NCBI GenBank assembly: GCA_037447655.1
Contig: JBBHKE010002302.1
Coordinates: forward strand, 35,779-99,778
Reading direction: 5' to 3'
Length of the DNA: 64,000 nucleotides
From: Zygnema cylindricum
Lineage: Eukaryota; Streptophyta; Zygnematophyceae; Zygnematales; Zygnemataceae
Position numbers and translations under genes: made by a program. The first letter of the stretch is position 1. Every line of letters begins with the position of its first letter. The notes below the pieces were generated by a model. That model did no database searches, was not told the origin of the DNA, and saw only the letters and a program-made list of their open reading frames with translations. Positions 1 through 64,000 of the stretch are shown here, piece after piece.

Positions 1-79
<79 letters not shown>
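1..79. repeat. (AG)n microsatellite
   Basis: An almost pure AG dinucleotide run of about 39 units reaches the left edge of the window. It lies in the TAF2 intron that follows the last exon visible here (which ends at 146), so on the gene's strand it is a CT tract within an intron. Confidence 0.95.
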
Positions 80-82
<3 letters not shown>

Positions 83-145
83 AGAGATTGATAGAGAGAG
101 TTAAACACGCCTAATATTATCAACATGGTTGAATAATTCTGGTAC

Positions 146-3100
146 CTCTGGGGAGCATAAGGCAAGAGCTGCAGCAGCCTCTGCCCGAACACGCCAAAAA
201 ACCTGGTTGAGATTACAACCGGATAAGTCCTTTCAGAAAGGGGTAAAACACATTCAGGTCAACACGAGGACCAGGCAAACAGATTAGTCGAATTTGGGGT
301 CGTCAAAAGTAGGTAAACCTACTTTTTCATTTGTCATACAGGCCATAAATGCATTCAAGCTTGCAAATGAAGGTCGCTTGCTTAGTGCCGCAATGGCTTC
401 GAGCTGTGCTCCAACGTCTCTCTCCCTCTCCAGTTGAGCTATCTGCAAGGCCCAAGACATAAACCTCCACCACTTTCCGGCTCCTATGTAACTAAAGAAA
501 ACCTGCCTTTTCTGCCTCCATGTTACTGAAAAGAACTTACATATGCTCCACCTATGTCACCACAGGCAGCTTCGGCTCCTGTCAATTCTCCACTCCTTCC
601 AGCAAAGCTTTCCAGCGATGAATCAGAGACAAAAACCTCTCAATGGCAGTGCGAAGTCTTGACGCTAATAGCAATACACGGTGTAGTATCCTACATGTTG
701 ACACAGACATTAGCACACATGCCAATTGGCTCCATTTACACATAGACAGCTGTCACACTCACCCACATGGCTCCTGCCTGGTGCACTTGTACATCAGCAA
801 GATATTCCCGTTCCGGATCGGCTCGCAACCATAGGAGAGGCTGGTCAGAACTGCACGACGGTGACTAAATGTTTAATGATTTTGAACAATTAACAATGTT
901 TGGATTCCAGCTAAACCTTAAGTTAACATTCCTCAATTATCGGAGGGAAAATTTGTCTAATTTTTCAGTTTTGTCTGTGACTCACATCAAGACAGCATAC
1001 CTGAGTTAGGATCATTTGCACCGGTTTTGTGTTCACATTGATGACAGACTGCTCGCCAAACATTAAGTTAACATTCCTATTACATTCCTAAATTATCGGA
1101 AGAAACATTGTCAATTTTTTTAGTTTTGTTGATGGCTCACATCAAGAAAACACTCTACGTTAAGGTCCATCGTGCACCGGTTTATGTTCACATTAATGAC
1201 GGGTTGGAGAGACTTACTTTGGTTTACTGGTCTCGGGCGCTGGCTGAGATCCGTCCACTCCATCATCATCAGGCTGACTCATATCTGCTTTTGCAGCTTG
1301 TCCTTTCTTTGGGACGCTCTTTCTTGAGGGCAGACGGGAGTGACATGGCAACTCTATAAGAAGACAGGGATCCCCTCCCAAAGGGACACACGCATGGTCA
1401 CATGGTCCCTCTGCCTCGTGAAGTCGAATTGTCATCATTCCCGCATCCTGGGCACCCTCGCCGACTATGGCTGCCTCCCTCTTTACTGCCACTTCCACCA
1501 CACTTCGACGCCTCACAAAAGTATAGGCCATTCTGTTTTCATGCCACCATTAGTCTCCTCTTGTGCCCATCAGTGGTTTGTGGCTTTACATGAGGAGCAT
1601 AACACCGGAAGATTATGACTTAGTATTAATGTTCCCCTTAATGACTTATTAATGACTTGGCAATATTTGAATGCACTTACATGTTCCCCTTTAAAAGCTT
1701 AAACAAGTGGTAGACAAATCTGAAGCAATTGTTCCTAATAGGAGAGAGACAGCTTGCACTCCAGCCATGTAACCAATGCTTCCCGTGGTCCAAATGATAG
1801 ACATTACGACAGTCGCACTCACAGAACAACTGACAGGAATACCGAGAAAACCATTTACAGCTTTCTGACCATTATAAGTCCCAGTCAAAGAAGCCGGTGC
1901 AGGCAATACCAGCTTATAAAAACAGGGAAGCTACACTGCTCGTAGTTATTAGTGTGAAGGAATCATTAGTGGAAATGCGGAATTAGAATGTGGAATACAA
2001 ATTTAATGTAGGATGACATTGCGACTTGCAGTCCACTCCCTTAACAAGTGTTATTAACACTAGCTTGTGTTTTTTGGTCAAAGAAATGGCAAACGAATCA
2101 GTGTTATCAACTCTAATATTGATGGGCAGTGTAGCCTCACCGTAAACGAGGACATCCTGGAGCCTCCACCCAGCGTGGAAAAAACTCCTTCAATATGGGA
2201 CGTTCCAAATTGCCATGTTTGTTTGCCAAGTGGCGGAACTGCATCCTTCCCCAAAGAACCATCAGCTAACAATAATCTAAGGACAATCTATGCGATTACC
2301 TCATAATGCAGAGCATAAAACTCACGAGGTACCAATTTTTGACCCCTGATAACTACAAAGTGTCGTGACTGTAAATCCATAGTTGGACAGCCTCAGCAGT
2401 GAACAAATGGTATTGGTTTTAGGGGTTTGGCTATGGCCTGCCTCTAAAAGCTGTCTTTTCGGTTGACACCTAATTCATAATATAGTGTGACTTGACGGGG
2501 TTCACTTCACGCATAAAAGATTACGTAGTAAGACAAATTGGAGAGATAAACTTATAGACAGCATCACAACTCTAACCTTATCACATACAACTTTGCCCAT
2601 GCTTCGTATAGAAAGTACTGTGACTGAAGAAAAACCAATTCAACAGACTCGACTTCCAGCATTTCCCACAAATGTTCAACAGCTTTTTGGAGAGAAAGAG
2701 CACAAATTCCAACAACCTCCAAACTCCATCCTTTTCGCATGATGTCAAAATGCGACCTGAAGAAGAAAAGGTTGACAGAATCACACTGTATAACATGTCA
2801 CAAACTGCAAACCACCTGTGAATATCAATGACCTCCGAACCACCCTCAGAGGATATTCAAGACAACCAAAGGAAATAAAACTGGCCATGAAAAGAGGAAC
2901 TCACTTCTCTCGTGCTTAATGTTCGAACCTGCCGAACAGAGCCCTGTGCTCTTAGAACAATGCGCTGCAAAACCTGTTACAATATGAGGGAGCAGAGAGT
3001 GCAAAGAGTTTAGTTTTTTTTTTGTGCAAAGAGTTAACAAAAAGGCAAATGGAATGTCTTACATGAACCATCCATACAACATCAACTGACGTTGTTATAA

Positions 3101-6100
3101 GATGCTGGCCACCGCTATGAGTGTTAAACGTTTTTCAGCATTTAATGCGATTAACTTTATGTTCAAACGTCGGATTTCCTTTTTAAGACAATCAATCGAA
3201 AAAAAACAAACTTACCTTTCAATTGCTCCATCAAAAAACAAAATCCAACGTTTGGAAAAAAGGTTAATCCAAATATGTCTAACACTACGAAAGCGGCCAC
3301 CCTCGTCAACATATTTATTATTTTGCGTTCTGAATATTGAGCTTCTGACAACAAGTATTTCAAAAATTTGAACTGTCAGTTGTATGAAGGGATCAAGTTC
3401 AGGGAAAGTTCAAAGCTTGCTAATGGCAGGCAGTACATTGTTGTCCTAGAGAAACCTGGCATGCATTTTTCAAATCTTGGAACTTTTGTCATAAATCAAG
3501 ATTAGACTAGAAAATACCCTATTTATTCAAAGTTCATAGGCCCGTCTGTCGCGGCAATAGCGATGAGCAGTGTAGTTCAGGTGAACGTTTCCACTGGAGT
3601 TGCCACATCATAAGGACTAAAGAGCTTGTCGTCTGTGCCATTGTTCTGCAAAAGAATTGCCAGTTGCTGCTAAATACTGAAATCAAGATAAAAAAAATTG
3701 ATCTAGGATCTAATGGAGGGTTCACGAGTTCACCTTTTGGAAAGCTTCTGGACCCATTTGCTTCTCGAGCATCTCAACCACTGCCAGCTGTCCACCACGC
3801 CATGACCCAACAAATAGTGAGCTCAAGCTTAAGTTATTTGAGCATCAAAAATAAAATCCCAAATCTTCTCATCTGAAGAACTCCGAATTGCAGTGGAAAA
3901 TATGCCAAGATAAATTCTGGCTCAAGTGTTACCGCTTTACTTACTGCCTTGCGAGTTCGTAATTTATAACCAGCATCCATAGTCTCGATTCCTTGCAGCT
4001 CTGGGCCTCCCTTGGCTGCTGCACTTAATGACGGTGCTCCTTTCACATCTGCTTCACAAACTGCTTCATTTTCCTGCATCCGTTTCCACAATCACAGCTC
4101 AAAGAATCAGCTCTGGTGATAAAGTAAAGCAAACTGTGTTGGTGGAAAGGAGTAGTTCTTGACATGAATGTTCTCGAAAGTTTGACAGCTAGAAAGAGAA
4201 GGAACAGGCGCAGGAGAAGGAGAAGAAGCAGGAGAAGAAGAAGGGGAAGGAGTAGGAGAAAGAAAGATGCAGGAGAGGTGAAGAAGAAGGAGAAGAAGCA
4301 GGAGAAGGAGAAGGGGAAAGACCAGGAGAAGGAGAAAGAGAAGGAACCAAGGAAAATTGGAATTTGAGAAATTGTCCTTAAGCCCTAAATTAGATTGGCT
4401 CTTTTGGCATAATGGCTGACGACAAGTCAAGAAACATACTCGAGCACGAGCACCTGAAAGCTGGCCTTCACACTCTCAATGGCAAACTAATTGGAAAACA
4501 AGATTTTAGCAGTAGTCCTTGTTTACAAAATGCAGTTTGTCGTGGTTTAAAACAACACACTCAGAAGAATGCTTGCGAATGTCCTGTGTGAAAATAGATT
4601 TCAAATTTATTTGTTTGAACACTGTCGGTTCATCATAGAATCAGCTTTACTCACCAAAAGCCAACTCATAGCCAATATTATCATCAATGTTCTACTTTTG
4701 TTCAGCTGATGCCAGAGAAAAATCTCATAAAATAAAGGGAGACCATAGAGAGCAGTAAAGGAAGCAATATAGATGAAGAAAAAACGCCATTATGTCTAAC
4801 CTTGTACCGTCTGTACAGTGCCTCGGTGTTGCCAAACTCCTGGGCGATATACAAATGAAGAAGGAAGCCAGCGAGTCCCTCGAGCAGCCACTCTGTGGAA
4901 AAACCAAAACGCCTTCAAAGATGTTTACAGGTGTGAAATAACAAGCTTGGACGGACTGCTTCTCAATTAGGTTCAAAAATAGGTGGAGTGTCGGCATGGA
5001 CTGAAGGAAAGGAGCTTACTATCACCAGCAGACTCAGGAGTAATAAAAACCCCAAACCATTGTTTCGCCAATGCATGGGCTTGTTTGATACGGGTGGCCA
5101 TCACCTGGCCACACCAGTCACCATGGAAAAGGCAACTAAGTCTCCTATCTGCACTGTAAGCAAATAATGCGGCAATGCTACACTACCCATCGCTGTAAGA
5201 GTCAATCCCTCTAATTCAAGTGAGCGTTTTTCGACCCAAAATGGAAAATCAGTGTTAATAACACTATTTAGTTCAGTGGTCCTTGATGAACCACGTGGCA
5301 GAACATCGTTTATTGTAGTAAACTCAAATAAGGTGTTAACGTTTATAATTCATTAATTCAAACAAAGCAGTGTAGCTTATAGAAAAACACACCTCCTCGA
5401 TGCTGGGCTCATCCGTGAGGAGGTAAGAGCTAATGATCGAGGTCGATGCTGCCACGTGGATTGATGACAAAGCAGCTGTCGCAGGAATGAAAGCTTGCTT
5501 ATAGCAACCATATGGAAATGGAGCTCCAAGGTATGCTTCAAACAGGCTGTCCCATCACACGCAAAAAAATAAAAAATAAATAAATGAAACACCTGCGAAA
5601 TTGGTTGCCGAATTAGCCTGCTCAAAATTACAGCCAGGAGGGAGGTTAAGGTCTTGACGAAACCGGTTTGTGACGCTTCATTTACCTGAAGGCTGAAGGG
5701 AGTCCCGCTACAGTTGGACGTAAAAGAGGAAAATCTTGTGGAGAGCAGAAGTGAAAGATAGAACTGTGGCCTTCACTAGAAAGGACCTCTAACGGGGCAA
5801 CCACAAGGCCAACGCGTTCTGCTGCTGTGGGAATGTTAAGCTGATAAGAATATGTCACCAGTTCCCCTTTAGAGCCCCTGCTTACCTGCCAACTCCAAAA
5901 GACAAATCAATTGGATGAGCACTAGTTCCTCCTACATGTCCTCGTAACAAAAGTATCACAAAGTTTTAGGAAGTCGGGTTTGACCAAAACTAATGGCTTT
6001 GACGACTAATGGATTTCACCAACTTCAGAACTGCATGCATAGTCCTGAAGAATCCCAAAACTGTATGATCTTCATTGAAAGACAAGAATACTCATGTGAG

Positions 6101-9100
6101 TTAATGGAATAGAGACGACAATCGGACATCCCTTCTCTACTAACCTGCTGTTAAAACATCCTGTAACTTTTGGTGTCAAACAAAGAAAAATGCTGGCATC
6201 AGTCTCCCATGGTTTATCGTTCAGTTGAATGTGGAAGTCTGGGCTAATGGAATCTAGCAAAGTGTTCAGCAAATAAGTACAACTTGGGGTTTATTCGTGC
6301 ATTCGGTTCACCTCCAAGGTTCCAGAAACACCTGAAGTGCCCATAGTTGCGTGTTCCCTATTTGGTTTCACAGCATGGCACTATGTGAAAAACATAATAT
6401 ATGCCAATCCTTTAACCGCCTCTTCTTCCTTTCCTGAGCGTCTTTGTAAGTATTATTGTGTAAAGAGCCCCCTTAACAGAGGGCGGTGCATTACAGTGGA
6501 CATTGGAAAAGGAACTGTATTAATTCAAAAAACTACATGAAGTTTGCAATCCAAAAACTGTAACAATCAAGGGCAAATGTCATCTTTTCCCGGAGGATGA
6601 AAGTTTTACCACTAGCAGAATGACCCCGCACTCATACTTTATCAGTTGAAAACATAAGAATGCCAAAGGGATATCCAGCCGCAAAACCATGCACAGATAC
6701 TCAAAATCAAGCGTATCAATGAATGAGTATTTTTGGTACCTACTCGATGCAGAAGCTTCCCGCTTGCAACTGCAGTCTTGTCAGCCTCGACAGTAATCTC
6801 GAGGTCAAAACTGCAACCGCGACCACAAATTTTTTCACCGATTGACCAACCAAGTGCATTCAGACATTCGACAATGGTCAATCCTCGACAGTTTCCTCAC
6901 ACTATGTGACATAGAATTGACACCCACACTATGTGACGTGTAGAATTGACCCACACATGTGACACGTGTAGAATTGATCCCACACAACGTGACATAGGTA
7001 GAATTTATGCCCACACTACATGACATGTGTAGAACTGATGCCCATACTACGTAACATATGTGGAATTGATCCCCACACAACGTGACATGTTTGAAATTGA
7101 TACCCACACCAAGTGACATGTATATAAATGATGGCCACACTATGTGACACGCGTGAAATTGATCCCACACTACATGACATGAGTAGGATTGATGACCACA
7201 CAACGTGACATGTTTAGAATTGATGCCCACACTAGGTAACATGTGTAGAATTGATGCCGCACTATGCGACACTTGTAGAATTGATCCCACACTACCTGAC
7301 ATGTGTAGAACTTATGCCCACACTATGTGACATGTGTGGAATCGATGCCCACCTGCTGAGGTGGAAAGCTGAGTCAACACAGGGAAACCAACAGCGAGCC
7401 CGCCTCAGTTGACTGTGAGTGTGTGCAGTAGAGCCCCAAAAATGCACTCCAGATTGAGGACTTTCCAGACTGTATTCCACTCGAATGCGCATTAACTGAG
7501 AAGCCAGACAGCCCCTGCCACCCTCTAGTGGAGTTAGCCTTCAAGATTTCCACCTGCCCTTTCATGACTTCCAAGGAAACCCCTACCCTATCTCTCCGTT
7601 ATCATATCTCTCAGGGACCTCACCCTCTCTGCATCTCCTTCCTTGTCTTCCCTCAGCTTCACCCCTCTCTTTTACAATCTCCCAGTCCCATTCCTACCAC
7701 CTCTCCCTCCCGGAACCTCACCCACCCTAACCTCTCCCACGCTCAGTTTCACTACACTTGCAAATTTTCTATAAAACCTCAAGTTTATGTTTTATCCAAA
7801 AAATGGACATGAGAATTCTTCACCCAGATAACCGCAACAGCTTTTAACAAACTCATCCCTGTGTCTTTGTGCCTTCTCGTAATCTGAAAATAGATCGCCC
7901 AACCACCTTATAAAATGCGATTTAAAACGTAGATCAAAAGGATGTCGGACTTCCAAACGTCTTTTAGAGGATAGATGCGAGAAGGAGAGGGAGAGGTAGA
8001 GGGAGAAGAGGAGAGAAAGACGGAGAGGGAGGAGAGGAAAAGGGAGAGGACGAGGGAGAGGGAGAGGGAGAGGGAGAGGGCGAGGGCGAGGCGAGGGAGA
8101 GGGAGAGGGAGAGGGAGAGGGAGAGGGATAGGGTACCTCTGCTGACTGGCTCTCAGTCGAACCCAGTCTCCCTCGTCCCTCCGGTAAACTATAGCTATCA
8201 GGCAGGTATATTAAGAGCTCCGGAGGTTGCTCCGCCTCCAAAGCTCCCAAGTAGACCTCGTGAGCGACGTCTGCTGCCTGTGAGGCGGAAAATACGTTTC
8301 CATGGAAAGACTCCAGTGGCCTCGTACTGAGAGTGAATTCTACCGGTGTGTCTTCGACTGATATGGAGTGGATAAGCAGGTTGCGAGCGTGGAGGCTCAC
8401 GGTTCGGTCCGTACCAGCGGCAGGAGGCGGAAGCCATAGCTCTGCAAGGCTGCGGAAAGGCCAAAGGGGTTTTTCATAGATTTTATTTAGGATTTCCCTT
8501 GGTTGTAATAGGGGTTTCAAGGTTGTTCAGGGTTTAATCGTGTTTTTCAGTGTTTTTTTGGGTTTTTAAGGCTTTCTAGGGTCTTTCAGGTTTTTCAGGT
8601 ATAATGGGATTTTTAGCGTTTTTCGAGTTTATTAAGATATAGTAGGATTTTCTAAGGTTTTGTAGGGTTTTCGCGGGTGTTTAAGGTTTTTTGGGGTTTT
8701 CTAGCAAACAAAATGTTGGGTTTAGATTGTGAGGAAAACTGGCTGGTGGGGAAATCTACCTCATTTTTCTCTTAAAAAGGAAAGAAATGCAAGAAACTAT
8801 ATTGAATTGTTAAATAATTAAAGGAAGTCACAAACCTTCGCAATCAAGTTTACCAGAATTGAGGATATTTGCATAGAACTTAGAAAGAGTGTACATTTCG
8901 GGTTAACAAAAGGTTATCAAGAAAGTCACATTTTTTTGGGAGGTATGCAAGGGTTCATTTTTTTTGAAATGTGATATTCCGAACAACGGAATCAACTGAA
9001 TAATGTTTCAATTTTTGATTCCAAAATCGGTCGATTTCGCAATGACTGCTGATTTTTTGAATGGCTTCATTTCCAAACACACCAAGTTTGCAGGAAAACA

Positions 9101-9259
9101 AGCAAAATATTGCAAGCAAAGGTCTATAAATACCAAAAGAAGCAGTGAGAGCGAGGGGGAGAAGGAAAAAGTTTGAAAAGAGTACCCGGCGAGACGCTTC
9201 TGTGCGGTGTCTATTCGGAGCACAAGCTTTACATGGCGGACATCAGCAAGCGAGGTCAT
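146..9259 (-). CDS. TAF2: TAF2, TFIID subunit 2 (5' 16 exons, 3' end outside window)
   Basis: TAF2 is a TFIID scaffold subunit that binds core-promoter DNA in the nucleus. Its N-terminal half has an M1-aminopeptidase fold without activity. Exons, 5' to 3' on the minus strand: 9259-9186, 8449-8137, 7495-7353, 6810-6740, 5866-5686, 5546-5393, 5104-5020, 4892-4801, 4073-3945, 3787-3734, 2964-2905, 2238-2141, 1532-1218, 850-763, 442-323, 202-146. All have GT/AG borders and matching phase, and total 2034 nt (678 codons). Recognisable plant TAF2 blocks, in order, are [79 protein letters not shown] and [12 protein letters not shown]. In AHALAK (about residues 321-326) the HExxH zinc motif is lost, as in other TAF2 proteins. 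The start codon was chosen because the second exon joins it in frame. The weakest borders are exons 1/2 and 4/5. The C-terminal repeats continue past position 1. Confidence 0.93.
1533..2140 (-). other. TAF2 intron 12 and other longer introns: no gene content
   Basis: TAF2 introns longer than 300 bases are 9185-8450, 8136-7496, 7352-6811, 6739-5867, 4800-4074, 3733-2965, 2904-2239, 2140-1533, 1217-851 and 762-443. Apart from the repeats listed separately, I see no coding exon or RNA gene in them. Short open frames inside them, for example around 2600-2760 on the minus strand, show no TAF2 similarity and fall between well-supported exons. Confidence 0.6.
4180..4360. repeat. Purine-rich GA/GAA low-complexity tract
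   Basis: A long run of GGAGAA and GAAGAAG words on the plus strand, inside the TAF2 intron between exons ending at 4801 and starting at 4073. On the gene strand it is a pyrimidine tract. It produces lysine/arginine-rich or leucine/serine-rich spurious frames on the two strands. Confidence 0.85.
6897..7352. repeat. 31-bp minisatellite filling a TAF2 intron up to the splice donor
   Basis: About 15 degenerate copies of a unit near 31 bp. Each contains a CACACTA-like start, a GTGACATGTG-like core and an AGAATTGATGCC-like end. The array starts about 85 bp beyond the acceptor side (exon start 6810) and runs to the 5' splice donor of the exon ending at 7353, so it makes up most of a 542-bp intron. 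Its near-multiple-of-three period gives a 155-codon minus-strand open frame of repeated HVTLCG-like words, which I consider non-coding. Confidence 0.9.
7975..8131. repeat. (GGGAGA)n purine tract beside a TAF2 splice donor
   Basis: GGGAGA/GGGCGA hexamer repeats on the plus strand, starting six bases inside the intron that follows the exon ending at 8137. Read on the gene strand it keeps the exon's frame open as a proline/serine-rich stretch, which explains a 242-codon open frame. The AG|GTACCC donor and the phase match to the next exon argue that it is intronic. Confidence 0.85.
8520..8705. repeat. Degenerate GGGTTTTTCAG-type repeat in TAF2 intron 1
   Basis: A T/G-rich run with many GGGTTTTT and TTTCAGGTTTT words. 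Some resemble the plant telomere word TTTAGGG, but the period is irregular. It lies within the first TAF2 intron (9185-8450). I treat it as simple-sequence expansion, not a telomeric remnant. Confidence 0.6.
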
Positions 9260-9292
9260 GGCAGGCCCATGCCTCTACTTTCTTCCGGTCAT
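9256..9292 (-). promoter_or_regulatory. Two tiny upstream ORFs before the TAF2 start
   Basis: On the gene strand, ATGACCGGAAGAAAGTAG (9292-9275) codes for five residues. ATGGGCCTGCCATGA (9270-9256) codes for four residues and ends in TGA that overlaps the TAF2 start codon as ATGA (9259-9256). If the transcript starts upstream of 9292, both would be in the 5' leader and could dampen translation or permit termination-reinitiation. The transcript start is not visible, so their relevance is inferred. Confidence 0.5.
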
Positions 9293-9295
9293 GAG

Positions 9296-9304
9296 AAACC
9301 CTAA
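9296..9304 (+). promoter_or_regulatory. Telo-box-like AAACCCTAA near the TAF2 5' end
   Basis: AAACCCTAA sits 37 bases upstream of the TAF2 ATG (on the opposite strand). The telo-box (AAACCCTA) is a known plant promoter/leader element of housekeeping and translation-related genes. A single match this short could be chance; the position is what makes it plausible. Confidence 0.45.
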
Positions 9305-9418
9305 TCGCCCGTATGCGTAGATCAATGTCGTACCATCATGTTGCACATGAGTACAGTACAGTACCATACATCCATGGTTTTAACTTTTTAACTTTAAAAA
9401 TGTATGCAGTAAAACTAA

Positions 9419-10964
9419 GGGTGCGTCTCCATGTACTTGAAACTTAGAGAATTTACTTTGTATTTTAGCGCAGATCCGGTGGACCCGGATTTCGGGTCTC
9501 CCTATGTGTACCAAACGAAGTTATCACTTAAGGGCATGACGATTGTATACGTCGACAATGCCCGTGACGGCTGTCGACAGTGTACAATCTGTGATGACGC
9601 ACGTTATTTTTTGTAACTGGTTGTGACGTCGCATGACTTTTCGTGACATTGTAGACGTATTGCCATCCAGCCTGTGCCCTTTTACGGTTGAAGAAGATGC
9701 ACTTTGCCTTTGTGTCTCGTGTCCGCTCGATGTGAAATGGCATCGGATCTTGAGATCCCTAGCGAAATAAAATCCGTACTAGGCCCAAACGGACAAAACC
9801 AAACAAATTGTGAACTTTGCTTTGTCGTACCTGAACGCAAACGGACAAAACATAGCGGATCGTGCACTTTTCGTCGTGCTTGAATTTTTATAAAATTTCT
9901 TGAAACAAATTTACACGTGCGACTATGTGTTTCTATTTGTTTTTCGAAAATTCTTTGTTTTAAAACACATCTTCCCTTTGTTTAAAATAAAAGTTTGAAG
10001 ATGACGTTTTTTGGCGTGGCCGTGGGTCGAAGAACACAAAACGACAACATGTAGTACATCTTAAATTCGACGATGACGCAAAATGTACTTCTCATTTTCT
10101 CTATTTTTTTGTACGGTTGAGACTTACGCGGTACGACTCTAAGTTTTACAGCAAAACGACAGAAAAAAACCCTTACTTAGGGTGTGTCCCCATGGGCATA
10201 AGTAAGGGTTTCTTTCTGTCGTTTTCTTGTAAAACTTAGCGTCGTACTGCCTAAGTTCCAACCGTACGAAGGAATCGCAAATTTGTAGAGTACAATTTGC
10301 GTCACCCTCGAACTTAGGATGTACGAAAAATTGTCGTCTTGTGTTTTTCGACCCACTTCGACGACAAAAAACGTCATCTTCAACCTTATCTTTAAAACAC
10401 ATGCGCGATGTGTTTTAAAACTAGGGATTTTACATAAACAAATAGGAACACATATTCGCACTTGCCGTAATTTTTGAAGTATTTCACACGATTTTCAAAG
10501 ACAAAGGAAAGTACGGAAGTCGCTATGTTTTGTCCGTTTGCATTTAATACGACAAATAAAATTACACAATTTGTTAGGTTTTGTCCGTTTTCGTCCAGTA
10601 CGGATTTTTTTTTTGCAGGGGTCTCGAAATTTCGATGCCATTTCACGTCGACCGGACAGGAGACGCAAAGGCAAATTGCAACTTCTTCAACCGTGAAACG
10701 GTACAGGGTGGAAGGAGGTACGTCTACAATGTCACGGTAAGACATGCGACGTCACACAAGCAGTTCCAAAAAATAACGTCCGACAACACAGATTGTAGAC
10801 GTTGACAACCGTCACAGGTATTGTCGACGTATACAATCGTCACAAACATAACTTACGATACGTTCTTACACATAGGGACACTTGAAAACCGGGCCCGCTG
10901 GATCCGCGCTAAAATACAAAGTAAGTTCGCTAAGTTACAAGTACATGGGGACATAGACGCACCT
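9419..10964. mobile_element. 1.5-kb foldback (inverted-repeat) element upstream of TAF2
   Basis: The left half and the reverse complement of the right half run in parallel along almost their whole length. Shared landmarks include GTGCGTCT at both tips, TACTTTGTATTTTAGCGC, CCTATGTGTA, ACGTCGACAAT, GTGAAATGGCATCG and ACGGACAAAAC. The centre is near 10190, where short arms (ACCCTTACTTA / TAAGTAAGGGT) close on a small loop. Direct TAA copies flank it (9416-9418 and 10965-10967). A three-base TAA duplication with GGGTGCG-type ends suits PIF/Harbinger-derived MITEs, but the class is inferred. No transposase is recognised. Its RNA would fold into a hairpin with about 770-bp arms. Confidence 0.8.
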
Positions 10965-11040
10965 TAAGAGGAGTAATACATCGACCATCTGTAATCCTCT
11001 ATATCGACCATCTTACGCGATTGGTCAACGAAATTGAGTA

Positions 11041-11213
11041 CACCGTGAATTGCTATGCCTATTAGCGTCAATGACTCTTATTGCGGTACCCCGTTTTTTT
11101 ATCCAAATTCTCAAATACAATTAATAAAAACCCTTCCCAAATAGCGTTAATTAAGCTATTTGTTTCATTACGCTATCTATTTCTAAACGCTGCGGTAATA
11201 GCGATTCACGGTG
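11041..11213. mobile_element. Small TIR element (MITE), TA target duplication
   Basis: CACCGTGAATTGCTAT at the left end matches the reverse complement of ATAGCGATTCACGGTG at the right end with one mismatch. TA lies immediately outside both ends. Length is 173 bp with no coding capacity. The TA duplication and size suit a Tc1/mariner-Stowaway-type MITE, although the terminal sequence is not the classic Stowaway CTCCCTC. Confidence 0.7.
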
Positions 11214-11424
11214 TACAGTAGCGAGGCGACAACGTACTCCAAAAAAAACATTGATAGTCATTAGAAACGAATATTTTGGTTCAGTTTTGTGCCCGGACGG
11301 TTAGGGGAGCTAGGTGTACTTGCGTACCAAGTCATCTTTCAACAAAACTTTTGTACTCTTTGCATGTGAGAAAGGGCGGGAAACAACGAAGCAGAAAGGA
11401 TGGCAAGAATAACGTGACGAAAAT

Positions 11425-11548
11425 GTTGCCGGAAATAGTGTGACGGAAGAGCATTGCCAGAAATAGCGTGACGACAGAGCATTGCCAGAAATAGTGTGAC
11501 GAAAGAGCGCTGCCAGAAACAGCGTGACGAAAGAGCGTTACGAAATAA
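11425..11548. repeat. 28-bp tandem repeat, about 4.5 copies
   Basis: Successive copies of GAAATAGTGTGACGAAAGAG followed by CATTGCCA, each differing at a few positions. A 99-codon minus-strand open frame over it is a by-product of the repeat. Confidence 0.8.
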
Positions 11549-11799
11549 CTTTTGGATTTTCGGTTGTAGCGTTCGAACTCCGAAGGTACATATCATGTGC
11601 AAATTTTGAGAATTCACCGTGACACGTACCTTTGTCATCCACCGTATCGCGACTCTTCAATTTCTATAATTAACTAGAGGTGGGTAGTCAACAAACATGT
11701 TTCAAGCATAACACGCCCCAAATATAATTAATATGCGCACGGAAAAAAAAATCAAGAGTTTATAAAATGCGTTGACTCACTTTGACTTTATCTTAAAAA

Positions 11800-11838
11800 A
11801 AAAATAAAAAATATATATATATATATATATATATATAA
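11800..11838. repeat. A-rich and (TA)n microsatellite
   Basis: An A-rich stretch passes into about 13 TA units. Confidence 0.9.
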
Positions 11839-11944
11839 ACACATATCTTTATACAAATTATAGACCTTTGGTTGTCCGTTTCAAAACCTTTAAATAGGTT
11901 ATCTTTCTATCCGTTTGCACTCATAAACGACGTGTCCCCCGACT

Positions 11945-12070
11945 GACGTTAACAAACAGGTAACGTTGCCCCTCGGCCCATTTCAGCAAACGGGTAGCGT
12001 TGTCCCTCGGCCCACGTCAGCAAACGGGTAACTTTGTCGCTTTGGTAACGTCAGCAAACAAGTAACTTTC
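11945..12070. repeat. About 39-bp tandem repeat, 3-4 copies
   Basis: Repeated blocks containing AACGTCAGCAAACGGGTAAC and TTGTCCCTCGGCCCA words, with GC-richer copies in the middle. No gene is recognised in 11214-12683 beyond this and the two preceding repeats. Confidence 0.7.
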
Positions 12071-12683
12071 AAAGTACTCCCTCAGCAATCATTCTTCACC
12101 GCCAGATCTTGGCTTGATCCTCTCAGTGAATAAAAATGAAAGCCGCCACGTGCACTAAAGAGTCTTCAACCGTCAATCATTTGTTCTTAACCGTCCGATT
12201 ATAGGATGCTGGTAGTTCAAAAACTAGTCGTCCTTTTCAACAACTACGATTTCATGCCGTAAATTCTTTGCTCGATTTTACATCAATCGTTGTGTTGATT
12301 TGGGTCGCGTCAACAAAAATCCGTACGGACTAATTGAATAATATAATAAAACTAAGACGTTTTGATAAAAAGAACATGGTCCATGCGTGTGTAACGGGCA
12401 TGATAAAGGGGCAAGATAAAACACGACACAGTCCGTGCCCGTGTAACGGGCGTTGGTTTACTATTAATCAAAAATAATGTTACGACTTAGGGCTTCCATT
12501 AACGAATAAAGTGAGGTTATTCACTAAAGGTCGTAATACCATTTTTTTTTGTTGGGTGAGGGTCGTCGTCCATCAAGCGTTTCTTGTAATCGTACTTACA
12601 CGTTTATTACCATTAATATTTTGATCAGTTATCCATCAGGTCGTGACAATAAAGAACATATCGTAGTTTGCGATTGGAACCAC
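12071..12683. other. No feature recognised
   Basis: AT-rich intergenic DNA between the tandem repeat and the 5' LTR of element E-A. I see no coding, RNA or transposon signature here. Confidence 0.5.
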
Positions 12684-12896
12684 GTAGGTGTTGAAATTAG
12701 AAGATTTATAGAGTATTTTCTATGTGTAAAAATGTTAGTATAAAAGGAAAAGAAAAGGACGGACAACCTACCTCCACCTCCTCTCTCTAGCCCCCCATAC
12801 TTATTGTAGCCACTAAAGGATAGAGAGGGTGGTTGATCCATGGCAACCTTAGTTCAACAGGCATTTATTTTCAGTAGGTTACTAAAAATATATCCG

Positions 12897-12976
12897 ACGA
12901 ACCCGGGATTTGATCCCGGTACTTGCCGATCATCAAGTTGGCCGATAGCGGTCAGCTTTATCCTATTAGACTAGGA
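12897..12976 (-). other. tRNA-like (Pol III-type) module, antisense in the E-A 5' LTR
   Basis: Read on the minus strand, a region with a GCGGTCAGC-complement arm is followed by a hairpin CCGGGATCAAATCCCGG, which resembles a tRNA T arm with its B box. A T5 run follows about 15 bases further. The same module is at the same place in the other LTRs of this clade. No complete cloverleaf was established. Confidence 0.55.
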
Positions 12977-13263
12977 TCAATGCTAAATGTTATAGTATGT
13001 GTTAGATATATATTTATTTAAGAAGGAACAAATTCATTTAACAGAAACTGTATACGTCATGCATAGATACAACTTTATAAAGTACGAAGTACGATACTAT
13101 TGCGAAACGGATACCGCGCATTTTGTTTCGACAGCGAAACAAATGTCGCACAAGTATTTATAACGGCTGAGATTGCATTTCGATTCAAATCCAACGGCGC
13201 ACATCATCGCCGAAATCTCGGAGTGGTCACTTTGGCTTTTTGTGACACGGCATAACCTAGCGC

Positions 13264-13269
13264 CACGTG
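13264..13269. promoter_or_regulatory. G-box (CACGTG) in LTR U3
   Basis: CACGTG in GCCACGTGG context, the core bound by plant bZIP and bHLH factors. Every other complete LTR of this clade keeps a CACGTG in the same part of U3: 29541, 32765, 33731, 34668, 35864, 35928, 46509 and 52128. Confidence 0.6.
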
Positions 13270-13502
13270 GAGAGATCACATTTGGTCGCGGGAATTCCAA
13301 AGAACTTACGGACGAGTAAAAGGAGGGCACTCGTCCACGTAATAGCATTGTCGTACATTTGTCGTACAAAAGGTACACCGACAATAGTACTTTGTGGTAC
13401 GATACAGCAATATAATTGGTCGGTACTTTAGTAGATAGGAATTATTAGAGGGAATCAAGACTTAGTGTTTTTGGTACAGTCACCTCTCCACTTGAGGGTT
13501 TG

Positions 13503-13510
13503 TATAAAAA
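13503..13510 (+). promoter_or_regulatory. TATA-like box of the E-A 5' LTR
   Basis: TATAAAAA after a CT-rich CACCTCTCC run. The solo LTR has TATAAAT in the matching place (29784-29790). This would put the U3/R boundary about 190 bases from the LTR end. Confidence 0.55.
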
Positions 13511-13724
13511 AGGCATATTTGCCACCCCATAACTTATCGCCTGGTTGGGCATTTTCAAAGATTATTTTTCCTATAAACTCAAGGGAGTCGAGGCTGCACA
13601 AGGGTGCACTCAGATTGTCTGCTTGTCTGCTTGGGTAGCAGTGGTTGCCATTGATAGTGGGTTAGTTAGTAACTATCTAGAGGCTTCCTATATTGTGTAG
13701 TCCAATGGAGGACACATAATTGCA

Positions 13725-13739
13725 AGTTATGGGTCCACC
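13725..13739 (+). other. E-A primer-binding site (half-tRNA initiator-Met type)
   Basis: AGTTATGGGTCCACC lies directly after the LTR. It differs at two positions from GGTTATGGGCCCACC, the complement of nucleotides 25-39 of plant initiator tRNA-Met as I recall that tRNA. It is also within the gag frame (V-M-G-P-P). Confidence 0.7.
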
Positions 13740-14704
13740 CTTTAGGGTGCCCACCTTCAATGGAACAAGTTTCATCTATTGGGAAGCCATGATGATGGGA
13801 GCTTTGTGCGAAAAACGATACAGGGGTATCGACACTAGACAAGTGAAACGTGCACCTTCAGGAACTCCACTAGGATTTGGAGGGGTAAGGTTTCCTGCAG
13901 CAACGGTTGCCTTAGCAGAGGAGGTAGATGATGGGGAAAGCTGTGTGTCTGAAAAAGGGAAAGGGAAGGAGACACCCCTCACTACTATTGCCACAGTACT
14001 GGGAGCGGCGAACGTGAAGACCGCGGAGAACGATACTCAAATGTGGGAGGATGTAAACATGGCTGCCAAGAACTTCATTCTGAGGCATCTCACTCAAGCT
14101 TTGGCCACCCCTCATCTTCACATTTTTAAGGCCGAGGAGTTGTGGGTGAGTTAGGTGGAGATTTATAGAGTTGGAACTATTCAGGAGCTCCAGTTGGCTG
14201 AATAAAAACTAGTGAGTTCCACTTACAAAGGAGAAAAGATGTTAGATTACCGTAATGATCTTTCTTGTTTGTATATGGTGATGGAAAGTGCCGGGTGGAC
14301 AGGTACAATAAAAATGAAAGATAACACCCTTATCACGAAGTTACTTGATGAGTACGAGAACATAGTGTACCGAGTACAGGAAATGCGTGATAGTTCATGG
14401 AAATGGAACACAGTGGTCAGGATGATACTTGTGCAGGAAAACACAATGGAGATTAGGAGAGGAGGAAAGTGCATTCAAGCTCTAGCAACAGAAGGGAACC
14501 GATGGGGGAAGGACCTAAAGAAACCTTACAAAGGGGAAAGAGATCATTCTGGAGGAACAAGGCCCCCAAAGGGTCTTTGTCATTTTTGCAAAAAACTAGG
14601 ACACTTCATCGCAGATTGTGTCAAGATGTCGGAGCTGAGGCTTTTAGAAACCGTGGAGGGGGTTCTTCCGGAGGGAAGAAAAATGCACTTGTGGTTACAA
14701 AACT
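13732..14704 (+). pseudogene. E-A gag (broken)
   Basis: Gag starts within the LTR and PBS and reads VMGPPFRVPTFNG. Pieces at 13732-14154 and 14212-14704 keep the usual copia Gag order: N-terminal FNG...Y.W-like region, a central helical region (NFILRHLTQAL, KMLDYRNDLSCLY), an IRRGGK block, and a CCHC zinc knuckle CHFCKKLGHFIADC at 14578-14619. In the LTR part a TAA stop (13714-13716) now follows four codons. A stop at 14152-14154 and a frame change after the knuckle break it further. The product would have been the capsid/nucleocapsid that packages the element's RNA. Confidence 0.88.
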
Positions 14705-16010
14705 GACAGGAGAAACGGAGGATGAGTCTTATGAGGAGGAGGGGGAGCTTCTTCTTGACGAGAGTCTGGAGGAGAAAGAGATCCCTCTGAGACAGAAGTG
14801 TGCCCTTGGAGCAATTCGGGAAGCTCCACAGGGAGGATGGATCATCGACTCAGGTGCATCCATGCATATGTGTTGTGATAATGAACTCTTCACTAAGCTA
14901 AGAAAGATCCCTACTGTAGAGCGAGAGAGAGAGAGTATGGGGATGGGAGAGTGGTTACTAAAGATCTAGTGGGATCATTAGATCTGAAAGTCTTACTGGA
15001 GGGTAAGACTTCAGTACTTACATTCTCAGATGTACTCTATATTCCTCAGCTGAGTAAAAATCTTGTCTCTATGTGTGTGTTAGATGAGAAAGAGTTTGAT
15101 ACCTTTACTAGAAAGGGAGTCTTTATAGCTAAGTATGTGGATGAAGTTAACTTCACGGCAGTCAAGGGTAGCCAAGGTATGTTAAGGCTGAACCTGGGTA
15201 ATGAAAAGAAAAATGCTTATTATGTTGGTGTTCCTAAGTTGATGATTTGGCATAAGCAGTTGGGGGATGTGCATTTTGATAGGTCGAGGGAAATAAAAAA
15301 GCTTGGGGTAGTAGAAGGCATTCAATTTGGGGATAATGAAATGATGGATGATTGTAGTGGCTCTGCTCAAAGTAAGGCTCACTGACTTCCCTTTCTCAAA
15401 GCCACCAAAAATAGAGGTGAGAAAGTATTAGATTTGGTCCACACAGATATTTGGGGACTGCAAAAGTACCTTTTGTTGGAGGAAAGAGGTTCATGATGAC
15501 AATAACCGATGATTGGTCTAGATACTCTAGAGTCTACTTTTTAAAAACAAAGTCTGAAGCATCAAATTACTTCAAAGAATATAAAGCATGGAGTGAGAAG
15601 TTGGATGAAACCCCCATTAAGAGGATAATGATGGGGGGGAATATACCTCTAACGAGTTTGAGGAATATCTGAGAGATGAGGGAGTGCAGCACCAGAAAAC
15701 TGTGCCATATAACCTGGAACAAAATGGGGTGGCTAAGAGGTTGAATCAAACACTAGGAGATAGTGCATGCAGTATGTTGGCCCACAAGAAAATAGGAAAG
15801 AGATTTTGGGCAGAAGCAATGAACTGTGCCAACTACATTAAGAATGTAGTCCTTACCTCAATTGTAAAGGGAGTGACACCTTATGAGAGATGGGGTGGAA
15901 GGAAACCAGATATCTCACACCTTAAAGTATTCGATAGCCAAGTTTACAGCCTTGACACGGATAGGAAAAACTAGAAACTAGATGCAAACCTAGATACTTT
16001 GTGAGATATG
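14705..16010 (+). pseudogene. E-A protease and integrase (broken)
   Basis: The aspartic protease motif IIDSGASMHM is at about 14841-14870. Downstream comes the GAG-pre-integrase zinc region, with HKQLG at about 15250 and CSGSAQSK at about 15356, where a cysteine of the HHCC set has become serine. The integrase core has HTDIWG at about 15440 and EQNGVAKRLNQ at about 15718. The central SDNGGEY block is garbled by a frameshift at about 15630. The C-terminal part (RKPDISHLKVF) reaches 15974. These would have matured the polyprotein and inserted the cDNA; here both are destroyed. Confidence 0.88.
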
Positions 16011-18012
16011 ATGAGGATGGATATCATTCTGGTCAAACACCTAGTTGTCATGGATGAAGAGAAGTCATTTTACCCCTTCAAATATACAAAGAAAATAAGA
16101 ATAAAATTTGAGTCCGAAAGTGAGAAGAACTTGGTTGTTCCCGAAAGGGACATGAGTGAAACCGTGATTGCAGATTCAAGGGAGATTCGAGATACAGGGG
16201 ACTCACCGGAAACCTCACATACGTCTATGGACTTCGAGGAGATAGAAGACGTGGGACTAGAACCGGCTTCTATGGACAGGGGAGCCGATGAGACAGTGAG
16301 GTGAAATTCAAGACTTCCATCCATTCCAGCTTTGGAGTGTGAGGGAGGGAGAAGGAGCAGCAAAAGGATTCATGAAAAACAAGCCACTCATAAGGTGACT
16401 ATGCTATCTCACCCAGATGAGCCTCAATCTTACTCTGAGGCAGTGAATAGTCCAGAGAAAGAAAGATGGATTAGAGCCATAAATGATGAGATGGCCTGCA
16501 TCATGGAAACAAATACTTGGGAACTAGCGAATTGTCCTCCAGACAAAAAAACCTTATGGGTGTAAATGGGTATTTAAACTAAAACTGAACCCTGATAATA
16601 CCATCGAGAGATATAAAGCTAGATTGGTAGCGAAAGGGTTCACCCAAAAGGAGGGGATTGAATATGAGAAGACCTTTGCTCCAGTTGTTCGGTTCCCCTC
16701 AGTAAATATTCTCCTCAGCCTGGCAGCAGCGGAAGACATGGAAATACACCAGATGGACATTAAGAGTGCTTTTCTTAATGGTGAGTTAGAGGAAGAAATT
16801 TTCATGAGGCAACCCGAGGGGTTCGTGGAAGAAGGAGAAGAGAGCAAAGTTTGCAGACTCATAAAGTCTTTATATTGAATGAAGCAGACTCCATGACAGT
16901 CGAATAAGAAACTAGATGAGTTTCTCACCGGTTTGGGATATATCCGTATCAGTTTGACCATTCTATCTTAATGTTTTAAGATGAGAATGGTTTCATTTTT
17001 ATTGCAATTTATGTGGATGATCTGCTTATGTTGAGTAAATCTTTGGAAATAATAAATAAGTTAAAGAAAGATCTTAGAAGCACATTTGATATGAAGGATT
17101 AAGGGGAGGCAAGATATATTTTGGGGATTCAAATGGAGAGAGATAGGGGGAAGAAGATTATCAGACTTACTCAGAAAAAAGCAATAGGTTATATGCTTGA
17201 GAATTTCTAGATGGAAAATGCTAACAGTTGTACCACTCCCATGGACTTGAAAAAAGTAAGTGATGGGAGTGTAGAAGAAGGAGTGATGATCTTAGACAGT
17301 CAGATGAGTTTAGAGGAGAGAGATTTTATGAAGTCTATCCCTTATAGACAGGTCGTAAGAAGTTTAATCTATTTTATGAACTGTACCAAGTAGGACATAA
17401 CGACAACAATTGGAGTATTCAATAGGAGTCTTAATGATCCTAGGAAGAGAGACTGGGAGGCAGCCAAGAGAGTCATGAGATATCTTGTGGGAACTAGAGA
17501 GTTATGGTTACATTTGGGAGGGGAGCACACTGACATCACTACTTCGAGTGATGCCAGTTATCGGGACGCACCTATGAGAAGATGCACTTCTGGGTAAGTG
17601 TTGTATGTTGGGGAAGGTGCATGCCTGTTGGAGCAGTAAGCAACAAAAGGTGGTTGCTCAGTCTACTATCGAGGCTGAGTACATGGCCTCTTGTTCTGCT
17701 GTGAAAGATTTGATCTGGGTCAAGTCATTGTTGCAAGAACAAGGGTATATGAAGGAGGGAGTGCATGAAGTGTTTTGTGATACTCAAGCTGCCATTGCAA
17801 TTGCAGTTAATCCAAAACATCATTTTAAAGCTAAGTATATAGACATAAGATTGACTTTTGTGAGGGAAAAAGTTGAGAATATGATTGTGAATCTTGTATA
17901 TAGATCTGATGAGGAAATGGTGGCTGATATGATGACAAAACTAGTGGCCTCTCCTACATTGAAATATTGTAGAGAAAAATGTGGACCTAAACTGAAGGTA
18001 AAATTAGACTAG
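16011..18012 (+). pseudogene. E-A reverse transcriptase and RNase H (broken)
   Basis: The copia RT signature is present: [23 protein letters not shown] (about 16618-16684), QMDIKSAFLNGELEEEIFMRQPEGF, and YVDDLLMLSKS at about 17010. These are followed by CTTPMDLKK, SLIYFMNCTK, and the RNase H region WSSKQQKVVAQSTIEAEYMA...VADMMTK up to the stop at 18012. In-frame stops occur at about 16876, 16894, 17099 and 17209. The C-terminal open frame 17605-18012 is the longest intact piece. Confidence 0.9.
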
Positions 18013-18025
18013 AAAATAAGGGGAG

Positions 18026-19060
18026 TGTTGAAATTAATAGATTTCTAGAGAATTTTCTAGGTTTTAAATATGTTAGTATAAAAGGAAAAGAAAAGGACGG
18101 ACAACTTTCCTCAACCTCCTCTCTCTAGCCCCTATACTTGTTGTAATCACTGAAGGATAGAGAGGGTGGTTGATCCATGGCTGCCTTAGTTCAACAGGCA
18201 GTTATTTTTAGTAGGTTACTAAAAATATATCTGAAGGACCCGAGATTTGATCTGGTACTTGCCGATCGTCAAGTTGGCCGATAGCGGTCAACTTTATCCT
18301 ATAAGACTAGGATCAATGCTAAATGCTATAGCATGTGTCAGATATATATTAATTTAAGAAGGAACAAATTCATTTAACTGAAACTGTATACGGCATACGT
18401 AGATACAGTTTTATAAAGTACGAAGTACGATACTATTGCGAAACGGATACCGCGCATTTTGTTTCGACAGCGAAACAAATGTCGCGCAAGTATTTATAAC
18501 GGCTGAGATTGCATTTCGATTCAAATCCAACGGCGCACATCATCGTCGAAATCTCGGAGTGGTCACTTTGGCTTTTTGTGACATGGTATGACCTAGCGCC
18601 ATATGGAGAGATCACATTTGGTCGCGGGAATTCCAAAGAACCTACAGACGAGTAAAAAAAGGGCACGTGTCCACGTAATAGCCTTGTCGTACATTTGTCG
18701 TACAAAAGGTACACCGACAGTAGTACTTTCTGTTACGATATAGCAATATAATTGGTCCGTACTTTAGTAGCTAGGAGTTATTAGAGGGAATCAGGACTTA
18801 CTGTTTTTGGTACAGTCACCTCTCCCCTTGAGGGTTTGTATTAAATAGGCATATTTGCCACCCCATAACTTATCGCCTGGTTGGGCGTTTTCAGATATTC
18901 TTTTTCCTACGGACTCAAGGGAGTCCACGCTGCACAAGGGTGCAGTTAGATTGTTTGCTTGTCTGATTGAGTAGCAGTGGTTGCCATTGAAAATGGGTTA
19001 GTTAGTAATTATTTAGAGGCTTCTTGTATTCTGTAGTCTAATGGAGGACACATAATTGTA
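18026..19060 (+). repeat. E-A 3' LTR
   Basis: Starts TGTTGAAATTAATAG after the purine tract and ends ATTGTA, where the usual terminal CA has become TA. It carries the same antisense tRNA-like module (about 18240-18310). Its TATA box has decayed to TTAAATA, and its G-box has decayed to CATATG. Confidence 0.9.
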
Positions 19061-19065
19061 GAAGG

Positions 19066-20464
19066 CTCTTGTTCAGAAGACGAAGATTAAAATATATGAA
19101 AAGTACAAATTTTGAAGGGCATTTTTGCACAAGCGGAAAAAAATTAAAATTTGTACAAACATATTTTATGTTAATATTTTTACGTGCGTACTATATAATT
19201 ATGTGTATCGTGCAATTATGTTTAAACACAAAGTCTTTTCCCTGAACAAAAATAAGCGTTAGAGGATATCGTGTGCTAAAGGTTTTTCAGTGGCTTTTGG
19301 TGGATTTGAATCCACCCTGTATAAAGGCTAATGGCCTTTGCCAATTTTTAGGCTGCCATCGCTCGTTCGCCGTTGATTATATCATTTGTTTCCAAGTGTG
19401 CCAATAGACACGTACAATGTTTGGCAATTTTAGATTTGAGGACGCTGTCCAACCATCAATAGAAGGAGCGTTAGCTTCGAAAACTCAAAATCGTACGGTT
19501 GAAATTGTTGCCCGAAAGTTTGGAGAACCTCTAATATAAATGTTTTATAAAAAAAAAAAAAAATCCAAGTTAAGGTACGTTTTTCAGAAAACAACCTCAA
19601 TTTTTGCTTGATCGTGTCCACCTTGAAACATTTTTATTGAAATTCTCTGAGGTTGCTAGCGTAAACCTTGACCGTCGATGTTTTACTTCATAAAATTGGA
19701 AATGTCATCACTCTAACATTTTCGTTTTGTGGCTAGTGAACTCAATGAAGATAATACACACACACTATATGTTTAAAATTGGGCCATATGAAAAAGAGAA
19801 AATATAACTATGATGAACGCACAGTCAAGTGTTTAAATGTCGTATAGTAAATGTACATTGCGCCAAGGTGGTATTTTCAGGGTGAAATGCATTTTAAGTT
19901 GAAAAAACACACAATTTGACGTCACTTCAAATATCTTTATACCTCTCTACTCCAAATTTAGGTCATCCTTGTACGCCAAAATAAAAAACTAATAATGTAT
20001 GCATAACTCTCGTTTGGATAAACTTTTCCCGTAGTGTAAGCGGTATAGCCTACGTTCATGAACTCATTTGAACATGAGAGAACATGTTCACGTGATTTCC
20101 CTCCATTTTTATTGCTTGGAATGAAATCGAAGTGCGCTTTTCCGTGTGGACGTTCTCACTTCAGCGTGTCGGCGCCATTATTTAACACTTTTTCTTGTAC
20201 CATTTTACGAAATAACTAGCAGTTTTCGTCTAGTCTCAAGTATTTCGAACACTACACTAATTAGAAACTTAACGTCATTAGTTGCATTTGCAAAAAACTA
20301 CTTTATTAGAGATAAGGGACTATATTAAGGTAAATTTACCCTATTAAAATGAATCACCAACAACATTATTAGAGTTAAATATCTATTTCAGGGAATACAT
20401 CATGGTATTGATTGTTTTGGTTTCCGCACAATCACTTATGTTATTTTGTCAAGGGTTGCACGTT
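19066..20464. other. No feature recognised
   Basis: AT-rich DNA between E-A and E-B. Short open frames only. I see no transposon ends, RNA gene or conserved coding word. Confidence 0.5.
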
Positions 20465-20469
20465 TGAAT

Positions 20470-21163
20470 TGTTGTCCATAGCCTATTTCAGCCATGGGTT
20501 ACTCACGGAAACACCCACAGACTACCTCAAAAACAGCTGTGTTTCAGACAGCACAGATTACTCCAAACTGAACAGAATAACCTCAAACAGCACCAATATG
20601 CAGTATACCATATACACTATAAACCCCCAAAGTTACAGCTGAATCCACCAAGGCATCTAGAAGATATAGGCTCCAGAGTTTCACAAAAACGCTGACAGCT
20701 TCACAAACTAACCACTTAGACTGCTCACAGAATCTTACAGAGATACTGGAATATAATGAAACTTTACACACATGTATATTCTATATCATAGAATACCTCC
20801 ACAAAGTTTCACCTGAAAGCACCAAACAAAGTGATCACACCAACAGGTCAAAGATGCAGAAAACAGTTGCCATTGCTTTGATAAACTTGACTGCGATACA
20901 TAAAATAATCTAAGTCCTGCAGGTTATTCTCAGAGTACGGAGGCATACCAGCCGTACTGTATCTACTTTAATAACCTAACTAGTCAAAAGGACAAACCTC
21001 TGTTGTACAGAATATTTACACCGTACTCTTCGTATGTCAGAAACCAAGCTACCACTAAGCAACTACTAAGCTACCACTACCGTACAATCATCATTACTCG
21101 AGATCTATCCTAGTCATATTATCCGCAGCTGCGACTAACAGATTTGAATATCGTCCCGTAACA
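20470..21163 (-). repeat. E-B 3' LTR
   Basis: On the minus strand it starts TGTTACGGGACG and ends GGACAACA. It matches 23010-23717 nearly throughout, except its first 36 bases (21128-21163), which have no counterpart in the 5' copy. It has no obvious tRNA-like module. Confidence 0.82.
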
Positions 21164-22270
21164 GCTCCCCCTATGCCATAAACGTCAAATTGTCCTTTCA
21201 AAAAGAATACATCTCTCTAGTAACTCTGAATTCCACCCGTAATCGTCACTTACTCATATGATCAGTATTTGTCAAAAATATCTATCTTCTACCCACTTTC
21301 ATCAACCAATTGTTGTACCTTCCCCCTATCAAATACTTCTATGTCATCGCTGCGCTGGTATGCTGCGTCACTGCTTCGCGACGTGAACTGCTTGCGTTGA
21401 TCCACCACTGCTTCCGCTACCTCCTTCGGTTTTCAAAAATACATAAGTAACACTTTTTTTTTCTTTTCAACTAACTCAACAAGAAATAAGATTAAATCTA
21501 AAATCCTACCAAAAATATTGAATGTCAAAAGGAGCTAAGACATGCCTGTAATATAAGTTTTTCCAAAATTAAGATTTCTCTAAATTCACGTTTTCCAGAA
21601 AATCATTTCTCTCGCTCTCTTCTCTTAATCACTTTTCGAGCATGCTTTTTTCCGCTCTTGATCCGTTGAATATTGTATATTCTAATTGTTTTCTTCACCA
21701 TCTTTTGTCTTTTCTGAAAATTTTCATTTCTGTCACAGTTTTCTACTTTTTTAATGTCAAAAATATTAATTTTATGTTTTACCTCTATGTTTTTCTTCGT
21801 AGATTTGCTATTCCCATTAATTTCATTCATCTGAGAAATTTTAATTTTGATTCTTCATCTTTTCAGCTGCACTCTTTTCCTCCTATTTTCTTTTCCTATA
21901 TTTCTAACGTTTGCATTTCTATTATATTTTTCACTCCCACAAACTTCTTTTCTCGATCCAATTTTGTGAATAGTTTTTCTTTGTTCTTCTCCTAGTTCAC
22001 CAATTTCCACATCCAACTTAAATGTAGTTTCTGCTTCTAAGTGTCCATCTCTTCCTTCTTCATTTTTCCTTACTTCAATAAACTCTTCCTCCTGTAACTC
22101 TTTTGTACTCACCAATCTGTCGTCGGGAAAAGAGACAGACATCAAATCCTTTTTTCTGTCACCTCCTTCTCCTCATTCCGAACAACAATTGTGTATGCCT
22201 TTTGTCATTGGTTGAGTCTTGTCTCTTACTCATGAAAGAACTTGATTCTCTTCTTGTTGATGGTCAAACT
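21164..22270 (-). other. E-B 3' interior: charged low-complexity coding remnant, no pol
   Basis: On the minus strand this part is purine-rich and codes lysine/glutamate/arginine-rich stretches, for example open frames 22145-21855 and 21830-21603. No protease DSG, integrase or RT motif is seen. It may be an acquired or degenerate segment; I cannot name a function. Confidence 0.5.
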
Positions 22271-23035
22271 AGGTTGTTGTCCCATCCATCTCTGAAATTC
22301 CCTGTAACACATGCACTTTTATATGACGGACATACCTTGAAGGTATGTCCCAAATCATTACAATAAAAGCAATTCTTTTGCCGATCTCCAAACTCGTTAT
22401 TTTTTTTTAATTTTCTGAAACTGAGACTTAAATTCCTATATATTCCTCTTACTTAATAAAACCTTTCTATTAGCCTCTTCATCTAGAACAGCACGTCTTG
22501 CTACAATTAAGCTCTAATCCATTTTATCAATTAAATTCAGTCGATCTAAAGCACTCTTATATTCTTTAGGTAGACTTCTCATTAATAATATAGCTTGTTG
22601 GTTATCTGTAAAGTTTCCTCCTGCCAAATCATTTTCTGCAAATAATACTTGTAAGTCAATACAGTGTTTCTCCATACTACCTCCTACATACTTGAATTCA
22701 ACTATTTCGGTAACATTGCTAAGCTAATGATATAAAGAATTATTTGCATACATACATTCTAAGCACTTCTATAATTCAGATGCTTTTTTAAAACTTAAGT
22801 ATGACATTACCAAATCCTCAGTCAATGAGTTCTTGATAACCCTTAGACACTCATGATTTCTCCTTTTTCATCCATTTGATGTTTCGGCCTAGGTACCGTC
22901 CACCACATCCATTAGCTCCATCATCTCGAAGTAGCTCTCGAGTGCACACTTCCAGTAGTGATATTTTGATACATCAAATATAGGTAGACATGGGTGTGGG
23001 CCCATAACCTGTTGTCCATAGCCTATTTCAGCCAT
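22271..23035 (-). pseudogene. E-B gag (broken)
   Basis: The start codon at 23035-23033 lies inside the LTR and reads MAEIGYGQQVMGPH across the PBS. Then follow PIFDVSKYHYWKCALESYFEMM (UBN2-type Gag start), TDNQQAILLMRSLPKEYKSAL, and a CCHC knuckle CFYCNDLGHTFKVC at 22371-22330. Several in-frame stops and frame changes interrupt it, for example after VVDGT. It would encode the particle-forming Gag. Confidence 0.8.
22995..23009 (-). other. E-B primer-binding site (half-tRNA type)
   Basis: On the minus strand GGTTATGGGCCCACA follows the LTR's terminal CA directly. Fourteen of 15 positions match the complement of initiator tRNA-Met nucleotides 25-39. Confidence 0.75.
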
Positions 23036-23717
23036 GGATTACTCACGGAAACACCCACAGACTACCTCAAACATAGCTGTGTTTCAGACAGCACAAATTA
23101 CTCCACAATAAACAGAATCACTTCAAACTGCAACAATATGCAGTATACCATATACATTGTAAACTCCCAAAGTAAGAGCCAAATCCACTAAGGCATCTAA
23201 AAGATATAAGCTCCAGAGTTTCCCAAAAACAATTGACAGCTTAACAAAATAACCACTTAGACTGCTCACCGAATTTTATAGACATACTGAAATACAATGA
23301 AACTTCACACACATATAGATTTTATATCGTAGAATAACTCCACAAAGTTTGATATGAAATCACTAAACATAGTGATCACACCAACAGGTCAAATATGCAG
23401 AAAACAGTTTGCCATTGCTTTGATTAACTTGACTGCGATACATAAAATAATCTAAGTCCTGCAAGTTATACTCAGACTACTGAATGTACGGAGGCATACT
23501 AGCCGTACTGTATCTACTCTAATAAACTAATTAGTCAAAAGGACAAACCTATCTACTCTAATAAACTAATTAGTCAAAAGGACAAACCTATGTTTTATAG
23601 AATATTTACATCGCACTCTTAGTATGTCAGAAACCAAGCTACCGCTAAGCAACTACTAAGTTACCACTACCGTACAATCATCATTACTCGAAACCTATCC
23701 TATTCATATTATCCGCA
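23010..23717 (-). repeat. E-B 5' LTR (outer end lost)
   Basis: Matches 20470-21127, with an internal direct duplication of about 40 bp near 23510-23590 that is absent from the 3' copy. Similarity stops at 23717, where GC-richer repeat DNA begins. Confidence 0.8.
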
Positions 23718-23759
23718 ACTGAGCTAGCTGTGCTGGCTGCGCTTGTCCGTACGGATCAT

Positions 23760-24342
23760 AAAAATAGCCGCAGTTGTGTTGACTTAACTGCGTCGCAGCT
23801 TTGTCGTATCGGCGACGCCTATTTCAATATTTTGATTTGACATATCGGATTGCTTCGCGATCCGCCATCCATTTGTTAATGCCTGTTCACACCACTTTAA
23901 TTATATTTGTATGTTCACTCCCCCAATCCGTGAATCTATTCGAGCTTCCATATTAAATCCACTTAGCAGTTTTGCACAAAATGTCTCGTACGCACGAAAC
24001 TAACTTTTCAAAACAACATAGCTACGTTGACTCGTCTGCGTCGCAGCTGCTCCCTACCGACAGCACATATTCATCCAAAATAACTGCACTTGCGTTGTCG
24101 CAACTGCGCTGTACCGGCGGTGCCTGTTTCAACATTTCGTTTATTCCACATCGGATCGCTTCGCGATCCGCCGTCCTTTTGTCAATGCTTGTACCCACCA
24201 CTCAGTGAGTCTTTTACATCACTTAAATTATATTCGTTCGTTCGCTCCCCCACTCCATGAATCCATTCGAATCTCCACATGAAATTCCATAGCGCACGAA
24301 CTGTCGCGTATGCACGAAACAAACTTTTCAAAACAACATGAA
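23760..24342. repeat. Two-copy degenerate tandem repeat, about 318 bp
   Basis: Both copies share GGATCGCTTCGCGATCC (or a close variant), a run TTAATTATATT/TTAAATTATATT, CTCCCCCA, and the end GCACGAAAC.AACTTTTCAAAACAACAT (near 23995 and 24313). The CGGATCGCTTCGCGATCCG word is a perfect short hairpin. No coding or RNA gene is recognised. Confidence 0.65.
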
Positions 24343-25228
24343 GTACACATTGGAGAAGGAAAGTACTGTTAAGTCAAAATTTGACGGTCAATTGGTTGGA
24401 CAGTTTTGACTTTCAAAACATTGTTTCAACCTCTTAAAAATTTGCCGTGCTTGCGAACGTCGAATGTCATAATAAAATAAAAAATCCACACGATCACCCA
24501 AGGTTTACGGTAACAAAACTGCTACAACCATATGTAAATAAAAGTGTTGCGCACAATCTCTTTCTGTCATAACGTGATCTCCACGGTGAGAGCACATGTT
24601 CAATTCTAATTCAGCCGCAAAATTGAATTTTAATCATTAAACGTTACATTCAACTTAGACGCAAATTGAAACGAAACCTCTGAAAACAGAAGTACACAGC
24701 AAATTGTAATTAATGTCATGTACGCTTATTGCGTTGACCCAAATTTCCAGTCTGTCACCCTAAATAGAGTACATAATTTTGAAATATTCTCTACATTTTT
24801 TAAGGTACTTTTTGAATCACCGTTACAAATTTAATATAATGTCTTTTAAATACTGTAGTGTATGGTCGGTGTCTAACCATGCAAAATTGTACTTTATTAA
24901 CTAAAAAAACAAAAAAAAATGATTTAATACAAGTAATTGTCATGGAACTGCGTTGTTACAAACTACGTAGTGGAAACGTCATAATGACGTGAAACTATAC
25001 TTTCTATCAGATTTTGTATGTTCACCTAATTTACAGTAGAGATATTGTTATAGTAATAGCGGATCAAACTTGGTTGTAAATAGGTATTTAAGGCTTAGAA
25101 ATATAAAGTTATTGATTTTATAGACGTCCGTGAAAGAATCGCGAGATTTGGAATTCTATTTCAAAAGATATAGCGATGGGTATATTTAGGTGACAACGCG
25201 GGGTCAAACTAACAAGTGGGTATCATCT
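24343..25228. other. No feature recognised
   Basis: AT-rich DNA with no open frame, transposon end or RNA signature that I can support. Confidence 0.5.
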
Positions 25229-25236
25229 TAACGGGT

Positions 25237-26119
25237 AGTGTTGGGTATCGGGTAAATTCATATCGCGATAATTTCGATATTCGATATATCGAATATCGAT
25301 CGAGCAGAATCTTTGATATATCGTACCGAGACCAACATAAATTATCGCAATATATATATCGCGATATATAGTATTTTTTAAATTTAATATTTTATATTTT
25401 AATATAATATGTTATTTTAGCAAAAAAAACAAATTGTCTGATACCCCACGTACGACATGATTTTCGTTCCGTGACTTTAAGGTAGACGCCGCAAAATGTA
25501 ACCAACAAAAATATACAAATTCTGTAATTCATATAATTATTTTTTTGGGGTATGGTTACATGAGGAAATCTTTGTAATAGTACAGACAACAAATTTTTTG
25601 TATTAGAGAGGCATCGGTTAACATCGCGTATCTTTTGTAAACAAGCTTTACATACGTTTTTTGATTTGAGTGGTCATACGTGTTTTGATTTGAGTGGTTC
25701 TTAGTAAGTTGGCGATCAAATCTCTAAAATCGTTAAAGATTTGGAACCAACAATTTTGTATGGATATCCGTACTTCCGTATTATGTACGTATACTTCGCA
25801 AGTTTACCGCATCAATGTACCTCAGAGATCTCCTTCACCCTGCTGACTTTCAGAGAAAAAACATATTTTTTTTTCGGCAAAAAATTTATAGTCACCTTGT
25901 CCGAAGCCACGTGACTTTAAAGACCTATGAAAATTTTCATTTTTTTTTAATGCCTCGATATATCAGCGATACGATATATAGTTGATATATCGCCGATATA
26001 TCAACGATATATCGCGATGTTTTGATTTGCGATATATCGAAGCGATATATCGATTATCGGGTACTTGAAATTCGATAAATATCGAATATCAGCAAAAGGT
26101 CCTCGATACCCAACACTTG
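25237..26119. mobile_element. hAT-like non-autonomous DNA element, ATATCG-rich ends
   Basis: Inverted ends share AGTGTTGGGTATCG. The 8-bp flanks TAACGGGT (25229-25236) and TAACAGGT (26120-26127) match at seven of eight positions. Both inner ends are packed with overlapping palindromes such as CGATATATCG. An 8-bp duplication and AGTG-type ends suit hAT elements. No transposase is visible in the 0.88 kb. Confidence 0.65.
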
Positions 26120-26127
26120 TAACAGGT

Positions 26128-26491
26128 TAAGGGTCAAAAGTAGCCACGGAATTTCAAGCTTACATCTATAAAGTACTAATAGTCGTTTAGTATATACGAT
26201 GGTTCGTTTCGTACGATTTTTAGTACAAAACGTCATAAGTTAAATTTTGTAAATTTCGTTGGTAGTTTCCCGTGTAAAATTTGTGACTCGCGAACGTACA
26301 AAGAAATTAAAAAATTGAATTTGCACTAACATACTCATAACGTCTTATTGATTTCTCAGATTTTGATATTTTTAAAAGGATTTGTTAAGGAGAAGAAGTC
26401 TTGGATTTCAGTAATCAGAGAACTTTAAACGTGAAGCAAATATCTCTGGGAAATAATATTATATCTTTTCTTTTGCCTGATTTCATTTGGT
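26128..26491. other. No feature recognised; possible lost 5' end of E-C
   Basis: Lies between the hAT-like element and the first gypsy gag codons. I found no LTR or primer-binding site for E-C here. Confidence 0.4.
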
Positions 26492-26832
26492 GATGATGGC
26501 AAATTTTGCATAGAAACGTGAAAAAGAGAATGCCTTGAATGTGTTGAAGAATCGTACTGTGAAATTGGAGAAAAGATTTAGTTATCATGTTGTTGCTGTG
26601 GATGAAACAATTTCTGAAGTGAAAAGTGAAATGAAAGTTGTTAAAGAAAATGGAAATGTTTCAAATGAGAAATTGGATAAACTCATAAACTTAATTGAAA
26701 CCAAGAATGATCTTAATGACCAAAAGGGTGAGAGTAGTAAAATGAATGTCAATTTTAAGGAGGATGATCATGATTGACCTAAGAAGATAAAAGATCTGAA
26801 ATTGTCTATAAGCGAGGCACCATGTTTTGATG
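26492..26832 (+). pseudogene. E-C gag, N-terminal part
   Basis: From ATG at 26492, interrupted by a TAG after six codons, then open at 26535-26777 and on to PCFDG. The region around 26560-26760 has a heptad-like hydrophobic pattern (coiled-coil-like), followed by a charged linker and SISEAPCFDG, the usual entry to a gypsy Gag domain. It resumes after the insertion at 28204. Confidence 0.65.
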
Positions 26833-28203
26833 GTATGTCGTGCATGTGACAAAAGAGATGGTAAACATACAACATAATCAACTGTAAGATAAAGAACAAA
26901 AAAATAAACACGAAAGTCATGAACATATCATAAACGAAGTGAAATAAATCTGTACAGATAGCAAACAACAAACAAGCATATCACAAGAGAAATGAGGTAG
27001 GGAGAGAGAGGAAGCTAGGAGGCTCAATTTATTATTAAGCCAACGGATAGCCACTAGGCTCCTTAGTCAGTTTATATTCCTTACAGAAGTTTAATTAATA
27101 AAGACTTAACCTAAAACTTAAGACACATAAGCTGGAAATCAACAAACAACAAGCGAATCTGAGAAAACCCGATTATGCCAGAACATGAAATAAAAAAAAA
27201 AAAATAACCCTAATTCTGCAATCGCCAAGCAAACCATACCGGCAAACCCAAAACTGTCCAATCACAATCCACGGTTTAGTAACAACATGAGAGAGAAGGC
27301 TGAGCAGCAATCCACTTGATAGGACGAGAAAAGAAGTGAAGGGAAACCGGTTAGGCCTCGGCGTGAGCCGTGTAGATTAAATTGCAAGGCAAATTTACGA
27401 AGAAAGAAAGTAGGAGCTAGGCAGCAGAACGCTTAATAACAAAAAAAAAAGCCACTGAAATTACCTTGACAATTTCACAAGAAAATATTGAAAGCAAAGG
27501 TCAAATCTTCTAAAAGAATTCGTGTGTTCTTGAAATTGTGAGCACATAGTTCACCTAAAATTCATTAAGTACAAAGTCTACAGATAAGCGTCTAACCTAC
27601 TATAAATACATGCGTTCTATATAGTCGTCTACGCCTAGTTTAGATTCTGGCCAATACGCGACCAGAATCGTATGCCTTGCCTTACAAAATCTATAGTCTA
27701 AGGATAAAACCCCTTCCTACGCTACAAGTAAATGCGTGAGACCTCCAAGGGTCCACGACTTAAAATGGACCAATCAGTGTAGCCGCGCGCAGTTTGAAAT
27801 TGAATTGTCTGTTCGCCTGCATCCTCTATGGCTATTGATGCGTGTTCAAATTCGCGCTGGTCCTGACATCTTTCCAAGTTGGCGTTTCGGTTTGCTTATC
27901 GTACGTACGACAACTCAAATAGCTTCGCGGAAATTTCGACGCCTAACGATAGACATATAAACCCAAATCTTGTACGCGAGTTTCTCGACGCTTGACAATT
28001 TCGCGTACGGAATCTAACTTGTCTGCGGATTTCACGGCGTCAACGAAAATATGTACAACCTTGTCACCACCGAAACATACTAATGTTCAAATTAGTGTGG
28101 CGTTCCTCCTTAGGGACCGTTTACATGCGGTTTCAATGCAGTCAAATGTTGCTAAAATGTGGTTAAATGTGGCCGACATGATACGGCATGACACGTTAGA
28201 AGA
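26833..28203. mobile_element. 1.37-kb insertion of unknown class in E-C gag
   Basis: The gag frame stops at ...CFDG (26832) and resumes as DKWIFNMENYL at about 28213. The hexamer TTGATG is found at both borders (26827-26832 and 28204-28209), as expected of a target duplication. The insert has no TG...CA ends, no clear inverted ends, and no protein I recognise. A TATTTATAGTAGG word on its minus strand at about 27600 is the only promoter-like trace. Confidence 0.5.
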
Positions 28204-28992
28204 TTGATGAGTAAGATAAGTGGATATTCAATATGGAAAATTATTTGGAATCTAGGAATTATGAGTGTGATGATTACACTTCTTTTGCTGTTAATTGTCT
28301 CAAAGTTGATTCTCAGATTTGGGATTATACTCAGAGAAGGTCTAATTTGATTCCTAATAATACTAACTACGAAGCTTTTATAACCGTGATCAAATCGCGT
28401 TTCTTATCTGTCACTTATAAATATTGAATGAAAAAAAAGTGACTCAACTATAAGTAAACTGGATCTGTGAAGGATTATACTGTGGAATTTGACTCATCTA
28501 GCATTCATGTTATAAGTTTGATTGATGAAATGACTAAGTTGCATTTTTTGAACCATCTTAATCTTATATTGAAATCAAAACTGAAACATCAAAAAATTAT
28601 TAATTTGAATAAAATACAAGATGCGTCATTAGAATTAGAGGATCAGTTAGGGTATAATTGGGAAACTCGATCACTCAAGGGTAATTTGACTAAAGTATCA
28701 GAGTGGGGTGAGGAGGAATTTGTAGAAAAGGGTCTGAATGCGAGTTTGGTGAATACGCATAATTTCTTCAAGGAAAATCAGAAAGTTTGTCACTTATAAA
28801 CCTTGAATGAAAGAAAAGTGACTCAACTATAAGCAAACTGGATATGTGAAGGATTATACTGTGGAATTTGACTCATCTAGCATTCATGTCATAGGTTTGA
28901 TTGATGAAATGGCCAAGTTGCATTTTTTGAACTATCTTAATCTTATACTGAAATCAAACTGAAATATCAAAAAATCATTAATTTGAATGAAA
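28204..28992 (+). pseudogene. E-C gag, central part with tandem duplication
   Basis: DKWIFNMENYLESRNYECDD continues into FAVNCLKVDSQIWDYTQRRSNL and YEAFITVIKSRF, typical of retrotransposon Gag capsid. The stretch 28416-28793 is repeated from 28794 onward (period about 378): shared words are GTGACTCAACTATAAG, GTGAAGGATTATACTGTGG and GACTCATCTAGCATTCATG. The second copy is cut at 28992 by the solo LTR and continues at 30014. Confidence 0.8.
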
Positions 28993-30013
28993 TGTTGAAA
29001 ATCACTAGATTTATAGGATATTTTCTAGGTCTAAAATAAAAGAAAAGAGCGAGCAGCCTACTTTCACCTTTCCTCTCTATCCCCCATACTTGTTGTAGTC
29101 ATTGAAGGAGAGAGAGAGAAATAGAAAGGAAGCCATGGCTGCCTCAGCCTAATAAACAGGACTGAAGAGTGACTTTTGTCACTCTCAACAAAAGGTTGAG
29201 TCTAGTAGGACTTGAACCTCCGACCGGCAGTGCGAAGCGTAGCCGTCAGCCCTAACCGGTTTGTCGTAGAAGTTCGTTGAAGTATAAAGGGTATGATTAA
29301 TATCAAAACTATATTCCGGTTGATAAATGAAATTCTGTGGCCTCCATTGACCCACAAAATGAGCAGCCTATGTAAAGCCTCTAGGATAATATTTGCCCCT
29401 TCTACTTTCCCGAAACAAATGAATCGGACATTTGTTTCGAGAGTCAATATTGAATGCCGATTTTTATCCAATGGCGCACATCATCGCCGAGATCCCGGAA
29501 TGGCCATTATGGCGTTTTATGACGTGGCATGACTTGGCGCCACGTGGAGAGATAACATTTGGTCGTGGGAATTACGAGGAATGTACGGACGAGTGGAAAG
29601 TGGACACGCGTCCGCTTAATGGCCTTGTCGTATAGAGGCCGTACATAAAGAACATCGGCAGTAGTACTTTCTTGTACTGTTCAGTGATATTATTGGTTCG
29701 TTCAGTTAGTAGATATGGGTTGTTAGAGGGAACTAGGACTTAGAAAAATATGGTAGGTAGTTCTCTCTCTCTTTGAGAGTTTCTATAAATTGGCATCTTT
29801 GCCACCCTATAACTAATCGCCTGGTTGATCTGGTTGGGCGTTTTCAGTAATTATTTTTTGTATGCACTCAGGGGAGTTGAAGCTGCACAGGAGTGCAATC
29901 AGATTGTCTACTTGTGTGCTTGGGCAGCGGTGGTTATCATTGAAAGTGGGTTAGTTAACAACTATCTAGAGGCTTCCTGAATTCTGTAGTCCAATGGAGA
30001 ACACAGAATTGCA
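28993..30013 (+). mobile_element. Solo copia LTR inserted in E-C gag
   Basis: A complete LTR of the E-A/E-F clade (TGTTGAAAATCACTAG ... AGAATTGCA) without an interior. A perfect TGAAA duplication flanks it (28988-28992 and 30014-30018). It holds an antisense tRNA-like module (29195-29275), a G-box (29541-29546), TATAAAT (29784-29790) and the gag ATG (29994-29996). Solo LTRs arise by recombination between the two LTRs of a full element. Confidence 0.92.
29195..29275 (-). other. tRNA-like Pol III-type module, antisense in the solo LTR
   Basis: On the minus strand ACCGGTTAGGGCTGAC (A-box-like) is followed about 40 bases later by GGTTCAAGTCC, an exact match to the Pol III B box consensus GGTTCRANNCC (plus 29218-29208). 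A CTTTTG T-run comes just after the tRNA-like 3' end. This is one of the two clearest copies. Confidence 0.65.
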
Positions 30014-30206
30014 TGAAATACAAGACGCGTCATTGGAATTAGAGGATCAATTAGGGTATAATCAGGAAAGTCGATCACTCAAGGGTAATTTGAATAAAGT
30101 ATCAAAGTGGGGAGAGGAGGAATTTGTAGAAAAGAATGTGAATGCGGGTCTGGTGAATATGCATAATATCATCAAGGAAAAATCAGAGAGGTGGACAAAG
30201 TGTTAA
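29994..30206 (+). pseudogene. Chimeric open frame: LTR start codon fused to gypsy gag
   Basis: The solo LTR's own gag start (MENTELH) reads across the TGAAA target duplication directly into the gypsy gag frame (IQDASLELEDQLGYN...), giving 70 open codons. The downstream part is in the same frame as the uninterrupted first copy at 28615. It is probably an accidental fusion; expression would need the LTR promoter, which lies upstream in the same orientation. Confidence 0.7.
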
Positions 30207-31034
30207 TGTAGGAAACAAATTTAACAATAGAGGGGGATACATTAAGAGTCCTAAACTGGGCATAAATGCTCAAAAACCTAATCTTACCATACCCACATAC
30301 ATTATCTGTAAGAAAAGGGGTCACAGGGCATTTGAGTGTGCACGAGTGAAAAATATTAATTGTTATAACTGTGGAGAGGAGGGACATTTCATTAAGGAGT
30401 GCACAAAACTCAAAAAAAAATCACTTTTTTCAAATGCGGAGATCTAGATCATTACGCTAAAGACTGTACGGATAAAGGTTTTCTCAAAATTGTCGATGTC
30501 AATGAAGGCCACCAAGAAGATATTGTATTATACCTAGTTGAGCAGGAAACCCAAGTGGTGGGAAAACAAACGACTAGCTGAAAGTCGTCAGTTGAGTCGA
30601 CCACATCCATAGGTTAGGGAGTTAACTCTGGAGGGCATATTAATGAGTGGAAAAGCTAGCATAGTTGAATTTATTATGATTCTTATTACACTGTATAGTT
30701 TGAAGAATCTTTATGATGAAATTCTGAACAACATATATATGTTAGGACAGTTAATTAACCATGACACAACCTATGTTAGGAAAGTTAATCAACAATGACA
30801 CCAGACACAGTTAGATCAGATTCGAGTCTTTAGTGGAAGGAAAACCATTTAGAGCAATGGTTGATTTAGGACTACAGATAATTTTATTTCACATAAGTTT
30901 GTAGAGGAAAATAAAATTCCTACTGTCATAAAGGAAAAGCTTTTACATGTTCAAGTTGCAAATGGTAATAAGTCCACATTAGATTTACAAACTGACACAA
31001 TAGAAGTTGATTTCCAGGTCATAAAATTAAAGCT
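30207..31034 (+). pseudogene. E-C gag zinc knuckles and protease trace
   Basis: A triple CCHC region: a degenerate first knuckle (CKKRGHRAFEC), an intact CYNCGEEGHFIKEC at about 30361-30402, and a third with one cysteine lost (FFKCGDLDHYAKDC) at about 30427-30470. About 375 bases later RAMVDLG resembles the protease D-S/T-G site with serine replaced, followed after a frameshift by FISHKFVEENKIP. Stops are frequent. Confidence 0.75.
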
Positions 31035-32272
31035 GTGTGCGAAATAATGAATTTGGGTAGTGAGGATCTAATACTTGGAAAACCTTGGTTAATTGAACAT
31101 ATCCGTCAATATAATCAGGAAACTAACACCTTAAGAGTGAAGTCTGAAAACGATTGGAAGGTTTTGCAAGCATTACCTTCGAAGCATAGGAACCATATAA
31201 GTAACATAACCAAATTGGGAGTGGAAGGTTTGATTACTGCTAAACAATTTAAAAAGCATTTAAAAGATAAAACAAATCCTGCTTTTTTGTTATTAGTAAC
31301 AAAGGTAGTTATTGATGAAAAAGGGGGGAAAAACACTAACATTGATGTCATTCTTAAATCAGACACCACTAAAAATCATGAAAATCTAGAATCTAGTTTT
31401 GTAGCTGACATTAATACATCTGATGCTGCAGTTAAACTTTTGATTTTTGAATTTCGAGATGTTTTCCCGAGTGATTTACCCTTAGGAAGGCCACCTTCCG
31501 AAGATGTGGAACATATTATAACCCTGAACTTGGATGTAATCCTCTTGTCACATGAATTTATAAGCACAATTTCTTTGAGCGAAAGAGTTAAAGAAACAAA
31601 TCAAAGAGCTTTTAGAAAAAGAACAAATTCAACCCAACTAATCACAATATGGAGCACCAGTTCTTTTCGTCAAAAAGAAAGACGAAACGTTGAGAATGTG
31701 TGTCGACTATCGTAGTCTGAACAAGATTACAGTGAAAGATAAGTATCCGTTACCTTTAATTTTTGATTTGATATATCGTTGAAAAGGTGCTTAAGTATTT
31801 TCGTTGATTGATCTGTGTAGTGGCTTCAATCAGATGCCAATTAGAACTGAGGATGTTGATAAAACCACTTTTAGCACCAGGCCTGGTCATTTTGAATGGA
31901 AAGTGATGCCATTTGGCTTAACGAATGTACCGCCTACTTACCAAAAATTAATGAACCAAACCTTTCTAGAATATATAGATGAGTTTGCTCAGGTGTTCAT
32001 AGATGATATTTTAATTTACAGAGAATCTAAATAACAACATGTAATTCATTTATGGAAAGTGTTGGAGAGGTTAAGGGTAAGAAAATTATATGGAAAATTG
32101 TCAAAATTTAGTTTTCTTAAAAGTGAACAATTATTTTTGGGACATATAGTTAGTGGGGAAGGTGATAAAATAGATCCATACAATATTACTACAATCCAAA
32201 ATTGGAACCAACCCACTAATGTCACAGAAGTTAGATCATTTCTGGGATTGGCCAATAATTATAGGAAATTAT
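31035..32272 (+). pseudogene. E-C reverse transcriptase (broken, C-terminal end lost)
   Basis: Open frame 31035-31715 covers the protease-RT linker (MNLGSEDLILGKPWL, EFRDVFPSDLPLGRPP). After frame changes it continues as [10 protein letters not shown] (about 31693-31722), MIDLCSGFNQMPI, MPFGLTN and FIDDILIY (about 31993-32019), then FLGHIVSGEG and VRSFLGLANNY. It is gypsy-type RT, which would copy element RNA to cDNA. RNase H and integrase are absent because E-D's LTR follows. Confidence 0.85.
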
Positions 32273-32325
32273 ATCAAAAACGTCAATGTGATCGCCCCAC
32301 CTTTGACGAATTAACTCCGGGAGAC

Positions 32326-33149
32326 AGAGCCATGGCTGCTTCTGCTATCCAGAGAGAGACTGGTAGATGCTTTAGTAGATTTACTAAAAGGGAACTTGAC
32401 AAACCAAGGATTTGATCCTAGTACCTACCGTCTGTCAAGCTAGCCGGTAGCGGTTAGCTTTATCCTAATAGTCTAGGATCGGTGTTAAGACGTATGTGGC
32501 TTAACAGATATTTAAACTGTGACGCTTAAAGAAATTCATTTAACTGAAACTATAGACGCCCCGCATGGATACAGTTTTGTAAAGTACGGAGTACAGTACG
32601 ATTACGCAACGGATACCGTGCATTTTTTTTCGACAGCGAAACAAATATCACACAACGATTTATGACAGCTACGATTAAAATCCGGTTTTAATCGGACGGC
32701 CGCCAAGGACGCCGAGATAGCGGAATAGAATTCTGGCGCGTTCGGTCACCGCCACATCGATTGACACGTGGCACAAAAATATTGGATTACGACATCTCCA
32801 GAGATTACAGGAACAAATCCATATATGACATATATCAGCTAGTTGGCCATGTCGTATAATAGCTGTATCAAAAGTACACTGACACCTATACCTTTCTATA
32901 CGATACAATATTTTGTTTGGTGCCGTTATTCAGTAAATAGAGTTTTAGAGAGAGATAGGACTTAGGAGAATGTGGTAAATAGGTCTTTCTCTCCCACAGA
33001 GCTTCTATACATTGGTCAACTTTGACCCTCCATAACTTACTACTCCGAGGAGCAAATTGAGAGATTCTTTTTACTTTCGACTCAGGGGAGTCTTGCCTTC
33101 ATAGAGGTGAAAGTGGTTAAAGGTTTTGTCCGCCACGGTGGCAGTTATT
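32326..33149 (+). repeat. E-D 5' LTR, left part (outermost of the nest)
   Basis: Similar to the E-E LTRs from GAGCCATGGCTGC onward, including the antisense tRNA-like module (about 32400-32480, GGATCAAATCC on the minus strand), G-box (32765-32770) and the CACGGTGGCAG word. The first 170 or so bases of the LTR are missing, so the element start is lost. It is cut at TTATT (33145-33149) by E-E and resumes at 52602. The 50 bases before 32326 are unassigned. Confidence 0.82.
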
Positions 33150-34204
33150 TTTAGAAATTAATGGTTATTTTTAGTATTTTCTAGGTCTAAAATAAAATGC
33201 AAAAAAAAAGGCGAGGCAATCTGCCTCTTACTCCTCTCTTCAGCCCCCACACTTGTCGCAGTCACTAAAGGCTGAAGAGGAAGCTAGAGCCATGGCTGCC
33301 TATGCTGCTTAGAGATAGAGAGACAGGTGGTAGATTTTGGTAGATTTACCAAAACTTACTTGACGGACCTAGGATTTGATATTGGTACCTACCGTCCGTC
33401 TAGTCTAGTTGTAGCCAGTAGCTTTATCCTATTAGTCTAGTATCGGTGGTGATACATACTAGGTTTGACATTTATTTCAATTATTATACGTACGCAAGTT
33501 CGTTTTACGGCGCAACCATATTTTTGAGACATAGACACAGTTTTGTATAGTACGGCGTACGTTACTTCACGAAATGAATATTGCGCATTTGTTGCGATCG
33601 CAGAACAAATACTATGCAATTAATTTTGATGACTAGAATTAAATGTCGATCTAGATGGAACGGCCGTGATAGATGCCGTGATTGCGGAATTGACGCTTTG
33701 GCTGTTTTCGGTCATCGCCACTTCAAATGACACGTGGCAAAATCACATTGGTCTGCGTCTTCTCCGGAGAATACGGGAACAAATCCGGATATCGTAGACA
33801 TTGACATTTTGGCCATGCCGTACAATGGCCGTACATAAAGTACATCGGCACCTGTACTTTTATGCACGATACAGTAATTTGATTGGTCTGTGCTCTAGTA
33901 GTATAAGGTTTAGAGAGGGACTTATGACTTAGAAAATTTGGTAGGTAGACCCCTCTCTCCCAGAGAGCTCCTGTACAAAAGGTCAACTTTGACCTTTCAT
34001 AACTTACTACTCAGGGGAGCAAATACAAAGATTCTTTATGCTATAGACTCAAGAGAGACTTATCTTCACAAGGGTGAAGTTGGTTAGAGTTTTTATCTAG
34101 TACGGTGGTAGTTATTCTTGTGGAAACAAAAAGTGGTCAAGGTTATCCTAGGGGCTTTGAGTGAGCTGCATACTCTCAGGGCCAATGGAGGTCTTAGAGT
34201 TTGA
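33150..34204 (+). repeat. E-E 5' LTR
   Basis: Begins TTTAGAAATTAATGG (TG changed to TT) and ends GAGTTTGA (CA changed to GA). It contains the antisense tRNA-like module near 33370-33450, a G-box at 33731-33736, and the ATGGAGGTCT gag start 19 bases before its end. Confidence 0.88.
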
Positions 34205-34210
34205 AGTTAT

Positions 34211-35207
34211 TACAATGCTGTGTCCCCCATTAGATCACTGAATTCAAGAAGCCTCTAGATAGTATTTGGCTAGCCCTCTTTCAATTTGGATCACTGTTAA
34301 CGAAGCAGGTAAATAGACAATGTGACCGCACCCTTGTGCATTCTGGACTTACCTAAGTCCACAGCAAAACGAATCATTGAAAATGCCCAACCAAGCAATT
34401 AATTCTTAACGGGCAAAGATGCTAACATTTATACAAGCTTGTTAGGAGAGAGGGGGCTACCTTCTCAATCCTCTAAGTCCTAAACCCCTCTCACAACCCG
34501 TATCTACTGATGTACGAACCAATCAAAACCCTATATAGTACAAAAAGGTACTACGGCCGATGTACTTTTTATACGGCTAGTGTATGACAAGTCCATGGAG
34601 GGGACGTCTGTCTCTTTGAGACTTGTCTTTATGCTCTCGGGATTCCCGCTTCCCAATGATGTCTCGCCACGTGTCGACAAGTCATGTCACGTCCAAAACC
34701 GGCAAGACGGCCATTCTGGGATCCCGGCAATGATGCGGGCCGTCAGATCCAAACCGACTTTTAATGTTTGCTGTCCAAAATAACAAATGTTCGGTATATT
34801 TGTTTCTTCAACACTAAATCCCAACTAGTTCCAATGTCCTTAATTTGTTATTCCGTTAATCGGATTAATTATGTAGCTAATGTTTAAATGGCTATCAAAC
34901 CCTATGTATCCTAACGGACTACTACGACAGATCGGTAGGAGTTGACGGCTACGCCTCACTCTGCCAGTCAAAGGTTCAAGTCCTGCCGGACTCAACCTTT
35001 TTGTTGAGAATGACTTAGGTCACTCTTTAGTCTTTCTTATAAAGCTTAGGCAGCCATGGCTCCACCACCCTCTCCCTCCTTGAGTGACTACAATAAGTAC
35101 GGGGGCTGGAGAGAGAAGGTGGAGGCAGGCTGCCGTTGCTTTTGTTTAAGCTATTTTAACTAATTAAGACGTACAAAATACCTCCTCTAAATCTACTGAT
35201 TTTAACA
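34211..35207 (-). repeat. E-F 3' LTR
   Basis: On the minus strand TGTTAAAATCAG ... CAGCATTGTA. It matches the 5' copy along its length. G-box at 34668-34673. It carries a plus-strand (antisense) tRNA-like module at about 34915-35005. Confidence 0.9.
34915..35005 (+). other. tRNA-like Pol III-type module, antisense in the E-F 3' LTR
   Basis: CGACAGATCGGTAGGAG (A-box/D-arm-like) is followed by GGTTCAAGTCC (34973-34983), an exact B box. CCTTTTTG, a Pol III-type T5 terminator, follows about 15 bases later. It is antisense to the LTR, as in the related LTRs. Confidence 0.65.
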
Positions 35208-35232
35208 CTCCCCTTGTTTTCTAGTCTAATTA

Positions 35233-35460
35233 TAGTTTCTCTTTTAAGCCACACTTTTCTCTACAGTATTTTAACTTGGGAGATGGCATAGGTTTTGTCA
35301 TCATATAAGTCACCATTTCCCCATCACCCCTATACACCAAATTCACAATTTGGTTTTCAACCTTTTCCCTCACGAAACTCAATCTTATATCCATATGCTT
35401 ATACTTGAAATGATGTTTTGGATTGGCTGCAATTGCAATTGTAGCTTGATTATCACAAAA
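35233..35460 (-). pseudogene. E-F RNase H, C-terminal part (separated by E-G)
   Basis: Reads FCDNQATIAIAANPKHHFKYKHMDIRLSF... MMTKPMPSPKLKYCREKCG, the conserved copia RNase H end. Its missing N-terminal half (WSSKQQKMVAQSTMEAKYMA...VHEVFC) is at 42147-41945; deleting E-G and one CAAAA restores the join at VFC|DNQ. Confidence 0.9.
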
Positions 35461-36521
35461 TGAAAGTGTGAGTCCTCTAAAAGTCCTCAGAATAGACAGC
35501 TTCCAAGAAGCCTCTAGGATAACCCTGACCCCTTTGTGTTTCAGCAAGAACAACTACCACCCTAGCAGACAATAACTTTGACCACCGTCACCCCTGTAAA
35601 GGTAAGACTCCCCTGAGTTGATAGCAAAAATTTTTTATGAATTTTCTCCCCTAAGCAGTAAGTTATGGAGGGTCAAAGTTGACCTTATGTACACAAGCTC
35701 TCTGGGAGAGAGGGTCCTATCTCCTAATTTTTCTAAGTCCTATCTCTCTCACATACTCTATCTAGTGATGTAGGGAGCCAATCAAATTACACTTCCGTAC
35801 ACAAAAGTACAGTTACCGGTGTACTTTCTGTACGGACACTGTACGACATGGCCTGAATGTCGACACGTGGTATATCCGGATTCACTCCCTTAATCCTCGG
35901 AGATGCCGCGATCCAATGTTATTCCGCCACGTGTCATCCGATATAGGGATGACCGAAAACCGCCGAAATCCTCTTCCGTGATCTCGGCGTTAATTCGGGC
36001 CGTCCGATTAAATTCACATTTAATCGTAGCCGTAATAAATACATGCGCGGTATTCGTTTCGCTAAAGAAATAAATGCGCGGTATTCGTTTTTTATCCGTA
36101 CTGTAATCTGTACTTTTACATTACTCGATATTATTGGATCTATGTCTCCCGTAAAACTGTTCAGTTAAATGAACTATCTTACGTATTAATGTTTGACTTA
36201 TTATCAAACCCTATAGTACGTAACATTATATCTAGACTTAACGGTTAAGGCTACTTGCTACCGGCTGTTTACCGTTCGGCAGGTACCAGGATCAAATCCT
36301 GGGGTAATCACATATTCTTTTCGTAAATAAACTAATATATATATTTCCCGTAAACCTCTGGATAGCCTAGGAAGCGATGGCTCTAGCTTCCTCTCAAACT
36401 TCTCAGTGATTGCGACAAGTTTGAGAGTTGGAGAGAGAAGTTAGAGGTAGACTGCCTCGGCTTCTTTCTATATTTCTATTTAGATCTAGAAAATACTTTA
36501 AACAGACCATTAATTTCTACA
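35461..36521 (-). repeat. E-G 3' LTR
   Basis: On the minus strand TGTAGAAATTAATGG ... ACACTTTCA. The two G-boxes are at 35864 and 35928, and the tRNA-like module at about 36235-36310 is plus strand, with hairpin CCAGGATCAAATCCTGG. Its last 28 bases differ more from the 5' copy than the rest does. Confidence 0.9.
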
Positions 36522-36529
36522 CTCCCGTT

Positions 36530-38690
36530 ATTTTCTAATCAATCTTTAATTTCAAACCACACTTCTCCTTGCTGAAAATTAGCTTAAGGGAAGGCACAGG
36601 TTTGGTTATCATATCTGCTACCATCTCACTATCTGGTCGGTACTCTAAACTGATTATTTTGTTTTCTACTTTCTCTCTAACAAAGTTGAGTCAAATGTCC
36701 ATGTGTTTGGCTTTAAAATGATGTTTAGGATTGGCAGAAATAGCGTTTGCTGCCTCATTATCACAAAAGTTTTTTGCACACCACTCTTAAGGTGACCAAG
36801 CTCACCAAGCAAAGACTTGACCCACATCAATTCTTTTACAGCAGAGCAAGAGGCCATATACTCAGCCTCCATGGTGGACTGAGCAATAACTTTTTGTTGT
36901 TTGCTACTCCAAAGCAAGCCCCATCACCCACATATAATACATACCCGGAAGTGCATCTCCTCATCGGAGCATCACCATAACTAGCATCACTCCAAAAAGT
37001 GATATCAGTATTCTCCCCACCGAAATGCAACCATAGATCCTTAGTTCCTATCAAATATCTAAGGACTCTCTTAGCTGCCTCCCAATCCCTCTTAGTGGGA
37101 GCATTTAGACTTCTACTCAGCACTCCTATAGCTGCAGCTAAATTTGGCCGAGTACAATTCATAAAATAGATTAGACTTCCCACTACTTGCCTGTAAGGAA
37201 TAGTTTGCATGAACTTCTGATCTTCAAAAGATAATTTCTCGTCTAAGACTATGACTCCTTCTTCCTCACTCCCCTCACTTCCTTTCTTCAACTCCATTGG
37301 AGTTGTACAACTATTAGCTTTATCCATCTGAAATTTTTCAACCACGTTCCCTATTGCTTACTTTTGAGTCAATCTTATAATCTTTTTATTTCGGTCTCTT
37401 TCTACTTGAATTCCCAAAATATATTTTGCTTCTCCCATATCTTTCATTTTAAATCTCCCCTTAAGATCGGTTTTCAGTTTATTAATTTTTTCCATTGATT
37501 TACTTAATACAAGCAAATCATCAACATAAATTGCAATAAATATAAAACCTTCCTCATCTTTGAAAACATAGATTGAGTGATCTGACAGATCCGGATATAT
37601 CCCAGACCGGTAAGAAACTCATCAAGCTTCTTATTCCACTGTTGAGGCGCTTGTTTCAAACCTTAAAGAGATTTAATCAGCCGGCATACCTTACTCTCCT
37701 CTCCTTCCTCCACAAACCCTTCGGGTTGTCGCATGAAGATCTCCTCTTCCAATTCTCCATGCAAAAAGGTTGTCTTAATGTCCATCTGGTGCACTTCCAT
37801 GACTTCCGCTGCTGTCCGGTTGAGAAGTATGCGGACCGAGGGAAATCTGACGACAAGGGCAAAGGTTTCCTTGTAGTCAATTCTCTCCTTAGGTGTAAAT
37901 CCCTTTACCACTAATCGGGCCTTGTAGCACTCGATTGTGTTATGTGGGTTCATTTTTAATTTGAAAACCCACTTACAACCGATTGGTTTTCGGTTAGGTG
38001 GACAATCCACCACCTCCCAAGTATCGGCTGCGATAATTGAGGCCATCTCCTCATTAATGGCTGTCTTCCACTGGTTTCTTTCTGGACAAGTCATCGCCTC
38101 TCCATAAGATTGAGGTTCATCTTGATGAGTAGTTTTGTTACCTTGTTATTAACTTGTTTTCTTGCAATTTTTTGCTAATTCTCCTTCCCCCGTCAAAATG
38201 TAAGGCCGAAATAGATGGTTTCGTGGATTCTTTCGAACAATTTTGGCTTCTCCCCTATCCCTTGATTCCGAATCAATTTCCACCACGTCTTCCACTTCGG
38301 GTAGAGTTGTCACTGAAGTTTCCACAGCCGAGTCCTTTTCGGTCTGATTTGTACCTGCGAGAATGTTATCTTCTCTAAAACTTGGATAGTTAGAAAGCTC
38401 AAAGTCACTGGATTTTCTGACTCAAATCTGATTTTTATTGACTTTTTATACTTGAAGGGATCCACAGACTTTCCTTCATCCATAACTACTAGATGCTTTA
38501 CTAAGATTATATCTTCCCTTTTTAGATCATAAACTCTATATCCTTTAACATCCTCACCATATCCTAATAAGTATCCCGATTTTCCTTTAAAATCTAGCTT
38601 CCAATTAAACCGATTTGTATCTAGACAGGATACTTGACTGCCGTAAACCTTTAAGTGAGATATGTTTGGTTTCCGGCTTGTCTATCTCTC
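36530..38690 (-). pseudogene. E-G reverse transcriptase and RNase H (broken)
   Basis: RT from 38094: PIGCKWVFKLKMNPHNTIE, ARLVVKGFTPKERIDYKETFA, HQMDIKTTFLHGELEEEIFMRQPEGF. Then YVDDLLVLSKS at about 37530. Frame 37345-36836 has CTTPMELKK, SLIYFMNCTRP, ITFWSDASYGDAPMRRCTSGYVLY. A frameshift near 36900 passes to WSSKQQKVIAQSTMEAEYMA, and a second lies near 36775 (after SGVQK). The last part contains PNTWTF-like decay of the RNase H end. Stops at about 37360 and 37665 also break it. Confidence 0.9.
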
Positions 38691-39958
38691 ATAAGTTGTT
38701 TGATCTTTTATAGCTGAAGTAAGAACTCTATTTTTGAGGTAATTAGCACAGTTCATTGCTTCTCCCAAAACCTATTTCCTATCTTTTTATCTGACAACAT
38801 ACTTCTAGCACTATCACTTAGTCTTCTATTTAACCTTTTAGCTACCCCATTCTGTTGCGGGTTTTCTGGAACTGTCTTTTGGTGTTGGACTCCATCTTCC
38901 CTCAGAAAATCCTCAAACTGGTTAGAAGTATACTCCCCACCATTGTCACTCCTTACTCCCTTGATTGGAGTTTCATGGAGTTTTTCACTCCATGCTTTAT
39001 ATTGTTTAAAACAATTCTGAGCTTTTGACTTGTTTTTCAAAAAATACACCTGGGAATACCGAGACCAATCATCAGTGATAGTCATCATAAATCTCTTCCC
39101 CCCCGTGGAGGGCACTTTAGCCGGTCCCCAAATATCTGTGTGTACTAGATCTAGAAATTTTTCTCCCTTATTGGTGGTTGTTATAGGAAAGGGTAATCTA
39201 TGTGTTTTACCTTGAGCACATCCACTACAATCACTTATATTATCACTCTCACTGAAATTAATCCCTTCCGCCACTCCCATCTTTTTCATCTCTCTTAACT
39301 TATCTAGATTCACATGCCCAAGCCTCTTATGCCACATCATAATATCATTAACACCAGCATAATAAAGTTTATTCGTTTCATTACTTAAAATCAGCCTAAA
39401 TATCCCATGGCTACCTTTCTCAGCAATCAAATAGACATCCTCCTCAAAACTAGCAGTAAAGACTCCTTCCCTAGTGCTAGTAAAAAAACCCTTATCATCT
39501 AATACAGACGTAGAGATGAGGTTTTTGTTCAGCTTCGGAATAAACAATACATCCGAGAATGTTACTATGGATGTCTTTTTTTCTAGTAACACTTTCAGAT
39601 CTACCTATCCTACAAGAGTAGTGGTGACTATCCTCCCATCCCCGTACTCTATCTCTACGGTGGGAATCTTTTTTATCTTAGTGAACAGGTGCCTATCTTT
39701 ACACATGTGCATGGAGGCACATGAATCTACAATCCAACTTGCTTCACCTTTTAATCCACCGTGAGCACATTTCTGCCTTCGTGGAATTTCGACCTCGTTT
39801 TTCGCCTTTAACTCCTCATCTAAAAGTAGCTCATCGTCATCGTCCTCGGATTCCGCCTCATATACCTGTGTCACAAGGGCCTTTTTCTTTCCTCTCGGGG
39901 TACCACCTGTCTGCCCCTCCTTTAATCGAAGCTCGGTTAGCTTAGTGCACTCTGCCAT
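38691..39958 (-). pseudogene. E-G protease and integrase (largely open, inactivated)
   Basis: Frame 39958-39605 gives the Gag-Pol linker and protease with WIVDSCASMHM, where the catalytic D-S-G has become D-S-C. After a stop, frame 39592-38753 (279 codons) holds the GAG-pre-integrase HHCC (HKRLGH ... CSGCAQGK). It continues with the integrase core, whose D, D and E are visible as HTDIWG, RSDNGGEY and QQNGVAKRLNR. It ends early in NRFWEKQ where A-E-A-M-N is expected, through a frameshift near 38755. The integrase C-terminus (PNISHLKV) is at about 38660. Confidence 0.9.
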
Positions 39959-40865
39959 ATAGTGCCCTGGTTTCTTACAAAAATGACATTATCCTTTTGG
40001 AGCCCTTGGTTCGAACTCGTCGGTCTAATTTTTATGCTCCCTTCCCCCATAGTTTCCGACCGGTTTCGGAGAATTATTGTTCCTCCAATCGGTCACAGCT
40101 GCGAAGGCTTGCCCACTTTTTCCTCCCCTTCGGATCTTAATCGTATTCTCCCGAACTAGAATCATCCCTACCATTGAGTTCCATATCCACCTTGAGTCCG
40201 ACAATTCCTTCACACGGTTGACTATGTTCTTGAACTCATCGGGTAACTTCATCACTAATTAGTTAACCTATTCTTTTTTCACTAAAATCTTTTCCCGCAC
40301 TCTTTAGCTCCATGAAGAGTGTAGCAAGCTCATTGCAAAAATCTAACATCTTCCCCCCTTTGTAGACATACTCTTTAACTTTCTGATCAACCAACTGTTG
40401 TTGCTGAATCGTACCACTTCGGTACATCTCTATGAGAGCCATCCAAAGATCAGATGCCCTTTATACTTGCAAATGAGGATATGCAAGTCCTTGAGTGAAA
40501 TGGAGTAGGATGAAGTGCTTTGCCGCCATATTGTTGAAGTCTCCGGTTTCAGTATCATTCTCGTCGTTCCTCTGAATAGGTGACATGAAAGCCGAACCAG
40601 TTGCTATTTGTGTGGTCGCTCCTTCTCCTTTCCTTCATCCACCACCTCTCCTTATTTTGTTTCCTCTGTTGAAGGTGGATCCTCTTTCCTGGTGAATCTG
40701 CTTCCTCCAAACGCTGGAGGGATTATAAGACTTGATGGACGCCCCAACCGTCCACTCACTATCCCCCAAAACCTTTTTACGCATAGAGCTCTTATCATCA
40801 TGCTTTCCAAGTATATGAAGCCAGTTCCATTAAAGATTGGTACCGTAGAGGGTGGGCCCTTAACC
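39959..40865 (-). pseudogene. E-G gag (broken) and PBS
   Basis: The PBS GGTTAAGGGCCCACC (40865-40851) has one mismatch to the half-tRNA complement and is translated in frame with an ATGGAGGTC-type start lost from this LTR copy. Gag then continues through VPIFNGTGFIYLESMM. The frame is lost several times; 40255-40025 is open (MMKLPDEFKNIVNRVKEL, IRRGGK), followed by a knuckle with its second cysteine lost (about 39975). Confidence 0.85.
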
Positions 40866-41944
40866 TGAAACTCTAAGACCTCGATAAATCCTCAGAATGG
40901 ACAGCTTCCAAGAAGCCTCTAGGATAACCCTGACCCCTTTGTGTTTCAGCAAGAACAACTGCCACCCTAGCAGACAATAACTCTGACCACTGTCAGCCTT
41001 GTAAAGGCAAGACTCATCTGAGTCGATAGCAAAAAGAGTCTCTGAATTTTCTCCCCTAAGCTATAAGTTATGGAGGGTCAAAGTTGACCTTATGTACACA
41101 AGCTCTATGGGAGAGAGGATCCTATCTCCTAATTTTTCTAAGTCCTATCTCTCTCACATACTCTATCTAGTGATGTAGGAAGCCAATCAAATTACACTTC
41201 CGTACACAAAAGTACAGCTACCGGTGTACTTTCTGTACGGACACTGTACGACATGGCCTAAATGTCGACACGTGGTATATTCGGATTCGCTCCCTTAATC
41301 CTCGGAGATGCCGCGATCCAATGTTATTCCGCCACGTGTCATCCGATGTGGGGATGACCGAAAACCGCCGAAATCCTCTTCCGCGATCTCGGCGTTAATT
41401 CCGGCCGTCCGATTAAATTCACATTTAATCGTAGCCGTAATAAATACATGCGCAGTATTCGTTTCGCTAAAGAAATAAATGCGCGGTATTCGTTTCTTAT
41501 CCGTTCCGTAATCCGTACTTTTACATTACTCGATATTAGTGGATTTATGTCTCGTGTAAAACTGTTCAGTTAAATGAACTATCCTACGTATTAATGTTTG
41601 ACTTATTATCAAACCCTATAGTACGTAACATTATATCTAGACTTAACGGTTAAGGCTACTTGCTACTGGCTATTTACCATTCGGCTGGTACCAGGATCAA
41701 ATCCTGGGGTAATCACATATTCTTTTAGTAAATAAACCCCTAACGTTAAATAAACTAATATATATATTTCCCGTAAACCTCTGGATAGCCTAGGAAGCGA
41801 TGGCTCTAGCTTCCTCTCAAACTTCTCAGTGATTGCGACAAGTTTGAGAGTTGGAGAGAGAAGTTAGAGGTAGACTGCCTCGGCTTCTTTCTATATTTCT
41901 ATTTAGATCTAGAAAATACTTTAAACAGACTATTAATTTCTACA
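40866..41944 (-). repeat. E-G 5' LTR
   Basis: On the plus strand begins TGAAACTCTAAGACC and ends AATTTCTACA. The tRNA-like module is at about 41640-41715 (B-box-like 41694-41704). An extra AATAAACCCCTAACGTTA-like piece near 41740 distinguishes it from the 3' copy. Confidence 0.9.
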
Positions 41945-43830
41945 CAAAACACTTCATGCACTCCCTTCTTCATATACCCCAATTCTTGCAATAAAGACTT
42001 GACCCACATCAGCTCTTTCATAGTAGAAGATGAGGCCATGTACTTAGCCTCCATAGTGGACTGAGCAACCATCTTTTGTTGCTTGCTACTCCAACAACAA
42101 GCACCTTCCCCCACATATAACACATACCCAGAAGTGCATCTTCTCATAGGTGCATCCCCATAACTGGCATCACTCCAAGAAGTGATGTCAGTGTGCTCCC
42201 CTCCCTATTGCAACCATAAATCCGTAGTTCCCACAAGGTATTTCATAACTTTCGTGGCTGCCTCCTTATCTCTCTTCCTATGATCATTAAGACTCCTACT
42301 GAGGACTCCAACTGCTGCTGCTATGTCCGGTCTGGTACAATTCATAAAGTAGATTAAACTTCCTAGAACTTGTCTGTAAGGATTTAAGTTCATAAATTGT
42401 CTTTCTTCTGGTCTCATTTGATCATATAAGATTATCGCTCCTCTTGCTACACTCCTATCATTTACTTTCTTCAAGTCCATGGGAGTGGTATTAGTGTTTG
42501 CCTTTTCCATCTGGAATTTCTCAAGCATATTTCCTATAGCTTCTTTCTGAGTAAGTCTGATTATTCTCTTCCCTCTATCTCTTTCCATTTGAATCCCCAA
42601 GAAATATTTAGCTTCCCGTTAATCTTTCATGTCAAATCTAAATCTGAGATATTTCTTTAACTTATTGATCTTTTCCATAGACTTACTTAACACTAGCGAA
42701 TCATCCACATAAACTGCAATTAAAATCACACCATTCTCATCCTCAAACATATAAATAGAATGGTCATAACTGATATGAATATATCCCTGACCGGTGAGAA
42801 ACTCATCTTATTTCTTGGTCCATTGTCTGGGAGCCTGCTTCAGTCCATATAGGGACTTTATGAGTTTCCAGACTTTGCTCTCTTCTCCTTCCTCCATAAA
42901 TCCCTCTAGTTTTCGCATGAAGATTTCTTCCTCTAGTTCACCATTGAGGACAGGGGTCTTGATATCCATCTGGTGTATTTCTATGTCTTCCGCAGCTACT
43001 ACACTAAGGAGAATCGTTACAGATGGGAACCGAACCACCGAAGCAAAGGTCTCCTCATAATCTATCCCCTCTTTCTGGGTGAACCCCTTTGCTACCAACT
43101 GAGCCTTATATCTCTCAATGGTATTATCTGGGTTCACTTTTAATTTAAATACCCATTTGCATCCGATAGGTTTTATGTCTGGAGGACAGTCCACCAGCTC
43201 CTAAGTATTAGCTTCCATGATGGAAACCATCTCATCATTTATGACTCTTACCGATGGCTCTTTCTCCGGACTGTCCATTACCTCCGAGTATGACTAAGGC
43301 TCATCTGGGTGAGATAGCTTCGTTACTTTATGAGCAACTTGTTTTTCTTGTAGTCTTTTGCTGCTCCTCTGTCCTCTCTCAAAGTTCGAAGTTGGAATGG
43401 AGGGAAGTCTCGGGTTCCCCCTTACTGTCTCATCGGCTCCCTTATCTATGGAAGCCAGTTTTGGCTCCTCTTCCTCTCTCTCCTCAGAGTGTGTAGAAAT
43501 GTGAGGAGATTCCGGTATATCTCCCCCATCGTGGATCTCCCTTGAATCTGCAATCATGTTTTCACTTGTGTCTCTTCAGTGAAGATCTAAGTTTCTACTC
43601 ACTCTCCGACTCAAAATTGATTCTGATTTCCTTAGTGTATTTAAAGGGATCAAATGACTTTGCTTCATCCATGACAACTATATGTTTTACCTGTATGATA
43701 TCGTGTTTAGCCAAGTCATAGACTCTATATCCCTTGACATCCTCATCATATCCCACAAATATCCTGATTTCCCATTAGCATCTAGTTTCCAATTTTTCTT
43801 ACATGTGTCAAGACTGTAAACTTGACTACC
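41945..43830 (-). pseudogene. E-F reverse transcriptase and RNase H N-terminal part (broken)
   Basis: Frame 43194-42808: [79 protein letters not shown]. Then the YVDD box as YVDDSLV (about 42700). Frame 42600-42205 has MEKANTNTTPMDLKK and SLIYFMNCTRPDIAAAVG. RNase H begins SYGDAPMRRCTSGYVLYVGEGACCWSSKQQ at about 42165 and is cut at 41945 by E-G. Confidence 0.9.
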
Positions 43831-43839
43831 GAATACTTT

Positions 43840-45037
43840 CAAGTGAGAAATACTTGGTTTCCTTCCAACCCATCTCTCATAAGGTGTAATTCATTTAACA
43901 GATGCAGTGGGGACTCTATTGTTAATGTAATTAGCACAGTTCATGGCTTCTGCCCAAAATCTTCTTCCTATTTTCTTATCTGCCAACATACTACTCACAC
44001 TATCTCCCAATGTACGGTTCAACCTTTCAGCTACCCCATTTTGTTTAAGATTATTCGATGCAGTTTTCTGATGCTCAAATCCCTCATCTCTCATGTATTC
44101 CTCAAACTGGTTAGAGGTGTACTCTCTCCCATTATCACTCGTTATTCGCTTAATGGTGGTTCCGTGCAACTTCTCACCCCAGACTTGGTATTCTTTGAAG
44201 TACTTTGGTGTTTCACACTTTGTTTTTAGAAAGTATACTCTAGAATATTTGGACTAATCATCAATAATTGTCAGCAAATACCTCTTCCCCCCAACCGAAG
44301 GTACTATTGCTGGTCCCCCAGATATCTGTGTGGACCATGTCTAGTACTTAATCACCTTTATACGTGGCAGTTTTGGGAAAGGGGAGTCCGTGAGCCTTAC
44401 CTTGGGCACAACCACTACAATCATCCATCATTTTATTATCCTGAAACAAAATGCCTTCTAGTAGACCCAGCTTCTTCATTTCTCTCAGCTTATCAAAATA
44501 TATATGCCCCAACCGCTTATGCCAGATCATCAAGCTCGGGACACCACCATAGTAAGCACTCTTCTTTTCATTACTCAGGTTAAGCCTAAACATTCCTTGG
44601 CTACCCTTATCTGTTCTGAAGTAGATGTCATCTCCGTACTTAGCTGTAAAGACTCCTTTTCTAGTGAAGGTATCAAAATCCTTCTCATCTAATACAGAAG
44701 TAGACACAAGATTTTTACTCAACTGAGGAATGTCGAGCACATCTGAGAAGGTGAGTATAGAAGTCTTACCCTCCACTAAAACTTTGAGATCTATCGAGCC
44801 CACTAGATTTGTGGTTACCACTCTCCCATCCCTATACTTTATTTCTACAGTAGGGATTTTTCTTAGCTTAGTGAAGAAGTGCTTGTCACGGCACATATGC
44901 ATGGATGCACATGAACAAATGATCCATCTTTCCTCTGGAGCTTCCCGAATGGCTCTAAGAGCACACTTCTGTTTACGAGGAATCTCTTTCTCCTCCAAAT
45001 TCTCGTCAAAAATGAAGCTCCCCATCCTCCTACTCAA
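43840..45037 (-). pseudogene. E-F protease and integrase (broken)
   Basis: Frame 45037-44348 (229 codons): RWIICSCASMHM (protease D-S-G changed to C-S-C), LVGSIDLKVLVEGKTSILTFSDVL, HKRLGHIYFDKLREMKKLG, and CSGCAQGKAHGLPFP. A TAA follows. Frame 44169-43891 has TSDNGREYTSNQFEEY and KQNGVAERLNRTLGDS, ending at a stop after TASVK. The catalytic aspartate and glutamate positions are kept, but the gene is split. Confidence 0.9.
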
Positions 45038-46050
45038 AAGACTTTTCCTCTTCGGTCTCTCCTTTCACTCGTGTGACCCCAAGTGCCTTTTTCTTCCCTC
45101 CGGAAAAACCCCCTCCACGGTTTTCTTAGAGCCTCATCTCCGACAGCTTGATGTAATCAGCTATAAAGTGTCCCGAATTTTTGCAGAAATGGCAAAGACC
45201 CTTTGGAGTCGTAGGTTCTCCAGATTGATCCCCTTTGAAGCTATTGTACGGCTTCTTTGCATCCTTCCTCCACCGGTCTGTACCGACACCTAGAGCTTGA
45301 ACGCTCTTTCCTCCTCTACGGATCTCGATGGTGTTCTCCTGCACGAGTATCATTCGGACCACGGTGTTCCACTTCTAAGAATTATCATCCATTTCTTGCA
45401 CTTGGTACACTATGTTTTCATACTCCTTAGGCAACTTCATGATGAGAGTGTTAACTTTCATCTTCATTGTGCCTCTCCATCCGGCACTCTCCATCTCCAT
45501 ATAAAGGGAAGAGAGATCATTATAATAATCTAACATCTTCCCTGCTTTGTAAGTATAACTCCCCAACCTTTGCTTCACCAGCTGGAGCTCATGAATGGTA
45601 CCAGCTCTATAAATCTCCACTAAAGTCATCCACAACTCCTTGGTCTTGAAGATGTGAGGATGAGAGGTCGTCAAAGCTTGAATGAGGTGCCTCAAAATGA
45701 AATGCATGGCATTCATGTTGGTGTACTCCCACATTTGAATATCGATTTCCTCGGTCTTCACGACCACCGCTCAGGGTGCCGCGAAAATAGGAGTAAGAGG
45801 TGTCTCCTTTCCTTTCCCTTTTTTGGACACACTGCTGTCCCCATCGTCTGTCTCCTCTGTTGGAGTAGATGCTGTTGCAGAAAACCTCACTCTATCAAAC
45901 CCTGGTGGGGTCCCCTGAGATGGACGTTTCACTCGTCCACTGACGATACCCCTGTATCGTTTTTCACACAATTCCCCTCTCATCATGGCTTCCTAGTAAA
46001 TGAACCCCGATCCGTTGAAGATGGGCACCATAGATGGTGGGCCCATAACC
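45038..46050 (-). pseudogene. E-F gag (broken) and exact half-tRNA PBS
   Basis: The gag start in the LTR reads MGDTKLQVMGPPSMVPIFNG across the PBS. Then come MMRGELCEKRYRGIVSGRVKRP, frame 45767-45375 (NFILRHLIQAL-like AMHFILRHLIQALTT, KMLDYYNDLSSLYMEMESAGW), and 45362-45126 with IRRGGK and the knuckle CHFCKNSGHFIADY, whose last cysteine is lost. The frame break at about 45770 and stops inactivate it. Confidence 0.88.
46036..46050 (-). other. E-F primer-binding site, exact half-tRNA complement
   Basis: GGTTATGGGCCCACC on the minus strand directly after the 5' LTR. All 15 bases pair with GGTGGGCCCATAACC, nucleotides 25-39 of plant initiator tRNA-Met as I recall it (anticodon CAT inside). This is the reference copy for the other elements. 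Confidence 0.82.
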
Positions 46051-47048
46051 TGCAATTTTGTGTCCCCCATTAGATCAATGAATTCACGAAGCCTCTACAT
46101 AGTTTTTGGGTAGCCCTCTTTCAATTTGGATCACTGCTAATAAAGCAAACAAATAGACAATCAGACTGCACCCTTTTGCATTCTGGACTCCCCTGAGTTC
46201 ACTGCAAAACGAATCACTAAAAATGCCCAATCAGGCAATTAATTATTAAGTGGCAAAGATGCCAATATTTATACAAGCTTGTTGGGAGAGAGGCGGCTAC
46301 CTTCTCAATCCTCTGAGTCCTAAACCCCTCTCACAACCCCTATCTACTGATGTACAAACCAATCAAAAGACTATATAGTACAGAAAGGTACTACGACAGA
46401 TGTACTTTCTGTACGGCTGGTGTACGACAAGGTCATGGAGGGGACGTCTGTCTCTTTCAGACTTGTTCTTTTGCTCCCCGAGATTCCCGCTTCCCAATGA
46501 TATCTTGCCACGTGTCGACAGTTTATGTCACATCTAAAACCGCCAAGACGGCCATTCTGGGATCTAAACGATGATGCAGGCCTTCGTATCCTAACCGACT
46601 TTTAATGTTTGCCGTCCAAAATAACAAATGTCTAGTATATTTGTTTCGTCAGCACTAAATCCCAACTAGTTCATATGTCCTTAATTTGTTATTCCGTTAA
46701 TCCGATTAATGATGTAGCTAATGTTTAAATGGCTATCAAACCTTATGTATCCTAAAGGACTACTATGACAGACCGGTAAGAGCTGATGGCTACGCCTCGC
46801 TCTGCCGGTCAGAGGTTCGAGTCCTACTGGACTCAACTTTTTTGTTAAGAGTGACTTAGGTCACTCTTTAGTCCTGCCTATAGAGTTGAGGGAACCATGG
46901 CTCCACCACCCTCTCCCTCCTTCAGTGACTACAACAAGTATAGGTGCTACAGAGAGAAGGTGGAGGCAGGCTGCTTTTGCTATTCTTTTAGCTATTTTAA
47001 CTAATTAAGGCCTAGAAAATACCTCCAATAAATCTAATGATTTCAACA
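46051..47048 (-). repeat. E-F 5' LTR
   Basis: On the minus strand begins TGTTGAAATCATTAG and ends AAATTGCA. Contains G-box 46509-46514 and the gag ATG at 46074-46072. The plus-strand tRNA-like module is at about 46750-46835. Confidence 0.9.
46750..46835 (+). other. tRNA-like Pol III-type module, antisense in the E-F 5' LTR
   Basis: GACAGACCGGTAAGAGC resembles an A box/D arm. GGTTCGAGTCC (46814-46824) is an exact B box. A T6 run follows at about 46837. Spacing between the boxes (about 45 bases) is in the tRNA range. The cloverleaf is imperfect, so it is a tRNA-derived module, not a tRNA gene. Confidence 0.65.
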
Positions 47049-47995
47049 GTTATGAGCCCACCCTTTAGGGTACCCATATTTAATCGAGTAGGCTTCATAT
47101 ATTTGGAAAGTATGATGACAGGGGCTCTTTGCGAAAAGAGGTTTTGGGGGATAGTAAGCGGACGAGTGAGGCGTCCATCCAGTTTAGCCATTCCTATAGG
47201 GTTTCGGAGAAGCAGATTTATTAGAAAAGCAAATCTAGCTCCAGCGGAGGATTCGGAGGACGGGGAGAGCATTTTAATGGAAAAAATGAAAGTCAAGGAG
47301 ACAGTTACACCGATTGCAACACCTATCGCAACCGCTTCAGCGTCTATATCACCTTTTCCGAAGAATAAAGAGAATGATGTTGAAACTTGGGACTAAAACA
47401 ACATGGCGGTAGAACACGTCATTCTTTGTCATCTTACTCAAGGACTTGCATCTCCTCATTTGCCGGTGGAAAGGGCATCCGATTTGTTGATTTCCCTCTT
47501 AAAGATGTACCGAAATGGTACTATTCAGCAACAACAATAGGCTGATCAAAAGATAGATCTATATGTATACAAAGGGGGAAAAATGTTAGGCTTTAGTAAT
47601 GAGCTTGCCACCCTTTTCATGGAACTAGAGAGTGCCGGTCAAGTAGACACATAAAAGATGAAAGTGAACTGTCTGCTCATGAAGTTACCTGATGACAATA
47701 AAAATATAGTCAACTGGGTGTAAGATTTGCCGAATTATAGGTGGATCTTGAATTCTGTGGTAGGGATGATTCTTGTCCGAGAAAATACAATTGAGATCCA
47801 AAGGGGAGGGAAGAGTGGACAATCTTTGGCAATAGGAACTGATTGGAGGAGCAAGGATCTTAGAGAATTAGCAAAAAACTATGAAAGAGGAGGACAAAAA
47901 ACTCAGTCCAATGAATCCGGACCGAGGGTCTCCAAAAGGGTGTGTCACTTTTGCAAGAAATCAGACACTATATGGCAAAGTGTACTAAGCTAACC
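47049..47995 (+). pseudogene. E-E gag (broken), PBS remainder
   Basis: Starts with the second copy of GTTAT and the rest of the PBS (GAGCCCACC), then PPFRVPIFNRVGFIYLESMMTGALCEKRFWG. A TAA at 47394 ends the first frame. It continues with QGLASPHL-like and KYKGGKMLGFSNELATLF-like text with several stops. Frame 47727-47993 has the IQRGGK block and knuckle start CHFCKK, which is then frameshifted (SDTIWQSVLS). Confidence 0.85.
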
Positions 47996-49330
47996 AAGCT
48001 TCGGTTAAAAGAGGGGCAGACCTGTGGGCCCCCAAGAGGAAAGAAAAAGGCCCTTGTAACACAGGTACATGAAGCGAAATCCGAGGACGAGGACTATAAG
48101 TATTTATTGGATGAGGAGTTGGAGACGCAAAACGAGGTCGAAATTCCACGAAAGCAGAAATGTGCTTTCGATGGATTCAAAGGTGAAGTAGGCTGAATTA
48201 TAGATTCACGTGCCTCTATGCACATGTGTAAAGATAAACACCTGTTCACTAAGATAAGGAAGATTCCCATCGTAGAGATAGGGTACGGGGATTGGAGGAT
48301 AGTCACTACTACTCTTGTAGGGTCGGTAGATATGAAAGTGTTACTAGAACGAAAGACATCCATGGTTACATTCTCGGATGTATTGTTTATGTCGGAGTTG
48401 AAAAAAAACCTCATCTCTACATATGTATTAGATAACAAGGGTTTTGATTCAAGCACTAGGAAAGGAGTCTTTACTGCTAGTTTTGAGGAGGAAGTTTATT
48501 TCATTGCTAAAAAAGGCAGCTAAGGGATGTTTAGGTTGAATTTAAGCAATGAAAAGAAGAAACTTAATTATGTTGGTGTTCATGATATAATGATGTGGCA
48601 TAAGAGGCTCGGGCATGTGAATCTAGATAAGTTAAGAGAGATGAAAAAGATGGGAGTGGTGGAAGGGATTCAGTTCGGTGAGAGTGAGAATCTAAGTGAT
48701 TGTAGTGGATGTGCTCAAGGTAAAGCACACAGATTACCTTTTCTCAAAATAACCACCTATAAGGGAGAACAAATTCTAGATTTAGTACACACAGATATTT
48801 GGGGACTGACCAAAGTGCCCTCACCGAAAGGGAAGAGATTTATGATGACTATCACTGATGATTGGTCTCGGTATTCGAAGGTGTATTTTTGAAAAATAAG
48901 TTAGAAGCTCAGGATTGTTTTAGACAATATAAAGCATGGAGCGAAAAACTCCATGAAACTCCAATCAAGAGAGTAAAGGGTGACAATGGTGGAGAGTATA
49001 CTTCTTACAAGTTTGAGGATTTTCTGAGAGAAGATAGAGTCCAACACCAAAAGACAGTTCCAAAAAACCCGGAACAATATGGGGTAGCTGAAAGATTAAA
49101 TAGGACACTAAGTGATAGTGCTAGAAGTATGTTGTCAGAGAAGAAGATAGGAAAAAGGTTTTGGGCAGAATCAATGAACTGTGCTAATTACCTCAAAAAT
49201 AGAGTTTCTTACTTCAGCGATAAAAGGCCAAACACCTTATGAGATATGGACTAGTCGAAAACCAGACATATCTCACTTAAAGGTTTTCGGCAGTTAAGTG
49301 TTCAGTCTAGATACAGATTAGTCTAGCAAG
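47942..49330 (+). pseudogene. E-E protease and integrase (broken)
   Basis: Frame 47942-48196 is the Gag-Pol linker, ending in TGA. Then IIDSRASMHM, with DSG changed to DSR (about 48200-48230). HKRLGHVNLDKLREMKKMG, CSGCAQGKAHRLPF and HTDIWGLTKV fall in 48527-48892, followed by a frameshift. Frame 48862-49242 has KGDNGGEYTSYKFEDF and EQYGVAERLNRTLSDSARSML, ending in NRVSYFSDKRPNTL by a further shift. SHLKVFGS is at about 49270. Confidence 0.9.
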
Positions 49331-51397
49331 AAGCTAGATCCTAAAGGAAAACCATGGTACTTATTAGGATATGATGAGGATGTCAAAGGATACAAAGTTT
49401 ATGATCTAAAAAGAGAAGATGTAATCTTAGTAAAACACTTAGTAGTTATGGATGAAAGAAAGTCTGTGGATCCTTTCAAGTATACAAAGTCAGTAAAAAT
49501 CAGATTTGAGTCACAAAATTCAGTTGACTTTGAGCTTTCTAACTATCCAGGTTTCAGAGAAGATGAAATTCTTGCAGGTACAAATAAGACCGAGAAGGAC
49601 TCGACTGCAGAAACTCCATTGAAAACTCTCCTGGAAGCGGAAAACATGATGGAAAATGATTCAGAATCAAGGGACAGGGGAGAAGCCGAGATTGTTCGAA
49701 AGAACCCACGACAACCATCTATGCTGGCCGCAGATTTTGAAGGGGGAAGGAAAAGTAGGAAAAGGTTGCAAGAAAAACAAGCTAATAACAAAATAATAAA
49801 ACTCTCTCATCCGGATGAACCTCAGACTTATAGAGAGACGATGACTTGTCCAGAAAGGATCAGGTGGAAGACAGCCGTTAATGAGGAGATGACCTGAATC
49901 ATGGGAACCGATACTTGGGAGCTGGTGGATTGTCCACCTAACAAAAAACCAATCACGTGTAAGTGGGAGTTCAAATTAAAACTTAACCCAGATAACAACA
50001 TTGAGCGTTAGAAGGCCCGGTTAGTGGCCAAAGGATTTACACAGAGAGAGGGAATTGACTACAAGGAAACCTTTACCCCGGTCGTCAGATTTTTTTCCGT
50101 CCGCATACTTCTCTAGCTGGCAGCAACGGAAGACATGGAAGTGCACCAGATGGACATCAAAACAACCTTTTTGCGTGGAGAATTAGAAGAGGAGATCTTC
50201 ATGCGACAACCCGAAAGATTTGTGGATCAAGGAGAGGAGAGTAAGGTATGTTGGCTGATTAAATCTCTTTATGGATTGAAACAGGCGCCCCAACAGTGTA
50301 ATAAGAAGCTTGATGAGTTTCTTACCGGTATGTGATTTGCCCGGATCAGCTCACATCACTCAATCTATGTTTTTGAAGATAAGGAAGGCGTTATATTTAT
50401 TGCAATTTATGTTGATGATTTGCTTGTTTTAAGTAAATCAAGGGAAAAAATTAATAAACTGAAAACCGATCTTAAAGGGAGATTTGAAATGAAAGAAATG
50501 GGGGAAGCAAAATATATCTTGGGAATTCAAGTAGAAAGAGACCGAGAAAGAAGGATTATAAGGCTAACTCAAAAGGAAGGAATATGAACATGTTGGAAAA
50601 GTTTCAGATAGATAAGGCTAATAGTTGTACAACTCCAATGGAGTTGAAGAAGGGAATTGAGGGGAGTGTGGAAAGAGTTATAATCTTAGACAAGGAATTA
50701 GGTCCAGAAGGACATAAGTTCATGCAGACTATTCCTTACAGGCAAGTAGCGGGAAGCCTAGTCTATTTTATGAATTTTACCTGTCCGGATTTAACCAGCT
50801 GTAGGAGTGCTGAGTAGAAGGCTAAATGCTCCCACTAAGAGGGATTTGAACGCAGCTAAGAGAGTCTTTAGATATTTGATAGGAACTAGGGAACCATGGT
50901 TGTATTTGGGTGGAGGGAATACTGACATCACTACTTGGAGTGATGCTAGTTATGGTGATGCTACGATAAGGAGATGTACTTTGGGATATGTATTATATGT
51001 GGGTGATGGAGCTTGTTGTTAGAGTAGCAAACAACAAAAGGTTTTTGCTCAGTCCACCAATGAGGCTGAGTATATGGCCTCTTGCTCTGTTGTAAAAGAA
51101 TTGATGTTGGTTAAGTCTTTGCTTGGTGAGCTTGGTCACCTTAAGAGTGGTGTGCAATTTTTTTTTTGTGATAATCAAGCTGCAATCGCTATTGCTGCCA
51201 ATCCTAAACACCATTTTAATGCCAAACACATGGATATTAGAGTCAGCTTTGTTAGAGAGAAGGTAGAAAACAAAATAATCAGTTTAGAGTTCAGACCAGA
51301 TAGCAAGATGGTAGCAGATATGATGACCAAACCCGTGCCTTCACCTAAGCTAATTTGCTGCTGCGAGAAGTGTGGTCTGAAATTAAAGAGTGACTAG
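49331..51397 (+). pseudogene. E-E reverse transcriptase and RNase H (broken)
   Basis: Frame 49448-49897 is the variable integrase-RT linker. RT pieces are KWEFKLKLNPDNNIE (about 49960), [63 protein letters not shown], then YVDDLLVLSKS at about 50408. These are followed by CTTPMELKKG, SLVYFMNFTCPD, SYGDATIRRCTLGYVLYVGDGACC*, and RNase H 51074-51397 (CDNQAAIAIAANPKHHF ... VADMMTKPVPSPK). Stops occur at 49896, 50010, 50115 and 51020. Confidence 0.9.
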
Positions 51398-51410
51398 AAA
51401 ATAAAGGGAG

Positions 51411-52601
51411 TGTAGAAATAAATGGTTATTTTTAGTATTTTCTAGGTCTAAAATAAAATGCAAAATAGAAGGCGAGGTAGTCTGCCTCTAACTCCTCTCT
51501 TCCGCCCCCACACTTGTCGCAGTCACTGAAGGTTGAAGAGGAAGTTAGAGCCGTGGATGCGTATGCCGCTTAAAGATAGAGAGACAGGTGGTAGATTTTG
51601 GTAGATTTACCAAAAATTTCTTGACGCACGTAGGATTTGATTTTGGTACCTACCGTTTGTACTGAAGAGTGAAGAGGAAGCTTGAGCCATGGCTGCCTAT
51701 GCCGCTTAGAGATAGAGAGACAAGTGGTAGATTTTGGTAGATTTACCAAAACTTATTTGACGAACCAAGGATTTGATCTTGTTACCTACCGTCTGTCCAG
51801 TCCAGCTATAGCCATAAGCTTTATTCTATTAGTCTAGGATCGGTGCAGATACATACTAGGTTTGTCATTTATTTAAATTAATAAACATACGAAAGTTCGT
51901 TTTACGGCGCACACAATTTTTTGAGACATAGACACAAATTTGAATAGTACGACGTACGTTATTTCACGAAATGAATATCGCGCATTTTTTTCGACCGCGA
52001 AACAAATACCACGCAATTAAATTCGACGGCTACAATTAAATGTCAATCTATATTGAACGGCCGTGAAAGATGTCGAGATCGCGGAATGGACGCTTTGGCG
52101 GTTTTCAGTCATCGCCACGTCAAATGACACGTGGCAAAATCACATTGGCCTGCGTCATCTCCGAAAAATACGGGAACAAATTCGGATGTGTCAGACGTCG
52201 ACATTTTGGCCATGCCGTAGAATGGCCGTACATAAAGTACATCGGCACCTGTACTTTTATGCACGATACAGTAATTTGATTGGTCCGTGCTCTAGTAATA
52301 TAGGGTTTAGAGAGGGATTTAGGACTTAGAAAATTTGGTAGGTAGACCCCTCTCTCCCAGAGAGCTCCTGTACAAAAGGTCAACTTTGACCTTTCATAAC
52401 TTACTACTTAGGGGAGAAAATCCAAAGATTCTTGTTGCTATAGACTCAAAAGAGTCTTATCGTCACAAGGGTGAAGTTGGTCAAAGTTTTTATCGATTAC
52501 GGTGGCAGTTATTCTTGTGGAAACAGAAACGGGTCAGGGTTATCCTAAGGGCTTCGAGTGAGCTGCCTACTCTGTGGGCCAATGGAGGTCTCAGAGTTTC
52601 A
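51411..52601 (+). repeat. E-E 3' LTR with internal tandem duplication
   Basis: Begins TGTAGAAATAAATGG and ends GAGTTTCA. It is about 136 bp longer than the 5' copy because a block from ACTGAAGG.TGAAGAGGAAG (near 51525) to the tRNA-like B-box arm recurs at about 51660-51800. It thus has two copies of the tRNA-like T-arm region (near 51622 and 51769). G-box 52128-52133. Confidence 0.88.
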
Positions 52602-52694
52602 TTATTCTTGTTGAAACACAAAGGGGTCAGGGTTATCCTAGTAGCTTTATGTGAGCTGCCTTCTCTCAGGACTTATGAAGATCTCAGAGTTGCA
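52602..52694 (+). repeat. E-D 5' LTR, right part
   Basis: Continues from 33149 after E-E: TTATTCTTGTTGAAACAC ... CTCAGAGTTGCA. It contains the gag start ATGAAGATCTCAGAG, which opens into the PBS in frame. Confidence 0.85.
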
Positions 52695-54162
52695 AGTTAT
52701 ATGCCCACCCTCTAGGGTGCCCATCTTTAATGGAACTGGCTTTATTTACTAGGAAAGTATGATGAGAGGAACTCTATGTGAGAAACAGTTTTGGGGAATA
52801 GTGAGTGGACGGGTGAGGCGTCCATCCACTCTTGGGATCCCTCTACTTTACAAGAAGTAGATTCACTAGAGATGGTGATCCATCTCCAACGGAGGAGACA
52901 AAGGAAGGGAAGGTGGTGGACAAAGGAAAGGAGAAAGAGAGAGTCACACCAATAGCAACCGGTTCGGCATTCAAGTCACCTATTCCGAAGAACGAGGAGA
53001 ATGATACCGATACCTAAGACTAAAACAATATGGCGACAAAGCACTTCATCCTCCGCCATCTTACTCAAAGGCTTGCATCTCCTCATTTGCAGGTAGAGAG
53101 GGCATCGGATCTTTGAGTGGCTCTCATAGAGATGTACCGAAGTGGTACGATTCACCAACAGCAGTTGGCCGATCAGAATATTAACGCATATGTATACAAA
53201 GAGGGGAAAATGTTGGATTTTTGTAATGAGCTTGCAACACTTTTCATGGCGCTAAAGAGTGCTGGACACGTTTAAATTGAAAAGATGAAGGTTAACTGCT
53301 TGGTCATGAAGTTACCATATGAGTTCAAGAACATAGTCAACCGTGTGCGGGACTTGCTAAACTCAAGGTGAATATGGAATTTAGTGGTAGGGATGATTCT
53401 CGTTCGGGAGAACACGATTGAGATCAGAAAGGGGAGGAAAGAGTGGGCAAGCCTAGGCACCTAGGACTGATTGTAGGAACAACGATTCTAGGAAATCGGT
53501 CGGAAATTATGGATGAGGGGGGCAGAAAAATCAGACCGTGGAGTTTCTACCAAGGGCTCCCAAGGGTTTGTGTCATTTTTGAAAGAAACTAGGGCACTAT
53601 ATGGCGTAGTGCACTAAGCTTACCGAACTTCGGTTAAATGAGGGGCAGATCGGTGGATCTCCAAGAGGAAAGAAAAAGGCTCTTGTGACTCAAGTACACA
53701 AGGAGGAATGCGAAGACGAGGACAATGAGCTCTTGCTGGATGAGGAGTTGGACGCAGAGACAGAGTTCAAAATTCCTCGAAAGTAAAAATGTGCTTTTGG
53801 AGGTTTAAAAGGTGAATGAGGTTGGATTGTGGATTCTGATGCCTCCATGCACATGTGTAAGGATAAACACCTGTTCACTAAGAAGAGAAAGATTCCCACC
53901 GTAGAGATAGAGTATCGGGATGGGAGGGTAGTCACTACTACTATGGTAGGATCGGTAGATCTGAAAGTTTTAGTGGAGGGAAAGAAATCCATAGTGACAT
54001 TCTATGATGTGTTGTTTATTCAAGAGTTAAACAAAAACCTCATCTTAACGTGTGTGTAAGATGATAAGGGTTTTGAGACTAGCACTAGGAAGGGAACCTT
54101 TACTGCTAGCTTTCAGGAAGTTTATTTCACTGTTGAAAAAGGTAGCCAAGGGATGTTTATGT
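52695..54162 (+). pseudogene. E-D gag and protease (truncated interior)
   Basis: The PBS is AGTTATATGCCCACC (three mismatches to the exact site). Gag reads PPSRVPIFNGTGFIY, then stops. Frames at 52832-53017 and later hold the S/T-rich linker, KMLDFCNELATLFM, VNRVRDL, and an IRKG.. block. The knuckle at about 53570 has lost its second cysteine. Protease reads VDSDASMHMCKDKHLFTKKRKIPTVE at 53829 onward (DSG changed to DSD). Similarity to the other elements stops at about 54160, within GSQGMF. Integrase, RT and the 3' LTR are missing. Confidence 0.87.
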
Positions 54163-54289
54163 TGTTTTTGGAAAGCTTTAAGTCTCACCAAATTAATAGG
54201 ACGGCGAAAAAATAGATCTATAGGGACACGCGTCGTCACATGAAGCATAGTGCAGGTTTTTGAATGGTACCGACAACGCAGCTGCGACG
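54163..54289. other. Unassigned joint between E-D and E-H, LTR-like start
   Basis: Begins TGTTGTTTTTGGAAAGC, close to the first 20 bases of the E-H LTR and of the solo LTR at 57936. It does not match them further on. It may be a fragment of a third related LTR. Confidence 0.4.
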
Positions 54290-55105
54290 TGTTGGTTTTG
54301 GAAACCTTTAATCCTCTCTATATCTCATGTGTGAGAAAAAGAGTCTAAACTTAGCCAGTTTTTGCGTATAGACTGAGTTGAGGTAGAAAATATGTGGTGT
54401 GGTATGTAACTCCAAAGGGAGTTAAAAGATTTGGTACACTCTATGTACACTTGTCGGTCCGTGGGTAAGTCAAGCTTGGTTGAGTTGGTTAACAAAGTAC
54501 ATATTTACTTCAGGGACCAGATATACACGTGGAGGTTCATCTACGGTGATGAGGAATACGCGGACGGAGGACGGTGTTTGCCGTCATTTGTGGAAGAGAA
54601 ATATTGACCGAACCGTCATTTAAGTGGACTAATTTTGACTGCATATTTTAGCAGCGGTTAGGGTTAAGGATTGATGTAAATACTTGTACGGTAGATGGCG
54701 GGGTTTAGTTTGATTAATGTTTAGTGTACCGACACACCACGGTTAATGTGGTACGGTTTAGATCAGCTGTAGGTTCACTTTGTATATGTAGAACTTAGAA
54801 TATTTTGGAGTTAGGAATTCAGTGAATGGAAAACTGCGAAGTAGTTTTGGTGTACTTTTGAATTGCAAGATCATTGTGATCTTAAGGCAGAACTCTGTGA
54901 AATTCTGCATGTGTTTTCTTTGTTATACTTTTTATATTGTGGCAAATTTCTAGACCTAGTGTGTGTCTGGTTTGCTTGGGGATTCATTGTGAAGTCACCC
55001 TTTTTGTGGTTTCTGTGAGAGTTTCCTCTTTTGTAATCTGAATATTATGGCAACTGCTAGTGCCTCTTCTTCCTCCTCTGGGTCACCAGTTGCCTCAAAT
55101 CAACA
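54290..55105 (+). repeat. E-H 5' LTR
   Basis: Begins TGTTGGTTTTGGAAACC and ends AAATCAACA. Its last 59 bases are coding: the gag start codon is at 55047-55049. It has no clear tRNA-like module and no CACGTG like the other clade. Confidence 0.9.
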
Positions 55106-55858
55106 AGTCACGGGCCCACCCTCATGGATCCCAGTGTTTAATGGCCAAAAATATTTATATTGGGTGGATTTGACTAAGTCTTACCTTAAGCAAGTGAGAT
55201 TGTATGATGTGATTTCCGGTGTTCTTTCGGATACGGATTCTGATTTTGAAAAGAAAAATGAGGATGCATTGCATGTTCTTAAACTACTCTTGTTCGAAGA
55301 TCTGAACATGACATATATCAATATCTCTAAAGCATGTGATATATGGAAGGCTTTGCGGGAGTCATATGTCCTAGCTAGTGAGCAGAATGAGGTTATAACT
55401 GCTGGGAAAATTTGGGATTATAAGTATTCCGGGGGTGATAAGAACTCCTATTGTAATGGCTCGAAGCTTTTGTTGTCGGAAAATATATGTTTCGGGGGGA
55501 ATTTTCCTCCCTATCATCAAGCTATGATTTTAATGAGAGGGCTTCATGCTGAATATAAAGGAGCCGCGGAACAATTGAAAAGGTTGGAGAAGGCTAAATA
55601 GAATATAACTCTAGCTGAAGCTTACATTTTAGAGGAAGAGGCAACTCAGATAGCATTGAATGGTGGAAATCAGCGGTAGCGTACAATGCTCAGACATATA
55701 GGCCGGCTAGATTTTCTGGATATAGGAACTTCACCCCTAATTCTAATTATAGGCAATATGATACGTGTGTCTATTGCTTCGGTCAAGGTCATGTTTTTCG
55801 GCTGTGCCCAACATTTATAATAGCGTGTGAAACAGGAATTTATCGTGCGGGATGGAAG
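55047..55858 (+). pseudogene. E-H gag, start codon inside the LTR (broken)
   Basis: Frame 55047-55601 starts in the LTR with MATASASSSSSGSPVASNQQ and continues through the PBS as VTGPPSWIPVFNGQKYLYW, a Gag N-terminus. Then come NMTYINISKACDIWKALRESYV and FPPYHQAMILMRGLHAEYKGA (UBN2-type). A TAG at 55599 ends it. The frame continues as NITLAEAYILEEEATQ, with a knuckle CVYCFGQGHVFRLC at about 55769-55810. The ATG context is kept in the 3' LTR too (60834). Confidence 0.9.
55106..55120 (+). other. E-H primer-binding site (diverged half-tRNA type)
   Basis: AGTCACGGGCCCACC, three mismatches to the exact half-tRNA complement, directly after the LTR CA and within the open gag frame. Confidence 0.6.
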
Positions 55859-57092
55859 GTGCGATCGGAGGAACCACCTTCAAATGGGTCAGCACCAAAA
55901 TTGCCAGTGAAAAATGCGGCGTTCCTTGCATTTGATGAGACGCCACAAGACGAATCGTTGGGGGAAAAAGATGATGTGGTCAGATTTCCGCAATCTGAAG
56001 ATGATGAGTTCTTTGCCCTTGCAAAAGATCTCATGGAGGGGCCTCAAGAGAATGGATGGATTATGGACTCCGGGTGCTCTTCCCACATGTGCGGCAACCG
56101 GGCTTACTTCAAAACCCTTACTCCGATTTCAACTCCTGGAATCTACTACGCGGATGATAGCGGTGTGGAGGCTACGGCAAAGGGAAGCGTTGAGTTATCA
56201 TGTGACATCAATGGTTGGATTGTAAAGAGAACCTTACATGATGTTCTCTATATTCCAAAGTTTAAGAAAAATTTGTTTTCCACTTCTGTGGCTGAAATGA
56301 AAGGATTTGAAATTTTGCAAAAGAATGGGAAGAAGGTAGTAAGCAAAGATGGGAGAGTAGCCTTGGTAGGAGCTAGAGGCCCAAACTTGTTGTACCGGAT
56401 GGACTTGGCTAATGAAATTGACTTTGCATACTTCAGTGTCCTTGTGTAAAATGTTTTGTGGCATAAGAGGCTCGGTCATTTTCATCACGAAAAACTTGAT
56501 AAAATGGTGAAACAAAAAATGATAGATGGGGTCATATTAGGAAAAAAAGATTTTCATGTATGTGATGGTTGTGCTTTAGGGAAGCTTCACAAGCTGCCCC
56601 TACCTCAAACCGCGGATAACCGGACTACGGATTTGCTGCAAATTATTTATTCGGACGTGTGGGGACCGTCTAAAGTCCCTTCCCTTAGTGGCAGCCGGTT
56701 TTTAGTTACATTTACGGATGACTTCTTGCGGTACAACCGAGTTTACTTCATGAAGGAGAAGAGTGAAGTGTTCACTCACTTCAAGTATTTCCGGACGTGG
56801 GCGGAAAAGCTTCACGGGAAGCCGATTCTCTCTCTTCGGTCCGACAACAAGGGAGAATATATTTCGAATGCATTATCGGAATATTTAAGGGAACACGGCA
56901 TATCTCGTCAGTTTACTGTTCGCTATACTCCGGAGCAAAACGGAGTATTTGAAAGACTTAACCGAACTTTAACGGAGAGTGCAAAATCTTTGATGTTGGA
57001 TAAAGGATAGATTTCAAGTTTTGGGGTGAGGCTTTCTCTTGTGCATCTTATATTAGCAATAAAATAGAAACTAAGGCAGTAAAAGGGAAGAC
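55859..57092 (+). pseudogene. E-H protease and integrase, first part
   Basis: Frame 55859-56449 (196 codons) has the protease WIMDSGCSSHMC (DSG intact), LHDVLYIPKFKKNLFS, and ends FAYFSVLV*. Frame 56456-57010 has HKRLGHFHHEKL and CDGCALGKLHKLPLP (HHCC intact). It then has YSDVWGPSKV (first D), RSDNKGEY (second D) and EQNGVFERLNRTL (E), so the D,D-35-E set is complete. A TAG after LDKG (57008) ends it. The frame then runs to VKGK, where the solo LTR cuts it. Confidence 0.9.
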
Positions 57093-57936
57093 TATTGTTC
57101 TGAGACAACTGCTGGCACTGAAGATGAAGAAGATGCAGCAGTAGTCATCGTAGAACAAATCAAAAGAGGAAGCTTCCACAAATACCGATGGTTGAACAGC
57201 AACTTTGACAGACTATAACTTTCACAAATATTTTTTAATCGTTCTGACAATTTACCACAGTGTAGATAACATACAAAAGAACACACACACAAAATTTCAA
57301 TGAATTCCGCTCACAGATATGTGAGATATGCAGAAATGAAATTACATAAAACTGAGTGTACAGTTTTCATATCAATTGTTCCTAATAAAGCAAATACACT
57401 AAGTCGTACTTCTATACACCGAAACTACACTAAGCTGTACGGAGGCATTCCAGCCGTACATATAACTTTCTAACACAACAAATACTGTGAGTATACCTGT
57501 GTACTGAAGGTATGTCATAAACCACATTCTCAACACTAAACAACTAATTCACTACAGACAAAATTGTATTCTACCAAATATTTACACCAAAGTTCAGATA
57601 AACGTAAAGTGATAGTGATCTAGTCACGCCTCGTCAGCATTTGTTGGCGGCGGCTGTCAGCCGTCCGATTAGAGGATTTGGCATCGTAGAACTAACTTCA
57701 CGAAGTCCCGTGGTCCTGCCGAATTTTTGTACGTCCACGGAGGACATACTCAAGAATTTCTCTCAAATGACGACGCGTGTCCCAAGTGTGAATGAACCGT
57801 GAACTCCCAACTTCACTGTCACACTAATTTTGGTAACCACTGAACCGAACTCAACCAAAAATAGCTTAAGCCCTAAATAGCTCTCTCTCCCTCATTGCTA
57901 AGGCATAGGGAGGACTAAAGCTTTCTAAAAACAACA
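57093..57936 (-). mobile_element. Solo LTR (minus) inserted in E-H integrase
   Basis: On the minus strand begins TGTTGTTTTTAGAAAGC and ends CAGAACAATA (CA changed to TA). A perfect AAGAC duplication (57088-57092 and 57937-57941) flanks it. Removal restores KGKTPYEMW. Near its 3' end the frame MTTAASSSSSVPAVVSEQ resembles the LTR-coded Gag start of E-H, so it is a sister lineage with the same gag-in-LTR design. Confidence 0.9.
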
Positions 57937-58310
57937 AAGACACCTTATGAAATGTGGACCGGAAAGAAACCCAATGTAAGTCACTTCCGGGTTTTTAGTA
58001 ATAAATGTTTTATTTTCGATAATCTTCCTATTTCTAAGCTTCATCCAAAATCTGTCCCGAGAATTTTTATAGGTTATGATGATGAGTCAGTAGGCTATAG
58101 AGTTTACAACCCAGATAGGAAAACTCTTCAGGTTGCTAGGAATATTCAGGTTAAGGAAGAAAGTCAATCGGTTGATGTTTTTGGCATGACAGATTTTGAG
58201 AAAAATGCCAAAAATCAAGAATATGTAATTTTTGAAAATGTTCCTCTTTCCTCTTTCACAAGTTCTTCCTCTATTCCTACTCCGGTCATTCCGGTTGTTC
58301 AACCTGTACA
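57937..58310 (+). pseudogene. E-H integrase C-terminal part
   Basis: TPYEMWTGKKPNVSHFRVFSNKCF and FIGYDDESVGYRVYNPDRKTL are the conserved copia integrase C-terminus. It is followed by a serine/threonine-rich linker that passes into the polyproline tract. Confidence 0.88.
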
Positions 58311-58355
58311 GCAAGCTCCTCCTCCTCCTCCTCCTCCTCCTCCTCCTCCTCCTCG
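58311..58355. repeat. (TCC)n microsatellite coding polyproline
   Basis: About 14 TCC units in the E-H integrase-RT linker, read as 13 prolines in the pol frame and as polyglutamate or polyglycine on the minus strand. Opposite-strand open frames here are artefacts. Confidence 0.9.
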
Positions 58356-60048
58356 GCGGCAGCGTACGGATCCAACAGTTCCAGCCTCAGATTTTCCGGG
58401 GGGAAGAAGGCGAAGTAGTAGGCTGCGAGGTGAACCGGCGGAACATGCCCTATTTTTTGCAACCACAATGGAGCCAATCACCATACAGCAAGCCTTTTCA
58501 GCCCCGGAAAAGGATCAATGGATCTCCGCGGCAAATGATGAAATGCGATCGAAAATGGAGGCTCAAACTTGGAAGCTTGTGGAGCTTCCGCCGGATCGAA
58601 AAACCATCGGTTGTTAGTGGGTTTTTAAAGTTAAGCTAAATCCAGATAATTCTATTGAAAGATATAAGGCTAGGCTTGTTGCAAAGGGTTATAGTCAAAA
58701 GGAGGGAATTGACTATGAAGAGACTTTCTCTCCGGTTGTCCAGTTTCCAACTGTTAGAATTTTTTTATCTTTAGCAGCCATTGAGGATATGGAACTCCAT
58801 CAAAAGGATGTTAAGACAACTTTCTCACATGGAGATTTAGAGGAAGTGATTTATATGAGGCAGCCTGAAATGTATGCAGAGACCGAAAAATAAAATCTGG
58901 TCTGTAAACTGTTGAAATCTTTGTACGGTCTGAAGCAGGCTCCCATTAGTGGAATCTGAAACTAGATGAGTTTCTAACTGGTCTTGGTTTTGTGAGTATT
59001 AGTTCAGATCACTCAGTCTATGTTATAGAAGGGGAAGATCGGATTATTTACATTGCTCTGTATGTAGATGATTTGCTGATACTGAGTAAGTCATTAAATG
59101 AGATTAAGAAAATAAAGGCACCCTTGAATTCAGGATTTGAGACGAAAGATTTAGGAGAGGCAAAGTATATTCTCGGGATTTAGGTAGAAAGGGATATAGA
59201 TAGGAGAATTATCTATCTAACAAAACGCGAAGCGATTGGGAATATGCTTGAGAAGTTTGGCATGTCAAAGGCAAAGGGAAGTGCCACTCCCATGGAATTC
59301 AAGCAAAAGGTGGAAGGCATGGAGACTGAGGGAGAAGTCATTTTTGATGACACCTTCGAATTAGGGGAGGCAGATTTTATGGCTGCCATTCCATATCGTC
59401 AAATTGTTAGCAGCCTAATCTACTTTATGAACTGCACACGCCTGGACATCACGGCTACAGTTGGTGCTCTAAGCCGCTGTTTGCAAAATCCGAGGAGATC
59501 GGATAGGGAGGCAGCAAAAAGGGTCCTTCGATATCTTGCAGGGACACGAAATCTACGACTCGCTCTCAGTGGAGAAGAGGTCAAGATTCAAACTTGGAGC
59601 GATGCAAGTTATGGAGACATGCGAAGTCGGCGCTCCACCACCGAATTCATTCTAAAGATCGGAAGTGGAACATTTTGCTGGAGCAACAAGCTTCAGAAAG
59701 TCAGAGCTCAGTCTACAATGGAGGCTGAATACATGGCAGCGAGCTCAGCCATCAAGGAGTTACTTTAGGTAAAATCTCTCTTTCAAGAACTTCACTTTAT
59801 GAAATCTGGACCTCAAATAGTGTGTTGTGACAACCACGCTGCTATAGCGATTACATCTAACCCAAGTCATCACTTCAAAAGCAAGCACATTGATATAAAG
59901 TTGCATTTTGTAAGAGAGAACGTGGTGAACAGAAATTTAAAACTCAGTTATTTGCCGGATTAGATGATGGTAGCAGATATGATGACTAAGCCTTTACTTG
60001 CACCTAAGTTGAAGTTTTGTAGAGAGGCATGTGCACTGAGTGGTTGAG
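58356..60048 (+). pseudogene. E-H reverse transcriptase and RNase H (broken)
   Basis: The frame to 58617 ends KTIGC* just before [14 protein letters not shown], so one stop splits the RT entry. Then [67 protein letters not shown] (about 59061), LGEAKYILGI*. Next is frame 59244-59768 with SATPMEFKQK, SLIYFMNCTRLD, TWSDASYGD, and WSNKLQKVRAQSTMEAEYMAASSA. The end of RNase H (CDNHAAIAITSNPSHHFKSKHIDIK ... MVADMMTKPL) runs to a stop at 60048. Few stops, so less decayed than E-D or E-E. Confidence 0.9.
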
Positions 60049-60070
60049 AGTGTGTAAAGGTTTAAAGGAG

Positions 60071-60891
60071 TGTTGGTTTTGGAAAACCTTTAGTCCTCTC
60101 TATATCTCGTGTGTGAGAAAGAGAGTCTAGACTTAGCCAGTTTTTTGTGTATAGACTCAGTTGACGTAGACAAGATGTAGTGTGGTATGTAACTCCAAAG
60201 GGAGTTCACGGATTTGGTACACTCTATTTACACGTGTTGGTCCGTGGGGAAGTGAAGCTTGGTTGAGTTGGTTGACAAAGTACATATTTACTTGAGGGAC
60301 CAAATTTACACGTGGAGGTTCATCTTCGGTGATGAATGAATACGCAGACGGCGGACGGAGTTTGCTGTCATTTTTGGAAGAGAAATATTGACCGAACCGT
60401 CATTTCAGTAGACTAACTTTGACTGCGTATTTTAGCAGCGGCTAGGGTTAAGGATTGATGTAAATACTTGTATGGTAGATTGTGGGGTTTAGTTTGATTA
60501 ATGTTTAGTATAGCGACACACCACGGTTAATGTGGTACGGTTTAAATCAGCTGTAGGTTCACTTTGTATATGTAGGACTTAGAATATTTTGGAGTTAGGA
60601 ATTCAGTGAATGGAAAACTGCGAAGCATTTTTTTGTGTCCTTTTGAATTGCAAGATCATTCTGATCTTTTGGTAGAACCCTGTGAAATTCTGCATGAAGT
60701 TTCTTTGTTATACTTTGTATTTTGTGGCAAATTTGCAAGACTTAGTGTGTGTCTGGTTTGCTTGGGGCTTCATTGTGAAGTCGGTCTTTTTGTGGTTTCC
60801 GTGAGAGTTTCATCTTTTATAATCTCAATATTATGGCAACTGCTGGTGCCTTTTCTTCCTCCTCTGGGTCACCGGTTGCCTTAAATCAACG
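60071..60891 (+). repeat. E-H 3' LTR
   Basis: Preceded by the purine tract AAAGGTTTAAAGGAG. Begins TGTTGGTTTTGGAAAACC and ends AAATCAACG (CA changed to CG). It keeps the ATGGCAACTGC gag start at 60834, which here opens toward flanking DNA. Confidence 0.88.
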
Positions 60892-61255
60892 AATATAACA
60901 GTTAGTATTTTCAAGTACAGATTTACATTGTCCTTTGACAATTTGTTGTCGAGAACCTCCTCGTTTTAGGGTTTCTTCTAACTCTTTCTTTCTCCTCAGA
61001 CTGCCATATCTTAGCACGCCTTTTTGAAGACTAAGGCTTAGGTTCTTCTCAATGGCATCTAGAATCTATCATTTCTTCCGCCCAGCCACAACTTCCGCTG
61101 TATTCCTTCCGTGGGATTTTTTGACCAGCCTTTCTTGTTTCTCCTATATTTTATGAGGTAAGACTTTCTTTTAGTCAACTTCTCCAAACCTATATCTGTC
61201 TGAATCCCTTTTTTTCTCCTCTGCAAATGTCTGATTGAATGACTCCTTGCCCTCT
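60892..61255. other. No feature recognised
   Basis: Pyrimidine-rich DNA after E-H with no coding or mobile signature that I can support. Confidence 0.45.
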
Positions 61256-61385
61256 ATTACATTTATGGGTGCTCTAGAAGTCTCTATTTTAAATGTCTTT
61301 GAGTCCTTCCTAGTTTTGCCCATTATTACATTTATGGGTGCTCTAGAAGTCTCTATTTTAAATGTCTTTGAGTCCTTCCTGGTTT
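61256..61385. repeat. 69-bp tandem duplication
   Basis: Two copies of a block with TTACATTTATGGGTGCTC and TAGAAGTCTCTATTTTAAAT, starting 69 bases apart and nearly identical, so recent. Confidence 0.88.
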
Positions 61386-61705
61386 TAAACTCCTTTGAGT
61401 TTTGGATTCTGACTGATGTTTTCTTGTCTACTGTTGAGTTTCAGCTTTCAATTTTGTGTTTGATGACATTTGACTTTAACCTAACTTTGACATTGGCCTT
61501 TTGGAATTTGAAATTAATGACTTCTTTTCCCTTCACGCCTTTCGCTGTGCTTGGCTTTTTCAGGTGCTCTCCACTTGTGATCACGACCGTTTCAATTTCG
61601 TCCGCGTGTGGAGTCCTTTGAAGTGGATGGTTTGGGAGGACATTCTTGACATTGAGGTGAGAATTCCTTCCTTCACATCGAATCTGTCCCAATTTGTTAG
61701 TTATC

Positions 61706-62369
61706 GTCAGCAATGCATCTCTGTATGTCTTGACTTTACAAGGCTTGACCTTCGGTTTTTCTCCTGCCATACTCACAAATGTGGTGCTTACTCACTAATG
61801 TGGTGCTTGTCACTCACTAATGTGGTGCTTTCTTTGACTGGTTTGATTTTCACCGGCTCTGCGAGTTGTCCATGGGTGTTCTCATCGAATCTGCTCCCAC
61901 TGACTTCGAACTCCCTCTTAATACTTGGTAAAGTTTCCCCTTTCCTTTGGTGTCTATGTTCTGATTTTGTTGCACGCTGTTCACACACTGTGAGCAAGAG
62001 AGTTTTGTAAGGTCCTCACTGATGTAATTGACAAGCACTTATTTTTGAATCTGGTCAGTGCTTTGCTTTGTGACTAGGTCTTTGCTCTTTTCTAACCTTT
62101 CCCCTCTTTATCTCCGATTTGCTGAACTTGCCTTCTTCATGGCGGTAGGAGTTCCTCTTGGAGGTGGAACTCCTTCGAATTCACCTTCCTTTGGGAGTGG
62201 ACTTGGCCTTCGGCCAATCCTCGGTTTTCTTCCCTTTCGGCTCTAGGCATTGTAAGTTCTTTTTCATCTTCAAAACACTCTCACATCACCTGGCTCAATA
62301 TCTTTAAAACCCTAAAAAACCGAAGGTCAAGCCTTGTAAAGTCAAGACATACAGAGATGCATTGCTGAC
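61706..62369. repeat. Perfect 55-bp inverted repeat, 554-bp spacer
   Basis: 61706-61760 and 62315-62369 are exact reverse complements of each other; similarity ends sharply on both sides. Both arms can be read, facing each other, as KPKVKPCKVKTYRDALL. No flanking duplication was found. The spacer also holds a three-copy repeat of about 22 bp (CTCACTAATGTGGTGCTT) at about 61780-61835. Confidence 0.85.
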
Positions 62370-62919
62370 TTTTCTTGCAAAGGCATCTTCTTCGCCTTTT
62401 ACCATCTCAGTTTCAGTTAGAAGGCCAAGGGTAGTGAAAGTCGGTAGGACAAGGAGAGACGGGAGAAGATCAATAATTATTTTCATCTTCCAAGTAAAAT
62501 ATTTTACCAGTAACCTGCATCGAAAAAAGAACAATGGAAGAAAAAAAATATATCTGTCTAATTTAATTTTGTAAACCAGTTTTTGTCATATGTCAGCAGA
62601 TATTCTTCGCAGTTTTCTTGATTTGAAAGAAAGAGACTTCAACTTATTTTCGAGAAGAGTAGCCCTAGCAGGTGGAATGGAGGAACCTTCGAGAGCCATG
62701 GCTTTCGAATGCTGCGTCTTTTTTTCTTTCTCTGAATTTTTGAAACTTCTGGAACCTACTGAAAGCTCAACATAAGGTTGGAGACCTATAACACGTTTTC
62801 ATCAGCATCTTCAGGCCGGCGGTAAATATGTGACGCTCATATTTAAACATTAATTTTCATATTGATAATTATAGCATAAACATGACTAGATGACATACGA
62901 TTAGAGTACGGTATTACAG
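62370..62919. other. No feature recognised
   Basis: Short open frames only. No conserved word that I know. Confidence 0.45.
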
Positions 62920-63100
62920 CATAGTATAGTATAGTATAGTATAGTATAGTATAGTACAGTATAGTACAGTATAGTACAGTATAGTACAGTATAGTACAGT
63001 ATAGTACAGTATAGTACAGTATAGTACAGTATAGTACAGTATAGTACAGTATAGTATAGTATAGTATAGTATAGTATAGTATAGTATAGTATATTATAGT
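62920..63100. repeat. ATAGT/ACAGT pentamer microsatellite
   Basis: Central part is about 10 copies of the decamer ATAGTACAGT, flanked on both sides by pure ATAGT pentamers. Confidence 0.95.
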
Positions 63101-64000
63101 ATTTATATAGATATACTATAGTATTATCATAGTGTTATACATAGCACACACGTATGGTCTCTATACATACTATTTACATGTACATTTGAAAAACAACCAT
63201 TGATCTCACCGATTTCATATTTGTTCGTCGGATCTTTTTATTATTTCTGCATTATTGAACCGTTTTAGCATTGCTATCACAACTTTAAAATGTTTAAGTG
63301 TCAACGCTGTTAAATTCTTGGGATTCTTCGACTATCTTTGCATGATTAATAAAGCCCCCTAGTCAGCAGGAATGCACTTCGCATGCATGGAAAAAAAAAC
63401 AAAACAACGTGAAAAAATAATGAAGTCAATCGAAAGTCCATAAAGGTCGGCATGTAATTTAAAAAAAAGGTACAAAAAGTAATGCACGTTTCAGAGAAAC
63501 CAGTTTTGATGTAAATATAATATACCATAACTTGCTAGCTTGGATTAGATAAGGAATTATAAACCGTACGAACACTGAAAATTTTAGTACGAAAACTTTC
63601 ATGTGATACAATGATTATCCATAAAAGGTCAAATTTATCGGCGTGTCTAAGCCTGCTCAGTACCAAATATTTTTTTTTTTCTGCTGAAAACAAGACTGCA
63701 TGGCTTTTCTTTTCTTTTGAATGGTTTTTTGAAACTTTGGCTCTCTCCTTATGTTCTTCTTTCCTTTTTTTTTTCATTTTTCAACAGCATTTGCATGGAT
63801 TTTTTCCTATTTCGTTCGGAATTTTCCAATGTCGTTTTCTTCAAATTCTGCCAGTTAGGGCAACTGTATATATTTGACAAGCTGTAATTCGGTAACAAGT
63901 TCTTAGAATATTTTTTGAGTAAATGGATAGAAAGCCAAAATTCAAACCCTGCACCAGCACTAATAAAAAGAAAGTGAAATCACGAAATAAAGAAACTATG
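63101..64000. other. No feature recognised
   Basis: AT-rich DNA to the right edge. Short open frames on both strands, none recognisable. Confidence 0.45.

Follow-up and report, generated by a model that had tools for sequence, protein, structure and literature searches.

The copia-type LTR retrotransposons of Zygnema cylindricum are probably half-tRNA-primed Ty1/copia elements in which Gag starts at an AUG in the LTR, at an AUG within the primer-binding site (PBS) or at both, so that the PBS would be read as Gag codons. The window analysed is a stretch of 64,000 nt (assembly GCA_037447655.1, contig JBBHKE010002302.1, positions 35,779–99,778 of the forward strand), and the elements were examined genome-wide in thousands of related copies. 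An RVT_2 profile search scored 150 matches among 22,405 candidates, all over the cut-off, showing that copia-type reverse transcriptase (RT) is present. The rve and GAG-pre-integrase domains were located in a window copy (38753–39592, minus strand) and RT in other copies. With Retrotran_gag_2, L025 was over the cut-off, E-H and L045 were below it and L047 was not among the matches listed; when the Gag N-terminus was used to look for homologues, none of 1,429 candidates gave a scored match. For the RT-ascertained set, 20 loci were fetched and 19 junctions were usable (L027 had no PBS by the patterns used); the PBS-ascertained set comprised 100 copies. The 7-codon substitution set was derived from 122 rows by removal of 21 rows from other lineages and of L049, whose tip has lost 1 nt; L049 was retained in the per-site counts for ATGG and third positions. 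Substitutions were reconstructed by Fitch parsimony on midpoint-rooted FastTree trees, with recombination between LTRs ignored.

A first-pass annotation of the window described an ATG near the LTR end that is in frame through the PBS into Gag, and this holds for E-B, E-F, E-H, the E-E tip, the truncated element at 52675 and the minus-strand solo tip near 57148. The E-B 5' LTR (23010–23721, minus strand) has its ATG at 23035, from which nine codons, MAEIGYGQQ, lead into VMGPH, the PBS running downwards from 23009. The E-F 5' LTR (46051–47048, minus strand) has its ATG at 46070 and reads MGDTKLQ and then VMGPP, with the PBS downwards from 46050. E-F is inserted in E-E, whose LTR tip, coding for MEVLEFE, occupies 34185–34210 (plus strand) together with the first 5 nt of the PBS (GTTAT); beyond E-F, the PBS continuation and Gag start of E-E lie at 47049–47085 (plus strand), with the 5 bp duplication GTTAT at 47049–47053. 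The junction of the truncated element (52675–52715, plus strand) reads MKISELQ and then VICPP. In the E-H 5' LTR (54290–55105, plus strand) 20 codons from the ATG at 55047 precede VTGPP, and the PBS at 55106 is AGTCACGGGCCCACC, from which the AUG is absent; the E-H 3' LTR (60070–60890, plus strand) keeps the ATG at about 60833 and an open frame in its tip. The solo LTR, bounded at 57093–57936 (minus strand) in the first-pass annotation, codes for MTTAASSSSSVPAVVSEQ from about 57148 and resembles the E-H tip. The description fails for the element at 35461–41945, in which the tip of the E-D 5' LTR (40866–41945, minus strand) has ATC instead of ATG, in frame into a decayed PBS; the other LTR tip of this element is altered as well. 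In E-A, the 5' LTR (12688–13724, plus strand) has an ATG at 13705 and the frame MEDT*LQ into the PBS, which starts at 13725 with GTT at 13726, and the tip of the 3' LTR (18025–19060, plus strand) carries the same ATG and TAA stop. The LTR ATG distances of 21, 27 and 60 are each divisible by three, a weak regularity given that the ATGs were found by frame.

The exact PBS occurs 6,237 times in the genome, and its 15 nt are the complement of the anticodon arm of the host tRNA-Met. The reverse complement was found within five exact tRNA-pattern matches (11 sites at three or fewer mismatches), and ARAGORN called tRNA-Met in all five loci submitted, one of them a one-mismatch site. It is an internal part of the initiator tRNA-Met that is complementary to the PBS, as in Hemivirus-type or half-tRNA copia elements. 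We infer that the primer is a cleaved 5' half of this tRNA, which would be cut in the anticodon stem. For the ACG form of the E-H PBS a single one-mismatch match was found, and its tRNA identity was unsupported. Pairing with the CAU anticodon obliges the PBS to hold an AUG. This AUG, overlooked in the first-pass annotation, is in frame with Gag, and its context is strong, with G at both −3 and +4 in each of the 98 copies of the 7-codon set that have it.

An ATG in the Gag frame stands exactly 21 nt 5' of 4,633 of the 6,237 exact PBS sites (74%); reversed-pattern controls gave five and nine matches, which by this measure places the −21 ATG beyond chance. Junctions with an open LTR ATG were found in 82 of the 100 PBS-ascertained copies and in 16 of 19 by RT ascertainment. 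The three failures in the latter set (L016, L018 and L029) each have a 3' LTR that retains the lost feature, and the changes are therefore most simply placed after insertion. The 18 PBS-ascertained copies without an open LTR ATG include L065 and the pairs L096/L097 and L035/L125, and the design cannot be ascribed to every copia lineage, as had been proposed. Three of the 20 loci (L017, L025 and L028) have frames of 4,362 nt that run from the LTR tip through the whole of pol; as far as sequence goes, the Gag start codon lies in the LTR and the PBS inside the open reading frame. The openness of the seven LTR codons was rejected as evidence, since by eye both alternative frames of the two main tips are open as well. 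Past the PBS AUG, the main family lacks any in-frame AUG as far as codon 22 (GTT being codon 1); the MEPIEFQ family has an extra in-frame ATG at codon 10, where it may start.

The codons just 3' of the PBS are under purifying selection: Gag codons 6–14 show 20 synonymous and 12 nonsynonymous internal changes against 24 and 86 terminal ones (Fisher p = 5e-5), and internal changes are in excess at third positions (99 versus 33 and 28). Since the main family has no AUG between these codons and the PBS AUG, the start is expected at either the LTR AUG or the PBS AUG, and translation very probably covers the PBS. Since the PBS carries its own in-frame AUG in strong context, the LTR AUG may not be the only start. 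No amino-acid constraint was detected on the LTR-coded residues of the 7-codon set, in which internal changes (three synonymous, 20 nonsynonymous and three stop gains) look no better than terminal decay (11, 35 and five); this test for purifying selection was negative, contrary to the protein-coding constraint that had been claimed for the tip. The ATGG of the LTR has no internal and eight terminal changes, with p = 0.018 for the internal/terminal ratio (0.08 for ATG alone); a value of 3e-5 is reached only with one shared rate for all LTR sites. Between ATGGAG and the conserved LTR end lie 12 sites with 27 internal changes.

Leaders are depleted in ATG. At the 19 RT loci, 14 ATGs were observed from −379 to −22 where 65 were expected, and the 321 nt further upstream held 125 against 131, so that the depletion is confined to the leader. 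Observed and expected leader counts were 14 and 86 for E-H (40 copies), 11 and 42 for the 9-codon family (15 copies) and 40 and 166 for the 7-codon families (99 copies); expectations are from a first-order Markov model, and the kinship of the copies means that these sums are not independent trials. Only five of 12 copies examined had TATA-like motifs near −222 to −232, and none was seen in the four copies examined from the youngest family. At −3, the LTR AUG has C in 77 of 93 copies of the 7-codon set and mostly a pyrimidine throughout the 7- and 9-codon families; in E-H it has A in 39 of 39.

The E-H sample was drawn as the best-scoring 39 of 1,299 candidates with a query containing ACG, and the ACG share is valid for that subfamily only. 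The PBS AUG is absent from 35 of the 40 sampled copies and present in five; the LTR ATG is kept in 39 of 40, with the frame open through the PBS in 31. In the remaining eight of the 39 the frame is broken ahead of the PBS by a stop or a frameshift, two pairs sharing theirs. Amino-acid conservation in the E-H tip (L169 left out because of a gap) was not significant in a test of low power, the E-H Gag codons not being significant either. The ATG-poor leaders, the absence of internal ATGG changes and the scarcity of the PBS AUG in E-H support the view that the LTR ATG acts like a retained start codon.

The stop in E-A had been taken for decay. Both E-A LTRs carry this TAA at LTR codon 5, as do 17 of the first 100 listed among 702 junctions otherwise matching a 32-base pattern (hand count). 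In a tree enriched on purpose, with 15 stop-allele and five GAA copies added to 20, the stop allele is scattered among copies without it; MEDT*LQ is a spread allele and not private decay. Among the stop-allele copies fetched, nine of 15 (L175, L176, L178, L179, L180, L181, L182, L185 and L186) are free of stops over the first 67 Gag codons and retain the PBS AUG, with a frameshift apparent late in this stretch in L175. E-H and this allele point in opposite directions as to which start matters.

In the reading that we favour, ribosomes scanning a leader poor in AUG would encounter two AUGs in the Gag frame, the first within the final 20–60 nt of the LTR and the second in the PBS. Initiation at the LTR AUG would add a tail of 7–20 unconstrained residues. 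In the 7- and 9-codon families the LTR AUG, which mostly has a pyrimidine at −3, would leak to the PBS AUG, with G at −3 and +4, and from either start the PBS would be read as Gag codons. One of the two starts may be dispensable to a lineage: E-H, having mostly lost the PBS AUG, would use an LTR AUG in good context, and the MEDT*LQ allele would need either the PBS AUG or helper copies. Counted against this reading were the unconstrained LTR residues, the stops and frameshifts of E-H, the spread stop allele, the codon-10 ATG of MEPIEFQ, the sparse TATA-like motifs and the modest ATGG p value. A tentative extension, to which we give somewhat less than an even chance, is that one tRNA uses the PBS AUG twice: its initiator anticodon would decode it as the Gag start, and the half-tRNA primer would later anneal to it. 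Translation and reverse transcription would then compete directly for their starts at that one site, the LTR AUG would offer a second start, and E-H would have escaped through loss of the PBS AUG and a well placed LTR AUG.

Gag might instead start from the PBS AUG only, the LTR ATG being a tolerated in-frame upstream AUG or one kept for another purpose, such as a short regulatory ORF. The strong PBS context beside a C-rich −3 position at the LTR AUG, the unconstrained LTR residues and the spread TAA, with young copies such as L176 and L186 stop-free over the first 67 Gag codons, all speak for this, but E-H, which retains the LTR ATG while mostly lacking the PBS AUG, and leaders that are ATG-poor as far as a conserved LTR ATG make it unlikely. 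A start at the LTR AUG with the tip under protein-coding constraint in every lineage, as the first-pass annotation had it, agrees with the conserved position and frame, with the proportions of open junctions under both ascertainments and with three RT-set failures that look post-insertion; lacking synonymous bias in the LTR residues, and faced with a spread stop allele and minor groups without the LTR ATG, it is improbable. Retention of the ATG block for a role at the level of DNA or RNA (as integrase end, in packaging or in structure), with the frame a coincidence, would explain nucleotides conserved without a codon signal, yet the variable sites between ATGGAG and the LTR end argue against plain end recognition and the ATG depletion is found only in the leader, and we regard it as very improbable. 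It is possible, though rather doubtful, that stop-allele copies are non-autonomous and moved by the Gag of other copies, which would be compatible with the favoured two-start reading. Their interspersion with non-stop copies on the tree fits this, as does barley BARE2, which in the part of the source used here has lost its gag start codon and still moves (PMC3735527); the nine copies open over the first 67 Gag codons with their PBS AUG, even allowing for the late L175 frameshift, count against it.

Were the Gag start to lie in the LTR tip or the PBS, any annotation that places the first Gag codon downstream of the PBS would give the wrong N-terminus in thousands of copies in this genome. Should the PBS AUG work as a start, one tRNA would act at a single site both in translation and as primer, and it would become directly testable which of the two, translation or reverse transcription, comes first on the genomic RNA.

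In Saccharomyces Ty1 (Pseudoviridae) the GAG AUG lies in the LTR, which fits a 53-nt 5' UTR and a PBS at RNA nt 95–104. These values, and the position of the PBS within the GAG ORF, as in the Zygnema elements, are given in the sections used of two sources (PMC5454406, PMC4974528). In Ty1 the intact initiator tRNA is bound by its 3' end, so that no AUG is required in the PBS, whereas in Zygnema the PBS pairs with the anticodon arm, including the loop, and has an AUG in the Gag frame. Drosophila copia and yeast Ty5, Hemivirus-type elements with an initiator tRNA primer, resemble the Zygnema elements in their use of a short tRNA segment. Priming by such a segment defines Hemivirus in the ICTV profile, which describes LTRs as non-coding (PMC8515867). 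The Osser, Bryco (from mosses) and Gymco-II copia lineages share a 1/2tRNA-Met PBS with the Zygnema elements in the portion consulted of Neumann et al. (2019, PMC6317226), the comparison being by PBS type only. The barley copia elements BARE1 and BARE2, one family of which spreads without a gag start codon according to the excerpt consulted (PMC3735527), differ in having an untranslated region between LTR and gag. The first-pass annotation knew of no description of the design, a claim that holds only in part; as far as these partly consulted sources go, a translated PBS (Ty1) and a half-tRNA PBS (Osser, Bryco and Gymco-II) are each known singly, and their combination in Zygnema is new.

The window contains nested copia elements, and the LTR tips read in it were those named by the first-pass annotation together with those from self-comparison. 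That annotation had held that, in every copia lineage here, an ATG at the LTR tip opens a frame that crosses the primer-binding site (PBS) and continues into Gag. The description fits E-B, E-F, E-H, E-E, a truncated element at 52675 and a solo LTR tip at about 57148 (ATG and frame towards the PBS); it fails for E-A, where both LTRs carry the ATG but have TAA as codon 5, and for the element at 35461–41945 (E-D), which has ATC at the expected ATG position. The PBS of E-E is split by insertion of E-F. The insertion point is flanked by a 5-bp target duplication, GTTAT (34206–34210 and 47049–47053), which in E-E forms the first bases past the LTR-coded codons. Tandem arrays of 31-bp and 10-bp units occupy 6979–7378 and 62872–63141, respectively.

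The LTR terminus CA is followed by the PBS GGTTATGGGCCCACC, an exact reverse-complement match to a segment of the host tRNA-Met anticodon arm. A genome search with a 26-nt tRNA pattern gave five exact matches and 11 at up to three mismatches; the pattern tried before it, CTGGGCCCATAACCC, had no matches in the genome. tRNA-Met was called by ARAGORN in all five loci submitted, one of them a one-mismatch site. Because its pairing partner is the CAU anticodon, a half-tRNA-Met PBS must hold an AUG, and this AUG is in frame with Gag. The primer would be the tRNA 5′ half, of approximately 39 nt. In Drosophila copia, the primer is a tRNA 5′ half of about 39 nt.

In the assembly containing the window (352.8 Mb), the exact PBS CAGGTTATGGGCCCA occurs at 6,237 sites (reversed pattern, 9) and, at one mismatch or fewer, at 10,539 sites (reversed pattern, 20). 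An ATG lies exactly at −21, counted upstream from the PBS start, at 4,633 of the exact sites (reversed pattern, 5). The 100 sites listed of the 10,539 were all fetched; 82 have an open in-frame LTR ATG and 18 do not, the first open ATG being at −21 in 68, −27 in 13 and −45 in one. So as not to select on the PBS, 20 loci were chosen through reverse transcriptase. The junction was present in 19 and open in 16 of these 19, and three of the 20 have a single 4,362-nt frame that begins at the LTR tip and ends with pol. The three failures (L016, L018 and L029) retain the lost feature in the 3′ LTR, and the change is therefore most simply post-insertion. L027 carries a 3.3-kb direct duplication (94.6% identity) with copies ending at the LTR tip; no PBS was found in it with the patterns used.

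In the main family, the first in-frame ATG beyond the PBS AUG is codon 22 (GTT = 1), so the start of translation must be the PBS AUG, the AUG of the LTR or some unusual start; this argument is weaker for the family with the LTR-coded peptide MEPIEFQ, because it has an ATG at codon 10. Across the 19 loci chosen through reverse transcriptase, 14 ATGs were observed from −379 to −22 against 65 expected, and 125 against 131 in the next 321 nt upstream. Over a shorter stretch, the leaders of E-H have 14 ATGs against 86 expected (40 copies) and those of the family with nine LTR codons 11 against 42 (15 copies). TATA-like motifs were seen at about −222 to −232 in five of 12 copies examined, with none within 700 nt in four copies of the youngest family. 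At −3 of the LTR ATG, the 7-codon families mostly have C (77 of 93 copies) and the 9-codon family has T (14 of 14). On the simplest account of these sequences, a scanning ribosome would encounter two in-frame AUGs, at the LTR tip and in the PBS, and Gag could be made from either. The PBS would be translated either way, wholly from the LTR AUG or from its own AUG, and the LTR-coded tail would form a free N-terminal arm.

Two lineages divide these starts in opposite directions: sampled E-H copies keep the LTR ATG and mostly lack the PBS ATG, and a stop allele interrupts the frame between the LTR ATG and the PBS. For E-H, the best 40 of 1,299 candidates (the window copy and 39 fetched copies, L135–L173) were aligned together. 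Among these best 40, the LTR ATG is retained in 39, every one of which has A at −3 and G at +4, and the frame is open through the PBS in 31; it is closed before the PBS by stops in seven copies (including two pairs with common stops) and by a frameshift in one. The PBS triplet (window PBS, 55106–55120) is ACG in 34 of the 40, ATG in five and AGG in one. The ACG form mismatches the host initiator tRNA, and a cognate host tRNA was looked for in the genome and not found.

The stop in E-A had been put down to decay. There are 702 MEDTxLQ junctions, where x is codon 5, and among the first 100 listed the same TAA recurs in 17, alongside GAA in 67, AAA in 14 and CAA in 2; in these 100, G→T is commoner than G→A and G→C, which argues for a spread allele and not plain decay. 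The 17 TAA copies (15 added to a sample that already included L009 and L134) are dispersed across the family tree. Three of them (L175, L176 and L186) are near-identical to one another and have no stops in 67 Gag codons, with an apparent frameshift late in these codons in L175; L175 and L176, separated by 5.3 kb on the same contig, may represent a single tandem event. In another family, L010, L012 and L064 have a stop at the same codon in common, and by parsimony this stop arose on the branch leading to the entire eight-copy group and later reverted. A stop allele would either use the PBS AUG or, like BARE2, move on Gag from other copies.

Selection was assessed in the 7-codon families, with 100 copies placed on a tree, by comparing internal-branch (source-lineage) with terminal-branch (private) changes. 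Gag codons 6–14 have 20 synonymous and 12 nonsynonymous internal changes versus 24 and 86 terminal changes (p = 5e-5). Purifying selection on the LTR-coded codons, for which the first-pass annotation had proposed a check, did not emerge: codons 2–7 have three synonymous versus 20 nonsynonymous internal changes, with three stop gains and two stop losses, and terminal changes comprise 11 synonymous, 35 nonsynonymous and five stops, plus five ATG losses. Gag is therefore under protein-level selection right past the PBS, and the LTR residues are not. The LTR ATGG has no internal and eight terminal changes (against neighbouring LTR sites, p = 0.018 by ratio, 0.08 for ATG alone and 3e-5 with a uniform-rate model), and 12 variable sites lie between ATGGAG and the conserved LTR end. 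LTR-tip position −9 has eight internal and 16 terminal changes, more than adjacent sites; G→T at this position creates a stop, and occurs in three families (MEDTxLQ, METTxFQ and MEVSxFQ, the last as L018).

For half-tRNA copia elements, no description of Gag starting within the LTR was found in the literature covered (titles, abstract openings and parts of PMC6317226, PMC3587641 and PMC7175516), which is weak evidence of absence as most subscription journals lie outside this coverage. According to passages of Neumann et al. (2019; PMC6317226), 1/2tRNA-Met PBSs are known from Osser, Bryco and part of Gymco-II. BARE2 moves on Gag supplied by other copies (sections of PMC3735527). In the ICTV description, LTRs are non-coding, and what sets Hemivirus apart is priming by a short stretch of a tRNA (PMC8515867). 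In Ty1, the PBS lies within the GAG ORF (sections of PMC4974528 and PMC5454406).
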